Positions 1-64,000 of a stretch of 64,000 nt of DNA are shown here, piece by piece. Both the position numbers and the translations under genes were made by a program. The number at the start of each line of letters is the position of its first letter. The stretch's first letter is position 1. The notes beneath the pieces are model-generated. The model saw only the letters and a list, made by a program, of their open reading frames with translations. It was not told where the DNA came from and made no database searches. Source of the stretch: Sandaracinus amylolyticus (GTDB lineage: Bacteria; Myxococcota_A; Polyangia; Polyangiales; Sandaracinaceae); contig NZ_CP011125.1 in NCBI RefSeq assembly GCF_000737325.1, positions 6,758,001-6,822,000 on the forward strand, in the 5' to 3' direction.

Positions 1-2
1 AC

Positions 3-572
3 GAGCCGAAGCCGGCGTCGTTCGGCGCGCTGCCGCCGACTGTGCGCTCCGGTCGCGTCGAGGTCGACGGCGCGCCGCTGCCGCGCGTGTCGACGCAGGT
101 GATCGCCGACGAGGAGCGCGGCTGGCGACCGCCCTCGGAGCCGCCCGCGCGCGAGCCCGCCGAGGTCACGCACGCGATCGCCGGCCCGCCCGACGACGAC
201 GACGGCGACTTCGAGGACGCCGCGGCGTTCGCGCACGACCACGACGACGCGATCGAAGCCGAGCCGATCGACGACGAGATCGACGAGCTCGACGACGACG
301 AGGCGATGCACGCCGACGCGCTCGCGGAAGCGATCGACGACGACGCGGTCTCCGCCGAGGTCGAGGCCTACGACGAAGACGAGATCGAGGAGCTCTCGTC
401 CGAGGAAGCGCCGCTCGCCGAGGTCCCGCTGCCCCTCGCCGCGATCCCTCCTCGTCCGAGCGTCCCGAGCGCGCCTCCGCCGTTCCCGCCGCGCCCGACC
501 AGCGTGCCGCCGCCGCCACCGCACGCAGGCAAGCCCTCGGTCCCGCCGCCTCCGCCGCCGCGCCGGAGCTGA
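3..572 (+). CDS. Acidic then proline-rich protein, 3' end only
   Basis: The reading frame is open to the left edge, so this is the C-terminal part of a longer gene. A GTG at 42 is a possible internal start, but nothing favours it over read-through from upstream. The visible 190 residues are strongly biased: a middle block of runs of Asp and Glu (for example DDDDGDFED, DDEIDELDDDE), then a tail of about 50 residues rich in Pro (PPPFPPRP, PPPPP). No catalytic motif is visible. Such low-complexity acidic/proline tails occur on cytoplasmic regulatory or scaffold proteins of myxobacteria, but I cannot assign a function. A short hairpin follows the stop codon. Confidence 0.6.
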   Translation, partial: EPKPASFGALPPTVRSGRVEVDGAPLPRVSTQVIADEERGWRPPSEPPAREPAEVTHAIAGPPDDDDGDFEDAAAFAHDHDDAIEAEPIDDEIDELDDDEAMHADALAEAIDDDAVSAEVEAYDEDEIEELSSEEAPLAEVPLPLAAIPPRPSVPSAPPPFPPRPTSVPPPPPHAGKPSVPPPPPPRRS

Positions 573-587
573 CTCACGGTTTCCCCG

Positions 588-607
588 GCTCGGGACCGAT
601 CCCGGGC
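588..607 (+). terminator. Short hairpin after the first gene
   Basis: GCTCGGGA and TCCCGGGC pair over 8 positions (one T-G wobble) around a CCGA loop, 16 bases after the stop. There is no T run, as is usual at this GC content, so a terminator role is tentative. Confidence 0.4.
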
Positions 608-636
608 AACATCCCCCTTCCCTCGCCCCTCGCGCC

Positions 637-1440
637 ATGACACGAGAAGCGACGATGAGCTCCGAGCAAGCCCCTCCCGCACCGAGCTCCGACACCGACT
701 CCCGTCCGGTCGCCTCGCGCCCGCCGGAGAGCGCCACCCGACTCTCCGAGCTCCCACCCGCGGAAGGCGCCGAGCGCCTCGCGTCGCGCCTGCTCGATCC
801 CGACGAGCTCGAGTTCGTGCGCGCGCTCCGCAACGCGGGCGTCGCGAAGGATCTCCAGGGCGACGAGCTCCTGCGCGTCGCGACGGCGATCGGCGACGGC
901 GATCCGATCGCGCGCCGCGTCGATCTGCTCGAGGCCTACTACGCGGCGGGCGGCGACGAGCGGACGGCGCGCGCGCGGAAGCTCGCGGACCGGCTCTTCG
1001 TGCAGCGCGCGAACGATCCGGTCACCGCGGGTGCCCTCGTCGCGCGCCTCTCCTCGATCGCGCCCGAGCTCGGCGCGGTGAAGATGGAGCGCATCGGATC
1101 GAGCGCGGACGCGCCGCTCGTGCTGCGCGCGGGCGAGCACTTCGTCGCGCTGCTCGACGACTACGAGGAGTCGCTCGACACCGACGAGATCGATCTGCGC
1201 GAGCTCGAGGAGCGACGCCGCCGCGGTCACACGACGATGGTCACGGTGCGCGGCCTCGTGCGCGCGGTGAACGTGCTCCTCGATCGACACGGCGTGCGCG
1301 ACCGGCTCGTCGCGCTGAGCAGCGACGACGATCGCGAGGTCTACATCGCCACGAGCGTCACCGAGGCGATCGAGCTCGCGCGCGGCGGCTGGCTCGACGA
1401 CGAGAACGTCGAGGACGTGATGGAGCTCGGCGGCTGGTGA
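637..1440 (+). CDS. Hypothetical protein
   Basis: A 267-residue protein with no recognised family. The first 45 residues are low-complexity (Pro/Ser/Asp). The rest is a charged, mostly helical-looking soluble protein with a possible TPR-like stretch around residues 70-130. No signal peptide or membrane segment is seen. An ATG at 655 inside the same frame is an equally good start and would trim six residues. The gene ends directly against the stop of the convergent nitroreductase gene at 1441. Codon use matches the neighbours, so it is very likely a real gene. Confidence 0.65.
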   Translation: MTREATMSSEQAPPAPSSDTDSRPVASRPPESATRLSELPPAEGAERLASRLLDPDELEFVRALRNAGVAKDLQGDELLRVATAIGDGDPIARRVDLLEAYYAAGGDERTARARKLADRLFVQRANDPVTAGALVARLSSIAPELGAVKMERIGSSADAPLVLRAGEHFVALLDDYEESLDTDEIDLRELEERRRRGHTTMVTVRGLVRAVNVLLDRHGVRDRLVALSSDDDREVYIATSVTEAIELARGGWLDDENVEDVMELGGW

Positions 1441-2100
1441 TCAGCCGACGAACGTGACGTTCGCGTCGAGCGGCCCGCGCGTGGTGCGGCACTCGTTCGC
1501 GGCGGCGCGCTCGTCCTCGTAGCCCATCGCGATCCCGAACAGGATCTGCACGTCGTCGCCGACGCCGAGCTCCTTCCGCGCGACGTCGGGGTACGTCGCG
1601 AGCGCGGCCTGCGCGCACGTCGAGACCCCCTCCGACGTCGCGAGCAGCAGCACGGACTGCAGCCAACATCCGACGTCGAGCGCGGCGTAGAGCCCGAAGC
1701 GGCGATCGATCCCGACGATCGCGACGTGCGGCGCGTCGAACGCGACGAAGTTCCGCATCCACGCGTGGTGGCGCCCGACCATGTCGTCGCGCGCGACGCC
1801 CATCGCCTCGTAGAGCGCCTTGCCGCACTGCTTGCGGTGCGTGCCGTAGGGCTCGGGATAGTCGCCGGGGAACGCCACGTCGGGCTCGGGCATCCGCGCC
1901 TTCGCCCCCTCGACGAGGCCTGCGACGAGCCGCACGCGGGCCTCGCCCGACGCGACCCAGACGCGCCACGGCTGGATGTTGCACCACGAGGGCGACTGCT
2001 GGGCGCGCGCGAAGATCGAGGCGAGCGTCTCGCGCGGAACCTCGCGCGGAAGGAAGGCGCGGACGCTGCGACGAAGAGAGAGCGCGGTGTCGAGCTGCAT
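1441..2100 (-). CDS. Nitroreductase family protein
   Basis: A 219-residue FMN-dependent nitroreductase-like enzyme that would reduce nitro or quinone substrates with NAD(P)H in the cytoplasm. The start chosen (MQLDTALSLRRSVRAF) matches the family's N-terminus, whose RRSVRxF motif contacts FMN phosphate. SPSWCNIQPWRVWV follows, as is usual for the flavin and substrate pocket, and GMGYEDE-like FGIAMGYEDE lies near the C-terminus. The length is normal for the family. The in-frame extension to 2187 would run through a perfect palindrome and is rejected. It is divergent from the hydrolase at 2213, and the intervening palindrome suggests shared control. The substrate is unknown. Confidence 0.85.
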   Translation of the reverse strand: MQLDTALSLRRSVRAFLPREVPRETLASIFARAQQSPSWCNIQPWRVWVASGEARVRLVAGLVEGAKARMPEPDVAFPGDYPEPYGTHRKQCGKALYEAMGVARDDMVGRHHAWMRNFVAFDAPHVAIVGIDRRFGLYAALDVGCWLQSVLLLATSEGVSTCAQAALATYPDVARKELGVGDDVQILFGIAMGYEDERAAANECRTTRGPLDANVTFVG

Positions 2101-2168
2101 CGTGTGCGCAGCGTGGAGACGACGTGCGCTCGCGTCCAGGCGCTTGACGCCGAGCGCGCCGCGCGCCA

Positions 2169-2187
2169 ATGTCACCACTGGTGACAT
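2169..2187. promoter_or_regulatory. Perfect 19-bp palindrome, likely repressor operator
   Basis: ATGTCACCACTGGTGACAT is a perfect inverted repeat around one central base, between the divergent nitroreductase (start 2100) and hydrolase (start 2213). It has the form of a binding site for a dimeric repressor. No regulator gene adjoins it. Confidence 0.6.
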
Positions 2188-2193
2188 GACCGC

Positions 2194-2209
2194 TCACCGC
2201 TGGAGGTGA
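2194..2209. promoter_or_regulatory. Second half-site pair overlapping a Shine-Dalgarno
   Basis: TCACC-N6-GGTGA repeats the arms of the palindrome at 2169-2187 with a wider spacer. Its right arm contains the GGAGG ribosome-binding site of the hydrolase gene at 2213, so a bound protein would cover the translation start region. Confidence 0.4.
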
Positions 2210-2212
2210 CCC

Positions 2213-3133
2213 GTGCCGGCGCCTACCCTCGACTCGAGCTCGAACGTTCGTCCCGACGCGCGCGACGAGAGCACCGCGCGCAGCTACGCGATCACGCTGA
2301 GCGCGCCCGACGGCGCACCGATCGCCGCCGATCTCGTGATGCCGATCGAAGAGCCGCGCGGCGCGCTGCTCGTCGCGCCCGCGATGGGCGTGAAGCGCCG
2401 CTACTACGCCGGGTTCGCGAAGCACCTCGCGTCGCACCACGGCCTCGCGTCGATCACGATCGACTACCGCGGGATCGGCGGCTCGCGCGCGACGCCGCTG
2501 CACGCGACGCGCGCCGCGCTCACCGACTGGGGCGAGCTCGATCTCGCCGCGGGCACGGACGAGCTCGCGCGTCGCTTCGGCGGTCTGCCGACGCACTACG
2601 TCGGTCACAGCGTCGGCGGTCAGCTCATGGGCTTCGTGCCCGACGCGCCCTTCGAGCGTGCGCTCTTCGTCGGCAGCCAGAGCGGCTACTGGGGCCACTG
2701 GGACGGCATGCACCGCGCGGGCATGGCGATGCTCTGGCACGCGGTGATCCCGGCGAGCCTCGCGACGCTCGGGTACTTGCCGGGAAAGGCGCTCGGCGGC
2801 GGTGAGGACGTGCCGGGGGGCGTCGCGCGACAGTGGGCGACGTGGGGTCGCGACCCCGAGTATCTCGGCGTGAGCGCGCGCGAGCGCGATGGCGCGTGGT
2901 TCTCGCTCTGGCGCGGACGGCTGCGCGCGTATGCGATCAGCGACGACGGCTACGCGCCGGAGCGCGCGGTGCGCGCGCTGGTCGACGTGTATCGCAACGC
3001 CGAGCGCGAGGTCCGCGTGGTCCGTCCGCGCGAGCTCGGCGCGCGCGAGATCGGACACTTCGGGTTCTTCCGATCGCGCTTCGCGGCGAGCCTCTGGGAG
3101 GACGCCGGGCGATATCTCGCCGACGGATCCTGA
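2213..3133 (+). CDS. Alpha/beta hydrolase
   Basis: A 306-residue serine hydrolase of the alpha/beta fold. The nucleophile elbow GHSVGG is visible around residue 130, and a His in the C-terminal third (GHFGFF) could complete the triad. The oxyanion region is GALLVAPAMGVKRRYY. The architecture resembles the uncharacterised predicted hydrolases of the COG4757 type. The GTG start at 2213 is chosen because GGAGG lies 6 bases upstream. It is divergent from the nitroreductase and separated from it by palindromic sites, so the two may be co-regulated, for example in xenobiotic handling. It is convergent with the glycine-rich lipoprotein, with a 4-base gap. The substrate is unknown. Confidence 0.8.
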   Translation: MPAPTLDSSSNVRPDARDESTARSYAITLSAPDGAPIAADLVMPIEEPRGALLVAPAMGVKRRYYAGFAKHLASHHGLASITIDYRGIGGSRATPLHATRAALTDWGELDLAAGTDELARRFGGLPTHYVGHSVGGQLMGFVPDAPFERALFVGSQSGYWGHWDGMHRAGMAMLWHAVIPASLATLGYLPGKALGGGEDVPGGVARQWATWGRDPEYLGVSARERDGAWFSLWRGRLRAYAISDDGYAPERAVRALVDVYRNAEREVRVVRPRELGAREIGHFGFFRSRFAASLWEDAGRYLADGS

Positions 3134-3137
3134 CGCT

Positions 3138-4730
3138 TCACAGCGAGGCGGTGGTCACGCCGGCCGCGGGCGAGAGCGTCGCGCCGTCACGATCGATCGA
3201 CGCGGCGCGGAGGTGGATGCGACCACCGCCACCACCGCCGCCGCCGCTGTTGTCGAGTCCGGAGGAGGACGCGCTCGCGCCCGCCTCGCCGTCGATGCGA
3301 TCGCCCGCCGCGCCGTCGCCGCCCGACGTGCCCTCGCCCGCGCCGTCTCCGCCGTTCGCCTCCGTGGAGCCGAGGCGGCCGGACTGACCGGCGCGACCTT
3401 CGACGCTCACGTTCGCGCCCGCGCCACCGCCGCCGCCGTTCGCGGCGAGCGCGCCGTCGACGTCGATCGCGAGCGCCTCGAGCAGGATCGCGCCGCCCGC
3501 GCCGCCGCCTCCTCCGCCGTCGTCGCTTCGTCCGCCGCGTCCGCCGCCGCCGCCCGCGTTGATGCCACCGCGGCTGCCGATGCGGATGCGCGCCGCGGAG
3601 ATCTGCACGGCGCCGCCGCCTCCTCCGCCCACACCGCCTGCGTCCCCGCCACCGCCGAAGCCGCCGCCCGATCCGCCGACCAGCGGCACGAGCGCGCGCT
3701 CGCCGAACGCGCGTCCTGCCGCGCCGCCCACGACGCCGCCGCGCGCGCCGCCCGCGCCACCACGGCCCGCGTGCGCGCCGCCGCCGCCTCCGACGTCCTC
3801 GCGCGCGATGTCGGCGAGCCCGCCGCCCGGCCCGCCACCGCTGCGGGTGAGCGCGGTGCCGCCCGCGAACCCGCCCGCGCCGGCGGCTTCGGGCGTCGTG
3901 CGTCCACCGCGCACGTCGATCACTCCGTCCACGATCGCCTCGCCGGCGACCGCGAAGACGAGCGCCGCCGCGCCGATCACGCGCACGTCGGCGCCCTCCT
4001 CGACGTGCAGCGAGCGCAGGACGAAGACACGCAGATCGGGCGCGGTCCCGAGCTGCGGCACGAGCCGGTCCTCGAGCCCGTCGGGGCGCCGATCCGCGGA
4101 GTCCGAAGCCCGCACGATCGTCGCGGCGTCGGTGTCGATGACGATCGTGCCGTCGGCCTCGCGCAGCACGAGATCGACCGTGCCCGCGAGCAACGTGTCG
4201 CCGGGGATGTTCGACGGCACGAGCGGAGGGGCGCTCGCGTCGATGGTGGGACTCGCGTCGGGAGCACCGGAGTCCGCCGACTCCGACGCATCGGGAGCAC
4301 CGGAGTCCGTCACTGGAGCACCGGAGTCCGCCGACTGGCACCCTCCTCCGCCGCACGCGCTCGAGTCGCACGCCGGGCTCGGCGTGCGCTCGTCGAGCAC
4401 CACGAGCACGTGCGGATCGCCCGCAGGAAGGCTCACCTGCACGCAGCCTTCCGCGAAGATCACGCACTCCGCGTCGAGCGCATGCGCGCGGAACCCGTAG
4501 GTTCCGCGCCCGAGCAGCGGCAGCGCCATCCCTGCCTGACCGTCGCGCAGCACGGCGCGATAGAGCACGTCGCCGCTGCACCCGCCCTCGTGCACGCTCG
4601 CTTCGATCGACGCCACACGCGCCGCGAGATCGGGAGACGCCATCTGGAGCTCCCAACTGCCCTCGTGCGGATCGGCCGCGCAACACGCGAGCACGGCACC
4701 CCCGAGCACGAGCGCAGAGCGACGCAGCAT
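3138..4730 (-). CDS. Glycine-rich surface lipoprotein
   Basis: A 530-residue exported protein. The N-terminus (MLRRSALVLGGAVLACC) has a lipobox with Cys at about 16. Residues 130-175 form a linker with three GAPD/SADSGAP repeats; at DNA level a 15-bp unit recurs at 4261, 4294 and 4315. From residue 270 the chain is dominated by runs of Gly (GGGGGAHAGRGGAGGARGG and similar), alternating with short hydrophobic strands such as AVQISAARIRIGSRGG. This pattern suggests a repetitive beta-rich surface domain. Similar glycine-rich proteins recur in large myxobacterial genomes. Function is unknown; adhesion or outer-surface coating is a guess. It is divergent from the TPR-like gene at 4819. Confidence 0.75.
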   Translation of the reverse strand: MLRRSALVLGGAVLACCAADPHEGSWELQMASPDLAARVASIEASVHEGGCSGDVLYRAVLRDGQAGMALPLLGRGTYGFRAHALDAECVIFAEGCVQVSLPAGDPHVLVVLDERTPSPACDSSACGGGGCQSADSGAPVTDSGAPDASESADSGAPDASPTIDASAPPLVPSNIPGDTLLAGTVDLVLREADGTIVIDTDAATIVRASDSADRRPDGLEDRLVPQLGTAPDLRVFVLRSLHVEEGADVRVIGAAALVFAVAGEAIVDGVIDVRGGRTTPEAAGAGGFAGGTALTRSGGGPGGGLADIAREDVGGGGGAHAGRGGAGGARGGVVGGAAGRAFGERALVPLVGGSGGGFGGGGDAGGVGGGGGGAVQISAARIRIGSRGGINAGGGGGRGGRSDDGGGGGGAGGAILLEALAIDVDGALAANGGGGGAGANVSVEGRAGQSGRLGSTEANGGDGAGEGTSGGDGAAGDRIDGEAGASASSSGLDNSGGGGGGGGRIHLRAASIDRDGATLSPAAGVTTASL

Positions 4731-4818
4731 GTGCTCGATCTGTCGTCCTCTCGTGCGATGCGAGCAATCGGGGATCGCCCGGACACACGGTGCGCGCGCC
4801 GTGCCCTACGGTGAGCGC

Positions 4819-5625
4819 ATGGCGCATTGGAGAAGCCTCGCGCTCGCGACATTGTGCCTGATCGGACTGCCCTCCTCCGCGCGCGCGAGCGAGTCGCTGC
4901 GCGCCGGGATCGACGCCGCGAACGAAGCCGAATTCGAGCGTGCGCTGAGCGCGCTCGACCGCGCGGAGCAGGGCGAAGAGCTCGCGCGTGACGAGCTCGC
5001 GACGCTCTACGAGCAGCGCGCGCTCGTGCGCTTCGCGCTCGGCGATGCGCGCGGCGCAGAGCACGATCTGACGCTGCTGGCGGCGCTCGAGCCCAATCGT
5101 GTGCTCGACGGCCGCGCGCCTCCGCGACTGCGCGCGGTGTTCGAGCGCGCCCGCGCGTCGCTCGGAGGGCGCGTCGAGCTCGTCGTCGACGTCTCTCGGA
5201 GCGAAGGCGCGGCGCGGGTCCGTGCGACGCTGCTCCGAGCGCCCGTCGGGCTCGTGCGCGACGTGACGATCGCGTATCGGCTCGGCGCGGCGGGAGCGTG
5301 GCAGTCGGCGCACGGAGAAGAGCTGGTGATCGAGGCGCCCGCGGCGGCGGAGATCTCGCTCTTCGTCGTCGCGCACGGCGCGGGCGGCGCAATCGTCGCG
5401 AGCGACGGAACGCGAGCGTCGCCGCGACGCGTCGCGGGCGCGGTGTCGCCGGAGATCGCGCGCGCCGAGCCGACCTCGCACTCCGACGACACGTGGCTGC
5501 ACTGGGGCATCGGCCTCGGCGCAGGCGGCGCGGTGGTGCTCGCCGTCGCGCTCGGGATCGGGATCGCGGCATCGCAGTCCGGCTCCGATCAGACCGCGTT
5601 CACCGGTCCGACGTTGCGACCTTGA
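4819..5625 (+). CDS. Secreted TPR-like protein with C-terminal membrane segment
   Basis: A 268-residue protein. MAHWRSLALATLCLIGLPSSARA is a clear signal peptide, which is why the ATG at 4819 is preferred over the upstream in-frame start at 4729. Residues 24-110 look like one or two TPR helices (ALSALDRAEQGEE, LYEQRALVRFALGDARGAEHDLTLL). A beta-rich middle follows, then a hydrophobic helix near residues 230-255 (GIGLGAGGAVVLAVALGIGIA). This layout is common in proteins encoded beside myxobacterial Ser/Thr kinases. It ends 17 bases before the kinase start, so co-transcription is likely. A structurally similar protein is encoded at 21545. Confidence 0.75.
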   Translation: MAHWRSLALATLCLIGLPSSARASESLRAGIDAANEAEFERALSALDRAEQGEELARDELATLYEQRALVRFALGDARGAEHDLTLLAALEPNRVLDGRAPPRLRAVFERARASLGGRVELVVDVSRSEGAARVRATLLRAPVGLVRDVTIAYRLGAAGAWQSAHGEELVIEAPAAAEISLFVVAHGAGGAIVASDGTRASPRRVAGAVSPEIARAEPTSHSDDTWLHWGIGLGAGGAVVLAVALGIGIAASQSGSDQTAFTGPTLRP

Positions 5626-5642
5626 GGAACGGGGAGACATCG

Positions 5643-7277
5643 ATGGCGGTCGTCGTCCCGCTCTTCCGAGAAGAGCCGACCGGGGAGATCACGAATCCAC
5701 CGCGCGAGGCGCGTCGCTCGCTGGGCCGATATCGACTCCGGTTCGAGCTCGCGCAGGGCGGAATGGCGACCGTCTATCTCGCGCACACGCGCGGGCCGAT
5801 GGGCGTCGGCAAGGTCGTCGCGATCAAGGTCATCCACCCGCACCTCGCGCGCGAGCAGGAGTTCGTCGAGATGTTCCTCGACGAGGCGCGCCTCGCCGCG
5901 ACGATCAACCACCCGAACGTCTGCGGCGTCATCGACTTCGGCGAAGCGGACGGCACGTACTACATGGCGATGGAGTACCTGCAGGGCGAGCCGCTCGCGC
6001 GTGTCCATCGCGCGCTCAAGCGCAACGAGCAGGCGCCGATCGAGGCACTGCCGCTCTTCGCGGCGCGGCTGGTCGCGGACGCGGCCGAGGGGCTCCACGC
6101 CGCGCACGAGCTGGTCGACGTCACCGGCAGACCGCTCGGGGTGATCCACCGCGACGTGTCGCCCTCGAACGTGTTCGTCACCTACGACGGCGCGGTGCGC
6201 GTCGTCGATTTCGGGATCGCGCGCGCGGAGAATCGAATCCACCACACCGCGACTGGCACCGTGAAGGGCAAATTCGCCTACATGGCGCCGGAGCAGATGC
6301 GCGGGCAATCGGTGGATCGCCGCGCCGACGTCTGGGCGCTCGGCGTGTTGCTCTGGGAGACGATCGCGCTGCGTCGGCTGTTTCGTCGCGGCTCGGATCC
6401 CGAGACCGTCTTCGCGGTCGCGCAGGATCCGGTGCCGCGCCTCACCGAGGTGCGGCCCGGGACGCCCGTCGCCCTCGATCGCATCGTGCAGCGCGCGCTC
6501 TCGCGCGAGGTCGACGAGCGCTATCCGACTGCGCGCGCGATGGCCCAGGATCTCGAGCACTTCATCGCGAAGCACGGGGGCCCGTTCGCGATCGCCGACG
6601 CATCGTCGTGGATGCACGCGCTCTTCGCGAAGGCGATGACGCGCAAGACGCAGCTCGTGCAGCTCGCCGCGCAGACGGATGCGCCGGTGCCCGCCGCGCC
6701 GCTGCACGACGAGCTCGATCAGGAGAGCGCGTCACTGCGCGTGCTCTCGGTGCCGGAGATGACGGCGATCGATCTCGCGCCGCGAGGCGCGCAGTCGAGG
6801 GCGCGTCCGATCGCCGCGGGCGCGCTCGCCGCGATCGTGCTCGGGCTCGTGATCATCGCAGTCACGACGTTGCGTGACTCATCGCGTGAAGAGCGTGCCA
6901 GTCCGTCCGCGGCCCGATTGGCACCCTCGCTGCCGCCGCCCGCGGCACCTCCGCCCGAGCCGGTCATCGCACCGCCGCCGCCCGAGCCCGAGCCGGTCGC
7001 CGCCGCGCCCGTGGTGCCGCGCGCCGCGCAAGCGCGCCTCGCGCGCATCGCGACGAGCGTGAGCGCCCCCGGCAGGGTCGCGGTCGTCACCACCGGCGCG
7101 TGGGCCGACGTGTACTTCCGCGGCGAGCGGCTCGGACAGACGCCGGGCACGTTCTCGCTGCCCGCGGGCCGACAGACGCTCGAGCTGAGGCCGCTCGGGA
7201 GCGGCAACCGTCGCGTGCCGGTCGTCGTCCGTGCCGGCGAGACCGCGCGCGTTCGAGTCGAGCTCTCGTCCGAGTGA
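5643..7277 (+). CDS. Membrane Ser/Thr protein kinase (Hanks type)
   Basis: A 544-residue kinase. The glycine loop is at about 38-44 (AQGGMATVY), the ATP-binding Lys at 62 (VVAIKVI), the catalytic HRD with Asp at 171 and Asn at 176 (HRDVSPSN), DFG at 189-191 and APE at 215-217. All key residues are intact, so it should be active. A hydrophobic helix spans about 390-410. After a proline-rich spacer, the last 70 residues resemble a PEGA-type beta domain (TGAWADVYFRGERLGQTPGTFSLPAG), probably extracytoplasmic. GGGGAG precedes the ATG at 5643. It sits in a tight run with the TPR-like protein, the formylglycine-generating enzyme and the sulfatase (gaps of 17, 21 and 6 bases). Confidence 0.92.
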   Translation: MAVVVPLFREEPTGEITNPPREARRSLGRYRLRFELAQGGMATVYLAHTRGPMGVGKVVAIKVIHPHLAREQEFVEMFLDEARLAATINHPNVCGVIDFGEADGTYYMAMEYLQGEPLARVHRALKRNEQAPIEALPLFAARLVADAAEGLHAAHELVDVTGRPLGVIHRDVSPSNVFVTYDGAVRVVDFGIARAENRIHHTATGTVKGKFAYMAPEQMRGQSVDRRADVWALGVLLWETIALRRLFRRGSDPETVFAVAQDPVPRLTEVRPGTPVALDRIVQRALSREVDERYPTARAMAQDLEHFIAKHGGPFAIADASSWMHALFAKAMTRKTQLVQLAAQTDAPVPAAPLHDELDQESASLRVLSVPEMTAIDLAPRGAQSRARPIAAGALAAIVLGLVIIAVTTLRDSSREERASPSAARLAPSLPPPAAPPPEPVIAPPPPEPEPVAAAPVVPRAAQARLARIATSVSAPGRVAVVTTGAWADVYFRGERLGQTPGTFSLPAGRQTLELRPLGSGNRRVPVVVRAGETARVRVELSSE

Positions 7278-7298
7278 TCGCGATACCATCCGCGCGCC

Positions 7299-8198
7299 GT
7301 GAGCGGAGGGAGCGCTGCAGTTCGCGTCGGGTTCGTGCTCGTGTGCGTGTCGCTCGCGGCCTGCGGTCCGTCGCGCACCGCCGCGAGCGTCGATCGCGAG
7401 CGCCCCGCGATGCCGCGCGGCCCGGTGCCGGTCGGGATGGTCGCGATCCCGGGCGGGCACGTCCGCGTCGGGAGCGACGACGCGCTCGCGCTCGAAGCGC
7501 CGACGTTCGTCGCGGAGGTCGCGCCCTTCTACCTCGACGCCGACGAGGTGAGCGTCGCGCGTTTCACGCGCTTCGTCGACGAGACGCACCACGTGACCAA
7601 CGCGGAGCGCCACGGCGACGCCAGCGTGTTCGATCTCGCGCGCGGCACCTGGCGCCTCGAGCCCGGCGCGACCTGGCGCGCGCCGCTCGGTCCGTCCGCG
7701 CCCGGCGCGTCGCCCGATCATCCGGTCACGCAGGTGTCGTGGACCGACGCCGACGCGTTCTGTCGCTGGTCGGGCGCGCGGCTGCCGACGGAGGTCGAGT
7801 GGGAGCACGCCGCGCGTCGTGCATCGCTCGACGTGCGCGCGCGTGACGGCGCGTGGCGCGCGAACGTGTGGCAGGGCTCCTTCCCTGCGCGCAACGACGT
7901 CGAGGACGGCTTCGCGCTGCACGCGCCGGTGGGATCGTTCACGCGCGACGCGCTCGGCCTCGCGGATCTGCTCGGCAACGTGTGGGAGTGGACGTCGAGC
8001 TGGCTCGTCCCGTACCCGCTGCGCGACGACGACGCGCCGTTCGTGCCCGGCCCGGGATCGCAGCGCGTGATGCGCGGCGGCTCGTTCCTCTGCGCCGAGG
8101 ACGCGTGCCACGGACATCGCGTCTCCGCGCGCATGGGCGCCACGCCCGAGAGCGCGCTCGAGCACGTCGGCTTCCGCTGCGCGCGCGACGAGGAGTGA
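7299..8198 (+). CDS. Formylglycine-generating enzyme-like lipoprotein
   Basis: A 299-residue protein of the FGE-sulfatase family. FGE converts the Cys of a sulfatase CxPxR motif into formylglycine. Family motifs appear in order: MVAIPGGHVRVGSDD, HPVTQVSWTDADAFCRW, LPTEVEWEHAAR, LGNVWEWTSSW and RVMRGGSFLCAEDAC. The last contains two Cys (265 and 270) spaced exactly like the catalytic pair of human FGE, so this looks like a true FGE and not a Cys-less relative. Unusually, it starts with a lipoprotein signal (LVCVSLAAC, Cys22), which would place it outside the cytoplasm. The sulfatase gene starts 6 bases downstream. Start codon GTG at 7299. Confidence 0.88.
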   Translation: MSGGSAAVRVGFVLVCVSLAACGPSRTAASVDRERPAMPRGPVPVGMVAIPGGHVRVGSDDALALEAPTFVAEVAPFYLDADEVSVARFTRFVDETHHVTNAERHGDASVFDLARGTWRLEPGATWRAPLGPSAPGASPDHPVTQVSWTDADAFCRWSGARLPTEVEWEHAARRASLDVRARDGAWRANVWQGSFPARNDVEDGFALHAPVGSFTRDALGLADLLGNVWEWTSSWLVPYPLRDDDAPFVPGPGSQRVMRGGSFLCAEDACHGHRVSARMGATPESALEHVGFRCARDEE

Positions 8199-8204
8199 CG
8201 CACG

Positions 8205-10802
8205 GTGCGCCTCGTCTCGCTGCTCGTGCTCTCGCTCCTCGTCGTCCCGGTCGCGCGCGCGCAGCCGGTCGAGCGCCCGAACGTCGTGCTGATCCTCGGC
8301 GACGATCTCGGCTGGGGCGATCTCGGCGTGCACGGACAGACGCGCATCCACACGCCGCGCATCGACGCGCTCGCGCGCGAAGGCATGCGCTTCACCGCCG
8401 CGTACGCGGGCGCGCCGGTCTGCGCGCCGTCGCGCTGCGTGCTGATGACGGGCCTGCACGCGGGGCACTGTCCGGTCGGCGCGAACCAGTACCCCAACGG
8501 CACGCTGCGGATCGACGAGGTGACGATCGCCGATCTGCTGCGCGGCGCGGGCTATCACACCGCGATCGCCGGCAAGTGGGGCCTCGGCGGCGAGCTCGCG
8601 GACGGCACCGCGCACCAGGCGCTCGTCGGTCCGTGGGCGATGGGCTTCGATCGCTCGATGGTCGTGCTCGACCAGTTCCTCGCGGCCGATCACTGGCCCG
8701 AGTGGATCTGGGTCGACGGCGAGCGAATCCCGCTCGAGGGCAACGTCGAGGACGGACGCGCGCGCTGGGCGCCCGAGCTCTTCGTCGAGGAGACGACGCG
8801 CGAGATCGATCGCGCCGCACGGCGGGGCCAGCCCTTCTTCGTCGTGCTCGCGACCACGCTCCCGCATCGCGAGCTCGTCGCGCCCGACGACGGCCCCTAC
8901 GCCGACGCGCCGTGGCCCGACGTCGACCGCGCGTACGCCGCGCTGGTCACGCGCTTCGACGACCACGTCGGGCGCATCGTCGATCACGTCGACGCGCTCG
9001 GCCTCGCGTCGCGCACGCTGATCCTCGTCGCGAGCGACAACGGCCCCGCGACGACCGACGGGCACCACGCGGCGTTCTTCGCGTCGAGCGGCCCGTTCCG
9101 CGGCGGCAAGCGCGACCTCACCGAGGGCGGCATCCGCGTGCCCTTGATCGCGCGCTGGCCCGGCGTCGTGCCGGCCGGCGCGGTGCGCGACGTGCCGGTC
9201 GGGCTCGTGGATCTGCTCCCCACGCTCGGTGAGCTCGCGGGCGTCGGCGCGCCCGCCGTCGTCGACGGAGCGTCGATCGCGCGCGTGCTCGTCGGACACG
9301 ACGCGGCGATCGACCCACGCGATCTGATCTGGACCTGCGACGAAGCGAGCGGCGGGCCCGGTGAGATCGCGTCGCGCGTCGCGGTGCGCCGCGGCTCGAT
9401 GAAGCTGATCGAGCGCGTCGACGGAGCGCTCGAGCTCTACGACCTCGCGAGCGATCCCGGCGAGCGCGAGGATCTCGCGGACGCGCGCCCCACCACGGTG
9501 CGCGCGCTCCACGACGTCGCCGAGGCCGAGACCGTCGGCGCCACGCAGCGTGTCGATCCCGTGCTGCGCGTGGTCGGCGAGGGCGTGCGCGACGAGGGCG
9601 CGGCCGCCGCGTCACGCGCCCGCCCGGTCCTCTGGGCGCGCTTCGACGGCCAGCCCGCATCGCTCGACGCGCCCCGCATCCCGCTGCGTGGCCCGGCGCG
9701 CGACGGGCGCTTCTCGCGGGGCGCGCACCTCGTCGCGGGACCGCACGCCGCGCTCGCGTTCGGCGCGTCGAGCCTGACCGTCGAGGCCACGCTGCGGCTC
9801 CACGATGCGCCCGAGGGCGCGCGCTGGCTCGTCGTCGCGAAGCCCGCGGGGCGCGACGATCGCTTCGTCGACTTCGGCGTCCTCGCGCGCGCCGGATCGC
9901 TCGACGGCGTGCGCTGGATGGACGACGCCGGCGCCGAGCACGGCATCGCGATCGTGTTCGGCGATCGCACGCCCCGGCGCGGCGCGTGGGGCGTCCGCAG
10001 CACGCTCGTGATCGACGACGCGCGCACCCATCGCGTCGCGGTGCGCGTCGATCACACCGCGCGACGCGTGCGCTTCGAGCTCGACGATCGCCACGAGGAC
10101 GTCGCGATCCCCGCGCGCCGTCACGTCGTCGGCGAAGGGCTGCTCCACGTCGGCGCGCACCCCGGCGATCACGGCGCGCTCGACGGCGCGCTCGAGGGCG
10201 AGCTCGACGAGCTGCGCATCTCGCGCGGCGTGGGCGAGCCGGCGCGCGACGAGCTCGCGGAGGCGGTGCTCGATCTCGGGCGCGTGGTGGTCGGCGGCCC
10301 GACGATCACGCGCCGCGTGCGCATCGTCGACGCGTCGAGCGAGCGGTCGCGCGCGATGGAGGGCCACGTCGAGCCGACGCGCGTCGCCGATCCGCGCCTC
10401 GATGTGCACGCGCCGCGCTTCTCGGGCCTCGTGAACGGCGCGGGCCGCGGCGAGATCGTGGTGACGCTGCGCCCCGATCACGTGGGCGCGCTTCACGATC
10501 AGCGGGTCACGATCGTCGCGACCGTCGCGCGCATCGGCACGCCGGCGCGGCGCTCACCGCTCGTGCTGCGCATCCGCGGCGAGGTCGTGCCCCAGCGCGC
10601 GCTCGACGGCGGGGTGGACGACGCGCCACGCGTCGCGAGCTGTGCGATCAGTCGCTCGTCGCGCGGTGGCGTGCCCGCCCTCGTGCTGCTTGCGGCGCTC
10701 GCGGCGGCGAGAGCTCGCGCGCGGCGGCGGCGACCGCGTTGCGCATCCACGTGTGCGCGACATCGCGATGCGAGCGGTCGTGCCACAGCGCGACGAGCGT
10801 GA
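8205..10802 (+). CDS. Secreted type I sulfatase with LamG-like and MYXO-CTERM-like tail
   Basis: An 865-residue exported sulfatase. A signal peptide (VSLLVLSLLVVPVARA) is followed by PNVVLILGDDLGWGDLG with metal-binding Asp residues. VCAPSR (Cys73) is the CxPxR motif that becomes formylglycine. SDNGP and KRDLTEGGIRVP are also typical. The sulfatase domain ends near residue 450. Residues 470-680 form a concanavalin/laminin G-like domain (ending LDGALEGELDELRISR). Near 815 comes Cys, a hydrophobic helix (VPALVLLAALAAARA) and an Arg cluster, like a MYXO-CTERM anchor, but with about 22 extra residues. The last 155 bases overlap the convergent LysR gene. It probably desulfates an external polysaccharide or ester; the substrate is unknown. 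GTG start. Confidence 0.88.
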   Translation: MRLVSLLVLSLLVVPVARAQPVERPNVVLILGDDLGWGDLGVHGQTRIHTPRIDALAREGMRFTAAYAGAPVCAPSRCVLMTGLHAGHCPVGANQYPNGTLRIDEVTIADLLRGAGYHTAIAGKWGLGGELADGTAHQALVGPWAMGFDRSMVVLDQFLAADHWPEWIWVDGERIPLEGNVEDGRARWAPELFVEETTREIDRAARRGQPFFVVLATTLPHRELVAPDDGPYADAPWPDVDRAYAALVTRFDDHVGRIVDHVDALGLASRTLILVASDNGPATTDGHHAAFFASSGPFRGGKRDLTEGGIRVPLIARWPGVVPAGAVRDVPVGLVDLLPTLGELAGVGAPAVVDGASIARVLVGHDAAIDPRDLIWTCDEASGGPGEIASRVAVRRGSMKLIERVDGALELYDLASDPGEREDLADARPTTVRALHDVAEAETVGATQRVDPVLRVVGEGVRDEGAAAASRARPVLWARFDGQPASLDAPRIPLRGPARDGRFSRGAHLVAGPHAALAFGASSLTVEATLRLHDAPEGARWLVVAKPAGRDDRFVDFGVLARAGSLDGVRWMDDAGAEHGIAIVFGDRTPRRGAWGVRSTLVIDDARTHRVAVRVDHTARRVRFELDDRHEDVAIPARRHVVGEGLLHVGAHPGDHGALDGALEGELDELRISRGVGEPARDELAEAVLDLGRVVVGGPTITRRVRIVDASSERSRAMEGHVEPTRVADPRLDVHAPRFSGLVNGAGRGEIVVTLRPDHVGALHDQRVTIVATVARIGTPARRSPLVLRIRGEVVPQRALDGGVDDAPRVASCAISRSSRGGVPALVLLAALAAARARARRRRPRCASTCARHRDASGRATARRA

Positions 10803-11622
10803 AGCGAGGCAGCGGCACCGGCGGCGCGATCACCTGCAGCGCGAACGCATCGGCGATGCGCGCGGCGAGCCGCGAGGGGAGCGTCACGACGAGGTCGCTC
10901 TCCGCGACGATCGCGGGCGCGCCGAGGAAGCTCGGCACCATCACGACCACGCGCCGGGCGAGCCCGATGCGCGCGAGCGCGTCGTCGACCACACCTCCGC
11001 GCGTGCCGTGCGGCGCGATAAACACGTGGCCCATCGCGGCGAAGCGCTCGACCGTCCACGGCTCGTCGAGCACCGGGTGATCCGCGCGCACGAGGCACGA
11101 GAACCCGTCGTCGAAGAGGCGCCGCTGCTCGAGCGTCGACGGCACGCCGGCGCTCGAGCTCGCGACGATCACGAGGTCGAGCTTCCCCGACGCGAGCGCC
11201 TCGCCGGAGTCCTCCGGCACCGGGCGCACCACGATGTCGATCCCCGGCGCCTCGCGCGCGAGCAGGCGCAGGAGCGACGGCAGCAGCACGAGCTCGCCGT
11301 AGTCCGCGGTGCCGATCGTGAACGCGCGCCGAGCGGTCGCGGGATCGAAGCGCTCGCCCTCGAGCGTGCGGCGGATGTCTCCGAGGATCGCGCGCACCGC
11401 GGGCCCGAGCGCTTCGGCGCGCGGCGTCGGCACCAGCGCCGCGCCGCTGCGCACGAGCAAGGGATCGCGCGCCAGCTCGCGCAGCCTCGCGAGCGCGTGG
11501 CTGGTCGCGGGTTGGCTCAGCCCGAGGCGTCGCGCGGCGCGCGTGACGCTGCGCTCCTCGAGCAGCGCGTCGAGCGCGACGAGGAGGTTCAGGTCGATCG
11601 CGGCGAGATTCGTCTCGTGCAT
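10648..11622 (-). CDS. LysR family transcriptional regulator
   Basis: A 324-residue LysR regulator. The N-terminal winged helix-turn-helix (LNLLVALDALLEERSVTRAARRLGLSQPATS and on) is followed by a periplasmic-binding-protein-like effector domain (residues about 100-300). The start MHETNLAAIDL at 11622 is chosen; MNIMHETN at 11631 is an alternative. The last roughly 24 residues (Pro/Arg-rich) extend beyond the usual LysR end and are encoded within the overlap with the sulfatase gene. It is divergent from the NmrA-like gene at 11720 and probably controls it, as is common for LysR pairs. Confidence 0.9.
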   Translation of the reverse strand: MHETNLAAIDLNLLVALDALLEERSVTRAARRLGLSQPATSHALARLRELARDPLLVRSGAALVPTPRAEALGPAVRAILGDIRRTLEGERFDPATARRAFTIGTADYGELVLLPSLLRLLAREAPGIDIVVRPVPEDSGEALASGKLDLVIVASSSAGVPSTLEQRRLFDDGFSCLVRADHPVLDEPWTVERFAAMGHVFIAPHGTRGGVVDDALARIGLARRVVVMVPSFLGAPAIVAESDLVVTLPSRLAARIADAFALQVIAPPVPLPRFTLVALWHDRSHRDVAHTWMRNAVAAAARELSPPRAPQAARGRARHRATSD

Positions 11623-11719
11623 GATGTTCATCCATAGCATCGATGCGACGAATGACGGCGCGGGCCGCACAACGAGCTCCGTCGGCGCGAGAGAGAGCGC
11701 GCCCGAGGAGGAAGCAGCC
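11623..11719. promoter_or_regulatory. LysR/NmrA divergent promoter region
   Basis: This 97-bp region holds a perfect 10-bp palindrome, GCATCGATGC, at 11637-11646, close to the LysR start, and the strong GAGGAGGAAG ribosome-binding site of the rightward gene. It is a plausible LysR binding region. Confidence 0.4.
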
Positions 11720-12592
11720 ATGTTCGTCGTCGCAGGAGTCACCGGTCACGTGGGCGGGGTCATCGCGGAGACGCTGCTCGCGGCAGGGCGGAAGGTGCGC
11801 GTCGTCGTGCGCAGCGAGGACAAGGGCGCGCCGTGGCGCGCGAAGGGCGCGGAGGTCGCGGTCGCGTCGCTCGGCGACGACGCCGCGCTCGCGAAGGCGC
11901 TCGAGGGCGCGGAGGGCGCGTTCCTGCTGCTCCCGCCCGACTACGCGTCGAACGACAACCTCGCGGAGAAGGCGCAGATGACCGCGGCGCTCGGCCGCGC
12001 GATCGAGCGCGCGAAGGTACCGCACGTCGTGTTCCTCTCGTCGATCGGCGCGCAGCACGCGAAGGGCACGGGGCCGATCCGCACCGTGCACCACGCGGAG
12101 CGCGAGCTCGGCCGCATCGCGACGACGCGCTTCACGTGGCTGCGCCCGGCGTACTTCGTCGAGAACGTCGGAAGCCTGATCGGCGCGGTGAAGGGCCAGG
12201 GCGTGCTGCCGAGCACGTTCGATCCGAGCAAGCGCATCCCGATGATCGCGACCCGCGACATCGGCGAGGCGGGCGCGAAGGCGCTGCTCGAGGGACCGGC
12301 GGAAGGACGCGGCGCGGTCATCGAGCTCGCGGGGCCCCGCGACGTGTCGTTCGACGACGTCGCGAAGGAGCTGAGCGCGCTGCTCGGTCGTGAGATCCAC
12401 ACGGTGCGCGTGCCGCGCGAGGCGGTCGCGGGCGCGCTGCAGCAGGCGGGGATGACGCCGGATCTCGCGGGCCTCTACGCCGAGATGAGCGCGGGCGTGG
12501 ACGACGGGACGGTCGACTACGAGGGGAACGGAGCGCGGTTCGCGCGCGGCCGAGTGGAAGCGCGCGAGGTGCTGCGCGCGCTGCTCGGGTGA
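11720..12592 (+). CDS. NmrA-like NAD(P)-binding protein
   Basis: A 290-residue atypical short-chain dehydrogenase of the NmrA/quinone-reductase-like group. The Rossmann motif GVTGHVGG lies at residues 6-13 and RVVVRSEDKG contacts the NADP ribose region. HVVFLSSIGAQHAKG replaces the usual Tyr-x-x-x-Lys site, as in NmrA-like redox sensors and reductases. ATG at 11720 has GAGGAGGAAG just upstream. It is divergent from the LysR regulator, a typical arrangement for an inducible stress or quinone response gene. Whether it is an enzyme or a redox sensor cannot be told from the sequence. Confidence 0.85.
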   Translation: MFVVAGVTGHVGGVIAETLLAAGRKVRVVVRSEDKGAPWRAKGAEVAVASLGDDAALAKALEGAEGAFLLLPPDYASNDNLAEKAQMTAALGRAIERAKVPHVVFLSSIGAQHAKGTGPIRTVHHAERELGRIATTRFTWLRPAYFVENVGSLIGAVKGQGVLPSTFDPSKRIPMIATRDIGEAGAKALLEGPAEGRGAVIELAGPRDVSFDDVAKELSALLGREIHTVRVPREAVAGALQQAGMTPDLAGLYAEMSAGVDDGTVDYEGNGARFARGRVEAREVLRALLG

Positions 12593-12673
12593 GCGCACGC
12601 CGCGCGCGCTCGCGGCCAATGAACCACAGCCCCGAGTACCAACCCCGCCGCTCGCCTCGCGCACCGAAGCGTC

Positions 12674-12692
12674 TTTGACGCACTGCGTGAAA
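12674..12692. promoter_or_regulatory. Operator-like palindrome upstream of fadN
   Basis: TTTGACGCACTGCGTGAAA is a 19-bp inverted repeat with one mismatched pair, 131 bases before the fadN start, in an otherwise featureless 230-bp gap. The same core (TGACGCA-N-TGCGT) stands upstream of the thiolase gene at 24040, so it is likely a fatty-acid-degradation operator. I cannot name the regulator. Confidence 0.55.
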
Positions 12693-12822
12693 CCGCCTTG
12701 CAAGCACCTCGAAATGCGCGGATGTTCTCGCCCCCGGCCGCGCCGTTCGCGCAGCCGGGACCCCGATTGTTTGCTGCTTCGCGGGCTCATCGCCGCGAAG
12801 CTCTTCGAGGAGGTCACGGACG

Positions 12823-15264
12823 ATGGCGAAGGCGATCCGGCGGGTTGCGGTGCTCGGCTCCGGCGTGATGGGGAGCGGCATCGCGGCGCACATGGCGAAC
12901 GCGGGGCTCGAGGTGCTGCTGCTCGACATCGTGCCGAAGGACACGCCCAAGGACGCGCCCAAGGCGAAGCGCGACGCGATCCCCGCGGGCGCCCTCGCCG
13001 CGACCCTCAAGGCGCGGCCCGCCGCGTTCTTCCACCCCTCGAGCGCGAAGCTCGTCAGCGTCGGCAACCTCGAGGACGACCTCGAGAAGGCCGGTCAGTG
13101 CGACCTGATCGTCGAGGCGATCATCGAGCGCCTCGACATCAAGCGCGCGCTCTTCGAGCGCCTCGAGAAGGTCGTCCAGCCGCACACGATCGTGGCGTCG
13201 AACACGTCGGGCCTGCGGATCCACGACATGGTCGAAGGGCGCAGCCAGCAGTTCAAGAAGAACTTCCTGGTCATGCACTTCTTCAACCCGGTCCGCTACA
13301 TGAAGCTCCTCGAGCTCGTGGCGGGCCCGGAGACCGATCCCGCGTCGATGGAGCGCATCGCGCGCTTCGGACGCGACGTGCTCGGCAAGGGCATCGTCGT
13401 CGGCAAGGACACGCCGAACTTCGTGGGCAACCGCATCGGCGTGCACAGCATGATGACGACGATCCACCTCATGCTCGAGGAAGGCCTCAAGCCCGAGGAC
13501 GTCGACAACATCACGGGCAGCCCGATGGGCCACCCGCGCAGCGCGTCGTTCGGCACCGCGGATCTCGTCGGCCTCGACACGTTCGTCCACGTCGCCGACA
13601 ACTGCTTCAAGGCGCTGCCGGAGGACGAAGAGCGCAAGGTCTTCGAGGTCCCCGGCTTCATCCGCCAGATGGTCGAGAAGAAGCTCCTCGGCAACAAGAC
13701 GAAGGCCGGCTTCTACCGCCGCGGCAAGAGCAAGGCGGAGAGCGAGGCGATCGACCCCGCGACGACCGAGTACCGCCTCAAGGGCGGCGACGAGGAGATC
13801 GCGAAGGCGACGAAGAAGATCTCGAAGATCGAGGACCCGAAGGAGCGCGTGCGCGCGCTCGTCGCGGACCAGGGCAAGGCGGGTCAGTTCGCGTGGAAGG
13901 TGCTCTCGCGCGCGCTCGCGTACTCGGCGCGCCGCATCGGCGAGATCACGGACGACGTGGTCGCGATCGATGACTCGATGCGCTGGGGATACAACTGGGA
14001 GCTCGGCCCCTTCGAGACGTGGGATGCGCTCGGCTTCGTCGAGACGACCGACCGCATGGTGAAGGACGGCGTCGCGCTGCCGAAGTCGATCCTCGACATG
14101 AAGGCGAAGGGCGCGAAGGGCTTCTACCGCGAGGACGGCGCGGTGTGGGATCTCGCGAAGGGCCACTACGTAGAGCGCGCGAAGGATCCGCGCGAGGTCA
14201 CCCTCGCGGAGCTGCGCGGGCGCGCAGCGAGCGGCGGCGCGGCGAGCGTCGGAGGCGGCTACCGCGACGCCGCGAAGCCGCAGCCGAAGGCGGCCTCGCC
14301 CGTGCTGCAGAACGCGGGCGCGGAGGCGTGGGACCTCGGTGACGGCGTGCTCGGCGTCACGTTCAAGACGAAGGCGAACAGCATCGATCCCGACGTGATC
14401 TCGATGCTGCACGAGGCGTCGGCGAAGGCGGAGGAGAGCTTCCGCGCGATGGTGATCGTCAACCAGGGCGAGCACTTCTGCGTCGGCGCGAACCTCTTCG
14501 GCGTCGTGATGGCCGCGCAGCAGGGCGCGTGGGACCAGCTGCGCACGATGGTGAAGGGCTACCAGCAGGCGACGCAGCGCATGAAGTACGCGGCGGTGCC
14601 GGTGGTCGCGGCGCCCTACGGCATGACGCTCGGCGGTGGTCTCGAGCTCTGCTTCGGGTGCGACGCGGTGCAGGCGGCGGCGGAGACCTATGCGGGCCTC
14701 GTCGAGGTCGGCGTGGGCCTGCTGCCGGGCGGCGCGGGCAACCTGAACATGCTGTGGCGCGCGCTCGACGGCGTCGTGCAGGGCGCGAACGTCGACACCT
14801 ACGCGATCGTCACGCAGGTGTTCAAGAACATCGCGCTCGCGAGCGTCGCGACGAGCGCGGTCGAGGCGCAGCAGTTCGGCTACTTCCGCAAGACGGATGG
14901 CGTGTCGTTCGATCGTGCGCGCCAGGTGCACGAGGCGAAGCAGCGCGCGATCGGGCTCGCGGAGAGCGGCTACCACGCGCCGACGCCGCGCGCGTACGTG
15001 CTGCCCGGCGAGAACGGCATCGCGACGCTGCGCATGATGGTCGACACGCTGGTCGCGGGCGGCCACGCGAGCGAGCACGACGCGAAGATCGCGACGAAGG
15101 TCGCGGAGGTGCTCTGCGGCGGCGCGGCGGGTCACACCCACGAGGTCACGGAGCAGGAGATCCTGGACCTCGAGTGCGAGGCGTTCCTCAGCCTCTGCGG
15201 CGAGCCGAAGAGCCAGGAGCGCATGCAGTACATGCTCATGAACAACAAGCCGCTGCGTAACTGA
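12823..15264 (+). CDS. fadN: 3-hydroxyacyl-CoA dehydrogenase / enoyl-CoA hydratase
   Basis: An 813-residue bifunctional beta-oxidation enzyme. The NAD-binding motif VAVLGSGVMGSGIA is at residues 8-21. The dehydrogenase domain runs to about 420, with catalytic-site sequence HFFNPVRYMKLLELV. A crotonase-fold hydratase is C-terminal (EHFCVGANLF around 550, YGMTLGGGLELCFG around 605). The dehydrogenase-first order matches FadN of Bacillus and not enterobacterial FadB, where the hydratase comes first. It should hydrate enoyl-CoA and oxidise 3-hydroxyacyl-CoA, with the thiolase at 24040 as partner. It stands alone, has a palindromic operator upstream, and is closed by a double hairpin. Confidence 0.92.
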   Translation: MAKAIRRVAVLGSGVMGSGIAAHMANAGLEVLLLDIVPKDTPKDAPKAKRDAIPAGALAATLKARPAAFFHPSSAKLVSVGNLEDDLEKAGQCDLIVEAIIERLDIKRALFERLEKVVQPHTIVASNTSGLRIHDMVEGRSQQFKKNFLVMHFFNPVRYMKLLELVAGPETDPASMERIARFGRDVLGKGIVVGKDTPNFVGNRIGVHSMMTTIHLMLEEGLKPEDVDNITGSPMGHPRSASFGTADLVGLDTFVHVADNCFKALPEDEERKVFEVPGFIRQMVEKKLLGNKTKAGFYRRGKSKAESEAIDPATTEYRLKGGDEEIAKATKKISKIEDPKERVRALVADQGKAGQFAWKVLSRALAYSARRIGEITDDVVAIDDSMRWGYNWELGPFETWDALGFVETTDRMVKDGVALPKSILDMKAKGAKGFYREDGAVWDLAKGHYVERAKDPREVTLAELRGRAASGGAASVGGGYRDAAKPQPKAASPVLQNAGAEAWDLGDGVLGVTFKTKANSIDPDVISMLHEASAKAEESFRAMVIVNQGEHFCVGANLFGVVMAAQQGAWDQLRTMVKGYQQATQRMKYAAVPVVAAPYGMTLGGGLELCFGCDAVQAAAETYAGLVEVGVGLLPGGAGNLNMLWRALDGVVQGANVDTYAIVTQVFKNIALASVATSAVEAQQFGYFRKTDGVSFDRARQVHEAKQRAIGLAESGYHAPTPRAYVLPGENGIATLRMMVDTLVAGGHASEHDAKIATKVAEVLCGGAAGHTHEVTEQEILDLECEAFLSLCGEPKSQERMQYMLMNNKPLRN

Positions 15265-15271
15265 GTCGGCG

Positions 15272-15319
15272 GGAGGGGTCTTGGAAGACCCCTCCCCCCG
15301 TCCGGCGAAGCCGGACGGG
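15272..15319 (+). terminator. Double hairpin terminator after fadN
   Basis: Two adjacent perfect stems follow the stop codon: GGAGGGGTCTT/AAGACCCCTCC (11 bp, 15272-15295) and CCCGTCCGGC-GAA-GCCGGACGGG (10 bp, 15297-15319). They are strong enough to stop transcription or protect the 3' end, although no T run follows. Confidence 0.7.
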
Positions 15320-15551
15320 TCCCCCCACCCCAAACGCTGCGCGCGGGGCCCCAGCCCCGCTTGCTCTCCGACGGTGGCGGTGGATCGAGCGGAACGTCTC
15401 GGCCGCGGGGCTCGAGAGCGCGATACCGCGCGGGTGAGAGACGGATCCACGCAACGAGGGCGGTACGTCCGCACGGGTCTCGGCGAGCATCGCCGGCCCG
15501 GCGGGCTGCCGCCCTCGGCATTTCTGGGCGCGAATCGCGGCTCGCGACCAC

Positions 15552-15788
15552 GATCCCCTCGGTCGCGCCGAAGATCCCCACATCGCGCAGCGCGCTCCCT
15601 CGTCGCGCGCATCGGATCCCCGGCTGGCGCGACGCGATCCCTCGCTGCGAAATTTCGATCCCTCGGCTCGATCCGTCGATCCCCGGCGCGCGCACGACGA
15701 TCCCCGGCGCGCCCGCCGCGATCCCCGATGCGCGCGGCGCGATCCCCAGCGCGAGAGCGTCGATCCCCGCGAGGGATCGCGCGCTCCG
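15552..15788. repeat. Array of GATCCC cores at exact 21-bp spacing
   Basis: GATCCC (once GCTCCC) starts at 15552, 15573, 15594, 15615, 15636, 15657, 15678, 15699, 15720, 15741 and 15762: eleven copies without a one-base slip, with a degenerate twelfth at 15783. The roughly 14 bases between cores vary. It lies in the 710-bp gap between fadN and the gene at 15977, which otherwise holds only the terminator and the repeats that follow. Confidence 0.75.
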
Positions 15789-15810
15789 AAGGCCGCGCCG
15801 AGTCACGCGC

Positions 15811-15894
15811 GCGAGGGACCGAATTCTCGCAGCGAGGGACCGAATTCTCGCAGCGAGAAACTCGATTCCCGCAGCGAGGGACCTCGTCCGCGGG
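15811..15894. repeat. 21-bp direct repeats
   Basis: A second 21-bp block continues the periodicity: two identical units start at 15811 and 15832 (GCGAGGGACC...TTCTCGCA), a diverged one at 15853 and a partial one at 15874. Each unit begins GCGAG and ends CTCGC or CCCGC, so it can fold into a small hairpin. Confidence 0.7.
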
Positions 15895-15976
15895 CCCTGG
15901 CAAGACGGGAACCCCCTGCAGCGGCTCGGGGCTTCTCCCGACTTCGCGGAGCGAGGGCTCGTGTAGCGATCGAGCC

Positions 15977-17287
15977 ATGCTGCATCTCCGCTCGTTCGCT
16001 CGTCGATGCTCGCTCGCGTTGCTCCTCCTCTCCTCCTCCGCCTGCGAAGAGAACGTCGCGCCAGACGTCGACGCAGCGCGCTCCGATGCCGGCGTCCCGC
16101 TCGACGCGCCCGCGCGCGACGACGCGAGCGACGACCCCGACGCGCGCACGCTCGCGTGCACGCCGGGCGCGGTCGAGACCTGCTACGAGGGCCCCTCGGG
16201 CACGCGCGACGTCGGCGCCTGCGTCGCCGGCACGCACACCTGCGCGATCGACGGCAGCGGCTTCGGCGCGTGCACCGGACAGACGCTGCCGCGCGCCGAG
16301 GACTGCGCCACCGCGATCGACGACGACTGCGACGGCACCGTCAACGAGAGCGAGGCGGGCTGCGTGTGCACGCCCGGCACGTCGACTTCCTGTTACGGCG
16401 GGCCCGCGGGCAGCGCGGGCGTCGGCATCTGCGTCGCGGGCACGCGCGCGTGCGCGGCCGATGGTCGCTCGTACGTCGACGCATGCGTCGGAGAGGTGCG
16501 GCCCTCGAGCGAGACCTGCGCGAACGACGCCGACGACGACTGTGACGGCGCGGTCAACGAAGAGGGCGAGGGCTGCGCATGTCAGCCCGGCACCACGCGC
16601 GCTTGCTACGCCGGGCCTGCGGGCACCGAAGGTGTCGCCGCGTGCGCGGCGGGCGAGCAGGCGTGCCTGTCCGACGGCACCGGCTACGGCGACTGCGTCG
16701 GCGACGTGCTGCCAGAGCCCGAGACCTGCGCGAACGCGGTCGACGACGACTGCGACGGCGCGATCAACGAAGACGGCGACGGCTGCGCCTGCGCGCCGGG
16801 CTCGACGAGCGGTTGTTACACCGGACCTCCGGGCACCCAGGGCGTCGGCGTGTGCAGCGCGGGGACCCAGACGTGCGACGCGCTCGGCACCGCGTACGGC
16901 GCGTGCGTCGGCGAGACGCTGCCCGCGCCGAGCGAGACCTGCGGCGACGGCGTCGACGACGACTGCGACGGCACGCCCGACGACGGCTGCGCCGTGCGCT
17001 ACGCGACGATCCAGGGTATGCTCGAGTCGCTCTGCGGCCCGTGCCACACGACGGGCAGCGCGTCCGCGCTGAACGTGCGCGACTACGCGTCGACGCAGAT
17101 CGCCGCGGGCAGCTGCGCGGGCATGACGCAGGGCGCGTGCATGCTGGTGCGCATCCAGAACGGCACGATGCCGCGCGGCGGCGTGTGCACCGGCGATCCC
17201 ACGCTCGACGTCGGACGCCCCGCGTGCCTCGACGCCGACGATCATGCGGCGCTCCAGGCGTGGATCACGGGCGGGCAGCTGCCCTGA
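15977..17287 (+). CDS. MopE-repeat lipoprotein with c-type cytochrome domain
   Basis: A 436-residue exported lipoprotein (LALLLLSSSAC, Cys about 21). Four tandem repeats of about 71 residues follow an Asp-rich linker. Each contains CxPGxxxxCYxGPxGT, GxCxAGTxxC and ETCxxxxDDDCDG, the 'putative metal-binding' motif of MopE-like proteins. After the repeats, residues about 345-436 carry CGPCH, a CxxCH heme-attachment motif, and later NGTMPRGG, whose Met could be the axial ligand, as in small cytochrome c domains. It may be a surface electron-transfer or metal-binding protein. The ATG at 15977 is chosen because it begins the signal peptide; the long upstream frame is repeat DNA. Confidence 0.82.
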   Translation: MLHLRSFARRCSLALLLLSSSACEENVAPDVDAARSDAGVPLDAPARDDASDDPDARTLACTPGAVETCYEGPSGTRDVGACVAGTHTCAIDGSGFGACTGQTLPRAEDCATAIDDDCDGTVNESEAGCVCTPGTSTSCYGGPAGSAGVGICVAGTRACAADGRSYVDACVGEVRPSSETCANDADDDCDGAVNEEGEGCACQPGTTRACYAGPAGTEGVAACAAGEQACLSDGTGYGDCVGDVLPEPETCANAVDDDCDGAINEDGDGCACAPGSTSGCYTGPPGTQGVGVCSAGTQTCDALGTAYGACVGETLPAPSETCGDGVDDDCDGTPDDGCAVRYATIQGMLESLCGPCHTTGSASALNVRDYASTQIAAGSCAGMTQGACMLVRIQNGTMPRGGVCTGDPTLDVGRPACLDADDHAALQAWITGGQLP

Positions 17288-17307
17288 TCCGCGCGTAACC
17301 TCGTCGC

Positions 17308-18126
17308 GTGGCTCCGACGCGACCTCGCGGAATCCTGCGGCCCGGTGCGGGCGCTGCGCGCTTCGATCACGAGCGGCGCGCGCCCGCGCCCGAGCTCGCG
17401 TCGATCGTCGAGCACTACTGGAGCGTGCGCTGGGATCTCGACGAGCCCTACGTCTCCGAGGTGCTCGCGCATCCTTCGGTGCACTTCTCGATCGAGCGCA
17501 GCCGCGAGCACGAGGAAGGCGACGCGCGGGTGCGCGGCGTGGTGCTCGGGCGCTTCTCGCGCACGCTCGAGGGACGCGGCGAGGTGTTCGGGATCAAGCT
17601 GCGACCGGGCGCGTTCGCGCCGTTCGTCACGTACCCGGTCTCGCGCATCACGGGGCGCGCGATCCCGCTGCGCGAGGTCCTCGGCGACGACGCCGAGACG
17701 CTGCGGGCGCGCGTGCTCGCGACCGACGATCTCGACGCGCGCGCCGCGATCGCCGACGAGGTGCTGCTGCGCCACCGGCCCGAGCCCGATCCGCAGGTCG
17801 ACGCGGTGGGGCGCGCGATCGAGCTCGTGCAGCGCGAGCGCGAGATCCTGCGCGTCGAGCACATGGCGGCGCGCCTCGCGACCACGCCGCGCACGCTGCA
17901 GCGCCTCTTCGACCGTTACGTCGGCGTCAGCCCGAAGTGGGTCATCCAGCGCTATCGGCTGCACGAGGCGACCGATCGGCTCGCGGCCGGCGAGGCGCAG
18001 GACTGGGCGCGCCTCGCGTTCGATCTCGGGTACTTCGATCAGTCGCACTTCATCCGCGACTTCAAGGCGCTGATCGGCACCACGCCCGCGGAGTACGCGG
18101 CGCGCTGCGCGGCCGATCGCCGCTGA
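17308..18126 (+). CDS. AraC family transcriptional regulator
   Basis: A 272-residue regulator. The C-terminal half carries two helix-turn-helix motifs of the AraC type (MAARLATTPRTLQRLF and LAFDLGYFDQSHFIRDFKALIG, the latter with the family signature). The N-terminal half (EHYWSVRWDLDEPYVSEVLAHPS) matches the sensor domain common in one group of AraC regulators of soil bacteria. The GTG start at 17308 lies 20 bases after the preceding gene, so read-through is possible. The ligand and targets are unknown. Confidence 0.88.
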   Translation: MAPTRPRGILRPGAGAARFDHERRAPAPELASIVEHYWSVRWDLDEPYVSEVLAHPSVHFSIERSREHEEGDARVRGVVLGRFSRTLEGRGEVFGIKLRPGAFAPFVTYPVSRITGRAIPLREVLGDDAETLRARVLATDDLDARAAIADEVLLRHRPEPDPQVDAVGRAIELVQREREILRVEHMAARLATTPRTLQRLFDRYVGVSPKWVIQRYRLHEATDRLAAGEAQDWARLAFDLGYFDQSHFIRDFKALIGTTPAEYAARCAADRR

Positions 18127-18135
18127 TCCGGCGGC

Positions 18136-19296
18136 TCAGAGATCGGCGAGCGCGCCCGCGTAGCGCTCGCCCGTGGCGGTCGTGACGAACCAGTGCGTGG
18201 AGGCGGCCAGCTCGGACGGGTGCGGTGCCACGCGGATCGTGTCCTCGGTCCACTCGAGCGGCGGGACGACGAAGCGATGGCGACACGCGTCCCACTCGGG
18301 CGCGTCGCAGAGCTCGACGCGCGCCTGCGCGTGCTCGCCGAGCGCGAGGTAGAGATCGGCGAAGTACGCCTGCGTGCCCTCGTGCGTGTCGTCGTCGTTT
18401 CCGATCCACGCCGGGAAGTAGAGGCGGTCGAAGCCCGCGACCGGCGTGTCCTCGCGGATCAGCGTGTCGCGCCAGCTGCGGACCGTCGTGCCGGTGCGAG
18501 GCGTGGTGATCGCGAACACCACGTCGCCGGGCTCGCTGCGCGGATCGCCCTCGGCGATGTGAGAGCACGTGACGACGTTCCAGTCGTCCCAGTCCCACAC
18601 CATCGCGATGCCGGGGCCCCACCAGGTGTGCGCGGACTGGTTGCCGATGAGGTGCAGCCCGCCGCTCACCGCAGTGGGCACGACGAGATCCGAGCCGGCG
18701 CCGCTGCCGACGCCGCCCTGGTTGAACCACGCGATCTTCCAGTTGCTCCGCGCCCCCGGCGTGCGCGGCGCCGCCGCGCCCGGGAAGTGCGCGTCCGGCG
18801 GGATGGTCACGCGGTAGCTGATGAAGAACGAGGGCGTCGCGTCGAAGCGCATCACCACGCCTCGCATGTTCTGGTCGGCGCCGTCGGGCGAGCGCATCTC
18901 CATCACGCGGCGGCCGGCGTGCGTGACGTAGCGAGGCCATCCGACGCCGCCTGCGGTCATCCCCGCGATCGAGCCGGCGTACGCGCCGATCTCGGGATCG
19001 AGGCTCGTGAGCTCGGCGCCGTCCGTTCCTTCGCGCATCGAGTGATAGAGGAACACCTCGGGCCCGACGCCGAAGTCGTGGCCCGTGAGCGTGAGGATCG
19101 TGGGCCCGGCATCGCTCGCTATCGCGGCGTCGCTTTCCGCCGCGTCGCGTGTCCCGGTGTCGACGAGCGCCGAGTCGGGCATCGAAGCGTCGATGCGCGC
19201 GGCGTCGACGGGCAGCGCCGCATCGAGCTCGGCCGAAGTCGGCGCGCAGCCCGCGAGCGCGAGCAGGATCGAAGACGCGAGCGCGAACGTTCTCAT
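18136..19296 (-). CDS. Lipoprotein of unknown function
   Basis: A 386-residue exported protein: MRTFALASSILLALAGC has a lipobox Cys at 17, followed by an Ala/Asp-rich linker of about 45 residues. The rest is beta-rich with many aromatic residues (WWGPGIAMVWDWDDWN) and could be a jelly-roll domain, perhaps carbohydrate-related. No family is recognised. The start at 19296 is set by the signal peptide. It lies 88 bases downstream of another lipoprotein gene on the same strand, so the two may share a transcript. Confidence 0.65.
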   Translation of the reverse strand: MRTFALASSILLALAGCAPTSAELDAALPVDAARIDASMPDSALVDTGTRDAAESDAAIASDAGPTILTLTGHDFGVGPEVFLYHSMREGTDGAELTSLDPEIGAYAGSIAGMTAGGVGWPRYVTHAGRRVMEMRSPDGADQNMRGVVMRFDATPSFFISYRVTIPPDAHFPGAAAPRTPGARSNWKIAWFNQGGVGSGAGSDLVVPTAVSGGLHLIGNQSAHTWWGPGIAMVWDWDDWNVVTCSHIAEGDPRSEPGDVVFAITTPRTGTTVRSWRDTLIREDTPVAGFDRLYFPAWIGNDDDTHEGTQAYFADLYLALGEHAQARVELCDAPEWDACRHRFVVPPLEWTEDTIRVAPHPSELAASTHWFVTTATGERYAGALADL

Positions 19297-19384
19297 GGGC
19301 ACGATCGTCTCCTGAGGGAGGTTCTCAGCCATCGCGTGTCGCCAACGGTCGCAAGGTGGCGCGAACTGTCGAGAGCGCGCTGGG

Positions 19385-20020
19385 TCAGCGCGGCGCACGC
19401 ACCGTGGGCGGCTCGTCGAAGCGCGCGCTCGCGAACAGCTGCGCGCGCTCGTCGATGCGCACCCACTCCTGATCGCCCTCGGCGCCGGCGCGCACGAGGC
19501 GCACCGTCTCGTCGAGCGCGCCCTCGGCGTAGCGATAGCGCTGCTCGATCACGTACGTGTCGAACGGCGCCATGCTCGAGACGTTCGCGCGCATGCGCAG
19601 CGTCGCGGCCTCGAAGCGAGGGTCCGCGCGGCCGGCCCCATCGCCGAGCGTCGACTCGATCGCGAGCGGGAGCGCGTCGCCGCCCTCGTCGTGCGCCGGG
19701 AGGAGCACGGTGAAGTGGAGCGTCTGGTCGCGCGGCCCGGCCGATCCGTCGTAGTCGGGGTGTCGCCGATGCATCTCCTTCGTCGACTCCCACCGATCGC
19801 CGTAGCGTCGCTGCACGACGGTGAGCTCGTAGTCGTGCTCCGGCCGGCGCTGCCACACGCCGTCCTCGAGCCGATGCGCCTCGCCGGTGCCGTGCCAGAC
19901 GAGCGTGAGGTCGGCCGTCGGGAACGGGTCGCGACGCAGCGGAAGCGGCCTTCCGGCCGAGCCGCAGGCGCTGACGATGACGACGAGGACGAGCGAGGCG
20001 AGCGAGCGACGAGCGTGCAT
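19385..20020 (-). CDS. Small lipoprotein of unknown function
   Basis: A 211-residue exported lipoprotein: MHARRSLASLVLVVIVSAC has a lipobox Cys at 19. The body is beta-rich and charged with no recognised motif. It is divergent from the LysR gene at 20108, which may regulate it and the lipoprotein gene at 18136 downstream. Confidence 0.65.
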   Translation of the reverse strand: MHARRSLASLVLVVIVSACGSAGRPLPLRRDPFPTADLTLVWHGTGEAHRLEDGVWQRRPEHDYELTVVQRRYGDRWESTKEMHRRHPDYDGSAGPRDQTLHFTVLLPAHDEGGDALPLAIESTLGDGAGRADPRFEAATLRMRANVSSMAPFDTYVIEQRYRYAEGALDETVRLVRAGAEGDQEWVRIDERAQLFASARFDEPPTVRAPR

Positions 20021-20085
20021 GAGGACCTCCGTCGGCCACCCGACGGCAGCCGCCAGCGTGCTCTAGCGTCGATTCGTTGAACCGA

Positions 20086-20108
20086 TGAGCGCGTAAAATG
20101 CGCGCTCA
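20086..20108. promoter_or_regulatory. Inverted repeat over the -10 and start of a LysR gene
   Basis: TGAGCGCG-N7-CGCGCTCA is a perfect 8-bp inverted repeat whose right arm ends on the A of the ATG at 20108. The central TAAAAT (20094-20099) resembles a -10 box. If it is used, the transcript would begin at about the start codon and the site would suit autorepression. Confidence 0.5.
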
Positions 20109-21013
20109 TGGACGACAATTTCGAACATGGCCGGTTCGCGCGCGCGACGTTGGACCAGTGGGCGATGTTCGTCGCGGTCTGCGAGCGAGGGAGCGTCCAC
20201 GCGGCCGCGCGCGCGCTCGGCCGGAGCCACTCGGCGCTCAGCCACGCGCTCGGCGTGCTCCAGGACGCGGTGGGGCAGCCGCTCGTCGCGCTCGAGGGGC
20301 GGCGCCTCGTGCCGACCGAGGCGGGCGCGATCGTCGCGCATCGTGCCCGCGCGCTGCTCGAGGACGCGCACTCGCTGGAGGCGCTCGCGCAGACGATCGC
20401 GCTCGGCTGGGAAGCCGAGCTGCGCGTCGCGATCGACGGCGTGGTCCCGCGCGCGTGGGTCGCGCGGGCGCTCGAGGCGATGCAGTCGGTGTCGCGGAGC
20501 ACGCGCGTGCGCGTCGAGCACCAGCTCCGCACCGGCGCGGAGCACGCCGCGCGCGACACGAGCGTCGACGTCGCGGTCACGACGGTGCTGCCCGACGGAG
20601 CCGACCCCGATCCCATCGGCATCGTCCGCTTCGCGCCGGTGGTCGGAGCGGCGCACCCGCTCGCGTCTCGCCGACCGAAGCGCGGCGAGGTCGAGCGCAT
20701 GCTGCAGATCGTGCTCGCCGACACCGGGCCCGCGCCCGAGCGCGCGCCGCGCGGGTGGTTGCGCGGTCAGCGCCGCTGGACGGTGCCCGACGTCGGTACG
20801 GCGAAGGCGCTGCTCGCGGGCGGTCGCGCGTTCGCGATCCTCCCGCGCGACGACGTCGCGGACGAGCTCGCGCGCGGCGCGCTGTCGCGGCTCGCGCCTG
20901 CCGCGCGCGACTTCGCGGTGCAGGCGCACGTGGTGCTCCCGAAGCGCGAGCGCAGCGGTCCCGCGGCACGCGCGCTCGCGGACGCGCTGCGCGCCTCGGC
21001 GACGTCGGAGTGA
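20108..21013 (+). CDS. LysR family transcriptional regulator
   Basis: A 301-residue LysR-type regulator with the DNA-binding domain at residues 15-75 (MFVAVCERGSVHAAARALGRSHSALSHALG) and a substrate-binding-like effector domain after it. The effector domain is on the short side and rich in Arg. The start codon overlaps an inverted repeat, hinting at autoregulation and perhaps a leaderless mRNA. It is divergent from the lipoprotein gene ending at 20020 and convergent with the thioredoxin gene 16 bases away. The ligand is unknown. Confidence 0.88.
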   Translation: MDDNFEHGRFARATLDQWAMFVAVCERGSVHAAARALGRSHSALSHALGVLQDAVGQPLVALEGRRLVPTEAGAIVAHRARALLEDAHSLEALAQTIALGWEAELRVAIDGVVPRAWVARALEAMQSVSRSTRVRVEHQLRTGAEHAARDTSVDVAVTTVLPDGADPDPIGIVRFAPVVGAAHPLASRRPKRGEVERMLQIVLADTGPAPERAPRGWLRGQRRWTVPDVGTAKALLAGGRAFAILPRDDVADELARGALSRLAPAARDFAVQAHVVLPKRERSGPAARALADALRASATSE

Positions 21014-21029
21014 CCCGCGACGCCGCGGA

Positions 21030-21449
21030 TCACACGCCGACGGCGAGCGCGATCTGCTCGGCGGGCATCGCGCCGCTGGCGCGCTTCTCCTCGCGCCCCG
21101 CGCGGAAGAGGATCATCGTCGGGATGCTACGGATTCCGTAGCGCGCCGCGACCTCGGGCACCGCCTCGGTGTCGAGCTTCGCGACGACCACGCGACCGGC
21201 GCGGCTGCGCGCGAGCTTCTCGAGCTCGGGCGCGACCACGCGGCAGGGGCCGCACCACGCGGCCCAGAAGTCGACGAGCACCGGGATCGGCGAGCTGCTG
21301 ACGAGCTCGTCGAAGTCCTCCGCGCTGCCGACCTCGACCGGCGTGGTCATCGCGATCGGCGTCTTGCACCGACCGCACTTCGGATGATCCGAGACGCGCG
21401 TCGCAGGCACGCGATTCCGAGCACCGCACGCAGGACAATCGACGATCAT
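21030..21449 (-). CDS. trxC: Thioredoxin 2-like protein with zinc-ribbon N-terminus
   Basis: A 139-residue thioredoxin. The active site WCGPC has Cys at 66 and 69, inside VLVDFWAAWCGPCR, followed by the cis-Pro loop RSIPTMILF. The N-terminus carries two CxxC pairs (CPAC at 5-8, CGRC at 25-28), the zinc-binding ribbon that distinguishes TrxC from TrxA. It reduces protein disulfides in the cytoplasm, typically under oxidative stress. The start MIVDCPACG at 21449 is chosen because it begins the zinc ribbon; upstream in-frame codons are not typical of the family. Confidence 0.9.
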   Translation of the reverse strand: MIVDCPACGARNRVPATRVSDHPKCGRCKTPIAMTTPVEVGSAEDFDELVSSSPIPVLVDFWAAWCGPCRVVAPELEKLARSRAGRVVVAKLDTEAVPEVAARYGIRSIPTMILFRAGREEKRASGAMPAEQIALAVGV

Positions 21450-21544
21450 CGGCCCGACCTCCGCTGCGATCGGACAAGTAGCCACGGGAGACGCCGAGAG
21501 CACGCCGGCGTGCTCGGACGCGGACGGCGTGCCAGCACTCGCGC

Positions 21545-22279
21545 GTGTCACGCGCCGCCGCGTTCTTGGTGTTCGCGCTCGCTTGCGTCCCTGCGCTCGC
21601 AGCGGCGCAGACCGACGAGGCGCTCGACGAGGCACGCGCGGCGCTGCGCGAGGGCGATCACGAGCTCGCGATCGACGTGCTCGAGGAGGCGCGCGCGACC
21701 TCGGGGGATCCCGCGCTGCGCTACGAGCTCTACCTCGCGCACCACCAGGCCGGCCAGCACGCGCAGGCCGCGTCGCACCTCGAGGCCTACCTCGCGAGCG
21801 ACGCGGCGATCGACGACGACGAGCGCGCTCGGCTGGAGGGTCACCTCGCCGATCTGCGCGCGCTCGACGCGCCGCGTCCCTCGGGCGATCCCCTCGACGA
21901 TCCCGCGGTGCCGATCATCGGGTGGACGCTGTTCACCGGCGGGATCCTCGGGCTGATCACGTTCGCGGTCGGCGGGGTCGTCGCGTTCACGATCGAGAAC
22001 GGCGCGTCGCCGAGGTGCCGCGACGAGGGCGCGTGCGCGCCCGGCGAGCTCGCGGGCGTCGACGAGGCGTGGACCGCGGCGTGGATCGGCCTCGCGAGCG
22101 GGGTCGTGCTCGGCGCGGTGGGCGGCGTGCTGCTCGTGCTCGCGGGAGAGCGACAGCGCGGCGGAAGCCGGAGCCTGCCGCCGGATCTCGATCCCAGCTT
22201 GCAGCGTCCCTTCTCGCTCGCGCCGTGGGTCGATCCGGCGCGCGGCGCGGGGGGCGTGGGCGCGCGCGTCGTGTTCTGA
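21545..22279 (+). CDS. Secreted TPR-like protein with two membrane segments
   Basis: A 244-residue protein with a signal peptide (AAFLVFALACVPALAAAQ), a single TPR-like stretch (residues 24-95, ELAIDVLEEARATSGDPALRYELYLAHHQAG) and two hydrophobic helices near 125-150 and 180-205. It has the same plan as the protein at 4819. GTG start at 21545. It is divergent from trxC. No function is assigned. Confidence 0.65.
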   Translation: MSRAAAFLVFALACVPALAAAQTDEALDEARAALREGDHELAIDVLEEARATSGDPALRYELYLAHHQAGQHAQAASHLEAYLASDAAIDDDERARLEGHLADLRALDAPRPSGDPLDDPAVPIIGWTLFTGGILGLITFAVGGVVAFTIENGASPRCRDEGACAPGELAGVDEAWTAAWIGLASGVVLGAVGGVLLVLAGERQRGGSRSLPPDLDPSLQRPFSLAPWVDPARGAGGVGARVVF

Positions 22280-22332
22280 AAATTCCTGAGCCGGTCACGG
22301 AAGCGAACCGGCACTGCCAAGCGGAGAAGACC

Positions 22333-23928
22333 ATGCGACTCGCCCTGCTCCGCCCAGCCTTCGCTTCCATCCTCGGCGCGCTCGCGCTCGTCGCGTGCGG
22401 CGACGACGATGCTGCCGATCCCATCGACGGCGGTGCCGTCGACGCCCGCGTCCCGCTCGACGCGTACGTGCCACCCGACGCGCACGTCGCGCCCGATGCG
22501 TACGTCGAGCCCGATGCGCACGTCGAGCCCGACGCGAGCGTGCCGCGCTCCGAGGTCCTGCACGACGCCGACGGCGCGAACGCGCGCTATCGCGGCATCG
22601 GACGCGCGCGCGTCCCCTCGTCGTGCACCGCGACCCTGCTCGACGTCGGCGGCGACGACGACGCGCCGGCCTACGCGCTCACCGCGGGGCACTGCACGCT
22701 GTGGTGGGAGAACGACGAGTCGTTCGAGGGTCGCGTGCTCGACGAGCCGGGCGAGGTCGTGTTCCGCTTCTTCACCGACACCGTCGACGCGCAGCACGCG
22801 GTCGCCGTCGAGGTCGCGGCGTTCTCGAGCATGCGCGGCACCGATCTCGCGGTGCTCGAGCTCGACACGACGGTGGGCGCGCTGCGCACCGCGGGCATCG
22901 AGGGCATCGCGCTCGCGACCGCCCTGCCCGCGACCGGCGCGGCGATCACGAACGTCGGCGCGCCGCTCGCGACCGGCGACGACCCCGAGGAGCACCTGCG
23001 CCTCGGGCGCTGCACGCTGGGGGAGCGCGTCTCGCTCGTCGAGTTCGAGTGGCTGTGGCCCGACGCGGTCGCCAACGACTGCCCCGAGATCCGCACCGGC
23101 AGCTCGGGCTCGCCGCTGCTCGACGCGTCGGGCGCGATCTTCGCGGTGATCAACACGACGGGCGAAGAGCGGCCGCACGCGATCTGTCACCTCGGTCGCC
23201 CGTGCGAGCTCGAGGCGAGCGGCCCCGCGACGTACGACGGAGTCAGCTACGCGATCCCGGTCGCGGGCCTGTCGGCGTGCTTCGTCGACGGCGCGATCGA
23301 TCTCGCGGCGACGGGCTGTCCGCTCGCGTCGGGCGCGGTGATCGACTCGGCGCGCGAGACCGCGCGCTACCAGCGGCCGAGCGAGACCAACACGACGATC
23401 CGCGTGACGCTCACCGCGAGCGAGGGCTTCACGCACTACCGCGCGAAGGCCGGCCCCGCGCAGAGCACCGACTGCCGCGACGAGGCGGGCTACGGCGCGG
23501 CGCTCGCGATCGACGCGGCGCCGACGTTCGAGGCCCCGCTGCCGACCGCCGACGGGCTCACCGTCGTGTGTGTGCGCGGCGGTCCCGCGGCGGACGCGAT
23601 CCAGCCCGCGACCCACGCGGTCGCGTGGGTCACGGCGAGCGACTCCACGCCGCCCGCGCTGCCGCTGCCGGTGCGCCACGATCCGCCGGAGGCCGACAGC
23701 GTGCGGTTCTGGGTCGACGTCGAGAACCCGACGTACGCCGGCTACGATCGAAAATCGGGCCCGGCGGCGACCACCGACTGCGACGACCCCGAGGGCTACC
23801 AGTTCGTCAACGTGCGCTTCGGGCAGTTCACGGTCACGTCCGAAGGTGGTCCCACGCGCGTGTGCGTGGTGGCCTCCGACTGGGCCGACAACGTCAGCGA
23901 GCCGATGGAGTGGGTGTTCTTCGAGTGA
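22333..23928 (+). CDS. Trypsin-like serine protease lipoprotein
   Basis: A 531-residue exported lipoprotein (Cys22 in LALVAC). After a linker of PDAxV repeats (residues 40-70, a roughly 15-bp DNA repeat) comes a chymotrypsin-fold protease: TAGHC with His120, TDLAVLEL with the Asp, and TGSSGSPL with the Ser near 259, so the triad is complete. The C-terminal 200 residues hold two similar beta domains (YRAKAGPAQSTDCRDEAGY and YDRKSGPAATTDCDDPEGY), probably for substrate or surface binding. ATG at 22333 follows GGAGA. A possible stem GCCGGT/ACCGGC lies just upstream. It is likely a predation or nutrient-scavenging protease. Confidence 0.85.
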   Translation: MRLALLRPAFASILGALALVACGDDDAADPIDGGAVDARVPLDAYVPPDAHVAPDAYVEPDAHVEPDASVPRSEVLHDADGANARYRGIGRARVPSSCTATLLDVGGDDDAPAYALTAGHCTLWWENDESFEGRVLDEPGEVVFRFFTDTVDAQHAVAVEVAAFSSMRGTDLAVLELDTTVGALRTAGIEGIALATALPATGAAITNVGAPLATGDDPEEHLRLGRCTLGERVSLVEFEWLWPDAVANDCPEIRTGSSGSPLLDASGAIFAVINTTGEERPHAICHLGRPCELEASGPATYDGVSYAIPVAGLSACFVDGAIDLAATGCPLASGAVIDSARETARYQRPSETNTTIRVTLTASEGFTHYRAKAGPAQSTDCRDEAGYGAALAIDAAPTFEAPLPTADGLTVVCVRGGPAADAIQPATHAVAWVTASDSTPPALPLPVRHDPPEADSVRFWVDVENPTYAGYDRKSGPAATTDCDDPEGYQFVNVRFGQFTVTSEGGPTRVCVVASDWADNVSEPMEWVFFE

Positions 23929-23966
23929 CCCGCTCGCGCCTCGGGGAAGAGCGCCGGAGCGGGCGA

Positions 23967-24002
23967 TGACGCATTGCGTCGCCGCGCTGACGCAGCGCGT
24001 TT
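23967..24002. promoter_or_regulatory. Tandem operator-like sites upstream of the thiolase gene
   Basis: TGACGCATTGCGTCG (23967-23981) is a near-perfect palindrome sharing its core with the fadN-upstream site at 12674-12692. A weaker copy, TGACGCAGCGCGTTT, begins exactly 21 bases later at 23988. The thiolase ATG is at 24040. Confidence 0.6.
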
Positions 24003-24039
24003 TCTGCACTACAGTCCCGGCTCACACGAGGTGGAACGC

Positions 24040-25206
24040 ATGGCGAACGTGGTGATCGCGGAGGCAGTTCGGTCGGCGGTGGGGCGCGCGCACAAGGGCT
24101 CGCTCGCCAATCGACGCCCGGACGAGTTCGCGGCCGAGGTGATCAAGGGCCTGCTCGCGCGCGTGCCGCAGGTGAAGCCCGAGATGGTCGAGGATCTGAT
24201 CCTCGGCTGCGCGATGCCGGAGGGCGAGCAGGGCCTCAACGTCGCGCGTCCGGTCGGTCTCCTCGCGGGCCTTCCCGAGGACTCGGGCGCGGTCACCATC
24301 AACCGCTTCTGCAGCTCGGGCCTCCAGGCAATCGCCATGGCCGCCGGTGAGATCCTCGTGGGCTCGGCGGACACCGTCGTCGCGGGCGGCGTCGAGTCGA
24401 TGACGATGGTGCCGATGACCGGCTACAAGCTGAGCGCGTCGCCCGAGGTGATGAACAACTACCCGTCGGTCTACACGCCGATGGGCATCACCGCGGAGAA
24501 CGTCGCGGCGAAGTTCGGCATCACGCGCCAGCAGCAGGACGAGTTCGCGGTCCGCAGCCAGAAGAAGGCGAGCGAGGCCGTCGAGAAGAAGCGCTTCGCC
24601 GACGAGATCGTGACGGTCCACGGCATCCGCTTCGAGAACGGCGAGCGCAAGCTCTTCGACTTCAACCGCGACGAGATGCCGCGCCCCGACACGACGGTGG
24701 AGGGCCTCGGCCAGCTCAAGCCGGCGTTCTCGGCGAAGGGTAGCGTCACGGCGGGCAACGCGTCGCCGCTGTCCGACGGCGCGGCGGCCGCGCTGGTGAT
24801 GAGCGAGGCGAAGGCGAAGGAGCTCGGCGTGAAGCCGCTCGGCTACTTCCGCCACTTCGTCACGGTGGGCGTCGACCCGGCGATCATGGGCATCGGGCCG
24901 CTCCCCGCGGTGAAGAAGCTGCTCGCGAAGACGGGCCTGACGATCAAGGACATCGACCTCGTGGAGATGAACGAGGCGTTCGCGAGCCAGGCGGTGTACT
25001 GCCAGCGCGAGCTGGGCATCCCGGACGAGAAGCTGAACGTGAACGGCGGCGCGATCGCGCTCGGCCACCCGCTCGGCTGCACGGGCGCGAAGCTGACGGC
25101 GACGCTCTTCTACGAGCTCAAGAAGCGCGGCGGCCGCTACGGCATCGTCACGATGTGCATCGGCGGCGGTCAGGGCGCGGCGGGCCTCTTCGAGCTCGCT
25201 CGCTGA
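24040..25206 (+). CDS. fadA: Acetyl-CoA acyltransferase (3-ketoacyl-CoA thiolase)
   Basis: A 388-residue thiolase that cleaves 3-ketoacyl-CoA with CoA in the last step of beta-oxidation. The acyl-accepting Cys is Cys91 in NRFCSSGLQAIAM. His near 344 (GGAIALGHPLGCTGAK) and Cys near 374 (MCIGGGQGAA) complete the active site. Length is normal. The ATG at 24040 is chosen over an upstream in-frame start inside the operator region. It pairs functionally with the dehydrogenase/hydratase at 12823, although FadA genes are usually adjacent to that partner; the shared upstream motif suggests co-regulation at a distance. Confidence 0.93.
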   Translation: MANVVIAEAVRSAVGRAHKGSLANRRPDEFAAEVIKGLLARVPQVKPEMVEDLILGCAMPEGEQGLNVARPVGLLAGLPEDSGAVTINRFCSSGLQAIAMAAGEILVGSADTVVAGGVESMTMVPMTGYKLSASPEVMNNYPSVYTPMGITAENVAAKFGITRQQQDEFAVRSQKKASEAVEKKRFADEIVTVHGIRFENGERKLFDFNRDEMPRPDTTVEGLGQLKPAFSAKGSVTAGNASPLSDGAAAALVMSEAKAKELGVKPLGYFRHFVTVGVDPAIMGIGPLPAVKKLLAKTGLTIKDIDLVEMNEAFASQAVYCQRELGIPDEKLNVNGGAIALGHPLGCTGAKLTATLFYELKKRGGRYGIVTMCIGGGQGAAGLFELAR

Positions 25207-25232
25207 GCTCACGAGTCGAGGAGAGGTTCCGC

Positions 25233-25350
25233 TAAGGAGAGCAGGAAAGCAGGAGGGGATTCGCGAGAGGACCGATTTCGGTGGTCTTCCTTCTCCTCCT
25301 GCGCTCCTCAGAGATCTCCGACGAGACGGCCGCGAAAGCGGCCGTTCTCG
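25233..25350 (+). terminator. Hairpin region after the thiolase gene
   Basis: An imperfect purine/pyrimidine-arm hairpin (about 25233-25312) is followed by ACGGCCGC-GAAA-GCGGCCGT (25326-25345), a perfect 8-bp stem with a GAAA tetraloop, extended outward by GAG/CTC. The following TTCTCGTTCCGT is only mildly T-rich. The rest of the gap to 25440 shows nothing further. Confidence 0.65.
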
Positions 25351-25440
25351 TTCCGTCCTGTGGCAGAGCGTGAAGTAACGTGACGCGCTGCTGGCCGGGA
25401 TTGTCGCGGAGCGCCGGAGTCCTCATGCTCGATCCCGCGC

Positions 25441-26667
25441 ATGATGACGCGGCTGATCGTCTTCTTCGCGGTCGTCTCGGTCACGCTCACGCTGCTCATC
25501 GTGTACGTGACGCGACGCGCGAGCTGGGCCGCGCGCCTCGGCGACCGGAAGTCGCGGGTCGCCGCGGGCGCGATGACCGCGGTCGTGCTGTCGCCGTTCC
25601 TGATGCGCGCGACCGGGCTCGAGTCGCCGGACGTGGTGAAGCTCGTCGTCGCGCAGGTCGGGTTCGCGCTGGGCCTCACCGTGTTGATCTCCGCGGGGCT
25701 GCTGCTGCCCTTCGATCTGCTCGGCGCGATCGCGCGGCGCATCACGCGATGGCGCGCGAAGCCCGACGAGACGAAGGCGGCCGAGCCCGCGGCGGTGGAG
25801 ACTCCGCCGTCGCCCACGATCACGCGGCGCGAGATGCTGTCGCGCGCGTACGTCGCGGGCGCGGTCGGCGTCGGCGCGAGCACCGCGATCTACGGCGTCG
25901 CCTTCGGGCGGCGCGACTACGTCGTCGAGCAGGTGCCGATCCCGCTGCGGGGCCTGCCGCGCACGCTCGACGGCTACACGATCGTGCAGCTCAGCGACGT
26001 GCACGTCGGCACGTTCATCGGCGAGCGCGAGCTCGCGGCGGCGATCGATCTCGTGCGCGGCGCGCGCCCCGATCTCGTGGTGATGACGGGCGATCTCGTC
26101 GATCACGATCCGCGCTACGCCGACCTGCTCGGTCGGTTCGCGCGGCGGCTCGGAGAGCTCGGCGCGCGCGACGGCGTCGTCGCGATCCCCGGCAACCACG
26201 ACTACTACGCGGGCATCGACGACGTGCTCGGCTCGCTGCGCGCGGCAGGCACGCGCGTGCTGCGCAACGACGCGATCACGATCGGGGATCGCGGTGGGCG
26301 CTTCGCGCTGCTCGGCGTCGACGACGTGTGGGCGCCGCGCAACGGGTTCGGTCGCGGCGCGGATCTGCCCGCGACGATCGCGCGCGCGGAGCGCGACGCG
26401 CCGCGCGTGTTGCTCTGTCACAACCCGGAGTTCTTCCCCGAGGCCGCGCCGCACGTGGACCTGCAGCTCAGCGGGCACACCCACGGCGGTCAGGTGAACT
26501 TCGTCGTGCGCCCCGCCGACCTCGTGCTGCCCCACGGCTACATCGCGGGCCACTACGTGCGCGACGGCGCGCAGATCTACGTGAACCGCGGGTTCGGCAC
26601 CGCGGGCCCGCCCGCGCGCGTGGGCGCGCCGCCCGAGGTCTCGCGCATCGTGCTCACGAGCGCGTGA
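25441..26667 (+). CDS. Membrane-anchored metallophosphoesterase
   Basis: A 408-residue protein. Two hydrophobic helices lie near residues 5-22 and 75-97, with a possible third, twin-arginine-like segment before the catalytic domain (TRREMLSRAYVAGAVGVG, about 128-145). The metal-binding motifs of calcineurin-like phosphoesterases follow in order: SDVHVG, GDLVDHD, GNHDYY, CHNPEFF and SGHTHGGQV. All ligands are present. The family includes YkuE/YaeI-like phosphodiesterases, which act on membrane-derived substrates; the substrate here is unknown. The start is ATG at 25441 or the next codon. The membrane protein gene at 26689 starts 21 bases downstream. Confidence 0.88.
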   Translation: MMTRLIVFFAVVSVTLTLLIVYVTRRASWAARLGDRKSRVAAGAMTAVVLSPFLMRATGLESPDVVKLVVAQVGFALGLTVLISAGLLLPFDLLGAIARRITRWRAKPDETKAAEPAAVETPPSPTITRREMLSRAYVAGAVGVGASTAIYGVAFGRRDYVVEQVPIPLRGLPRTLDGYTIVQLSDVHVGTFIGERELAAAIDLVRGARPDLVVMTGDLVDHDPRYADLLGRFARRLGELGARDGVVAIPGNHDYYAGIDDVLGSLRAAGTRVLRNDAITIGDRGGRFALLGVDDVWAPRNGFGRGADLPATIARAERDAPRVLLCHNPEFFPEAAPHVDLQLSGHTHGGQVNFVVRPADLVLPHGYIAGHYVRDGAQIYVNRGFGTAGPPARVGAPPEVSRIVLTSA

Positions 26668-26688
26668 TCGACGTACCATCGCGCCTCG

Positions 26689-27321
26689 ATGGATCCGGGG
26701 CTCGTGATCGTCGTGGCGGTGCTCGGCATCGTCGCGCTGATGGGCGTCGCCGCGTGGCGGATGCGCCGCGTCGCGCGGGCGCGCCTCGACGCGCTGCGGA
26801 GCGCGCCGCGCATCGAGATCGAGATCATCTCGCAGCTTCGCGCCGGGGCGATCGCGGGCGTCGCGAGCCTCGTGCTGATCTTCGGGTTCTTCGTGCTCGC
26901 GCTGGCGCTCGGCGAGTGGGGCCGCTCGCACGCGCTCTGGATCGTCGTCGGGCTGATCGCGGCGACGCCGTTCTTCGTGACCGCGCCGCTCTTCGTGCTG
27001 CGCGAGTGGCAGCGCGTCGGACGTCTCGTGCTCGACGACGGGTCGCTGGTGCTCGAGCAGGGCGATGCGCGCACGGCGATCACGCTCGCCGACGAGTTCG
27101 CGCTGGGCGAGTCGGTGGTCCCGCCGGGGCAGCGCATCGAGGTCGTCGTGATCGTGCGGCAGGCGCGCTCGACGCTCGTGTTCCGCTATCCGGTGTTCCT
27201 CGGCGACGACGTGCTGGCGCCCGAAGGGACGGCATCACCGCCGATCGGCACGCTGCTCGGGCACGAGGCGCGCGCGATCCACGAGCGACTGCGCGACCTC
27301 AGTACTCGATCGAGAGCTTGA
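26689..27321 (+). CDS. Membrane protein of unknown function
   Basis: A 210-residue protein with three hydrophobic helices: residues 4-22 (VIVVAVLGIVALMGVAAW), 55-74 and 84-104. A cytoplasmic or periplasmic beta-rich C-terminal half follows, somewhat like a PH-type domain (RVGRLVLDDGSLVLEQGD). No family is recognised. It probably forms a two-gene unit with the phosphoesterase. Its last 23 bases overlap the convergent TonB receptor gene. Confidence 0.6.
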   Translation: MDPGLVIVVAVLGIVALMGVAAWRMRRVARARLDALRSAPRIEIEIISQLRAGAIAGVASLVLIFGFFVLALALGEWGRSHALWIVVGLIAATPFFVTAPLFVLREWQRVGRLVLDDGSLVLEQGDARTAITLADEFALGESVVPPGQRIEVVVIVRQARSTLVFRYPVFLGDDVLAPEGTASPPIGTLLGHEARAIHERLRDLSTRSRA

Positions 27322-29416
27322 GGAACGCGGCGCGGCTCGGGCGCTGCACGCGGAAGTAGTCGTAGAGCCGCTCGTCGCTGAGGTTCGTGATCTCGACGCT
27401 CGTCGAGACGCGCGGCGGGCCGAGCACGGAGTACGTGAGCGCGACGTCGTGGCCGAGCTGCGAGGGGACGACGTCCTTGGTGTCGGGGCGGCCGTTCGAC
27501 TCCCAGGCGCGCGTGAATTCGTGCACGTAGCGGGCGCGCCACTCGATCGCGAGCTCGTCGCGCGCGAAGAGGCCGCGCGCGCGGAACGAGGCACCGAAGT
27601 TCGCGAACAGCCAGGGGCGATACGGGATGCGATCGCCGCGCGTCGATGCGAACGTGCCCTCGTAGCTCGTGTTGCGATCGTCGAGGTACGTGAGGTTCGC
27701 CGAGAGCGAGACCCACTCGCCCGGGCTCACCCACGCCACGCTCCCCTCGCCTCCGATCGCGAGCGCTCGATAGACGTTCTGGTGCGAGAACGAGAGGTGA
27801 TCGCCGAGCAGGACGATCATGTTCTCTCGCGCGCGGACGAGGCCCGCGACGCTCGCGCGGAGCGCACCGATCGGCGTGTCGTCGAGATCGATGGCGACCT
27901 CGAGCGTCGCGTTGTGGCTGCGCTCGGGCGCGAGCCCGAGGTTCGCGACGATGAGCACTCCGTCGCCGAAGATCTCGTCGGGCTCGGGCAGGCGTGTCGC
28001 GTGCTCGTAGCTCGCGCGCACGAAGAGCCACTCGAGCGGTGCGACGCGCAGCCCTTCGCCGACACCGATCTCGTGCGCCTCGCGCCGTCGCAGCACGTAC
28101 GACGCGTCGGTGAGGATCTCCTCGGCGGACGCGAAGAAGACGTAGTCCTTCACGAAGATCTGGTTCTCGAGCACGCCGCCGAAGAGCGTCATCTGGTGCT
28201 CGAGCCCCGAGATCAGCGTGAAGAGCTCGCGCTCGGCGTTCAGCGGATCGCGCCCGCCGACGCTCGACTGCTCGCGGTCGATGCCGGTGCGCGCGACGAG
28301 CTCGGGCGTCACGTCGAGCAGGAGCCGATGCTCGTCGGCAGGACGCCACATCAGGTTGAGGCGCGCTGGCAACGCGTCCTGCCAGATCGTCTGATCGAAC
28401 GCGCGATTGCCGAGCTCGCCGGGCGCGGTGCGGCGACGCGGGCGCACGCGGCCGCGCCAGTCGTAGTGCGCGTCCGACGCGTCGTGGAGATCGATCGCGC
28501 GTCGCGTGTAGCCGACGTACGCGTCGAGCTCGACGTCGTCGGTGATCGCGTGCTGATAGCGCAGCAGCGCGCCGAACGAGACCTCGCCGGTCGTCGCGTC
28601 GCCGACCGGCGTGGTCGCGAGGACGTCGTGCTGGATGTCGCGATCGTGCTCGCCGACGAACGCGCGCAGGAGCAGGCGATCCGCGAACGGCGCGCCGACG
28701 AAGCCGCCTTCGAGCGCGATGCCGTACGCCTCGTACGCGCTGTGGAAGCGCTGGATGCGCGCGGGTGCGACACGACCGCGCGCGTCCTCGACCTCCACGT
28801 CCATCCACGCGTCGTTGCGCGAGCGATCGTAGTAGGCCTGCACGGCCGCGTAGAGCCGCGTCGCGTCGTCGCGATACCCCGCGCCGTGGGTGAGGCGGTA
28901 CGTGCCGAACGAGCCGATCTGCAGCGACGCGCCGACGTGCGGATCGAAGTACGACGCGGCGCGCACCACGTTGATCGCACCGCCGAGCGCATCGGTGCCG
29001 AAGCGCACCGGGACCATCCCGCGATAGACCTCGATGCGCTCGACGAGCCCGACCGGCACGCCCTGCACGCCCACGCCGAGCCCCGCGAGCTCGAGCGGCA
29101 CGCCGTCGAGGAACATGCGCACGCCGCTCCCACACACGCCGTGGATGCAGAGATCGACGGGCGCGCCGAGCCCTCCGGTGCGCCGCACGTTCAGCCCCTC
29201 GCTGCGCGCGAGCACTTCCGCGACGTCGGCACTGCGGTCGCGCGCCTCCTCGGTGTCGATCACGCGCACCGCGTCGCTCGACTGCGCGAGCTCCTCCGCC
29301 TCGCTCGGCGCGTGCACCACGACGTCGTCGGCGACGAGATCGTCGTCCTGCGCGTGCGCGCTCGGAGCGACGAGCAGCAGCGCGACGAACGAGACGAGCT
29401 CAGAACGTCGCGCCAC
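27299..29416 (-). CDS. mxcH: TonB-dependent siderophore receptor
   Basis: A 705-residue outer-membrane receptor. A signal peptide (VALLLVAPSAHAQ) is followed by a TonB-box-like DDVVVHA, a plug domain (residues about 40-150; LNVRRTGGLGAPVDLCIHGV, FLDGVPL, ALGGAINVV) and a 22-strand-type barrel ending in a C-terminal aromatic residue (LKLSIEY). It is the last gene of the leftward siderophore operon and overlaps the preceding gene by 17 bases, which supports a role in ferric-myxochelin uptake. A Cys pair in the plug (CIHGVCG) is unusual. The symbol follows the Stigmatella mxc locus by context only. GTG start at 29416. Confidence 0.85.
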   Translation of the reverse strand: MARRSELVSFVALLLVAPSAHAQDDDLVADDVVVHAPSEAEELAQSSDAVRVIDTEEARDRSADVAEVLARSEGLNVRRTGGLGAPVDLCIHGVCGSGVRMFLDGVPLELAGLGVGVQGVPVGLVERIEVYRGMVPVRFGTDALGGAINVVRAASYFDPHVGASLQIGSFGTYRLTHGAGYRDDATRLYAAVQAYYDRSRNDAWMDVEVEDARGRVAPARIQRFHSAYEAYGIALEGGFVGAPFADRLLLRAFVGEHDRDIQHDVLATTPVGDATTGEVSFGALLRYQHAITDDVELDAYVGYTRRAIDLHDASDAHYDWRGRVRPRRRTAPGELGNRAFDQTIWQDALPARLNLMWRPADEHRLLLDVTPELVARTGIDREQSSVGGRDPLNAERELFTLISGLEHQMTLFGGVLENQIFVKDYVFFASAEEILTDASYVLRRREAHEIGVGEGLRVAPLEWLFVRASYEHATRLPEPDEIFGDGVLIVANLGLAPERSHNATLEVAIDLDDTPIGALRASVAGLVRARENMIVLLGDHLSFSHQNVYRALAIGGEGSVAWVSPGEWVSLSANLTYLDDRNTSYEGTFASTRGDRIPYRPWLFANFGASFRARGLFARDELAIEWRARYVHEFTRAWESNGRPDTKDVVPSQLGHDVALTYSVLGPPRVSTSVEITNLSDERLYDYFRVQRPSRAAFLKLSIEY

Positions 29417-30146
29417 CGTCGACCCGCACGTCCTGGAGCGTCACGTGCCGCGCGCGCTCGGAGAGGAGGAAGAGCGCGACCTGCGCGACGTCGTCGGGCG
29501 TCGCGACGCGGCCCAGCGGGATGCCCAGCTTGAACGCGCCGGGGCGACCGCGGACGAGCTCGCTCGGCGAGGCGCCGTCGAGCATGCGCCGCAACATCGG
29601 CGTGTCGGTCGAGCCTGGCGACACGACGTTGCAGCGGATGCCGTGCGGCGCGAGCTCGAGCGCGAGGCACTGCGTCAGCATCGTCGCGGCGGCCTTGCTC
29701 GCGCAGTACGCGCCCATGCCCACGCGCGGCGTCGATCCCGCGTTCGACGAGATCGTGACGATCGCGCCGCGCGCGCGGCGGATCATGCGGGGTGCGAGGG
29801 CGCGCGAGATCGACCAGAGCCCCTCGACGTTCACCGCGAGCGCGTCACGGAGCGCGTCGTCGGGCGCATCGCAGATCGCGCCGAGCGACAGGACGCCCGC
29901 CGCGTGCACGAGGCCGTCGATCGCGCCGAGCTCGCGCTCCGCACGCTCGACGATGTCGACGAGCGCGCGCGCATCGCGCACGTCGGCGCGGTACCTCGAG
30001 ATCGCGGGGTGGTCGAAGGGCGCGCGCTCGTCCCGATCGATCGCGACGACACGCCCGCCCTCGCGCACGAGCGCGGCGGTGACCGCCGCGCCGATCCCCG
30101 ACGCCGCGCCGGTGACCAGCGTGATCGCGGGCAGGCGCGCGTCCAC
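29400..30146 (-). CDS. mxcC: 2,3-dihydro-2,3-dihydroxybenzoate dehydrogenase
   Basis: A 248-residue short-chain dehydrogenase of the EntA/DhbA type, which oxidises 2,3-dihydro-DHB to 2,3-dihydroxybenzoate with NAD+. Visible motifs are TGAASGIG (12-19), HAAGV (NNAG equivalent, 81-85), the catalytic YCASK (Tyr147, Lys151) and SPGSTDTPM, typical of EntA. It lies between the methyltransferase and the TonB receptor in the siderophore operon. With the isochorismate synthase and isochorismatase it completes the chorismate-to-DHB route. Confidence 0.92.
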   Translation of the reverse strand: MDARLPAITLVTGAASGIGAAVTAALVREGGRVVAIDRDERAPFDHPAISRYRADVRDARALVDIVERAERELGAIDGLVHAAGVLSLGAICDAPDDALRDALAVNVEGLWSISRALAPRMIRRARGAIVTISSNAGSTPRVGMGAYCASKAAATMLTQCLALELAPHGIRCNVVSPGSTDTPMLRRMLDGASPSELVRGRPGAFKLGIPLGRVATPDDVAQVALFLLSERARHVTLQDVRVDGGATF

Positions 30147-30147
30147 G

Positions 30148-30693
30148 TCAGGGCTCCTCGTCGCGCGGCTTGAGGCCGATCAGCGTCACGACGCGCGCGC
30201 CGTCGTCGAGCATGCCCTCGTCGGCGATCTCGATCGCGACGAGCCCCGCGCGCGCGAGCAGCGTCATCACGTCATCGTCGCGCTCGACGTCGCGCGGCGA
30301 GATCACCTCGGCGCGATCGTGCACCAGCACTCGGCCCCCAGCGCGCGTGACCCGCGCGAGCTCGCGCATCGCGCGCAGGCGATCGTCGACGTCGCCCAGC
30401 ACGCGATCGGCGAGCACGACGTCGAAGCGCCCGTCGTCGAAGGGCAACGCGCGCGCGTCGGCGACCGCGAAGCGCACCGCGAGCGCGACGTGACGAGCGC
30501 GCCGGAGCGCCTCGTCGATGCGCGCGAGCGACGTGTCCACACCCGTCACGCGCGCGCCCACGATGCGCTCGGCGAGCGCGAGCGCGTCGTCGCCGACGCC
30601 ACAGCCGACGAGCAGCACGCTCGTCGCGTCGAGCGGGACGAGCGCGTGCGCACGGGGGCGCGGACGTGCCTCGAGCCACGGCGCCAGCATCAT
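30148..30693 (-). CDS. SAM-dependent methyltransferase in the siderophore operon
   Basis: A 181-residue class I methyltransferase. Motif I is VLLVGCGVGDDALALA, followed by VTGVDTSLARIDEAL (acidic motif II) and DARALPFDDGRFDVVLADRVLGDV, as in UbiE-like small-molecule methyltransferases. The ATG at 30693 overlaps the stop of the isochorismatase gene (ATGA), so it is translationally coupled to it. An upstream in-frame extension runs inside that gene and is rejected. A methyltransferase is not needed to make myxochelin A or B; it may O- or N-methylate the product or a precursor, or have a regulatory role. The substrate is inferred only from position. Confidence 0.8.
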   Translation of the reverse strand: MMLAPWLEARPRPRAHALVPLDATSVLLVGCGVGDDALALAERIVGARVTGVDTSLARIDEALRRARHVALAVRFAVADARALPFDDGRFDVVLADRVLGDVDDRLRAMRELARVTRAGGRVLVHDRAEVISPRDVERDDDVMTLLARAGLVAIEIADEGMLDDGARVVTLIGLKPRDEEP

Positions 30694-31343
30694 CCTTCTC
30701 CGCGCGAGGGCTCGAGCGCGCGCAGCGCGTCGCTCGTCGTCAGCACCACGCCCGCGGTGCGCGCGACCTGGCGCAGCGCGATCTCGTGATCCTCGCGCGA
30801 GAAGTCCGCGGTGGCGTCGGCGAGGAAGAAGGGCTGCACCCCGCGCATGCATCCGTCGACCGCCGTCGTGAGGCACCCGATGTGCGCGTAGATGCCGGTG
30901 ATCATCAGCTGATCGCGGCCGAGCGTGCGCAGGCGGTCGTGCAGGCGCGTCTCGAAGAACGCGCTGTAGCGCCGCTTCGGGATCAGCGCGTCCGCGTCGA
31001 TCTCACCGACGTCGAGGCCCAGCTTCGCGAGGCTGGGATGCTCGACGATGCCGGGTCCCCAGAGATCCCAGAGCAGGCCGCGCTCATCGCGGCTCTGCTC
31101 GCCCGGCTGCACCGAGAACAGCGCGGGAACGCCGACGCGCGCGCACGCGCCGACGAGCGCGCGCACGTGCTCGAGCACCGGACGGAGCGGCGACGCGCTG
31201 GGATCGAACGGCCGCAGGAAGTACGCCTGCATGTCGTGCACGAGCAGCGCGGCGCGCGAGGGCTCGAGCGTCCAGCGCGCGCGACACTCGGGCCACGAGC
31301 GCGGTGTGGGGAGCTCGTAGGGGGCGATCGTGGGAAGGGCCAT
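30690..31343 (-). CDS. mxcF: Isochorismatase without carrier domain
   Basis: A 217-residue isochorismatase that hydrolyses isochorismate to 2,3-dihydro-DHB and pyruvate. The catalytic Asp (LLVHDMQAYFL, Asp37) and the GIYAHIGCLTTA region with the nucleophile Cys are present. EntB, DhbB and MxcF are usually about 285 or more residues because an aryl carrier domain follows; here the protein stops right after the hydrolase domain and the carrier is encoded separately at 32525. It overlaps the methyltransferase start by 4 bases and lies 6 bases after isochorismate synthase. Confidence 0.9.
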   Translation of the reverse strand: MALPTIAPYELPTPRSWPECRARWTLEPSRAALLVHDMQAYFLRPFDPSASPLRPVLEHVRALVGACARVGVPALFSVQPGEQSRDERGLLWDLWGPGIVEHPSLAKLGLDVGEIDADALIPKRRYSAFFETRLHDRLRTLGRDQLMITGIYAHIGCLTTAVDGCMRGVQPFFLADATADFSREDHEIALRQVARTAGVVLTTSDALRALEPSRGEG

Positions 31344-31349
31344 GGTTCG

Positions 31350-32528
31350 CTACCTCTCGTCGTCGGCTCGCTCGGCGTGCGAGCGAGGAGGATCGACTTC
31401 GCGCGAAGGCAGGAGCGCACCGAGGACGGTGCGCATCTTCGCGCTGGTCTCTGCGAGCTCGAGCTCGGGATCGGAGCTGCCGACGATGCCGGCGCCCGCG
31501 AACACACGAACGCGCGCGCCCGCGATCTCGGCGCAGCGGATCGCGACGATCCAGTCGCCGTCGCCGCCCGCGCGCGTGTAGCCGAGCGCGCCGGTGAAGT
31601 AGCCGCGATCGAGCGCCTCGAGCCGCGCGATCCACTCGCGCGCCGCGCGCGTCGGCAGCCCGCACACCGCGGGCGTCGGATGCAGCGCGACGGCCAGGCG
31701 CAACGAGGAGAGATCGCGATCGCGCAGCGTTCCCTCGATGCGCGTCGAGAGATGCCACATCGTGGGCGTCGCGCTGACCACCGGCTCCCGCTCGAAGCGG
31801 AGCGCGCGCGTGAGCGGCGCGAGGCTCGCGACGACGTGCTCGACGACGATCTCGTGCTCGTGACGATCCTTCGGCGAGCGCAAGAGGCGCGCGGCGCGCT
31901 CGCGATCTTCGATCGGATCTGCGCAGCGCGGGCTCGATCCCGCGAGCGGCACGCTGACCACCGTCGTCCCGCGTCGCGAGAGCAAGAGCTCGGGGCTCGC
32001 GCCGACGAGGCGCGTCGGGTCGCTCGCGCCGGGCGCGACGTCGAGCGAGTACGTGAAGCCGTGCGGGTTGCGCGCGCGCAGCACCGCGAGCAGCGCGTTC
32101 ACGTCGGGCCTCTGGTCGACGGTGAGCTCCGTCGCGCGCGCCAGCACCACCTTCTTCAGCGCGCCGCCGCGGATCGCGCCCGCCGCCTGCGCGACCGCGT
32201 CGACGAACCCGCCGCTCTCGTCGTGCGCAGCGCGATCGATCGGCGTGCGCGCGATCGCGCGCGATGCGCCCGTCGTCGCTCCCCACGCGTCGGACACGAG
32301 CGCGCGCGCGGGGCGGAAGAGCCGCACCGGCGCGTCCTCGCCGAACGGCAGCGCACCGACCACGAGCGCCGCGCGCGGATCGTCCGACGCGGCGAGCGCA
32401 CCATCGATCTCCGCGAGCCATCGCTCGGGCGCGCGCAGCGTCCCGTGGAACGACTCGCGCTCGCCCTCGCCCACCACGGTGCGCGTGGGCCCGGCGAGGA
32501 AGAACGCAGGCACGTCGGCGCGCATCAC
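31350..32528 (-). CDS. mxcD: Isochorismate synthase
   Basis: A 392-residue chorismate-utilising enzyme of the EntC/DhbC type, which converts chorismate to isochorismate, the first committed step. Family features are KKVVLARATEL, FTYSLDVAPG, LVGASPELLLSR, PLAGSSPRC, HEIVVEHVV, HLSTRIEG and FTGALGY, with a C-terminal GAGIVGSSDPELELAET. Length is normal. Its start overlaps the stop of the carrier protein gene by 4 bases, placing it firmly in the operon. Confidence 0.92.
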   Translation of the reverse strand: MMRADVPAFFLAGPTRTVVGEGERESFHGTLRAPERWLAEIDGALAASDDPRAALVVGALPFGEDAPVRLFRPARALVSDAWGATTGASRAIARTPIDRAAHDESGGFVDAVAQAAGAIRGGALKKVVLARATELTVDQRPDVNALLAVLRARNPHGFTYSLDVAPGASDPTRLVGASPELLLSRRGTTVVSVPLAGSSPRCADPIEDRERAARLLRSPKDRHEHEIVVEHVVASLAPLTRALRFEREPVVSATPTMWHLSTRIEGTLRDRDLSSLRLAVALHPTPAVCGLPTRAAREWIARLEALDRGYFTGALGYTRAGGDGDWIVAIRCAEIAGARVRVFAGAGIVGSSDPELELAETSAKMRTVLGALLPSREVDPPRSHAERADDER

Positions 32529-32761
32529 GGCTCCACCCCCACGCGACGCGCGAGACCGCGCAGCGTCGGCTCCTCCGCGAGGTCGGCGAACGTCACCTCG
32601 ACCCCGCCCTCGCGGATCCGCTCGACCAGGCTCATCAGTCGGATCGAGTCGAGGCCCCAGTCGAGCAACGAGTCGTCCGGCGCGAGCGAGCTCGCATCGA
32701 CCTCGATCAGCGCAGCGATCTCCGCGACGAGCGCGGGGTACGTCGCAGGCAGCGCGCTCAC
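32525..32761 (-). CDS. Free-standing aryl carrier protein
   Basis: A 78-residue carrier protein. [10 protein letters not shown] contains the phosphopantetheine-accepting Ser39 in the LDS motif of aryl carrier proteins. It would carry 2,3-dihydroxybenzoate, loaded by the neighbouring AMP ligase, to the NRPS condensation domain. In EntB and in MxcF of Stigmatella this domain is fused to isochorismatase; here it is a separate gene between the AMP ligase and isochorismate synthase, overlapping each by 4 bases. Confidence 0.9.
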
Positions 32762-34377
32762 GACGCTCCTCCCGCGGCGAGGCGACTCGCCAGCGCGGCC
32801 TTGTCGATCTTCCCGACGCTGGTGCGCGGCAGCGCGTCGCTCACGAGCTCCACGCGATCGGGGAGCTTGAAGGTCGCGACACCGCGCGCGCGCAGGTGCG
32901 CCATCAGCGCGGCACGCGTGATCGGGCGATCACCGACCACGATCGCGCAGATGCGCTCGCCGACGATCGCGTCGTGCATGCCGAGCACCGCCGCCTCGCG
33001 CACGTCGGGATGCGCGACGAGGTGCTGCTCGAGCTCGGCGGGCGCGATCTTCTCGCCGCCGCGGTTGATCTGCTCCTTCGCGCGCCCTTCGACGACGAGC
33101 GACCCGTCGGGCATGCGGCGGACGCGATCGCCGGTGCGATAGAACCCGTCGCGCGTGAACGCGATCGCGTCGTGCTCGGGCACGCGGTAGTAGCCGCGGA
33201 TCGTGTAGGGCCCGCGCGCGAGCAGGTGCCCCACCTCGCCCTCCGGCACGTCGCGATCCTCGTCGTCGACGATGCGCACTTCGTCGTCCTCGGAGATCGG
33301 CCGGCCCTGCGTGGTGATCACGCGCTCGAGCGGATCGTCGAGGCGCGTGTAGCAGACGAGCCCTTCGGCCATCCCGAAGACCTGCTGGAGTCGGCACCCG
33401 AGGCCCTCGATCAGATCACGCGCGAGCTCGACGCCGAGCTTCGCGCCGCCGACCTGCAGCACCTCGAGCGAAGGAAAGCGCAGCCCGCGCGCGCGCATCG
33501 CCGCGAGCCACGCGCGCGCGAGCGGCGGCACGAGCGCCGTGATCGTCACGCCCTCGCGCGAGAGCAGCGGGAACGCGGCGTCGGGATGAGCCTCGCGGCT
33601 CATCACGACGCGCGCCCCCGCGACGAGCGCGCCGAGCACCCCCGGCGAGCTCAATGGGAAATTGTGCGCGCCCGGCAGCGCGACGAGGTACACGCTCCGC
33701 GCGTCGAGCCCGCAGATCGGCACGCTCGCGCGCACGCTGTAGAGATAGTCGTCGTGCGTGCGCGGGATCAGCTTCGGCGTCCCGGTGCTGCCGCCCGACA
33801 GCTGCAGCAGCGCGACCTGCCTCGCGTCGACGGCGGGCAGCGTGCGCGGCGCGCCGTCGAGCGACGCGAACGGCACCAGCTCCTGCGCATCGCCGACGAC
33901 GATGACGTGTCTGAGCGTCGGCGTGCCGGCCTTCACCTCGCGCGCGAGCGCGCGGTGGTCGAACCCGGCGACCACGTCGGCGCAGACGTACGCGACCGCG
34001 CGCGTGTGCTCGCAGAAGTGCGCGATCTCCGCGCGCCGATGACCCGACAGCGCCATCACGGGGATCGCACCGAGCCGCCACAACGCGAACAGCGTCTCGA
34101 TCAGCTCGAGCACGTTCGGCAGCTGCACCACCACGCGATCGAGCGGACGGATCCCGAGCTCGATCATCGCGGACGCCACGGCATCGACGCGCGCATCGAG
34201 CTCCGCGTACGTCGCGCGCCGTGCGCCGCACACGACGGCGACGCGCTCGCCGTGACGTCGCGCGCCCTCGCGCACGATCGAGTCGAGTGGATCACCTCGC
34301 CAGTGCCCGGCGCGTCGATACCGCTCTGCGACGTCGTGGGGCCAGGGCACGCAGCCCTCGAGCAGCGTCGTGCTCAT
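32758..34377 (-). CDS. mxcE: 2,3-dihydroxybenzoate-AMP ligase
   Basis: A 539-residue adenylating enzyme of the EntE/DhbE type, which activates DHB and loads it onto the aryl carrier protein. It begins [24 protein letters not shown]-like EntE N-termini do. [16 protein letters not shown] is the ATP-binding P-loop, [11 protein letters not shown] and [13 protein letters not shown] are EntE-specific, and Lys in TSVGKIDK is the catalytic Lys. ATG at 34377 overlaps the stop of the upstream reductase gene (ATGA). An in-frame upstream extension to 34842 lies inside that gene and is rejected. Confidence 0.93.
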
Positions 34378-35189
34378 CGCTCGTCCACCGCGATCGGCTC
34401 GTGGTGATCGTGCGCGGCGACGCCGCGCTTCCAGTGCCCCGACGCGTGCACGTGCGACGCGGGCAGGCCGCGATCGACGAGGAGGTGTCGATACACCGCG
34501 CGCACTTGCGACGCCTCGCCCGCGAGCCACGCGAAGCCTTCGCCCTCGGGCAGCGCGAGCGCGCGCACCGCATCGAGCAGCACCTCGCCCGCGCGGCGAT
34601 GCACCCAGCGCGCCCCGATCGGCCCCGACGCCGGCCACGGCTGCTCTTCCTCGGGCCCGTCGACCAAGAGCACCACGCGCACGGCGACGCTCGCCGGCAG
34701 CTCCTCGATCCGTCGCGCGATCTCGGGCTGCGCCGTCTCGTCGCCGACGAAGAGGTGCCACGCCACCTCGCGCGTGAGCACGTACGAGCCGCGCGGTCCC
34801 GCGACGCCGACGACCTGTCCGGGCGTCGCCTGCGCGGCCCACGTCGACGCGACGCCGTGGCCGTGCAGGAAGAAGTCGACGTCGAGCTCGCCGCGATCCG
34901 GGTCGTAGCGACGCGGCGTGTAGTCGCGCGCGATCGGCTTCGGTCCGTCGCTCGGCGCGGGCAGCCCGGAGGGCCCGATCACCGGCAGGATCGGATCGCG
35001 CTCGCCCGGCCGCGGGAAGAAGATCTTCACGTGGTCCTCGGGCGCGAGCGACCGGAACCCAGCGAGGTCGGCGCCGCCGAGCGTGACGCGCGTCATGCGC
35101 GGCGTGAGCGCGACGACGCGCTTCACCTCCAGCGTCCGCATCGCGATCGGGTGCCGCACCAGCTCGAAGAGCGAAGGATCGTGAGCCAT
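34374..35189 (-). CDS. mxcB: Siderophore-interacting FAD-binding reductase
   Basis: A 271-residue protein of the ViuB/YqjH family. It would reduce Fe(III)-siderophore in the cytoplasm with NAD(P)H via FAD and so release iron. RDYTPRRYD binds the flavin, [21 protein letters not shown] is the nucleotide part, and [19 protein letters not shown] with GHWKRG are family signatures. It is second in the leftward operon. The symbol rests on context and on the equivalent Stigmatella gene. Confidence 0.9.
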
Positions 35190-35202
35190 CCGTCGTGCCC
35201 CC

Positions 35203-36465
35203 TCACGCCCCGAACGCGCCCGCGGCGCGCATCTCCGACAAGCTCTCTCGCGCGGCGCCGATCGCGTGCTCGATCTGCGCGCGCGTGTGGGCCGCGCACA
35301 GGAAGTTCACGTCGCGACGCAGCAGCACTCCGCGGCGCGCCATGCGCCCCTGGAAGTCGCGCATGAGCGCGACGTGTCGCTGCGCATCGGGCGAGAACGA
35401 GAAGAACGGGATCGCGTCGTACCCGAGCACGCGCAGCGGTGCGCCGAGCTCCTCCGCCGCGCGGCTCACGCCTTCGCGCAGCGCACGCCCGAGCGACGCG
35501 ACGTGCGCGACGTAGCCGGTGTCGCGACAGATCTCGATGGTGCGCAGACAGACCGCGAGCGAGACGAGCTCTCCGCCGAACGTCGTCGACACCTGCAAGC
35601 GCTCCATCTGCTCGAGGTGCGCGCGCGGACCGACGACCGCGGAGAGCGGCATCCCACCCGCCATCGCCTTCGAGAAGCACGACAGATCGGGCCGCACGTC
35701 GAAGAGCTCCTGCGCGCCGCCGAGCGCGAGGCGGAACCCGGTGACGATCTCGTCGAAGACGAGCAGCACGCCCGCGCTCGTGCACACGTCGCGCAGCGCG
35801 AGCAACAGATCGCGCGTCACGCAGCGGTTGTAGGGAACCGAGATCACCACCGCCGCGAGCTCGCGCGCGCCGCTGCGGATCGTCTCGAGCAAGCGCGGCT
35901 CGTCGTCGGACGTGAAGAGCGGAAGGCGCGTCGTCAGCGTCGCGAGCGCGCTCGGCACGCCCGGCGTGTCGAACATGAAGTGGTCGTGCCAGCCGTTGTA
36001 TCCGACGGTCACGACGCGCTCCTTGCCCGTGATCGCGCGCGCGAGGCGGACCGCGGCGGACGTCGCGTCCGCGCCGGTCTTGAAGAAGCGCGCCATCTCC
36101 GCGCCGGGCACGACACCGACGAGCGCCCTCGCCGCGCGCACCTCGAGCTCGGTCGGCAACGAGTGCACGAGCCCGAGCTCGAGCGCGTCGCGTGCAGCCT
36201 CGAGCAGCGCAGGGTGCGCGTGACCGAGCGACGTCGCGCCGAGGCCGCAGACGAAGTCGACGTACTCGTTGCCGTCGACGTCCTCGACGAGCGCGCCGCG
36301 ACCGCGCGCGAGGTAGACGGGAAAGCTGCCCGGCGCGAAGTGCTCGGGCCGCTTCATCATCGAGAGCGTCAGCCCTGGGACGAGCGCGCGCGCCTCGTCG
36401 AGCAGCGCGTGCGACCGGTCGAGCGGCCACGTGCTGGGGTGCGGTCGGGGGAGGCTGTCGGGCAT
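35203..36465 (-). CDS. mxcL: Class III aminotransferase for myxochelin B-type amine
   Basis: A 420-residue PLP enzyme resembling glutamate-1-semialdehyde aminomutase. LLVFDEIVTGFR holds the PLP-ring Asp238 and SCFSKAMAGGMPLSAVVG holds the Schiff-base Lys266. In myxochelin biosynthesis MxcL converts the aldehyde released by MxcG into the primary amine of myxochelin B. The start at 36465 is chosen because it begins a normal family N-terminus and leaves the Fur boxes upstream. First gene of the leftward operon, divergent from the NRPS gene. Confidence 0.88.
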   Translation of the reverse strand: MPDSLPRPHPSTWPLDRSHALLDEARALVPGLTLSMMKRPEHFAPGSFPVYLARGRGALVEDVDGNEYVDFVCGLGATSLGHAHPALLEAARDALELGLVHSLPTELEVRAARALVGVVPGAEMARFFKTGADATSAAVRLARAITGKERVVTVGYNGWHDHFMFDTPGVPSALATLTTRLPLFTSDDEPRLLETIRSGARELAAVVISVPYNRCVTRDLLLALRDVCTSAGVLLVFDEIVTGFRLALGGAQELFDVRPDLSCFSKAMAGGMPLSAVVGPRAHLEQMERLQVSTTFGGELVSLAVCLRTIEICRDTGYVAHVASLGRALREGVSRAAEELGAPLRVLGYDAIPFFSFSPDAQRHVALMRDFQGRMARRGVLLRRDVNFLCAAHTRAQIEHAIGAARESLSEMRAAGAFGA

Positions 36466-36487
36466 CGCGAGCCGACCTAACCACGAG

Positions 36488-36502
36488 TGAGAATGACTTT
36501 CA
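36488..36502. promoter_or_regulatory. Fur box 1
   Basis: TGAGAATGACTTTCA fits the 7-1-7 Fur pattern TGAxAAT-x-ATTxTCA with one clear mismatch. It lies 23 bases upstream of mxcL. Confidence 0.7.
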
Positions 36503-36509
36503 AGGGCTT

Positions 36510-36524
36510 TGATAATAATTCTCA
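36510..36524. promoter_or_regulatory. Fur box 2
   Basis: TGATAATAATTCTCA is a perfect 7-1-7 Fur box by pattern. Read as the 19-base consensus from 36511 it agrees at about 14 of 19 positions. It is the best of the three sites and sits in an AT-rich island inside very GC-rich DNA. Confidence 0.85.
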
Positions 36525-36543
36525 CTTTCATTTTCAGCGCGAT

Positions 36544-36558
36544 TGACAGTCATTCTCA
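36544..36558. promoter_or_regulatory. Fur box 3 overlapping a -35 element
   Basis: TGACAGTCATTCTCA is a 7-1-7 Fur-like site. It overlaps TTGACA at 36543-36548, followed 17 bases later by TAGGCC, a possible promoter for the NRPS gene at 36579. Fe(II)-Fur bound here would block transcription when iron is plentiful. Confidence 0.75.
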
Positions 36559-36578
36559 ATTGACGTAGGCCACCGCCG

Positions 36579-39500
36579 ATGTCGAGGTCCGACGGCGAGC
36601 GACTCTCCGAGGCACAGCTCGGCATTTGGTTGGGGCACCAACGCGCCCACGACGGCACGGTGCTCCATGCCGCCGAGTGCGTGGTTTTCGAAGGACTTCT
36701 CGACGTCGCGGCGTTCGCGCGCGCGCTGGACGCCACCCTCGTCGAGGCGACCGCGCTCCAGGTCGCGTTCGAAGAGGCGCGAGGTGAGCCACGACGCGTC
36801 AGGCGCGAATACGACGGTGTGCGCCTCGAGCGGACGTCACTCAACGGGGAGGCGGAGCTTCTCCGACATGCCCAGCGAGAGGTTCGCCGGCCGCTCGACC
36901 TCCAGCGCGGCGCCCTCTCCCGCCACCAGCTGCTCACCCTCGGCCCCGGCCGCTACGCGTGGCTCCACGTCGCGCACCACATCGCGCTCGACGGCTACGG
37001 CTTCCACCTCGTCGCGGCGCGGGTCGCGGAGCACTACGCGTCGCTCCAGCGCGACGATCGCCTCGCGACCCGCGGCGCGCTCACCGCGTTCGAGCCCGTG
37101 CTCGACGAGGACGACGCGTACCAGCGCTCGCCGCAGCGCGAGGCCGATCGCGCGTTCTGGCGCGACGAGCTCGGCGCGCGTCGTGGCCTGAGCTTCGGCG
37201 CGCCCGCGATGCCGGGGCACGGCCTGCGCACGTGGCACCGCTGGGACGGCGAGCGCGCGCAGCGCGTGCGCGACGCGGCGTCGCGAGTGGGCGTGTCGTG
37301 GATGGAAGCGCTCCTCGCGGTGATCGCCGCGCACGTCGGCGAGCGCGCGTCGACGCGCTCGTTCCTGCTCGGGCTGCCGGTGATGCTGCGGCTCGGCACG
37401 CGCGCGCTGCGAACGCCGTGCATGGCGATGAACCTCGCGGCGCTGCCGATCGATCTCGACGCGGCGTCGAGCATCGGAGCGCTCGCACGCACGATCCGCG
37501 CGGCGCTCGCGCGGCAGAAGCGGCACCAGCGCTATCGCTACGAAGCCCTCCGCGTCGATCGCGCGGCGCTCGGCGGACGGCTCTTCGGTCCGGTGGTGAA
37601 CGTGATGCCGTTCGCGCTGCCGGCGCGCTTCGGTGACTGCAGCGCGCGCGTGCTGCGCGTGTCGGCGGGGCCCGTCGAGGAGCTCGCGTACACGATCGCG
37701 CCGTGTGACGAAGGGCTCGAGCTGACGCTCGACGGACACGCCGAGCGCTTCGACGAGCGCGAGCTCACCGCGATGGCGCGCACGCTGGAGCGCGATCTCG
37801 ACGCGTGGCTCGACGCGCCCGATCGACCGTTGCGCCCCCGCAGCACCGCGACGACCCGGCCGCACGTCGCGCCGACCTGGCCGCTCGATGCGCTCGGCGA
37901 GCATGCGCGCACGACCCCGGATGCGACCGCGCTCGTCGAGGGCGAGCGTTCATGGACGTACGCGGAGCTCGATCGTGGCGCGCGGCGATGCGCGGAGTGG
38001 CTTCGCGCAGCCGGCTGCGAGCCGGGATCGCTGGTCGCGATCGAGCTCCCGCGGAGCGCGATCGGGATCGTCGTGATCCTCGGCACGCTCTGCGCGGGCG
38101 CGGGCTACGTCGCGCTCGATCCCGCGCAGCCGAGCGCGCGGCGAGCCCGCGTGATCCATGCGGCGAAGCCGCGCTTCGTGGTGACGCCCGACGCGCTTCC
38201 ACACGACGCGCTCGAGGCGTGGACCGCGCCGGGCTCGACGACGCCGCCGAGCGCGCGCGACGACGCGAGCATCGCGTACGTCGTGTTCACGTCCGGCAGC
38301 ACCGGCGAGCCGAAGGGGGTCGCGATCTCGACCGGTGCGCTCGCGTGGTTCGTCGGCGCGGCGTCGTCGCGCTACGGCGTGTGCGCGCGCGATCGCGTGC
38401 TGCAGTTCGCGCCGTGGACCTTCGACGCGAGCGTCGAGGAGATCTTCGTCACGCTCGCGTCCGGCGCCGCGCTGGTGCTGCGCGACGACGCGGCGATCGA
38501 GTCACCGGAGGCGTTCTTCGCCGCGTGCGCGCGCGGTGGGATCACGGTGCTCGACCTGCCCACCGCGTTCTGGCACGAGCTCGCGCTCGCCGTCGCGCGG
38601 CGCGCGCTGACGCTGCCCTCGTGCGTGCGTCTCGTGATCATCGGCGGCGAGGCGGCATCGCCGGAGCGCGCGCGGCAATGGCGCGAAGGCGCGCGCGAGG
38701 CGCGCCTCGTCAACACGTACGGGCCGAGCGAGGCGACGGTGGTCGCGACGTGCGCGGCGCTCGACGACACGACGCGCGACGAAGCGCCGATCGGCACGCC
38801 GCTCCCGGGCATCGACGTCGCGATCGTCGACGAGCACGGCGCCGTCGTGACCGCACCCGGCGCGGTGGGCGAGCTCTGGCTGCTCGGGCCCACGCTCGCG
38901 ACGGGTTATCTCGGGCGCGACGATCTCACGCGCGAGCGCTTCGTGACGCTGCCCGGGTGCGGCCGCGCCTATCGCACCGGCGATCTCGCGACGTGGCGCG
39001 ACGACGGACAGCTCGCGCACCGCGGTCGCGTCGACGACGAGCTGAAGATCAGCGGACATCGCATCTGCCCCGCGGAGGTCGAGGCCGCGCTGTGCCGTCA
39101 TCCCCAGGTGCGCGCCGCGGTGGTGTGGGGCGATGCGGCGAAGCGATTGCTCGCGAAGGTGGAGGCCGACGCGATCGACACGACCGCGCTGCGCCGCTTC
39201 GTGCGCGAGCAGCTGCCTGCGCCGATGGTTCCATCGGTGCTCGAGGTCGTCGCGCGCCTTCCGCGCACGACGCACGGGAAGATCGATCGCGTCGCGGTGC
39301 GGAGCGCGCCGTGCGACGACGCGCCCGAGCACGATCCCGACGTATCCGCGCTGGAAGCGCGGGTGATCGAGGCGTGGCGCGCCGTGCTCGGGGTGACGCG
39401 CGTCGAGCTCGACGACGACTTCTTCGCGCTCGGCGGGCACAGCCTGCACGTGATCCAGCTCGCGAACCGCCTCAGCGGCGCGGGCGCGGAGATCCGCGTC

Positions 39501-40727
39501 GCGGAGATCTTCCGTCGCCCGACGCCGCGCGCGCAGGCAGCGCTGCTCGCGTCGGCGGCTGGAGCGCCGCCACACGAGACGATCTTCGAGCCGGGCTCGG
39601 TGTCGCTGCCTCCGTCCTGGGCACCCGCGCCCGCGACGCTGGGGCGAGGCCGCGTGCTGCTGACCGGCGCGACCGGGTTCGTCGGCGTGCACCTGCTCGC
39701 GAGCTGGCTCGAGCGCTCCGACGACACGATCGTGTGCACCGTCCGAGCGAGCGATGACGCGACGGCCCGCGCACGTCTCTTCACGCGCGCGGAGGAGCTC
39801 GGGATCGAGCTCGGCCCCGCGGCCCATCGCATCGAGGTGATCGCCCTCGATCTCACGGCGCGCGATCTCGAGATCGCACCCTGCGCGACGGTGTTCCACT
39901 GTGCTGCGCAGGTCAGTCTCGCGCGCGACTACGACAGCCTGGCCGCCGTGAACGTCGTCGCGACGCGCGAGCTGCTCGGCCTCGCGCTGCGCTGGGGCGC
40001 GCAGCTCCACTACGTCTCGTCGATCGCGACGGTCCCGCGCAGCGAGCCCGAAGAGCGACTCCATCCCGCGCACGCCGGGCTCGTCGACGGATATCAGCGC
40101 TCGAAGTGGCAGGGAGAGGCGCTCTGCGCGGAAGCGGGCAATCGCGGTCTCCGCGTCGCGGTGCATCGGCTCGGGCGCGTCGCCGGTCCTCGCCGGCGTC
40201 CCAGCGTCAATCGAGGCGATCTCGTGTGGCGCATCGGGCGCGCCGCCACGCGCGTCGCTGCATGGCCCGACCTGCCGGTGGAAGAGCCGTGGATCCCCGC
40301 GGACGACGCCGCGAGCTCGATGGTTCGCTTGGCGCTCGCCGATGCGGCCACGACGCCCGCGAGCGCGTACCACTTGGTCCACACCGGCAGCGTCGCGCTC
40401 GATCGTGTCCGGGAGGCGCTGACGTGCATCGGATATCCGCTCGCGCGTGTGTCGGTGTCCGACTGGATGACGCGAGTCCGCGCCCGCGGTGACGACGAAG
40501 ACCGTTCCACGCTGGCCTTCTTCGAGCTCCGCGCCATCGACGCCCACACGGCCGCGAGCGCAACACCGGAATACCCGTGCGCGCGTGTGCTCGCGCGTCT
40601 GCCCGACCTCGACACGCGCGCCGTCGATTCGGCGCTGCTCATTGGATATTGCCGGCATGCGCAGGCGATTGGCGTCCTCCCCCGGACGCCCGATTCCGAC
40701 TCTGTTCGATCTGGAGACGAGGGATGA
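36579..40727 (+). CDS. mxcG: Myxochelin-type NRPS: C-A-PCP-reductase
   Basis: A 1382-residue single-module peptide synthetase. Condensation domain, residues 1-420, with HHIALDG (His133, His134, Asp138). Adenylation domain, about 430-930, with FTSGSTGEPKG and YRTGDL. Hand alignment to GrsA gives pocket residues D-A-E-D-I-G-T-V-V, an acidic pocket that suits lysine. Carrier domain with GGHSL, Ser near 954. Terminal reductase from about 1020 with LTGATGFVG and the catalytic YQRSK near 1171. It would acylate both lysine amines with DHB and release an aldehyde reductively, then alcohol. Same organisation as MxcG. Its stop overlaps the next start. Confidence 0.92.
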   Translation: MSRSDGERLSEAQLGIWLGHQRAHDGTVLHAAECVVFEGLLDVAAFARALDATLVEATALQVAFEEARGEPRRVRREYDGVRLERTSLNGEAELLRHAQREVRRPLDLQRGALSRHQLLTLGPGRYAWLHVAHHIALDGYGFHLVAARVAEHYASLQRDDRLATRGALTAFEPVLDEDDAYQRSPQREADRAFWRDELGARRGLSFGAPAMPGHGLRTWHRWDGERAQRVRDAASRVGVSWMEALLAVIAAHVGERASTRSFLLGLPVMLRLGTRALRTPCMAMNLAALPIDLDAASSIGALARTIRAALARQKRHQRYRYEALRVDRAALGGRLFGPVVNVMPFALPARFGDCSARVLRVSAGPVEELAYTIAPCDEGLELTLDGHAERFDERELTAMARTLERDLDAWLDAPDRPLRPRSTATTRPHVAPTWPLDALGEHARTTPDATALVEGERSWTYAELDRGARRCAEWLRAAGCEPGSLVAIELPRSAIGIVVILGTLCAGAGYVALDPAQPSARRARVIHAAKPRFVVTPDALPHDALEAWTAPGSTTPPSARDDASIAYVVFTSGSTGEPKGVAISTGALAWFVGAASSRYGVCARDRVLQFAPWTFDASVEEIFVTLASGAALVLRDDAAIESPEAFFAACARGGITVLDLPTAFWHELALAVARRALTLPSCVRLVIIGGEAASPERARQWREGAREARLVNTYGPSEATVVATCAALDDTTRDEAPIGTPLPGIDVAIVDEHGAVVTAPGAVGELWLLGPTLATGYLGRDDLTRERFVTLPGCGRAYRTGDLATWRDDGQLAHRGRVDDELKISGHRICPAEVEAALCRHPQVRAAVVWGDAAKRLLAKVEADAIDTTALRRFVREQLPAPMVPSVLEVVARLPRTTHGKIDRVAVRSAPCDDAPEHDPDVSALEARVIEAWRAVLGVTRVELDDDFFALGGHSLHVIQLANRLSGAGAEIRVAEIFRRPTPRAQAALLASAAGAPPHETIFEPGSVSLPPSWAPAPATLGRGRVLLTGATGFVGVHLLASWLERSDDTIVCTVRASDDATARARLFTRAEELGIELGPAAHRIEVIALDLTARDLEIAPCATVFHCAAQVSLARDYDSLAAVNVVATRELLGLALRWGAQLHYVSSIATVPRSEPEERLHPAHAGLVDGYQRSKWQGEALCAEAGNRGLRVAVHRLGRVAGPRRRPSVNRGDLVWRIGRAATRVAAWPDLPVEEPWIPADDAASSMVRLALADAATTPASAYHLVHTGSVALDRVREALTCIGYPLARVSVSDWMTRVRARGDDEDRSTLAFFELRAIDAHTAASATPEYPCARVLARLPDLDTRAVDSALLIGYCRHAQAIGVLPRTPDSDSVRSGDEG

Positions 40728-42415
40728 CGAAGAACGACAATACAATCTGGATTGCCCGCGCGACGGTCGTGCTCGCGATGCTCGCCGTCGGGGCGGGCTG
40801 CGGCGGAGACGACGACTCCGGCACGAGCGAGACCGACAGCGGTGTCGGTCCCGGCCAGGAGGACGGCGGCACGCGCGTGGACGGCGGCACGAACGTCCCC
40901 GACGAAGACGCGGGCGCCGGAGAGGACGCTGGCTCGAGCGACGCCGGATCGGTCGGTGAGGACGGCGGACCGCCCTATCCCTCCCTTCCGCCCGTTCTCT
41001 CGGTGAGTGGCTGTCAGGCGCTCGCGATCGGGCCGCTCTGCTCCGTCACACAAGACGGCGACGCGCTCTCTGCCAACTGCAGCGGACGAGTCCTCACTGG
41101 CACCGTCAGCGAGAGCGGGAACGTGGCGCTCGCGGCCGATCCGTGGACCACGAGCGAAGGCGCGACTGCCATGCTCGCGTGCACCGGCCGATTCGTGCTC
41201 GGACAGCTCACCGCGACGTGCACGCGCACGACGACGGCAGTCGGCGAGACGCCGGCGGGCGAGCAGACGTGCAATCTCCTCTCGGATCGCGACGTCCTCC
41301 CCGGGGTCACGTGCCTCGAGCTCCCGCCGCGGCTCGACGACGTCGTCCTGTGCGTCGAAGGTGACGCACGCGGCGGCGCGACGATCACCGCCGGCACGTG
41401 CCGCGTGATCCAGGACGGCTGCGCGTTCCAGGCGGAGTGCGCGGACGACCTCGTGCTCACCGGCACCGTCACCCGGACCGGCATCAGCTTCAGCCAGCGG
41501 CTCGAAGCGCTCGCCGACGCACAGACGCCCTCGGGCGGCGGCAGCCCCGCGTTCATGGCGGGCGACATCGTCGCTCACAGCTGCACTGCGACGCTCGAGG
41601 GAACGACGCTGAGCGGCTCGTGCGGCGCCGGACGCGCGGGTCGCGGCGGCGCGGACACCAGCGTCTGTGCGATCTCCGGTGCGCAGGTCGCGCCGCCGAC
41701 GTGTGATCTCGTCGCGCCCGCGAGCGAGACGCTCTTCGCGCTGCACTCGTGCGACGAGCTCCGCAACGGGGTCGGCGGCGAGCCGGGGATCGGCGAGCCG
41801 GTCTGCGCGTTCCGACAGAACAACTGCATCTGGGAGGTCAATTGCGGGAACAATCCGCTGCTGACCTTCAGCGGGCGGATCGCGCCCGGCGACGACTCGG
41901 TGCGTTGGCACCTGCTGACGGGCACGCCGTGCGAGATCGGATTCGACGACGCGGGCAACCTCGAGGGCGAGTGCACGGTTCCCGGCGAGGAGGCGTGCAT
42001 GCTCCGCAGCATCGACGCGGTGCCCGGCGGCGAGACGTGCCCGGCGGCGGTGAACGATGCCGAGTTCACCTCGCGCGGATGCGGCGCCGCGATCGACTGC
42101 CGCATCGCGGTGCAGCACCAGTGCGCGTTCATGGCGCTCTGCTCGTTCACGACGCGATTCCCCGACGTCGTCATCGCAGGTCGCTCGTCGTACGTCGACG
42201 GCCGCCCGCACCTCGCGTTCAACGGTCTCACGGACTGGCAGTGCTACGTCGACCAGGCGACGACGGACGAGATCACGAGCGGTGATCGCGTGACCGGCGA
42301 GTGGTACGGCCAGTGCGTCAATCCGTCCGGCGGCATGTGCCGCAACAACTACAACCCTGCGACCGGTACCGGGTTCCGCGGACTGCAGGTGTTCTTCGAG
42401 TCGTCGGCGGAGTGA
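40724..42415 (+). CDS. Four-repeat Cys-rich lipoprotein coupled to the NRPS gene
   Basis: A 563-residue lipoprotein (LAVGAGC, Cys26) with an Asp/Gly linker to residue 85, then four divergent repeats at about 96-195, 196-326, 327-437 and 438-540. Each repeat has the pattern C-x(2)-IxxxC-x-F/V-x-x-x-C, a beta stretch such as VLTGTVTRTGIS, then GxLxGxC and a final Cys; 30 Cys in all, presumably disulfide-paired. The ATG overlaps the NRPS stop (ATGA), so it is translationally coupled to siderophore synthesis. I know no function. A surface protein that binds or hands over ferric siderophore is a reasonable guess from position. Confidence 0.75.
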   Translation: MTKNDNTIWIARATVVLAMLAVGAGCGGDDDSGTSETDSGVGPGQEDGGTRVDGGTNVPDEDAGAGEDAGSSDAGSVGEDGGPPYPSLPPVLSVSGCQALAIGPLCSVTQDGDALSANCSGRVLTGTVSESGNVALAADPWTTSEGATAMLACTGRFVLGQLTATCTRTTTAVGETPAGEQTCNLLSDRDVLPGVTCLELPPRLDDVVLCVEGDARGGATITAGTCRVIQDGCAFQAECADDLVLTGTVTRTGISFSQRLEALADAQTPSGGGSPAFMAGDIVAHSCTATLEGTTLSGSCGAGRAGRGGADTSVCAISGAQVAPPTCDLVAPASETLFALHSCDELRNGVGGEPGIGEPVCAFRQNNCIWEVNCGNNPLLTFSGRIAPGDDSVRWHLLTGTPCEIGFDDAGNLEGECTVPGEEACMLRSIDAVPGGETCPAAVNDAEFTSRGCGAAIDCRIAVQHQCAFMALCSFTTRFPDVVIAGRSSYVDGRPHLAFNGLTDWQCYVDQATTDEITSGDRVTGEWYGQCVNPSGGMCRNNYNPATGTGFRGLQVFFESSAE

Positions 42416-42420
42416 TCCCC

Positions 42421-42479
42421 CACGCTCGCGGTGACCGAGCTCGCGTGAACGACGCGTGGCTCGGTCACCGCGGAGCGTG
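42421..42479 (+). terminator. Long nested hairpin inside the siderophore operon
   Basis: Six bases after the lipoprotein stop, CACGCTC + GCGGTGACCGAGC pairs with GCTCGGTCACCGC + GAGCGTG (20 bp, one bulged G), enclosing an inner stem CGCGT/ACGCG. No T run follows. It may be a partial terminator or an mRNA-stabilising element between synthesis and uptake genes. Confidence 0.7.
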
Positions 42480-42508
42480 CCAGTCGTGCAGCACCGAGAG
42501 CAGTACTC

Positions 42509-43315
42509 ATGGACATGCGATTCACGTTCTCCGAGCGCGCCAGCCTCGCGGAGGTCTCCGCGCTGCGCGAGCAATATCTCGACGAGCTTCCGGAAGCCCA
42601 GGACGCGCTGCTCGAAGCGCGCGTGTCGGCGGGACGCTGTCACGCGATCCACCTCGCCGGGGCGCCCTGCGGATATTTCGTGGTCGCGGACGACACGCTC
42701 CTCGAGCTCCACCTGACCCCGGAGACGGCGCGATTCGCGATCTTCCTGCTCCCTCGCATCGTCGCGGAGCACGCGATTCGCGCGGCGCTCGTGAAGACCT
42801 TCGATCACGTGCTGCTCGCGCCCGCGCTCGACCTCGCGCGCGAGGTGCGCGTCCTCGGTGTGCTGGTGCGCGAGTTCGAGGCGCCGGAGACCCCCGAGAG
42901 CGAGCGAGCCCCCTACACCCAGCGCCCGGCGAGCGTCGACGATCTGCCGCGCATCCGCGCGATCGAGCAGGACGTCTTCACGCATCCCGAGCGCCTCCGA
43001 CGGGTGATCGAAGCGCAGCAATTGCACCTGTTCGAGCACGACGGTGCGCTGATCGGATTCGGAATCGTGCGCCCCGTGATCGCGGGACGCGCCGACGTCG
43101 AGATCGGAATCGCGGTCGACGTTCCGTTCCGGAGCAAGGGATATGCGGTGCAGCTCCTCCGCGACATGGCGGAGCAGTGCCGCGCGCGCGGCCTGAATCC
43201 GGTCTGCGGCTGCGCGCGATCGAACGAAGCGTCGATCAGGACGGGACTCCGCGCCGGCTTCTCGTCGCGGCACCGACTGATCGAAGTGCGCTTCGCCTCG
43301 GACGAGAAGCGATAG
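42509..43315 (+). CDS. GNAT acyltransferase in the siderophore locus
   Basis: A 268-residue protein. The C-terminal half (about 135-268) is a GNAT domain: DVEIGIAVDVPFRSKGYAVQLLRDM gives the acetyl-CoA pyrophosphate loop (PxxRxxGxA). The N-terminal half has the outline of a second, degenerate GNAT fold (CGYFVVADDTLLELHL), as in tandem-GNAT proteins. It lies in the rightward Fur-controlled run, after the long hairpin. It could acylate a siderophore amine or a metabolite; its position between lipoproteins and the PepSY gene favours an iron-related role. The substrate is unknown. Confidence 0.75.
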   Translation: MDMRFTFSERASLAEVSALREQYLDELPEAQDALLEARVSAGRCHAIHLAGAPCGYFVVADDTLLELHLTPETARFAIFLLPRIVAEHAIRAALVKTFDHVLLAPALDLAREVRVLGVLVREFEAPETPESERAPYTQRPASVDDLPRIRAIEQDVFTHPERLRRVIEAQQLHLFEHDGALIGFGIVRPVIAGRADVEIGIAVDVPFRSKGYAVQLLRDMAEQCRARGLNPVCGCARSNEASIRTGLRAGFSSRHRLIEVRFASDEKR

Positions 43316-43337
43316 GCGCACGAGTGTGGAGACGGCG

Positions 43338-44615
43338 ATGAACCAACGATATCGATTCGTGATCGTGAGCCTGGCGCTGATTGCGTCGCTGAGCGCGGCG
43401 TGCGGCGACGACGACGACGGCTCGACCCCGACCGACGGGGGCAATCCGGACACCGACGGCGGCGCTCCGCCTCCGACCGACGGCGGCGAGCCCGCGCCGC
43501 CCGTGTATGCCGTGATCACGCAGGTCTTCGAGGCGATGGGCCAGACGAGCTACGTCGTCCTCACCGGTGATCTCACGCGGACGACGACCCTCGCGCTCCA
43601 CGACGCGACCGAGCTGCCGGGACGCGCGATCGGCGCGGGCCCGACCGGCGGTGGCGCGCTCTACGTCGGCGGCACCGAGGGCCCGACCATCACGCGCTAC
43701 GACCTCTCGCAGGACGGAACGACGCTCGAAGAGGGCGACACCGTGAGCTTCGCGGGCGCCGGCGTGACGTCGATCGGCGAGTACCAGGATCAGCTGCAGT
43801 TCGTGTCGGAGACGAAGGCCTACTACTTCGACGGTCGATCCGCGCAGATGATCGTGTGGAACCCGAGCGAGATGACGGTCGAGCGCGCCGTCGATCTCTC
43901 GGAGCTGGTGATCGAGCGCGCGCTCCTGACGTTCTCGACCAACGCGGTGCGCCACGGCGAGCACATCGTGTTCCCGCTCGGATGGCGCAGCGACGTGGAC
44001 GCGCGGATCATCAGCGTCGCGGGCGTGCTCGTCGTCGACACGCGCGACGACTCGTTCACCGTCGCGCGCGACGAGCGCTGCGGATACGTGCGCACCGCGG
44101 CGGAGGGTGACGATGGGCGGCTCTACCTCGCGACGGAGGCGTACGGCTCCGCGGTGCACCGCGTCGTCGCGGCGAACGCGCCCGCGCCGTGCTTGCTGCG
44201 GCTCGACGAGTCGTGGTCGGCGTTCGACACGTCGTTCCACGTCGAGCTCTCGACGCTCGTCGGCGGCGCGACGGCGGGCTCGCTCGTGCAGAGCGACGGG
44301 GCGACCACGTGGATCCGCGTGCTCGACGAGAGCGCGGTCACCGTGACGCCCGAGACCAACCCGCGCGTGCTCGCGAGCACGCGTGCGTGGCAGTGGTGGC
44401 GGATCACCCTCGGCCCCACGCCCACCGCGGCGGTGCAGGAGATCGGGACGAGCAACGGGAGCGAGTTCCTGCTCAACGTCGACGATCACGCGGTCATCCC
44501 GGAGTTCGCGAGCGATCGTTCGCAGACCGTGCTGCGCGATGCGTCGGACGGCACTCCGTCCGACGCGAACGTGACGGTGCCGGGTCTCACGTTCTCGCTC
44601 GTGCGCATCCGCTGA
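43338..44615 (+). CDS. Beta-propeller-like lipoprotein of siderophore loci
   Basis: A 425-residue lipoprotein (LALIASLSAAC, Cys21) with an Asp/Thr/Gly linker, then a repetitive beta body of about 360 residues (YFDGRSAQMIVWNPSEM, LVVDTRDDSFTVARDERCGYV) that suggests a propeller. It resembles the DUF4374 proteins found next to PepSY genes in myxobacterial and other iron loci (MxcI-like), but I am only moderately sure of this. ATG at 43338 follows TGGAGA; an in-frame GTG at 43326 is less likely. The PepSY gene starts 13 bases downstream. Confidence 0.7.
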   Translation: MNQRYRFVIVSLALIASLSAACGDDDDGSTPTDGGNPDTDGGAPPPTDGGEPAPPVYAVITQVFEAMGQTSYVVLTGDLTRTTTLALHDATELPGRAIGAGPTGGGALYVGGTEGPTITRYDLSQDGTTLEEGDTVSFAGAGVTSIGEYQDQLQFVSETKAYYFDGRSAQMIVWNPSEMTVERAVDLSELVIERALLTFSTNAVRHGEHIVFPLGWRSDVDARIISVAGVLVVDTRDDSFTVARDERCGYVRTAAEGDDGRLYLATEAYGSAVHRVVAANAPAPCLLRLDESWSAFDTSFHVELSTLVGGATAGSLVQSDGATTWIRVLDESAVTVTPETNPRVLASTRAWQWWRITLGPTPTAAVQEIGTSNGSEFLLNVDDHAVIPEFASDRSQTVLRDASDGTPSDANVTVPGLTFSLVRIR

Positions 44616-44628
44616 CGGAGCGGCCAGC

Positions 44629-45609
44629 ATGTCGGCGCCGATCCTCACCGCGCTCAGGGCGCGCATCGCACACTCGCCGCGCGCTCCGGCCCCGGGCGCG
44701 CGCACCCGCGCAATGCGCTGGATCCGCAAGATCCACATGTACCTCGGCCTCGCGCTCTTCCCGTGGATCATCTTCTTCGGGGTGAGCGGGATGCTCTTCA
44801 ACCATCCCGGCGTCGGCGAGGACGTGCGCGCGCGCCCGATCCCCGCCGAGCACCTGCGCGAGCACGCGGGCATCACGCCGATGGCGCCGCGCGCGGTCGC
44901 GGAGGACGTCGTCGCGGCGCTGCGCGCGGAGGGTCACTCGCTGCGCCTCGACGACGAGTACGAGAGCCGCTTCCAAGGATCGCTCGCGTTCGGCGCGAGC
45001 GGGCCCGGCGTGAAGCACCTCGTGCTCGTCGATCCCGCCGCGGGTCGCGGCCTGCTCCTGTCGCGTCCCGATCACACCGCCGCGCCGCCGCCCTTCGCCG
45101 GCACGATCGACCTGCCCGACCATCGCATCTCCGACGTGGAGGCGCGCATCGCGTCGCTGCTGCCGACGCTCGGCGTGGACGACGCGCACGGACCACTGCG
45201 CGCGCGGATCGCGCCGAGCGTTCGCTTCCGCACCATCGACGCCGACGGGCATCGCTGGAACGTCACCTACGATCTGCGCACCGGGCGCGTCGATGGACGG
45301 CTCACCGAGCGCTCACCCGCGCTGAGCCTCCACGACCTGCTCGGCGCGATGCACAAGACGCATCACTACCCGCCCTCGCTCGGCCCGACGACGTTCTGGG
45401 CGCTCTTCGCCGACCTCACGGGGCTGACGCTGATCATCTGGGCGCTCACCGGGCTCGTGATGTGGTGGCAGCTCAAGAAGACGCGCGCGCTCGGCGTGAT
45501 CGCGGTGAGCGTGGGCGTGCTCGTGGCGGCGCTCACGATGGTCGCGACCCACGACGAGCTGCGCTTCGGGAACGTCCGCCCCGAGGAGCCGGGCCGAGCG
45601 AGCGACTGA
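44629..45609 (+). CDS. PepSY-domain membrane protein, iron uptake
   Basis: A 326-residue inner-membrane protein of the PepSY-associated type. The first helix (residues 38-56, IHMYLGLALFPWIIFFGVSG) carries the family's early His. A large periplasmic part follows with LHDLLGAMHKTHHYPP, then two helices (about 255-275 and 285-302). Relatives beside siderophore genes are thought to reduce ferric siderophores with heme-bound electrons. It ends the rightward siderophore run. A small palindrome, CGACT-G-AGTCG, covers its stop codon. Confidence 0.82.
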   Translation: MSAPILTALRARIAHSPRAPAPGARTRAMRWIRKIHMYLGLALFPWIIFFGVSGMLFNHPGVGEDVRARPIPAEHLREHAGITPMAPRAVAEDVVAALRAEGHSLRLDDEYESRFQGSLAFGASGPGVKHLVLVDPAAGRGLLLSRPDHTAAPPPFAGTIDLPDHRISDVEARIASLLPTLGVDDAHGPLRARIAPSVRFRTIDADGHRWNVTYDLRTGRVDGRLTERSPALSLHDLLGAMHKTHHYPPSLGPTTFWALFADLTGLTLIIWALTGLVMWWQLKKTRALGVIAVSVGVLVAALTMVATHDELRFGNVRPEEPGRASD

Positions 45610-45633
45610 GTCGTTCGGGCCCGACGCCGAGCG

Positions 45634-46083
45634 TCACTCCGGTGCGGTGCGGAGCTCGGGGACGTCGAGGACGACGCGCCAACCGTCGTCCTCGAGCACC
45701 ATCGGGAGATCTGCGCGCTGCGACGGCTCCTCGCCGCTCACCGTCACGACCGCGCGCCCTTCGCCCTCCTCGCGCGCGCGGAAGCCGCTGCCTCGTCGCG
45801 GGGTGAAGCGCAGGCGCGAGCGCCCCTCGACGAGCATCTCCCACGGCTCGTACTCGCGCGCGCCGAGCGCGGTCGCGCTGCGCGCGCGCTCGTAGAGGCG
45901 ACGCTGCGACTCTTCGTCGATCAGCTCGTGCGCCTCGCGCAGCGCGCTGCGATCGTCTCGGCCGCGCTCGAGCGCGTCGACGAAGAGCGCCGCGGCACCT
46001 TCGGGGGTCGTGTCGTCGAGCTCGCGCGCACACGCGGCGAGCAGCACGGACGAGAGCAGGGCGACGACGATCGGAGAGCGCAC
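45634..46083 (-). CDS. Small lipoprotein of unknown function
   Basis: A 149-residue lipoprotein: from the GTG at 46083, VRSPIVVALLSSVLLAAC gives a lipobox Cys at 18. TPEGAAALFVDALERG and EYEPWEMLVEGRSRLRF recall small lipoproteins with an NTF2-like fold. It is divergent from the amidase gene and convergent with the PepSY gene. No function can be assigned. Confidence 0.65.
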   Translation of the reverse strand: MRSPIVVALLSSVLLAACARELDDTTPEGAAALFVDALERGRDDRSALREAHELIDEESQRRLYERARSATALGAREYEPWEMLVEGRSRLRFTPRRGSGFRAREEGEGRAVVTVSGEEPSQRADLPMVLEDDGWRVVLDVPELRTAPE

Positions 46084-46118
46084 GGCGCGATCATCTAGCG
46101 CGGAGGTCGCGCGCGTCG

Positions 46119-47540
46119 ATGCGACGCGGCACAAGATGGGGCGTGCAGGACGCGAAGTCGCTGAGCCGTCTCGACGCGATCGCGCAGGCCGAGCTGTGCG
46201 CGCGCGGCGAGGTCACCCCCGACGAGCTGCGCGAGGCCGCGCTCGTACGCATCGACGCGCTCGATCCGCTGCTGCGCTCGATCGTGACGGTGAGCCGCGA
46301 GCGGCCGCGCACGCTCGGCGAAGGCCCGCTGCGCGGCGTTCCCTTCGTCGTGAAGGACTCGACGCCCTGGCCCGATCTGCGCTGGTCGATGGGCTCCCGC
46401 GTGTTCCGCGCGAACGTCGCGCGACAGCAGACGCAGTACGGTAAGCGGCTCGCCGCGGCGGGGCTCGTCTGCGTGGGCAAGAGCGCGACCGCCGAATTCG
46501 GGCTGCTCCACAGCACCGAGACGCTGCTCGAGGGCGTCACGCACAACCCGTGGGATCTCTCGCGCTCGTGCGGAGGCTCGTCGGGCGGGAGCGCGGCCGC
46601 GGTCGCCGCGGGCCTCGTGCCGATCGCGCACGCGAACGACGGCGGCGGCTCGATCCGCACGCCCGCGTCGGCGTGCGGCGTGCTCGGCTTCAAGCCGTCG
46701 CGCGGGCGCACGGTCCCCGCGAGCTTCGGCACCAGCGACTTCCTCGACCTCACGAGCGATCACTGCATCTCGCGCTCGGTGCGCGACAGCGCGCTGTTCC
46801 TCTCGATCACCGAGGATCGCAGCGCCGGTGATCCCGTCGGCTTCGTGCGCGATCCCATCGATCGCCCGCTGCGCATCGCGACGTGGACACGCACGCTCCT
46901 CGCCGACGACGTCGAGCCCGCCGTGCGCCGCGCGTACGACGACACCATCGCGCTGCTCACCGAGCTCGGGCATCGCGTCGACGGGATCGCGCCGCCCGCG
47001 ATCGCCGGTCCGCCGCTCGCCGATGCGCTCTTCGTCGTCGCCGGCGCGGCGGTCGCGGGCGTGGTCGACGTCGTCGATCGTGCGCGCGGCACGCCCGTGC
47101 AGGAGCACGAGCTCGAGCCCTTCACGTGGTCGCTGATCGAGGCGTTCGAGGCGCGCGGCGCTCACGCGCTCCCGATCGCGCGCAACGCGTTCGCCGAAGC
47201 AGCGCGCATCTACCGCGACGCCACGCGCGAGCACGACGTCGTGCTCACGCCGACGCTCGCGACCGAGATCTGGCAAGTCGGCCATCTCTCGCCGGTGCTC
47301 GGCCGCGAGGAGCTCATCCGCCGGACCGCGCGCGCCGTGGGCTACACGCCGATCCAGAACGTCGCGGGCTGTCCCGCGATGTCGGTGCCGCTGCACGTGT
47401 CGGAGCGCGGCCTGCCGATCGGGATGCACTTCGCAGCGGCGGCAGGCGCCGATGCGCTCCTGCTGCGCCTCGCGTACCAGCTCGAGCAGGCGCGGCCCTG
47501 GGCCGATCGCTGGCCGCGCTACTCGATCCCGACGATCTAG
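46119..47540 (+). CDS. Amidase signature family hydrolase
   Basis: A 473-residue member of the amidase-signature family. The Ser-cisSer-Lys triad is visible: Lys in [11 protein letters not shown], the Gly/Ser-rich stretch [15 protein letters not shown] and DGGGSIR carrying the nucleophile. Substrates in the family range from fatty amides to Glu-tRNA; absence of gatB/gatC nearby argues against GatA. The ATG at 46119 or the GTG at 46143 could start it. It overlaps the convergent lipoprotein gene by 4 bases. Confidence 0.9.
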
Positions 47541-48211
47541 GCCGGGGTCGGCCAGATCTCGTCGTCCCACCCGGGCAGGAAGAGATCGGGGCCGCTCGAC
47601 GGCGGTGCCCCGCGCAGCGGCTCGCTCGGCACCGCGAGATCGTCGAACCGCTCGACGAACCGCGCGACCGTCGCGCGCTGCTCGGCGCCGATCTCGAATC
47701 GATCGCCGCACACCTCGCCCTCCACGCGATCGGCGCGTGCGATCGCGCGCAGCGTCTCGATCGAGAGGTCGAGACGCACCGCGTCGTAGACCCCGCGCGT
47801 CAGCGGTCGTCCGATGTAGCTCGCGCGCAGCGCGACGCGCTCGCCGTCGATCTCCATGCGCACGTCGCACATCGCGCCCCATCGCCGCGCCCGCGCCGGC
47901 GCGTCGACGATCGCGTGGACGTGCATCTCGTCGTCGCGCGGCCTGCCCCAGATGCGCAGCGCGCCCCAGCCCCACAGAGACGCGACGTTCGGCCACGGGA
48001 TCTGCGCGCGCAGATCGGGCGCGTGCGCCGCGCCCTGCTCGACGACGCTGCCCTCGAGCGGTGTTCCGTCGGGCAGCGTCGCGGTCTCGCGCGCGACGCG
48101 CGGCTGCTCGCGGCGATCATTCCGCGAGCCAGCAGGCAGCGCGCAGGAGACGCAGAGCGCGAGCACCCCCGCGATCCAGATCGGCGCGCCTGTCGCTCGA
48201 GATGACAGCAT
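47537..48211 (-). CDS. Lipoprotein of unknown function
   Basis: A 224-residue lipoprotein (IWIAGVLALCVSC, Cys23). The mature part is a charged globular domain with no recognised family. The start at 48211 is set by the signal peptide, and the longer upstream frame is antisense to the E1 alpha gene. It is divergent from that gene. Confidence 0.65.
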   Translation of the reverse strand: MLSSRATGAPIWIAGVLALCVSCALPAGSRNDRREQPRVARETATLPDGTPLEGSVVEQGAAHAPDLRAQIPWPNVASLWGWGALRIWGRPRDDEMHVHAIVDAPARARRWGAMCDVRMEIDGERVALRASYIGRPLTRGVYDAVRLDLSIETLRAIARADRVEGEVCGDRFEIGAEQRATVARFVERFDDLAVPSEPLRGAPPSSGPDLFLPGWDDEIWPTPA

Positions 48212-48374
48212 CCGACCCCGACCTCCGAGCCGCGCGGATGCACGGCCCCACCGACTCGAATCGTACGCCCGCGCGTGACGGATCTCACCTGGAGGCGCGC
48301 GCACGAACGATGCGACACGCGGGCCCTCACGCGGCTTGGACCGCGCCTTTGCCCGCGTGGCCTCGCTCGGTAAG

Positions 48375-49499
48375 ATGCGCGCGCTCATGCGCATCAAAGG
48401 CGACGATCCGACGCTCGCGCTCTTCTCCGTGCTGCGCGAGGACGGCACCGCGGACCCGCAACGCGACCCCTTCCTGCCGAAGGAGATGCTGCTCGCGATG
48501 TACGAGCAGATGCTGCGCATCCGCCGCATCGACGAGCGCATGCTCGGCAAGCAGCGCCAGGGCAAGGTCGGCTTCTACGGCACGATCACCGGGCAAGAGG
48601 CGACCCCGATCGCGACGGGCCTCGCGCTCGCGCCCGAGGACTGGGTGTTCCCCGCGCTGCGCGAGGCCGCGATCATGCTCGTGCGCGGGTTCCCGCTCGG
48701 CACGTGGCTCGCGCAGGTCTACGGCAACCACGGCGACCTGCTGAAGGGCCGCCAGATGCCGAGCCACCAGTCGGGCCGCGCGGTCAACCAGGTCGCGTGG
48801 AGCTCGTGCATCGGACCGCAGATCCCGCAGGCGGTCGGCGCGGCGATGGCGGCCAAGGCGAAGGGCGACAAGGCCGTCAGCGTCGGCTTCATGGGCGACG
48901 GCGCGACCAGCCAGCCCGACTTCCACGCGGCGATGACGTTCGCCGGGATCCACAAGCCGCCCGTGGTGCTGATCTGCCAGAACAACCACTGGTCGATCAG
49001 CGTGCCCACCGCGAAGCAGACGGCGAGCAAGACGATCGCGGTGAAGGCGCACGCGTACGGCATCCGCGGCGTGCGCGTCGACGGCAACGACGTGCTCGCG
49101 GTCTATCGCGTGGTGAAGGACGCGGTCGATCGCGCGCGCGCCGGTGAGGGCCCGACGTTCGTCGAGAGCCTCACGTACCGCATGGGCCCGCACAGCTCGA
49201 GCGACGATCCGACGCGCTACCGCTCGAACGACGAGGTCGAGTCGTGGGCGAAGAAGGACCCGCTCGCGCGCTTCGAGCGCTACCTGCAGAAGGCCGAGCT
49301 GCTCGACGACGCGACGAAGGACGCGATCGAGGCGCGCCTGCGCGCGGAGCTCGATGCGGCGCTCGCGCAGGTCGAGGAGCTCGGCCCGCCGGCGCGCGAG
49401 ACGGTGTTCGAGGACGTGTATGCGTCGTTGCCCGCCCACTTGGCGGAGCAGCGCGAGACGCTCCTCGCACTTCCGCCGGCCCCTCTCGGTCACCACTGA
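48375..49499 (+). CDS. 2-oxoacid dehydrogenase E1 alpha subunit
   Basis: A 374-residue thiamine diphosphate-dependent E1 alpha. GDGATSQPDFHAAMTFAG is the ThDP/Mg motif (GDG...N-type), CQNNHWSISVP follows it, and YRMGPHSSSDDPTRYR is the phosphorylation-loop region, whose form is closer to branched-chain than to pyruvate E1 alpha. The enzyme decarboxylates a 2-oxoacid and needs an E1 beta, which is not encoded nearby. The ATG at 48375 is preferred to the TTG at 48336. Lipoamide dehydrogenase follows at 49692 after a structured gap. Confidence 0.87.
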   Translation: MRALMRIKGDDPTLALFSVLREDGTADPQRDPFLPKEMLLAMYEQMLRIRRIDERMLGKQRQGKVGFYGTITGQEATPIATGLALAPEDWVFPALREAAIMLVRGFPLGTWLAQVYGNHGDLLKGRQMPSHQSGRAVNQVAWSSCIGPQIPQAVGAAMAAKAKGDKAVSVGFMGDGATSQPDFHAAMTFAGIHKPPVVLICQNNHWSISVPTAKQTASKTIAVKAHAYGIRGVRVDGNDVLAVYRVVKDAVDRARAGEGPTFVESLTYRMGPHSSSDDPTRYRSNDEVESWAKKDPLARFERYLQKAELLDDATKDAIEARLRAELDAALAQVEELGPPARETVFEDVYASLPAHLAEQRETLLALPPAPLGHH

Positions 49500-49504
49500 T
49501 CTCC

Positions 49505-49581
49505 CAAGGGGGCTCCGCCCCTTTCGAGCCCCGGCCGCCGCCTAGCGGCGGCGCTGCGCGGGGGCCCCCTACGCCCCCTTG
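49505..49581 (+). terminator. Nested hairpins between E1 alpha and lpdA
   Basis: CAAGGGGGC (49505-49513) pairs with GCCCCCTTG (49573-49581), enclosing a perfect inner stem GCCGCCGC-CTA-GCGGCGGC (49534-49552). It is probably a terminator or attenuator, leaving lpdA to its own promoter in the next 110 bases. Confidence 0.6.
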
Positions 49582-49691
49582 CTCTTGCTCAGCGCGGCAC
49601 TCTCGAGAAAGAGCGCCGCTCGATTCCGCGACAGCCTCCGCTCCGACGCGGGGCTCGATGAACCCACATCTTCTTCGAAGGAACGTTCCTC

Positions 49692-51122
49692 ATGGCCAAC
49701 AAGAGCTTCGACGCGATCGTCATCGGCGGAGGTCCCGGCGGCTACCCGTGCGCGATCCGTCTCGGGCAGCTCAAGCAGAAGGTGCTCGTCGTCGAGAAGG
49801 AGTACGTCGGCGGCGTGTGCCTCAACTGGGGCTGCATCCCCAGCAAGGCGCTGATCGCCGCGTCCGGTCTCTACGAGCGGATCCTGCACGCGGAGAAGAT
49901 GGGCATCACCGCGCAGGGCGTGCAGATCGACATCGGCAAGATGCAGGACTGGAAGGAGGGCATCGTCAAGAAGCTCACCTCCGGCGTCGCGACGCTGATC
50001 AAGGCGAACGGCGGCGAGATCGTGATGGGCACCGCGCGCGTGACCGGCCCCAAGACGGTCGAGGTCACGAAGAGCGACGGCACCAAGGAGACCTTCGAGG
50101 CGACGAAGGCGATCGTCGTCGCGACCGGCGCGACCCCGATCGAGCTGCCGCACCTCAAGATCGACGGCGAGACCGTGATCACCGCGCGTCAGGCCGTGTC
50201 CATGCGCGAGGCGAAGGGCACGATGATCGTCGTCGGCGGCGGCGTCATCGGCATGGAGCTGGGCATGGTCTACCAGAAGCTCGGCATGAAGGTGATCGTC
50301 GTCGAGCTGCTCGATCAGCTCCTCGGCGCGACCGATCCCGACCTCGTGCAGGTCGTGCAGAAGGCCTTCGAGAAGGCGGGCGGCGAGGTGCTGCTCAAGA
50401 CGAAGGCGACGAACCTCCGCGTCGAGAACAAGAAGGCGATGCTCACCGTCGAGCTGCCCGACGGCGCCAAGCGCGACATCGAGGCGGACAAGGTGCTCGT
50501 GTCGATCGGCTTCCGCCCGAACGGCAAGGGCATCGGCCTCGAGGAGATCGGCGTGAAGCTCGATCAGCGCGGCCACGTGCTCGTCGACGACAAGCTCCAG
50601 ACGAACGTGAAGGGCGTCTACGCGATCGGCGACGTGAGCGGCGCGCCCTACCTCGCGCACAAGGCGACGAAGGAGGGCGAGATCGTCGCCGAGGTGATCG
50701 CGGGCAAGAAGTCGGCGCGCGACTGGCGCACGATGCCGAGCGCGATCTTCACCGAGCCGGAGATCGCGACGACCGGCATGAGCGAGCGCGACGCGAAGGC
50801 CGCGGGCAAGAAGGTGAAGCTCGGCAAGTTCCCCTTCAGCGTGCTCGGCCGCGCGATGGCGATCGACAGCACCGAGGGCTTCGTGAAGGTCATCCTCGAC
50901 GAGCAGACCAACGAGGTGCTCGGCGTGGCGATCGTCGGTCCCGAGGCGAGCGATCTGATCAGCGAGGCGAGCCTCGCGATCGAGATGTGCGCGTTCGCCG
51001 AGGACGTCGCGATGACGATCCACCCGCACCCGACGCTCGGCGAGGGCGTGATGGAGGCGTTCCACCAGGCGCTGGGGCACGCGATCCACACGAACAACCG
51101 CGCGCCGCGTCCCAGCGTCTGA
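49692..51122 (+). CDS. lpdA: Dihydrolipoyl dehydrogenase (E3)
   Basis: A 476-residue flavoprotein disulfide reductase that reoxidises lipoamide of 2-oxoacid dehydrogenase complexes with NAD+. FAD motif GGGPGGYPCA (12-21), redox-active disulfide CLNWGC (Cys43, Cys48), NAD motif VVGGGVIGMELG, and C-terminal HPHPTLGE with the catalytic His-Glu pair. Length is normal. It lies downstream of the E1 alpha gene and 2.6 kb before lipB, which supplies the lipoyl group of E2. A strong terminator follows. Confidence 0.95.
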   Translation: MANKSFDAIVIGGGPGGYPCAIRLGQLKQKVLVVEKEYVGGVCLNWGCIPSKALIAASGLYERILHAEKMGITAQGVQIDIGKMQDWKEGIVKKLTSGVATLIKANGGEIVMGTARVTGPKTVEVTKSDGTKETFEATKAIVVATGATPIELPHLKIDGETVITARQAVSMREAKGTMIVVGGGVIGMELGMVYQKLGMKVIVVELLDQLLGATDPDLVQVVQKAFEKAGGEVLLKTKATNLRVENKKAMLTVELPDGAKRDIEADKVLVSIGFRPNGKGIGLEEIGVKLDQRGHVLVDDKLQTNVKGVYAIGDVSGAPYLAHKATKEGEIVAEVIAGKKSARDWRTMPSAIFTEPEIATTGMSERDAKAAGKKVKLGKFPFSVLGRAMAIDSTEGFVKVILDEQTNEVLGVAIVGPEASDLISEASLAIEMCAFAEDVAMTIHPHPTLGEGVMEAFHQALGHAIHTNNRAPRPSV

Positions 51123-51140
51123 TCGACGAGCACGAAACAC

Positions 51141-51177
51141 GAAGAGGCCGAATGCGGCACGCCGCGTCGGCCTCTTC
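51141..51177 (+). terminator. Terminator after lpdA
   Basis: GAAGAGGCCGA (51141-51151) and TCGGCCTCTTC (51167-51177) form a perfect 11-bp stem, and GCGGC/GCCGC can pair in the loop. It could serve lpdA and the convergent lipoprotein gene alike. Confidence 0.75.
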
Positions 51178-51202
51178 GCGTTCCGTCCGTCTCGTCAGCG
51201 CG

Positions 51203-51964
51203 TCAGCACGAGCCGCCGGTGCACACGAAGTCGAGGTCGCACACGGGCCCGGTGCCGCACCGGCACTCCCCCGCGGTGCAGCGATCCGCCGACTGCGTGC
51301 ACGTGGTCCCGCAGAACCCGCAGTTCTGCATGTCGGTCTGCAGGTCCACGCACCCGCCCGCGCAGCACGTCCGACCCGCCGCGCAGGGCGCGACGCCCGG
51401 CTCCGTCGAGCAGTCGCAGCTCCCGTCCTCGGTGCACACGTCGGCGCGCGTGCGGTCGTCCAGGCTCGCGCAGCCCTCGCAGCACTGCGCGCTCTCGTCG
51501 ACGCGCCCGTCGCAGTCGTTGTCGCGCTCGTCGCAGAGCTCGGGCGCGCCCGCGAGCGAGCCGAACGGCGGTCGCACGTCGGTGCGCGCGTCGTCGCAGT
51601 CGCAGCGCGTCAGGTCGTCGCCGGCGCGGCACGCCTCGATGCCGTCGCCGTCGGTGTCGCCGCACGACGTGTCGCGGCCGTCGCAGTTCTGGTCCATGCG
51701 ATCGCCGCAGATCTCGATCGCCGGCACGCACCCGCCGCCGCCGCCGTCGGTGCGCACCGTCGAGCCGTCGAGCCCTCCCGACGGGCCGCCGTCGACGCCC
51801 GGCGCGACCCCGTCGTCGTCGTCGCCCCCGCACGCGGCGGAGGCCACGAGGAGCAGCGCGCACGCATAGCTTCGCAGTCTTGCCCGGAGCGCTCGAGCGC
51901 GGGCCCCGGACGGGAGCGCGCGAGGCGCGCGGATCGGCGGTAGATCGGAGTCGACGAGTCTCAT
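51203..51964 (-). CDS. MopE-like Cys-rich lipoprotein
   Basis: A 253-residue exported protein. A long basic N-region precedes a lipoprotein signal (YACALLLVASAAC, Cys near 45), so the true start may lie downstream of 51964. The mature part has a Gly/Asp linker and MopE-type motifs (EICGDRMDQNCDG, ELCDERDNDCDG), then a Cys-knot-like stretch (GRTCCAGGCVDLQTDMQNCG). It follows the nidogen-like gene by 13 bases and probably shares its transcript. Likely a metal-binding or disulfide-rich surface protein. Confidence 0.75.
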   Translation of the reverse strand: MRLVDSDLPPIRAPRALPSGARARALRARLRSYACALLLVASAACGGDDDDGVAPGVDGGPSGGLDGSTVRTDGGGGGCVPAIEICGDRMDQNCDGRDTSCGDTDGDGIEACRAGDDLTRCDCDDARTDVRPPFGSLAGAPELCDERDNDCDGRVDESAQCCEGCASLDDRTRADVCTEDGSCDCSTEPGVAPCAAGRTCCAGGCVDLQTDMQNCGFCGTTCTQSADRCTAGECRCGTGPVCDLDFVCTGGSC

Positions 51965-51977
51965 CGGCTCTCTCTCC

Positions 51978-53624
51978 TCACGCCCGACGAAGACGGCGGC
52001 GCACCGCGATCAGCGCGAGCGGCGCCATCACCCACAGCCACGACGCCGGCGCGCGCGGCGCCACGCGACACCCGCAGCCCTGCTCGGGCCGCGTGCGCAT
52101 CCGTCCGTTCCCACCGTCGCCGGCGACGCCACCACCGTCGACGTCTCCGCCGCCGCCGCCGCCCGCGTCGCCGTCGGTCCCGGGCGGAGGCCCGGAGCCG
52201 TCGACGCACTCACCCTGCGTGCACCACTGGCCCTCGGGGCACACCGCGCCCGCGCACGCGTCGAGGCACGCGCCGGCCTCGCAGTAGAACCCGGGATCGC
52301 AGATCACGACGTCGCACCCGGCCGACTCGCAGCTTCCGTCCGCGAGGCACGTCTCGCCCTCGCCGCACGGCGCGCACGGGCACTGGGCGCGGCACTCGCC
52401 GTCCACGCAGATCTCGCCCGCCGCGCAGGTGATCACGTCGCAGAGATCGGTGCAGCGACCCGCGACGCACTGCTGTCCGTGCGGGCACGTGATCCCCGCG
52501 CACGCGCCCACGCAGACGCCGCCCTCGCAGCGCTCCGACGCCGGGCAGGTCACGCCGATGCACGCCGTCTCCACGCACACGCCCGCTTCGTTGCAGGTGT
52601 CGCCCTCGGCGCAGCCGCCCTCGAAGCACGAGGGCACGCACACGCCCGCGCTGCACACCTCGAGCGCGCCGCAGAGCTCGCCCTCGTCCACCGTGCCGTT
52701 GCAGTCGTTGTCGATGCCGTCGCAGCGCTCCGCCGTCGACGTGCCGATCTGCACGCACTCGACCTCGCGCCCGATGCAGCGCGTCACGCCCACGCCGCAC
52801 GCGCCGGGCATCCCGGTCTCGCACACGTCGCCGGTGCCCGGGCAGCTCACCGACCCGCCGCGCACGCTGAAGCGCCACACGCCGGGCATCCCCACGTTCG
52901 ACGTCGTGCAGAGGTTGCGGATCGCGCTGGTGCGCGAGCCCATGATCTCCACGAAGTTCGTGCCGTCGCCGGCGTCGAACCCCGCCTGCGCGGGCACGCA
53001 GCCGCTCGTCTCGGTGTCGCAGAGGCCGTTGTTGGAGCGCTCACCGCTCGCGTTGCCGGCCTCCCACTCGCAGCGGTTGTAACGGAACTCGACGTCGAAG
53101 TCGCCGGCGCGGCAGCCGATCGCGTTGCGCACGATCAGCTGGAAGTCCATGCGCGGCGTCGGGGTCTGGCCCGCGGTCTGGTTGTAGACGCCGACGTTGT
53201 GCCAGGTCGCCACCAGGAGCCCGGGCTCGAGGTGGTAGTAGACCATGTTGCTCGTCGCGCTCCGCGGGCCGCGCGTGTCCACGTCGCCCCAGTACGGCGC
53301 GATCATCGGGCGCATCGCGACCGGGAACGCCGTCGGCGTGTACTGCGACACGCCCGCGCTGAACGTGATGTTCCCGTTGTTGTTGACCCACACCTGCGTG
53401 TAGGGGCCGCCGAAGAAGTTGAGGCCGCCGGGGAACGCGGTCGTGAGGTCGATCGGCGACGACGAGCCGTCGTCGTTGGCGGGCAGCGTGCCCGTGCCGT
53501 AGCCCGCGGGCCCGCCGAAGGTCGCCATCAGCGGCGCGGCGGACGCCGGAGGTGGAGCCAAGAGAGCGCCCGCGAGGACGAGCGCGAGCGCGACGACCGA
53601 CGAGGAGCGGGACAGCACACGCAT
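51978..53624 (-). CDS. Nidogen-like, EGF/MopE-repeat protein with MYXO-CTERM anchor
   Basis: A 548-residue secreted protein. A signal peptide (ALALVLAGALLAPPPASA) precedes a NIDO-like domain (residues about 35-270; INTTAFPGGLNFFGG-type opening, WVNNNGNITF, APYWGDVDTRG, LVATWHNVGVYN). A MopE motif (ERCDGIDNDCNG) and about eight short Cys repeats of the form CxxVxCPxGExCxxGxC follow. The tail CGCR + hydrophobic helix (LWVMAPLALIAV) + RRRLRR is a MYXO-CTERM signal, which anchors or sorts proteins in myxobacteria. Probably a surface adhesion or matrix protein. Confidence 0.85.
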   Translation of the reverse strand: MRVLSRSSSVVALALVLAGALLAPPPASAAPLMATFGGPAGYGTGTLPANDDGSSSPIDLTTAFPGGLNFFGGPYTQVWVNNNGNITFSAGVSQYTPTAFPVAMRPMIAPYWGDVDTRGPRSATSNMVYYHLEPGLLVATWHNVGVYNQTAGQTPTPRMDFQLIVRNAIGCRAGDFDVEFRYNRCEWEAGNASGERSNNGLCDTETSGCVPAQAGFDAGDGTNFVEIMGSRTSAIRNLCTTSNVGMPGVWRFSVRGGSVSCPGTGDVCETGMPGACGVGVTRCIGREVECVQIGTSTAERCDGIDNDCNGTVDEGELCGALEVCSAGVCVPSCFEGGCAEGDTCNEAGVCVETACIGVTCPASERCEGGVCVGACAGITCPHGQQCVAGRCTDLCDVITCAAGEICVDGECRAQCPCAPCGEGETCLADGSCESAGCDVVICDPGFYCEAGACLDACAGAVCPEGQWCTQGECVDGSGPPPGTDGDAGGGGGGDVDGGGVAGDGGNGRMRTRPEQGCGCRVAPRAPASWLWVMAPLALIAVRRRLRRA

Positions 53625-53729
53625 GACCACCTCCGGAAAGCGAATCCACGATGGTACCGATCTGCCGTCCGTTCCGAAACGTTTGCAGCACTGGCGCCTC
53701 GGTCCGCGGAGGCGCAGAACCCTGCTCGT

Positions 53730-54452
53730 ATGCGCAGACAGGTCCGCGTCCATCGTCTCGGCCGCATCCGCTACGACGAGGCGCACCAGCTCCAGCAGCG
53801 CCTCCAGGAGGCGCGCGTCGCGGGCGACATCCCCGACACGCTGCTGCTGCTCGAGCACGAGCCGGTGATCACGCTGGGCCGGAAGGCGGCGATCGGGAAC
53901 GTGCTGCTCGCGAAGGAGATGCTCGCGGCGCGCGGCATCGAGCTCCACGAGACCGGGCGCGGCGGCGACGTGACCTATCACGGCCCCGGTCAGCTCGTCG
54001 GCTATCCCATCATCGACCTCAAGCCGGATCGCCAGGACGTGCGCCGCTACGTGCGCGAGCTCGAGCGCCTGATGGTCGACGTGTGCGCGACCTACGGCAT
54101 CACCGCCGAGCGCATCGACACGCCGGGGCTCGAGGGCACGTGGGTGCGCTCCGGCGAGCTCGGCGACCGCAAGATCGGCGCGGTCGGCGTGCGCATCAGC
54201 CGCTGGGTCACGATGCACGGCTTCGCGCTCAACGTGACCACCGACCTCTCGCACTTCGCGCTGATCGTGCCGTGCGGCATCCGCGACAAGGGCGTGACCT
54301 CGCTCGAGCGCGAGCTCGATCGACGGCTGCCGATGGACGAGGTGATGGGCGTCGCCGAGCAGCGCTTCGCCGCGATCTTCGACGCGGACCTCGAGCACGC
54401 GCCGCTCCCCGAGCTCCCCGCGCCGGCCGCGCACGACCATCCGATGCGATGA
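53730..54452 (+). CDS. lipB: Lipoyl (octanoyl) transferase
   Basis: A 240-residue octanoyltransferase that moves octanoate from acyl carrier protein to lipoyl domains of E2 and GcvH. GRGGDVTYHGPGQLVGYPI is the family signature, and RKIGAVGVRISRWVTMHGFALNV carries the catalytic Lys. IVPCGI carries the catalytic Cys. ATG at 53730 begins the conserved N-terminus. It is translationally coupled (ATGA) to the permease gene downstream. lipA is not in the window. Confidence 0.94.
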   Translation: MRRQVRVHRLGRIRYDEAHQLQQRLQEARVAGDIPDTLLLLEHEPVITLGRKAAIGNVLLAKEMLAARGIELHETGRGGDVTYHGPGQLVGYPIIDLKPDRQDVRRYVRELERLMVDVCATYGITAERIDTPGLEGTWVRSGELGDRKIGAVGVRISRWVTMHGFALNVTTDLSHFALIVPCGIRDKGVTSLERELDRRLPMDEVMGVAEQRFAAIFDADLEHAPLPELPAPAAHDHPMR

Positions 54453-55291
54453 TCCGAGGCGTGTCGTTCGTCGTGCTCGCCGCGTGCGCGTGGGGCACGT
54501 GGAGCCTCTTCCTGCGCCCGCTCGGGCTGCCGTCCGCGTGGACCTCCACGCTGATCTTCGTGTTCGTGTCGCTGCTCGCGATCCCGCTCTACCGCCGCGA
54601 GACCACGCCGCGCTGGGATCGCGAGACGCTCGTGCTGCTCGGCGCGTTCGCGGTGCTCGACGCGGTGAACGTCGGGACGTTCTTCGCCGCGATGTCGATG
54701 ACCTCGGTCGCGATCGCGGTGCTCACGCACTCGTTCGCGCCGGTCGTGGTCGCGCTCGCCGCGCCGTACGTCGAAGGACAGCGGGTGCGCCGCGCGCCGC
54801 TCGCCGCGTCGATCGCGCTCGCGGGCATCGTGCTGCTGCTGAGGCCGTGGGAGCCCGCGGCGCTCTCGGGCAGCGTGCTCGCGGGCGCGGCGCTCGGCAG
54901 CGTCAGCGCGCTCGCCTACGCGGGCAACGTGTTCCTCGCGCGACGCCTCACGCCGCGCATCGGCGCGGCGCGCACGATGGGCCTGCACTCGATCGGCTCC
55001 GCGCTCCTGCTGCTGCCGCTCGCGCTGATGACGCCCGCCGAGATCGGGGTGTCGTCGCTGTGCGTGCTCGCGATCGCGGCGGCGCTGCTCGGGGTCGGCG
55101 CGAACGTGCTCTTCGCGCACGGGCTCGTCGCGATCGGCTCGGCGCGCGGCGCGGTGCTCGCGTTCCTCGAGCCGCTGGTCGCGTGCCTCGTCGGGTGGCT
55201 GGTGTGGGGCGAGGCGCTCGCGCCGACGGCGATGCTCGGCGGCCTGCTGATCGTGGGCGCCGGAGTGATGGTCGCGACGTCCAGGAGTTGA
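54449..55291 (+). CDS. EamA-family drug/metabolite transporter
   Basis: A 280-residue inner-membrane permease with about ten hydrophobic helices in two EamA repeats (first ending near 135, second LAYAGNVFLARRLTPRIGAART onward). The C-terminal repeat has the typical ARGAVLAFLEPLVACLVGWLVWGE. The substrate is unknown; relatives export amino acids or other small metabolites. It overlaps lipB by 4 bases, an odd pairing with no obvious metabolic link. The 43-bp repeat array begins about 70 bases downstream. Confidence 0.85.
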   Translation: MIRGVSFVVLAACAWGTWSLFLRPLGLPSAWTSTLIFVFVSLLAIPLYRRETTPRWDRETLVLLGAFAVLDAVNVGTFFAAMSMTSVAIAVLTHSFAPVVVALAAPYVEGQRVRRAPLAASIALAGIVLLLRPWEPAALSGSVLAGAALGSVSALAYAGNVFLARRLTPRIGAARTMGLHSIGSALLLLPLALMTPAEIGVSSLCVLAIAAALLGVGANVLFAHGLVAIGSARGAVLAFLEPLVACLVGWLVWGEALAPTAMLGGLLIVGAGVMVATSRS

Positions 55292-55359
55292 TCGGGCGTG
55301 CGCGCCCCGCCGCGTAGGCCTGGCGCGTCCTTGCGGCACCGGCCTCGCAGCGCGACCCA

Positions 55360-55735
55360 GCGCCCGGCCACGCCGGCGAGGCGCTCCGCGCGGCTCGAGG
55401 AGGGCCGGTCCGCGCCGGCGAGGCGCGCCGCGCGACCCCACGGCCGACCCGTCCGCGCCGGCGAGGCGCGCCGCGCGACCCGAAGATCCACCCGTCCGCG
55501 CTGACGGGTGCCTCTTCGACGCTCGAAGACCCCCCCGTCAGGTCGGACGGGTGCCTCTTCGACACTCGAAGATCCACCCGTCCGCGCTGGCAGGGCCCTC
55601 CATGCGACTCGAAGAGGCACCCGTCAGCTCTGACGGGAGCATCTTCGATACTCAACATGGCACCCGTCCGATCTGACGTACGCGTCATCGCGACCCGACG
55701 AGGCACCCGTCCGATCTGACGTACGGATCTTCGAG
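55360..55735. repeat. 43-bp tandem repeat array
   Basis: The core ACCCGTC (variants CCCCGTC, GCCGGTC) starts at 55404, 55447, 55490, 55533, 55576, 55619, 55662 and 55705, exactly 43 bases apart, with a weaker unit before. Many units also contain TCTTCGA...TCGAAGA and GACGGGT, so each can fold back on itself. It fills most of the 545-bp gap between the permease and the amidase gene. Nothing else is seen in that gap. Confidence 0.8.
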
Positions 55736-55836
55736 TCGGCGAGCGGCCGATCCCGCGGTGCCGGTGGGCCGCCGCGAGCCCCGCGGGTCGTCCGTCGCTC
55801 CCGAAGCTGGCCGCTGCGTTGCTAGGCGCCCCGCCC

Positions 55837-58665
55837 ATGCGGAAGCTCGCCCCCGTCCTCGTCTCGCTCGCGCTCGCCGCCGGCTGCGAGGCCCCACCCG
55901 CCGATCCGATCGTGACGAGCGCCGCGCCCGCGCTGCTGCCGTACCGCGGCGACGCGCTCGTCGTGCGGCTCGTGACCGAGGCCGCCGCGCGGCACGAGGT
56001 CCCGCGCGACGTGCTGCTCGCGCTCGGGTGGGCGGAGACGCGGCTCGTCTCGCGCACCGGAATGCTCGCGCACGAGGGCGAAGAGGCGCACGGCGATCCC
56101 ACCGCGTGCGGCGTCTTCGGGCTCGACGAGGGCACGGCGCGCGACGAGGCCGCGCGGCTCGTCGACGCCGACGCCGCGTCGCTCTGCGAGCACCTCGAGC
56201 TCGAGGTCGACGCCGCCGCGGCGCGCCTGCGTGCGCTCGCGGGCGATGCGCCGCCCGCGCAGGACGACACCGCGGCGTGGCTCGCGCTGCTCGACGCGTG
56301 GCACCCCGCGCTCGCCGACGTGCGCTTCCCCTATCGCGAGCACCTCGCGCAGGTGATGGACATCGGCTTCCGCGACACCGACGAGCGCGGCGACGTGATC
56401 TACCTGCCGCCGATCGACGGGCTCGTCTCGCCGATCGCGACGAACGAGGACGGAGTCGGCGTCGCGATCGAGTACGCGCGCCCCGACACGCCGCTCGCCG
56501 AGTGGCAGGGCCCGGCGTGCGACTACACGAACGCGAGCCGCGGCCGCGGCGACATCCGCTACGTCGTGATCCACACGTGCGAGGGCGGCTTCGCGGGGTG
56601 CGTGAACACCGTGCGCAGCTGCGGCGGCTCGCAGGTCAGCGCGCACTACGTCACGAGCTACACCGGCTTCACCGCGCAGATCGTCGAGGAGCAGGACACG
56701 GCGTGGCACGTCGGGTGTCTGAACGGCTCGTCGATCGGCATCGAGCACGAGGGCTTCGCGGGCAGCACGAACCACCCCGACGCGCAGCTCTGCCGCACCG
56801 CGCGCATCGTGCGATCGATCTGCGATCGCTACGGCATCCCCTGCGACCGCAGCCGCGTCATCGGGCACGTCGAGGCGAACTCGATGTTCTGCCACGGCGA
56901 TCACTGGGACCCCGGTCCGCACTGGGACTGGGCGAAGTTCATGCGCTTCGTGAACGAGGGCTGCGACTGCCGCCCGACCGCGGAGTCGTGCAACGGGCGC
57001 GACGACGACTGCGATCGCCGCACCGACGAGGGCGTGACGAACGCGTGCGGGACCTGCGGCGGGACGCCCGCCGAGACGTGCAACGGCCGCGACGACGACT
57101 GCGACGGAACCGTCGACGAGGACGACGTGTGCGAGGTCGCGCTGCTGCTCGAGCAGCCGAGCGCGTACGCACCGCCGAGCTCGACCGACGTGAACGGCGA
57201 CGGGCGCGCCGACGTGTGCGGGCGCGGGTACTCGGGCGTGCGGTGCTGGCTCGCGCAGGAGGGCGCGTGGGGCGCGGCCACGGCCGCGGTGCCGTGGGGC
57301 GACATGGGCGGCTGGGACGACGTCGCGAACCACGCGACGCTCCGCATGGGCGACGTGAACGGCGACGGACGCGCGGACGTCTGCGCGCGCGCGAACGCGG
57401 GCGTGGTGTGCGCGCTGTCGAGCGGCACCGGCTTCGACGCGCACACGACGTGGAGCGACGTGCCGAGCGACGCGTCGGGCTGGGGCGCGCCGCGCTTCTA
57501 CACGACGATGCGCCTCGCCGACGTGAACGGCGACGGGCGCGAGGATCTCTGCGCGCGCGCGAGCGCGGGCTTCGGGTGCTGGCTGAGCGACGGCACGCGG
57601 TTCGGCGAGCGCATCGAAGGACCGGAGTGGTCGGACGCGAGCGGGTTCGGCGTCGCGCGTCACTACGGGACGATCCGCATGGGCGACGTGAACGGCGACG
57701 GGCGCGACGACGCGTGCGTGCGCGCCGCCGCGGGGCTCGACTGCTGGCTGAGCGACGGCGCGGGCTTCCCGACGCGCGTCGAGGGACCGCGGTGGGCCGA
57801 CGCGGTGGGCTGGGGCGATCGCAGGTACTGGAGCACGATCCGCCTCGCCGACGTGAACGGCGACGGACGCGACGACGTGTGCGCGCGCTCGGCATCGGAC
57901 CTGCGCTGCGTGCTCGCGAGCGACGAGGGCTTCGGCGAGACGCGCATCGTCGCGCCGCTCGCGGACGCGAGCGGGTGGGACGACGTGTCGAACTACGCGA
58001 CGATCGTGGTCGGCGACGTGAACGGGGATCGCGTCGAGGATCTCTGCGCGCGATCGAACGCGGAGCTGGCCTGCTACGCGTGGGACGGCGAGGCGTTCGC
58101 GCGCATCGCAGGCCCGGCGTGGGCGGACGAGAGCGGGTGGAGCGCGGCGCGGTACTACCAGACGATCCGCATGGCCGACGTCGACGGCGATGGTCGCGAC
58201 GACGCGTGCGCGCGCGCGGCGGCGGGCTGGCGCTGTCATCCGTCGAGCGGCGACGGGTTCGGCGAGGCGATCGCGCTCGACGACATGACCGACGCGGGCG
58301 GCTGGGACGCGCCGCGCTACTTCACGACGATCCTCGCGGCGGGGCGTGCGTGCCGCGCGATGGACGAGACGTGCAACGGGCGCGACGACGACTGCGACGG
58401 CGAGGTCGACGAGCACGCGAGCGCGGAGATCTGCAACGAGGTCGACGACGACTGCGACGGCGAGATCGACGAGATGCGCGTGTGCGAGATGCCCGACGCC
58501 GGCGGGATCGAGCCCGGGCGCGACGCGGGGCCGCGCGGTGATGGGGGCGCGATGCCGAGCATCGACGGAGGATGCTCGTGTCGCGTCGCGAGCGGCCCTG
58601 GCCACGGCGCGTGGTGGGCGCTGGGCCTGGTGCTCGCCGCGATCGTCGCGCGACGCCGGCGCTGA
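55837..58665 (+). CDS. Secreted peptidoglycan amidase with FG-GAP repeats and MYXO-CTERM
   Basis: A 942-residue exported protein with a lipoprotein-type signal (LVSLALAAGC, Cys about 17). Residues 40-160 look lysozyme-like/helical (LLALGWAETRLVSRTG). An N-acetylmuramoyl-L-alanine amidase domain (amidase_2) spans about 230-380: YVVIHTCEGG, SIGIEHEGF and HCHGDH-like MFCHGDHWDPG hold the zinc and catalytic residues. MopE motifs follow, then seven repeats of about 52 residues with DVNGDGRxDxCAR (FG-GAP-like, calcium-binding), two more MopE motifs, and CSCR + helix + ARRRR, a MYXO-CTERM signal. It may lyse prey cell wall. The ATG at 55837 begins the signal peptide. Confidence 0.88.
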   Translation: MRKLAPVLVSLALAAGCEAPPADPIVTSAAPALLPYRGDALVVRLVTEAAARHEVPRDVLLALGWAETRLVSRTGMLAHEGEEAHGDPTACGVFGLDEGTARDEAARLVDADAASLCEHLELEVDAAAARLRALAGDAPPAQDDTAAWLALLDAWHPALADVRFPYREHLAQVMDIGFRDTDERGDVIYLPPIDGLVSPIATNEDGVGVAIEYARPDTPLAEWQGPACDYTNASRGRGDIRYVVIHTCEGGFAGCVNTVRSCGGSQVSAHYVTSYTGFTAQIVEEQDTAWHVGCLNGSSIGIEHEGFAGSTNHPDAQLCRTARIVRSICDRYGIPCDRSRVIGHVEANSMFCHGDHWDPGPHWDWAKFMRFVNEGCDCRPTAESCNGRDDDCDRRTDEGVTNACGTCGGTPAETCNGRDDDCDGTVDEDDVCEVALLLEQPSAYAPPSSTDVNGDGRADVCGRGYSGVRCWLAQEGAWGAATAAVPWGDMGGWDDVANHATLRMGDVNGDGRADVCARANAGVVCALSSGTGFDAHTTWSDVPSDASGWGAPRFYTTMRLADVNGDGREDLCARASAGFGCWLSDGTRFGERIEGPEWSDASGFGVARHYGTIRMGDVNGDGRDDACVRAAAGLDCWLSDGAGFPTRVEGPRWADAVGWGDRRYWSTIRLADVNGDGRDDVCARSASDLRCVLASDEGFGETRIVAPLADASGWDDVSNYATIVVGDVNGDRVEDLCARSNAELACYAWDGEAFARIAGPAWADESGWSAARYYQTIRMADVDGDGRDDACARAAAGWRCHPSSGDGFGEAIALDDMTDAGGWDAPRYFTTILAAGRACRAMDETCNGRDDDCDGEVDEHASAEICNEVDDDCDGEIDEMRVCEMPDAGGIEPGRDAGPRGDGGAMPSIDGGCSCRVASGPGHGAWWALGLVLAAIVARRRR

Positions 58666-58741
58666 GGGCGGTCGAGGAAAAGAGCACACGTGGTGTCGGG
58701 GCCGGGCCGCGTCGAACGTCCTCGGTGGGAAGGAGCTCGCC

Positions 58742-59380
58742 ATGACGATCACGATCACCGCGTTCGAACGCTCGCCCGACGGCGGCAAGGGGCTGGCGCG
58801 CGACACGCGCGTGCGCTGGGCGCTCGAGGAGGTGCAGCTGCCGTACGAGGTCCGCCTCGTCTCGTTCGCTGCGATGAAGGAGGCGGCGCACCTGGCGCGC
58901 CATCCGTTCGGACAGATCCCGACCTACGAGCACGGCGACCTGACGCTCTTCGAGTCGGGCTCGATCGTGCTCCACATCGCCGAGCACCACGCGGGGCTGC
59001 TGCCCGCCGAGCCGCACGCGCGTGCGCGGGCGATCACGTGGATGTTCGCCGCGCTCAGCACGGTGGAGCCGCCGATCGTCGAGCTCGTGACCGCGCGGCT
59101 CTTCGAGAGCGATCGCCCGTGGTCCGAGGAGCGCCTCCCGGTGGTCCAGGAACGCGTCCGCGGCCGGCTTCGCCAGCTCGCCGCGCGGCTCGGCGACGAC
59201 CCCTGGCTCGACGGTGCGTTCAGCGCGGGTGACCTGATGATGGTCTCGGTGCTGCTGCGGCTCCGGGCCTCGGGACTGCTCGCGGAATTCCCGAGCCTCG
59301 CCGCCTACGTGGAGCGTGGCGAGGCACGCCCCGCCTACCAGCGAGCGTTCGCGGCGCAGGCGGCGATCAACACGCGCTGA
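58742..59380 (+). CDS. Glutathione S-transferase family protein
   Basis: A 212-residue GST-like protein. The thioredoxin-fold N-terminus (residues 1-85) ends in GQIPTYEHGDLTLFESGSIVLHIAEHH, the glutathione-binding PxxxHGDxxLxES pattern; a helical C-terminal domain follows. It probably detoxifies electrophiles or acts as a peroxidase. AAGGAG lies 9 bases before the ATG at 58742. It is convergent with the lipoprotein gene at 59395. Confidence 0.9.
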   Translation: MTITITAFERSPDGGKGLARDTRVRWALEEVQLPYEVRLVSFAAMKEAAHLARHPFGQIPTYEHGDLTLFESGSIVLHIAEHHAGLLPAEPHARARAITWMFAALSTVEPPIVELVTARLFESDRPWSEERLPVVQERVRGRLRQLAARLGDDPWLDGAFSAGDLMMVSVLLRLRASGLLAEFPSLAAYVERGEARPAYQRAFAAQAAINTR

Positions 59381-59394
59381 TCGCGGCGGCGGCG

Positions 59395-59871
59395 TCATCG
59401 CGCGGCGCGCACGAGGACGAGACGCCCCGAGACCTCGAGCGACGCGCCGTGCGCGGTCGCGAGGATCTCCATCGCGTCGAGCGCGCGCACGTCGCGCAGA
59501 TCGATCGTGACGGTGCCCTGCACGCCTTCGTCGATCACCACGTCCACGCCCGCGACCTCGGCGAGCACGCGCATCGCGTCGTGCAGCGACGCGCCGTCGA
59601 ACGCGACGTCGACCAGCGCGCCGTGACGGACGATCGGCGCGCGCCGCGAGCCTCCGAGGGTGTGGGAGCGCGGCGCGTCGTCGGTCGGCGCGGCGCGATC
59701 GCCGATCACTTCGCGGCCGTCGGTCCGCGAGCGAGCGAGCACGGCGGAGGACGGGCGCGTGTCCTCGCCCTCCCCCGCCGTCCATCCCGCGATCGCGGCC
59801 GCGGAGCTCGGGCGCCGCTCGCCGTCGCCGCACGACGCGAGGAGCACGACGAGCACGAGAAGAGGCCGCAC
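59395..59871 (-). CDS. STN-like lipoprotein
   Basis: A 158-residue lipoprotein (LLVLVVLLASC, Cys15). After a low-complexity linker, residues 88-156 (VDVAFDGASLHDAMRVLAEV, VVIDEGVQGTVTIDLRDVRALDAMEIL) match the STN/secretin N-domain fold seen at the start of secretins and TonB receptors. Here it is alone, without a secretin barrel. It may bind or pilot another envelope protein. It lies 46 bases downstream of the membrane protein gene at 59918. Confidence 0.75.
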   Translation of the reverse strand: MRPLLVLVVLLASCGDGERRPSSAAAIAGWTAGEGEDTRPSSAVLARSRTDGREVIGDRAAPTDDAPRSHTLGGSRRAPIVRHGALVDVAFDGASLHDAMRVLAEVAGVDVVIDEGVQGTVTIDLRDVRALDAMEILATAHGASLEVSGRLVLVRAAR

Positions 59872-59917
59872 GCGGTGAGGATCACCGGTGCGGCCTCGCG
59901 ATGTCGAGCGACGCGGA

Positions 59918-60799
59918 TCAGGCGGCCGACGTGCGGTACGGCCCGACCTCGACCGCCGGCCCGCCGACCAGCTCGCGCGGTGGCGTGGTGCCGAAGCGCG
60001 TGCGGATCAGCGCGCCGGTGCCGAGGCACGCCGCCGCGATCACGGTGAGCGTGCCGAGGTAGGGCACGAGCGACGCGACGAAGAGCACGAGCACGCCCGC
60101 CGCGAGCTGACGCACCGGACGATCCTTCAGGCGATCGACGGGCAGCGCGGCGCCGATCACCGATGCCGACGCGGCGAGGCCGACGTAGGTCGCGAGCGGC
60201 AGCGCGAGCGCGAGCGCGACCGCGGCGGGGATGCCGATCACCGTGATCGCGAGCGCGACGATCAGCATCGCGCTCGCGACGTACCCCGCGAGGCCGTGCA
60301 GCGCGGTGCGCGTGGGGTCGCGCACGATCGCGACCTGCATCGCGCCGAGGCGCTCGGGCGCGAGGCCCATCAGGAGCAGCGCGAGCAGGAAGAGCAGGCC
60401 GTGCGCGACCGCCTGCCGGAACGCCTCTTCGACGAACGCGCCGAGCCCGGTCGAGGGCGGCCTCGGGATCACGAACGCCTCGCCGTCGCTCGACCACCGC
60501 GCGCTGGGGTCGGCGTCGACGCGCCCGCCGAGGCTCGACACCGATCCGAGCACCTCCGCGGTCGGCGCGAGCTCGACGTCGCCACCGAACGAGACCACGT
60601 CGCCCTCGACGCGGCCGGCGACGATCGCGTCACCGCCGAACGCGGCGACCGACTCGACGACCTCGCCGGGCGCGACGACCGCGTCGCCGCCGAACGCGAC
60701 GCGATCGCGCGACGCGGGATCGTCGGCGTGCGCGACACCGGGCATCACGGCGAGCGCGAGAGCGAGGGCGAGAGCGTGCTGGGCGCGAGCGCGAGTCAT
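59918..60799 (-). CDS. Polymer-forming-like N-terminus fused to membrane domain
   Basis: A 293-residue protein. A signal peptide (LALALALAVMPGVAHA) is followed by short beta repeats (VAFGGDAVVAPGEVVESVAAFGGDAIVAGRVEGDVVSFGGD), like the right-handed helix of bactofilins. Four hydrophobic helices follow from about residue 130. This combination occurs in uncharacterised envelope proteins. The start at 60799 is set by the signal peptide. The gap to the DUF502 gene (107 bases) shows nothing more. Confidence 0.75.
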   Translation of the reverse strand: MTRARAQHALALALALAVMPGVAHADDPASRDRVAFGGDAVVAPGEVVESVAAFGGDAIVAGRVEGDVVSFGGDVELAPTAEVLGSVSSLGGRVDADPSARWSSDGEAFVIPRPPSTGLGAFVEEAFRQAVAHGLLFLLALLLMGLAPERLGAMQVAIVRDPTRTALHGLAGYVASAMLIVALAITVIGIPAAVALALALPLATYVGLAASASVIGAALPVDRLKDRPVRQLAAGVLVLFVASLVPYLGTLTVIAAACLGTGALIRTRFGTTPPRELVGGPAVEVGPYRTSAA

Positions 60800-60906
60800 G
60801 GACGGACGTCTCCTCTCCGCCGGACGCGGCGGGTGCGAAGTGGGCGCGCGCGTTCCCCGCACAGCGCCCGGATGTCGGTCCTTACGAGGCGTGCTCGCGC
60901 GCTATT

Positions 60907-61554
60907 TCAGCGGATCGACGTCTGCGACGCCCGGGTGCCGCCGATCGTCGACATGTCCATCACGGTGCGCGCGCCGTGCATCGCGCTCACGCCGCCGGAG
61001 ACGACGAACGCCATGAACTGCGCGGGATCGGCGTCGACGAACTCGACGCGCTCGCGCGGCACGACGATGACGTTGCCCGCGAAGTTGTAGGCCTGCGGCA
61101 GGTACACCGCGACGTGCCCCGCGAGGCGCGGATCGTCGAAGCGATCGCAGGTCACGAACCCGAAGACCTTCACGAGCCCGCTCGCGTCGACCGCGACCAT
61201 CGCCGGGCGATCGAAGCTCTTCTTGTCGCCGACGAAGGCGCCGAGCAGGTCCTTGATGCTCGAGTACAGGACGCTGACCACCGGCAGGTGCGCGATGCCG
61301 CGCTCGAGCACGCCGATCACCGCTTGCCCAGCGACGTTCGACGCGACGAACCCGGTCACGAGGATCAGCGCCAGCGTGAGGACGAGCCCGAGCCCCGGGA
61401 TGCCGATCCCGATGAGCGAGTCGAGCCAGCTCAGCACGAGCCAGACCGTCCACAGCGTGCCGACGGTGGGCACGAACACCAGCAATCCCTGACCGAACCA
61501 GCGCGCGACGCGCGCGAGCGGCCCTTCCTTGCGACGACGCCGCGACGAGGACAT
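60907..61554 (-). CDS. DUF502 family membrane protein
   Basis: A 215-residue membrane protein of the DUF502 family. Two helices near residues 22-45 and 55-75 (LLVFVPTVGTLWTVWLVLSWLD, GLVLTLALILVTGFVAS) and the conserved cytoplasmic part LPVVSVLYSSIKDLLGAF and FVTCDR, VYLPQAYNFAGNVIVVP are diagnostic. The family's function is not established. It lies 21 bases after the heme A synthase gene on the same strand. Confidence 0.9.
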   Translation of the reverse strand: MSSSRRRRKEGPLARVARWFGQGLLVFVPTVGTLWTVWLVLSWLDSLIGIGIPGLGLVLTLALILVTGFVASNVAGQAVIGVLERGIAHLPVVSVLYSSIKDLLGAFVGDKKSFDRPAMVAVDASGLVKVFGFVTCDRFDDPRLAGHVAVYLPQAYNFAGNVIVVPRERVEFVDADPAQFMAFVVSGGVSAMHGARTVMDMSTIGGTRASQTSIR

Positions 61555-61575
61555 GCGCGAACTGTACGCCGAGGG

Positions 61576-62532
61576 TCAGGCGATCGCAGCGCGCGTGACC
61601 GCGCTGGCGCGCGGCGCGCCGAGCGCGCTCGCACCGAGCAGCACGAGCGCGATCCACGCGACGTCGGCGAGCAGGAGATGCACGAGCTGCATCCACACCG
61701 GCGCGAGCAGCGCGAGGTTGAGCAGCCCCGCGCCCATCTGCACCGCGAGCGAGACCACGAGCGCGAGCGCGGCGCGGCGCACGCGCGCGTCGGGTCGCGC
61801 GGCGCTGATGAGCGCGCTCGCCATGACGAGGTAGAGGAACGTGCCGGTCGCGACGATCGGGTGGATCACGCGCAGCCGCACCAGGAAGTGCGCGGTGGGC
61901 GAGGCGTCGGCGGCGAGGCCCTCGGCGAGCGTCGCCGACGGGAAGAGCGTGTCGCCGAGCGCGGTGACCGCGCCGGCCATCCCGGTGACCACGAGCGCGA
62001 GCGCGCCGATCGCGACGTACCAGCCGACGCCACCGCCCGCGTCGAGCGCGCGCGACGCGCGCTCCGCGTCCGCCCACCACGCGGTGAGCGCGAGCGCTGC
62101 GACGAGCAGGAACGTGTTGACGAGGTGCAGCGCCATCCACGCGGCGCGGCCCGCGCTCGCGTCGTCCGCGACGTACTCGAGCAGCACGATGCCCGCGCCG
62201 AGCGCAGCCTCGGTGAGCATCAGGATCACCCCTGCGATCGCCGCGCGGCGCGCGAGGTGACCGCGCTCGAAGAGGCGCAGCGCCCACCCGACCTGGACGA
62301 GCACGAGCACCAGCGCGAGCCCCGACGTGAGGCGGTGCGTGAGCTCGATCGCGGTCTCGATCGACTCGGCGCGCGGGAGGATCTCGCCGTTGCAGTCGGG
62401 CCAGTGCGAGCCGCAGCCCGCGCCCGAGCCGGTGGCGCGCACGAACGCACCCCAGAGGATGACGCCGAGGTTGTAGGCGAGGACGCCCCACGAGAAGCGC
62501 GCGAACGACGCAATACGGCTCGTCTCGGTCAC
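61576..62532 (-). CDS. ctaA: Heme A synthase
   Basis: A 318-residue integral membrane enzyme with eight predicted helices, converting heme O to heme A for cytochrome aa3 oxidase. FVRATGSGAGCGSHWPDC has the first-loop Cys pair (Cys40, Cys47, CX6C) of Bacillus-type CtaA. ELTHRLTSG has a heme-ligand His66, and RVIHPIVATG and QLVHLLLAD carry the C-terminal His ligands. The internal repeat of two four-helix bundles is clear. ctaB and oxidase genes are not in the window. Confidence 0.92.
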   Translation of the reverse strand: MTETSRIASFARFSWGVLAYNLGVILWGAFVRATGSGAGCGSHWPDCNGEILPRAESIETAIELTHRLTSGLALVLVLVQVGWALRLFERGHLARRAAIAGVILMLTEAALGAGIVLLEYVADDASAGRAAWMALHLVNTFLLVAALALTAWWADAERASRALDAGGGVGWYVAIGALALVVTGMAGAVTALGDTLFPSATLAEGLAADASPTAHFLVRLRVIHPIVATGTFLYLVMASALISAARPDARVRRAALALVVSLAVQMGAGLLNLALLAPVWMQLVHLLLADVAWIALVLLGASALGAPRASAVTRAAIA

Positions 62533-62601
62533 GGCGGGCGCGATCTACTCCGCGTGCGACGCTGGGGCCAGCGCGGGCGGTCCTCCAGTGCGCGCGCGCC
62601 G

Positions 62602-62607
62602 TTGACA
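62602..62607 (+). promoter_or_regulatory. Consensus -35 hexamer upstream of the last gene
   Basis: TTGACA, rare in such GC-rich DNA, lies 30 bases before the GTG at 62637. The matching -10 (GATCCT after 17 bases) is poor, so the promoter call is tentative. Confidence 0.35.
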
Positions 62608-62636
62608 CCGCGCGCACGCGCTTCGATCCTGGGCTC

Positions 62637-64000
62637 GTGCGGCGTTCGCTCGCGCTCGCCACGAGCGCCTGGATCGCGATGGCGACCTTCGTGTCGGGCT
62701 GTCTCGTGAGCTTCGATCTCCCGAGCGACGCGGGGCCCTCCGACGCGAGCAGCACACCGCGCGACGCGAGCCTCGACGCAGCGCGCGCCGACGCGGCGCC
62801 CCTGCCCTTCGAGCCCTTTCCGCCGTTCGACGCGGGGCCTCCGCGCGGGCGCAACGCGCTGAGCTTCTCGCGCGTGGCGCTGGGCATCCAGGACGCGCAC
62901 GCCGCGCGCGGCGGCACGCAGATCTTCGACGTCGATCTCAACGACCACGACGGCGACGGTGATCTCGACGTGATCGTGCTCGACCGCGGCGGCCTGCCGC
63001 CGCAAGCGGACGCGGCGGCGCCGCCGAGCACCATGCTGCGCAGCGCGATCGTCGAGGCGAACGACGTGCGCTTCGACGACGTGACGACGAGCGTGTTCGC
63101 CACCGAGGGCTTCGAGTGGGACCTCTCGGGGCAGGACTGGCTCTTCTTCGCGCCGCTCGCGCCGAGCCTGCTCCTCGCGCCGCAGTACTTCGGCGCGGGG
63201 TGGGCGTACGAGGTCGCGTCGCCGCTGCGCTTCACCGTCGCGGAGCGCTTTCCCGGCGGCGTGAACGAGCTCGCCGGCGAGGGCTTCGCCGCGGGCGACG
63301 TGAACGGCGATGGGCGCCCCGACGTGCTCGCGACGAGCTGGGGCCGGCCGACGCAGCTCTTCCTGCGCACCGCGAGCGGCGGCTGGGAGGAGCGCTCGGA
63401 GTTCCCGCACGACCTCGTGTCGACGCGCAGCGCGTGGCTCGCCGACTTCGACGACGACGGGCGGCTCGATCTGCTCACGATGCCGTACGCCGAGACGCTC
63501 GTGGCGCGCGAGTGGCCCGCGTCGCTGCCGCCGATCGAGACGCACCTGATGCGCGGCCTGCCGGGAGGAGACTTCGAGAGCACGCGCGGCACGGCGGCGC
63601 TCGAGGACGAGGCGCTCAACGTCGGCATCGGCGCGGTCGGCGACTTCGACGGCGACGGGCGGCTCGACGTGTTCCAGGCGGGGCGGCGCGTCCCGCCCGA
63701 GAGCGCGCGCCCGATCTCGCCGGACGCACCGACCGAGATCCGCGTGCTCTTCAACGAGGGCGGGATGCAGTTCACGCCGGTCACGATCGATCTCGCGCTG
63801 CCGGCGCGCATCGTCGATCACGCGATCGTCGCGGACCTCGACAACGACGGTGATCTCGACGTCGCGATGCTCGCGGACGGGCTGCGCGTGTACCTGAGCG
63901 ACGGCGCGCGCGGCTTCACGTTCGCGCAGTTCACCGGCGTCTTCCACGAAGAGGGCGTCGCGGCCGGGGACGTCGATCTCGACGGCGACGTCGACGTGCT
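62637..64000 (+). CDS. FG-GAP repeat lipoprotein, 5' part
   Basis: The frame opens at GTG 62637 and stays open to the right edge, so the 3' end is missing. The N-terminus (LALATSAWIAMATFVSGC, Cys21) is a lipoprotein signal, followed by an Asp/Ala/Pro linker. The 454 visible residues hold at least five FG-GAP/VCBS-type repeats with calcium-binding loops (DVDLNDHDGDGDLDVIVLD, DVNGDGRPDVLA, DFDDDGRLDLLT, DFDGDGRLDVFQ, DLDNDGDLDVAML). It is probably a surface beta-propeller protein. Confidence 0.85.
   Translation, partial: MRRSLALATSAWIAMATFVSGCLVSFDLPSDAGPSDASSTPRDASLDAARADAAPLPFEPFPPFDAGPPRGRNALSFSRVALGIQDAHAARGGTQIFDVDLNDHDGDGDLDVIVLDRGGLPPQADAAAPPSTMLRSAIVEANDVRFDDVTTSVFATEGFEWDLSGQDWLFFAPLAPSLLLAPQYFGAGWAYEVASPLRFTVAERFPGGVNELAGEGFAAGDVNGDGRPDVLATSWGRPTQLFLRTASGGWEERSEFPHDLVSTRSAWLADFDDDGRLDLLTMPYAETLVAREWPASLPPIETHLMRGLPGGDFESTRGTAALEDEALNVGIGAVGDFDGDGRLDVFQAGRRVPPESARPISPDAPTEIRVLFNEGGMQFTPVTIDLALPARIVDHAIVADLDNDGDLDVAMLADGLRVYLSDGARGFTFAQFTGVFHEEGVAAGDVDLDGDVDV

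Follow-up and report, generated by a model that had tools for sequence, protein, structure and literature searches.

Is the siderophore locus of Sandaracinus amylolyticus simply the standard myxochelin cluster in another gene order, and by what route would its ferric product re-enter the cell? Few clusters are conserved as widely in myxobacteria as those for myxochelin, and one has already been tabulated for this species (PMC12766979), so its presence there is known. In Myxococcus xanthus, a TonB receptor for ferric myxochelin has been named only as a candidate (PMC3986340). We analysed a stretch of 64,000 nucleotides (hereafter, the window) in which the locus spans positions 27299-45609, and favor reading it, with a probability of roughly 0.75, as a divergent siderophore system of the myxochelin type, repressed by iron and equipped with an XusABC-like module for recapture. 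The uptake set is the less expected part of the locus.

Biosynthetic genes and their shared promoter

Fourteen genes, nine on the minus strand and five on the plus strand, diverge from a 113-bp promoter (36466-36578). This outward arrangement, proposed in an earlier sequence-only reading together with three Fur boxes, is borne out here. The boxes are real: with up to three mismatches, the pattern TGATAATNATTATCA matches exactly three times in the 64 kb, at 36488, 36510 and 36544, where 0.02 matches would be expected. Four Fur-type sites occupy the equivalent place in a congeneric genome (G353), and Fur is encoded in the genome. The predicted Fur-type promoter is thus statistically solid and kept in the congener, and both operons would be repressed by iron through these sites.

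The limits of the promoter reflect a revised start for the adjoining MxcL-type PLP aminotransferase (35203-36465, minus strand; Pfam Aminotran_3). This start is probably at 36465 (MPDSLPRP) and not at 36531, since the congener carries an in-frame stop just upstream and homology begins near residue 24-27. The protein is 58-66% identical to MxcL in other mxc loci and retains the PLP lysine motif.

Genes for the supply of 2,3-dihydroxybenzoate (DHB) are complete and, like those for its activation, lie on the minus strand. The isochorismate synthase (31350-32528) surpasses the TIGR00543 cut-off (263 versus 224.75 bits), while the EntA-type 2,3-dihydro-DHB dehydrogenase (29400-30146) has DHB dehydrogenase models as its best NCBIfam matches, at 289 bits, slightly under cut-off. 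The isochorismatase (30690-31343; Pfam Isochorismatase), 95.9% identical in the congener, lacks a fused carrier domain; the aryl carrier is instead a free-standing protein of 78 aa with its own gene (32525-32761), a Pfam PP-binding match of 58 bits and the carrier serine motif LDSI. The EntE/MxcE-type DHB-AMP ligase (32758-34377) scores 688 bits on TIGR02275 against a cut-off of 723.55, and its pocket residues match those of DhbE and not those of a salicylate ligase.

Membership in myxochelin-type biosynthesis is indicated by this complete DHB supply with its ligase and carrier, by the MxcL-type aminotransferase, and by a C-A-PCP-R nonribosomal peptide synthetase (NRPS) with an MxcG adenylation code, described below. 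Every enzyme previously named for the route from chorismate to a bis-DHB-lysine was recovered through Pfam or NCBIfam matches and motifs, and a gene that preserves the key motifs can be assigned to each step leading to a bis-(2,3-dihydroxybenzoyl)-lysine in aldehyde, alcohol or amine form. Judged by its genes, the locus very probably directs the synthesis of a myxochelin-type siderophore. No siderophore exporter was found within it.

Four genes were absent from the sequence-only reading: a small SAM-dependent methyltransferase, a cysteine-rich lipoprotein, a GNAT acyltransferase, and a beta-propeller lipoprotein treated in a later section. The methyltransferase (30148-30693, minus strand; Methyltransf_11 and Methyltransf_25 over cut-off) is kept in G353 and in another genome, G182. 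The cysteine-rich lipoprotein (40724-42415, plus strand), with no Pfam family over cut-off, was found in three of 377 genomes, each carrying a Sandaracinus-type locus. The GNAT enzyme (42509-43315, plus strand; Pfam Acetyltransf_19 domain) was found in G353 and, among 282 genomes sampled, in two, G000 and G182. These three are accessory genes which the proposed pathway leaves unexplained.

The NRPS and its relation to canonical clusters

The NRPS (36579-40727, plus strand) has the C-A-PCP-R organization by Pfam, and its motifs, including those of the carrier and reductase domains, are intact; the reductase domain is full, with its cofactor and YxxxK motifs. Its adenylation code, DAEDIGTVVK, is that of MxcG from Polyangium, Archangium and Hyalangium. 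A literature search for this code returned no match, so the assignment of specificity rests on code identity with clusters of known product; on this basis the adenylation domain would take lysine.

The same code nevertheless sits on a separate NRPS lineage. On the NCBIfam MxcG model (NF038078), the protein scores 1155 bits, below the equivalog cut-off of 2300, and in the NRPS tree it falls in a separate clade, a lineage also represented in the congener and in a single genome from a different family. Outside the Sandaracinus type, its closest relative is the NRPS of a Jeongeupia naejangsanensis locus (L059; support 100/100), which has the same code and, like Sandaracinus, MxcL and DHB genes; an XusB-like gene was not found in that genome, nor a relative of the receptor MxcH in the locus examined. 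At least two mxc lineages thus exist among myxobacteria.

The canonical mxc cluster, as seen in Archangium, Hyalangium, Polyangium and Sorangium, shares with Sandaracinus the DHB genes, MxcL, an MxcH-like receptor, an XusB-like lipoprotein and a C-A-PCP-R NRPS whose adenylation code is identical or almost so. Sandaracinus differs in its NRPS lineage, its free aryl carrier, its two divergent operons, and the additional methyltransferase, GNAT enzyme and cysteine-rich lipoprotein; the class-II DAHP synthase and MFS transporter of the canonical Hyalangium cluster are absent from the locus. Since the NRPS and, as shown below, the receptor fall under their NCBIfam equivalog cut-offs and the NRPS belongs to a separate lineage, comparison of the proteins identifies a divergent myxochelin-type locus and not simply the standard cluster reordered. 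The earlier account therefore holds for the complete set of pathway genes but not for mere rearrangement.

Receptor, beta-propeller lipoprotein and PepSY protein

Uptake and reduction had been ascribed to a TonB receptor, a siderophore-interacting reductase and a PepSY protein. All three genes are present, but that description overlooked the beta-propeller lipoprotein and hence understated an XusABC-like set. XusABC is a xenosiderophore uptake system of gut Bacteroides, in which XusB is the siderophore-binding surface lipoprotein (PMC13142918).

The MxcH-like TonB-dependent outer-membrane receptor (27299-29416, minus strand; Pfam plug and barrel) scores 833 bits on the NCBIfam MxcH model (NF038079), under the equivalog cut-off of 925, and two further receptors encoded in this genome score higher (894 and 885). 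In the receptor tree it groups with two orphan Sandaracinus receptors, its paralogues, unlike the lipoprotein, which belongs to a single clade of mxc-linked lipoproteins (support 100/99). The reductase (34374-35189, minus strand) carries the Pfam domains FAD_binding_9 and SIP. The XusC-like PepSY membrane protein (44629-45609, plus strand), a proposed ferric-siderophore reductase, exceeds the cut-offs for PepSY_TM and PepSY_TM_like_2, and homologues adjoin the lipoprotein gene in Polyangium and Sorangium.

The beta-propeller lipoprotein (43326-44615, plus strand) belongs to no curated family in Pfam or NCBIfam, and a PDB search with its single sequence returned nothing useful. Its link to XusB came only from a family profile, which matches XusB structures at about 1e-6, and from the predicted fold, which resembles XusB more closely than any other structure matched (Z 22.0 over 338 residues). 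The model is of middling confidence, its mean pLDDT being 71 and its final blade weak, and the structural alignments contain only 9-16% identity to XusB. For Pfam DUF4374 (PF14298), the protein scores 12.1 bits, below the gathering cut-off of 25, while among 15 relatives, five match with E values no higher than 0.1, the best being 9e-5; a literature search on DUF4374 returned papers on Bacteroidetes only. Both the profile and the predicted fold mark the lipoprotein as a relative of XusB. The lipobox cysteine is invariant in the family, and the protein would be located at the outer membrane with a ferric siderophore as its ligand.

The genomic company of this gene is consistent with such a role. 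Of 30 canonical loci checked, 29 have an XusB-like gene next to MxcH, as does every named myxobacterial mxc cluster compared. The profile used for this count was built on 22 sequences, one of them unrelated (from G182), the effect of which was judged negligible because the matches were very strong; the receptor and lipoprotein trees exclude that sequence. In G182, the gene between those for the GNAT and PepSY proteins was considered as an XusB-like lipoprotein and rejected, its product having two CxxCH motifs and no Pfam match. Searching the literature by the gene names mxcH, mxcI and mxcK turned up nothing of use; the description of the Stigmatella cluster (2000) may name the lipoprotein gene.

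As in Bacteroides XusABC, a TonB receptor, a beta-propeller lipoprotein with a predicted XusB fold and a PepSY protein are encoded in one locus, here a divergent one. The Sandaracinus set differs in being tied to synthesis of its own siderophore, and in the lipoprotein's low identity to XusB and score below the DUF4374 cut-off. Together, the three form an XusABC-like set that would bind and transport the ferric siderophore.

Proposed pathway, alternatives and implications

In the favored reading, isochorismate synthase, isochorismatase and the dehydrogenase would convert chorismate to DHB, with which the EntE-type ligase would charge the free aryl carrier. The NRPS would activate lysine, acylate both of its amines with DHB, and release the chain reductively as an aldehyde, from which reduction would yield the alcohol, myxochelin A, and transamination by MxcL the amine, myxochelin B. 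The ferric complex would then be caught by the outer-membrane-anchored XusB-like lipoprotein, passed to the MxcH-like receptor, and relieved of its iron through reduction by the PepSY membrane protein, the siderophore-interacting reductase or both. When iron suffices, Fur bound at the tandem sites would switch both operons off.

The product might instead be a modified bis-catecholate, with the methyltransferase and/or GNAT enzyme decorating the DHB-lysine scaffold (for example through N-acylation of the myxochelin B amine) and myxochelins A and B as intermediates or by-products. We regard this as unlikely, yet deserving of real weight. The two genes form part of the operons and are retained in G353 and G182, and myxochelin B has a known succinylated form, whose acylation was, however, proposed to be non-enzymatic (PMC9611931); on the other hand, methylation would make a catechol a poorer iron ligand, no close relative of either enzyme has a known substrate, and proteins are frequent GNAT targets. 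Release of an azotochelin-like free acid is very improbable. The azotochelin-type locus of Azotobacter vinelandii shares the DHB genes and, but for one residue, the adenylation code (DAEDIGTVI), but the match to its NRPS ends at query residue 1017, short of the reductase domain, and MxcL was not found in the locus examined, whereas Sandaracinus has a full reductase domain and MxcL. Hardly credible is the notion that the biosynthetic genes are relicts in a locus now devoted to uptake: reports of a product were not found in the literature searched, but all frames are open, catalytic motifs are intact, and the locus and its counterpart in the congener show 80-96% conservation.

A further alternative concerns the lipoprotein, which might bind another ligand, such as cobalamin, its siderophore neighborhood being incidental. 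After XusB, the strongest structural matches are cobalamin lipoproteins of the BtuG type (Z about 18), which the profile search recovers as well. We nevertheless consider this improbable, as XusB is the best match by both approaches, and the gene sits in a Fur-type operon and follows MxcH receptors across families, even in cases where the receptor gene and mxcG are not linked.

Returning to the recapture of a myxochelin-type siderophore, we tentatively suggest, at somewhat less than even odds, that myxochelin-making myxobacteria retrieve their own siderophore with an XusB-type surface lipoprotein, the standing partner of MxcH, so that lipoprotein-assisted uptake is not only a form of piracy by Bacteroidota. 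In Sandaracinus, the lipoprotein and not the receptor barrel may carry ligand identity, and several orphan receptor-lipoprotein-PepSY sets may import foreign siderophores. The recurrent pairing of MxcH with an XusB-like lipoprotein offers a specific, testable model for the re-entry of ferric myxochelin and, if true, would extend a mechanism of gut Bacteroides to soil predators which produce the siderophore themselves.

Gene content, promoter and expected product

The locus at 27299-45609 of the window (bases 6758001-6822000 of a single-contig genome of 10,327,335 bases) comprises fourteen genes, as the sequence-only reading had counted, with nine on the minus and five on the plus strand. Outward from the promoter, the minus strand encodes an MxcL-type aminotransferase, a siderophore-interacting reductase, a 2,3-dihydroxybenzoate (DHB)-AMP ligase, a free aryl carrier protein, an isochorismate synthase, an isochorismatase, a SAM-methyltransferase, a DHB dehydrogenase and a TonB receptor (27299-29416). 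The plus strand encodes a C-A-PCP-R NRPS (36579-40727), a cysteine-rich lipoprotein (40724-42415), a GNAT acyltransferase, a beta-propeller lipoprotein (43326-44615) and a PepSY membrane protein. Spacing on both strands is operon-like, mostly overlaps or gaps of some tens of bases.

Aligned with DhbE, the DHB-AMP ligase keeps Asn and Ser where a salicylate ligase has Asn and Cys, which would fit a DHB-type pocket. The NRPS retains its condensation (HHIALDG), carrier (GGHSL) and reductase (cofactor and YxxxK) motifs. Its adenylation code, read by motif position, is DAEDIGTVVK; this is identical in the NRPSs of the Polyangium, Archangium and Hyalangium clusters, Jeongeupia and Herpetosiphon, one residue off in those of Sorangium, Pseudoalteromonas and Azotobacter, and unlike that of three unrelated NRPSs from the same search. 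Given this shared code and the reconstitution of the pathway with MxcE, MxcF, MxcG and MxcL (summarised in PMC9611931), myxochelins A and B would be the expected products (m/z 405.167 and 404.183, respectively, in M. xanthus; PMC4158809). The earlier identification of a myxochelin-type siderophore locus is confirmed as an observation and supported as an interpretation, and we infer a product of that type; the evidence is of four kinds, sequence, homology, predicted fold and gene linkage. The headline is not new, since a myxochelin cluster is already tabulated for S. amylolyticus (PMC12766979, Table 3); the additions made here are the divergence of the NRPS lineage and an uptake set that resembles XusABC.

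Three Fur boxes had been proposed in the divergent promoter, and a consensus scan of the 64-kb window, allowing up to three mismatches, returned exactly three matches, all at 36488-36558, against 0.02 expected. The congener G353 has four Fur-type sites at the equivalent position, and the S. amylolyticus genome encodes one unambiguous Fur protein along with another match to the FUR family; regulation of the locus by iron through Fur would be consistent with these sites. The listed MxcL start (36531) would place two of the three boxes within coding sequence. The true start is probably 36465, because in G353 an in-frame TAG lies just upstream of the ATGCCCGAC start. The divergent promoter of G182, a genome from another family of the order, gave no Fur-box match (L051:14826-14970) and holds two copies of GACTCGCATCTTCA, so that control may differ there from that in Sandaracinus.

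A divergent NRPS lineage

Sequence comparison indicates that this is not quite a standard mxc cluster. Both the NRPS and the receptor fall short of the model cut-offs, with 1155 bits for MxcG (cut-off 2300) and 833 bits for MxcH (cut-off 925), respectively. A tree of the NRPS sequences, cut after the carrier domain, unites the proteins of the window, G353 and G182 (100/100). Jeongeupia joins this clade (100/100), and the canonical myxobacterial proteins form a separate one (100/100). The betaproteobacterium Jeongeupia naejangsanensis (L059) thus carries the nearest NRPS to the Sandaracinus type, and its position suggests horizontal transfer of this lineage. The Hyalangium cluster, moreover, includes class-II DAHP synthase and MFS genes, whereas the window locus has neither.

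The G353 locus is collinear with that of the window at 80-96% identity and is likewise flanked by amidase and thiolase genes. G182 has counterparts of the minus-strand genes MxcL through dehydrogenase, methyltransferase included, and also of the genes for the NRPS, the cysteine-rich lipoprotein, the GNAT protein and the PepSY protein. The cysteine-rich lipoprotein, which has no assigned family, was found in only three of 377 sampled genomes (S. amylolyticus, G353 and G182), all with this locus type; G182 holds a partial second copy elsewhere. In a sample of 282 genomes, only S. amylolyticus and G182 yielded the GNAT protein; G353 also has a copy. Between GNAT and PepSY, in the place of the XusB-like gene, G182 encodes a c-type-cytochrome-like lipoprotein with two CxxCH motifs (L139:3457-4614), for which a Pfam search gave no match; its XusB-like gene adjoins the receptor instead.

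The XusB-like lipoprotein

The beta-propeller lipoprotein (43326-44615) carries a lipobox cysteine but matches no curated family. A profile of 15 relatives matches Bacteroides XusB structures at about 1e-6, and an AlphaFold model of the window protein (mean pLDDT 71, with some weak stretches) finds B. fragilis XusB as best fold match (Foldseek E 2.8e-13; Z 22.0 over 338 residues at 4.2 A). A second XusB and BtuG-type lipoproteins follow at Z of about 18, and generic propellers at about 15. XusB partners the TonB receptor XusA and the PepSY protein XusC (PMC13142918), and the same three components lie within one Sandaracinus locus. A ferric siderophore would be the proposed ligand of the lipoprotein, and the cell surface its putative location.

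Next to MxcH, a relative of this lipoprotein is encoded in the Archangium, Hyalangium, Polyangium and Sorangium clusters. The same arrangement recurs at 29 of 30 MxcH loci with high scores in the Archangium family, and the one locus without it lies at a contig end. In three genomes MxcH is encoded at a distance from mxcG or on a different contig, and the lipoprotein gene remains beside MxcH. The pairing is not universal: of 24 loci with long receptor matches, 18 have the gene within the short flanks covered, and no XusB-like gene occurs within several kb of the receptor in G216 and G449. None was found in the genomes with related NRPS loci, those of Jeongeupia, Herpetosiphon and two Pseudoalteromonas.

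Receptor history and orphan uptake modules

Receptor and lipoprotein differ in their phylogeny. In the receptor tree the window protein clusters with orphan Sandaracinus receptors (100/100), and the canonical mxc receptors fall elsewhere; the lipoprotein falls with mxc-linked lipoproteins of other families in one clade (100/99), with ten orphan Sandaracinus paralogues outside. One simple explanation would be receptor duplication in the Sandaracinus line, with the lipoprotein keeping its siderophore association. We regard this as a lead rather than a result, because the lipoprotein tree has long branches, flagged by the program, and the sample is small; genome sampling was also uneven.

Beyond this locus, the combination of a receptor, a XusB-like lipoprotein and a PepSY_TM protein recurs at least twice in the S. 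amylolyticus genome. Loci near 6.70 Mb (L053) and 8.95 Mb (L054) each encode an MxcH-like receptor and PepSY_TM together with XusB-like lipoproteins, one or two in number; another near 8.17 Mb (L057) encodes PepSY_TM and two such lipoproteins, and one near 8.01 Mb (L058) a single one. Fur-like sites occur at L053, L057 and L058, and no genes for siderophore synthesis could be recognised next to any of the four. Elsewhere, MxcH exceeds the NCBIfam cut-off in G090 (L192), G216 (L191), G306 (L010 and L025) and G476 (L190), genomes with no MxcG match at E 1e-150. These four are possible users of myxochelin made by others, and the orphan modules of S. amylolyticus could serve foreign siderophores.
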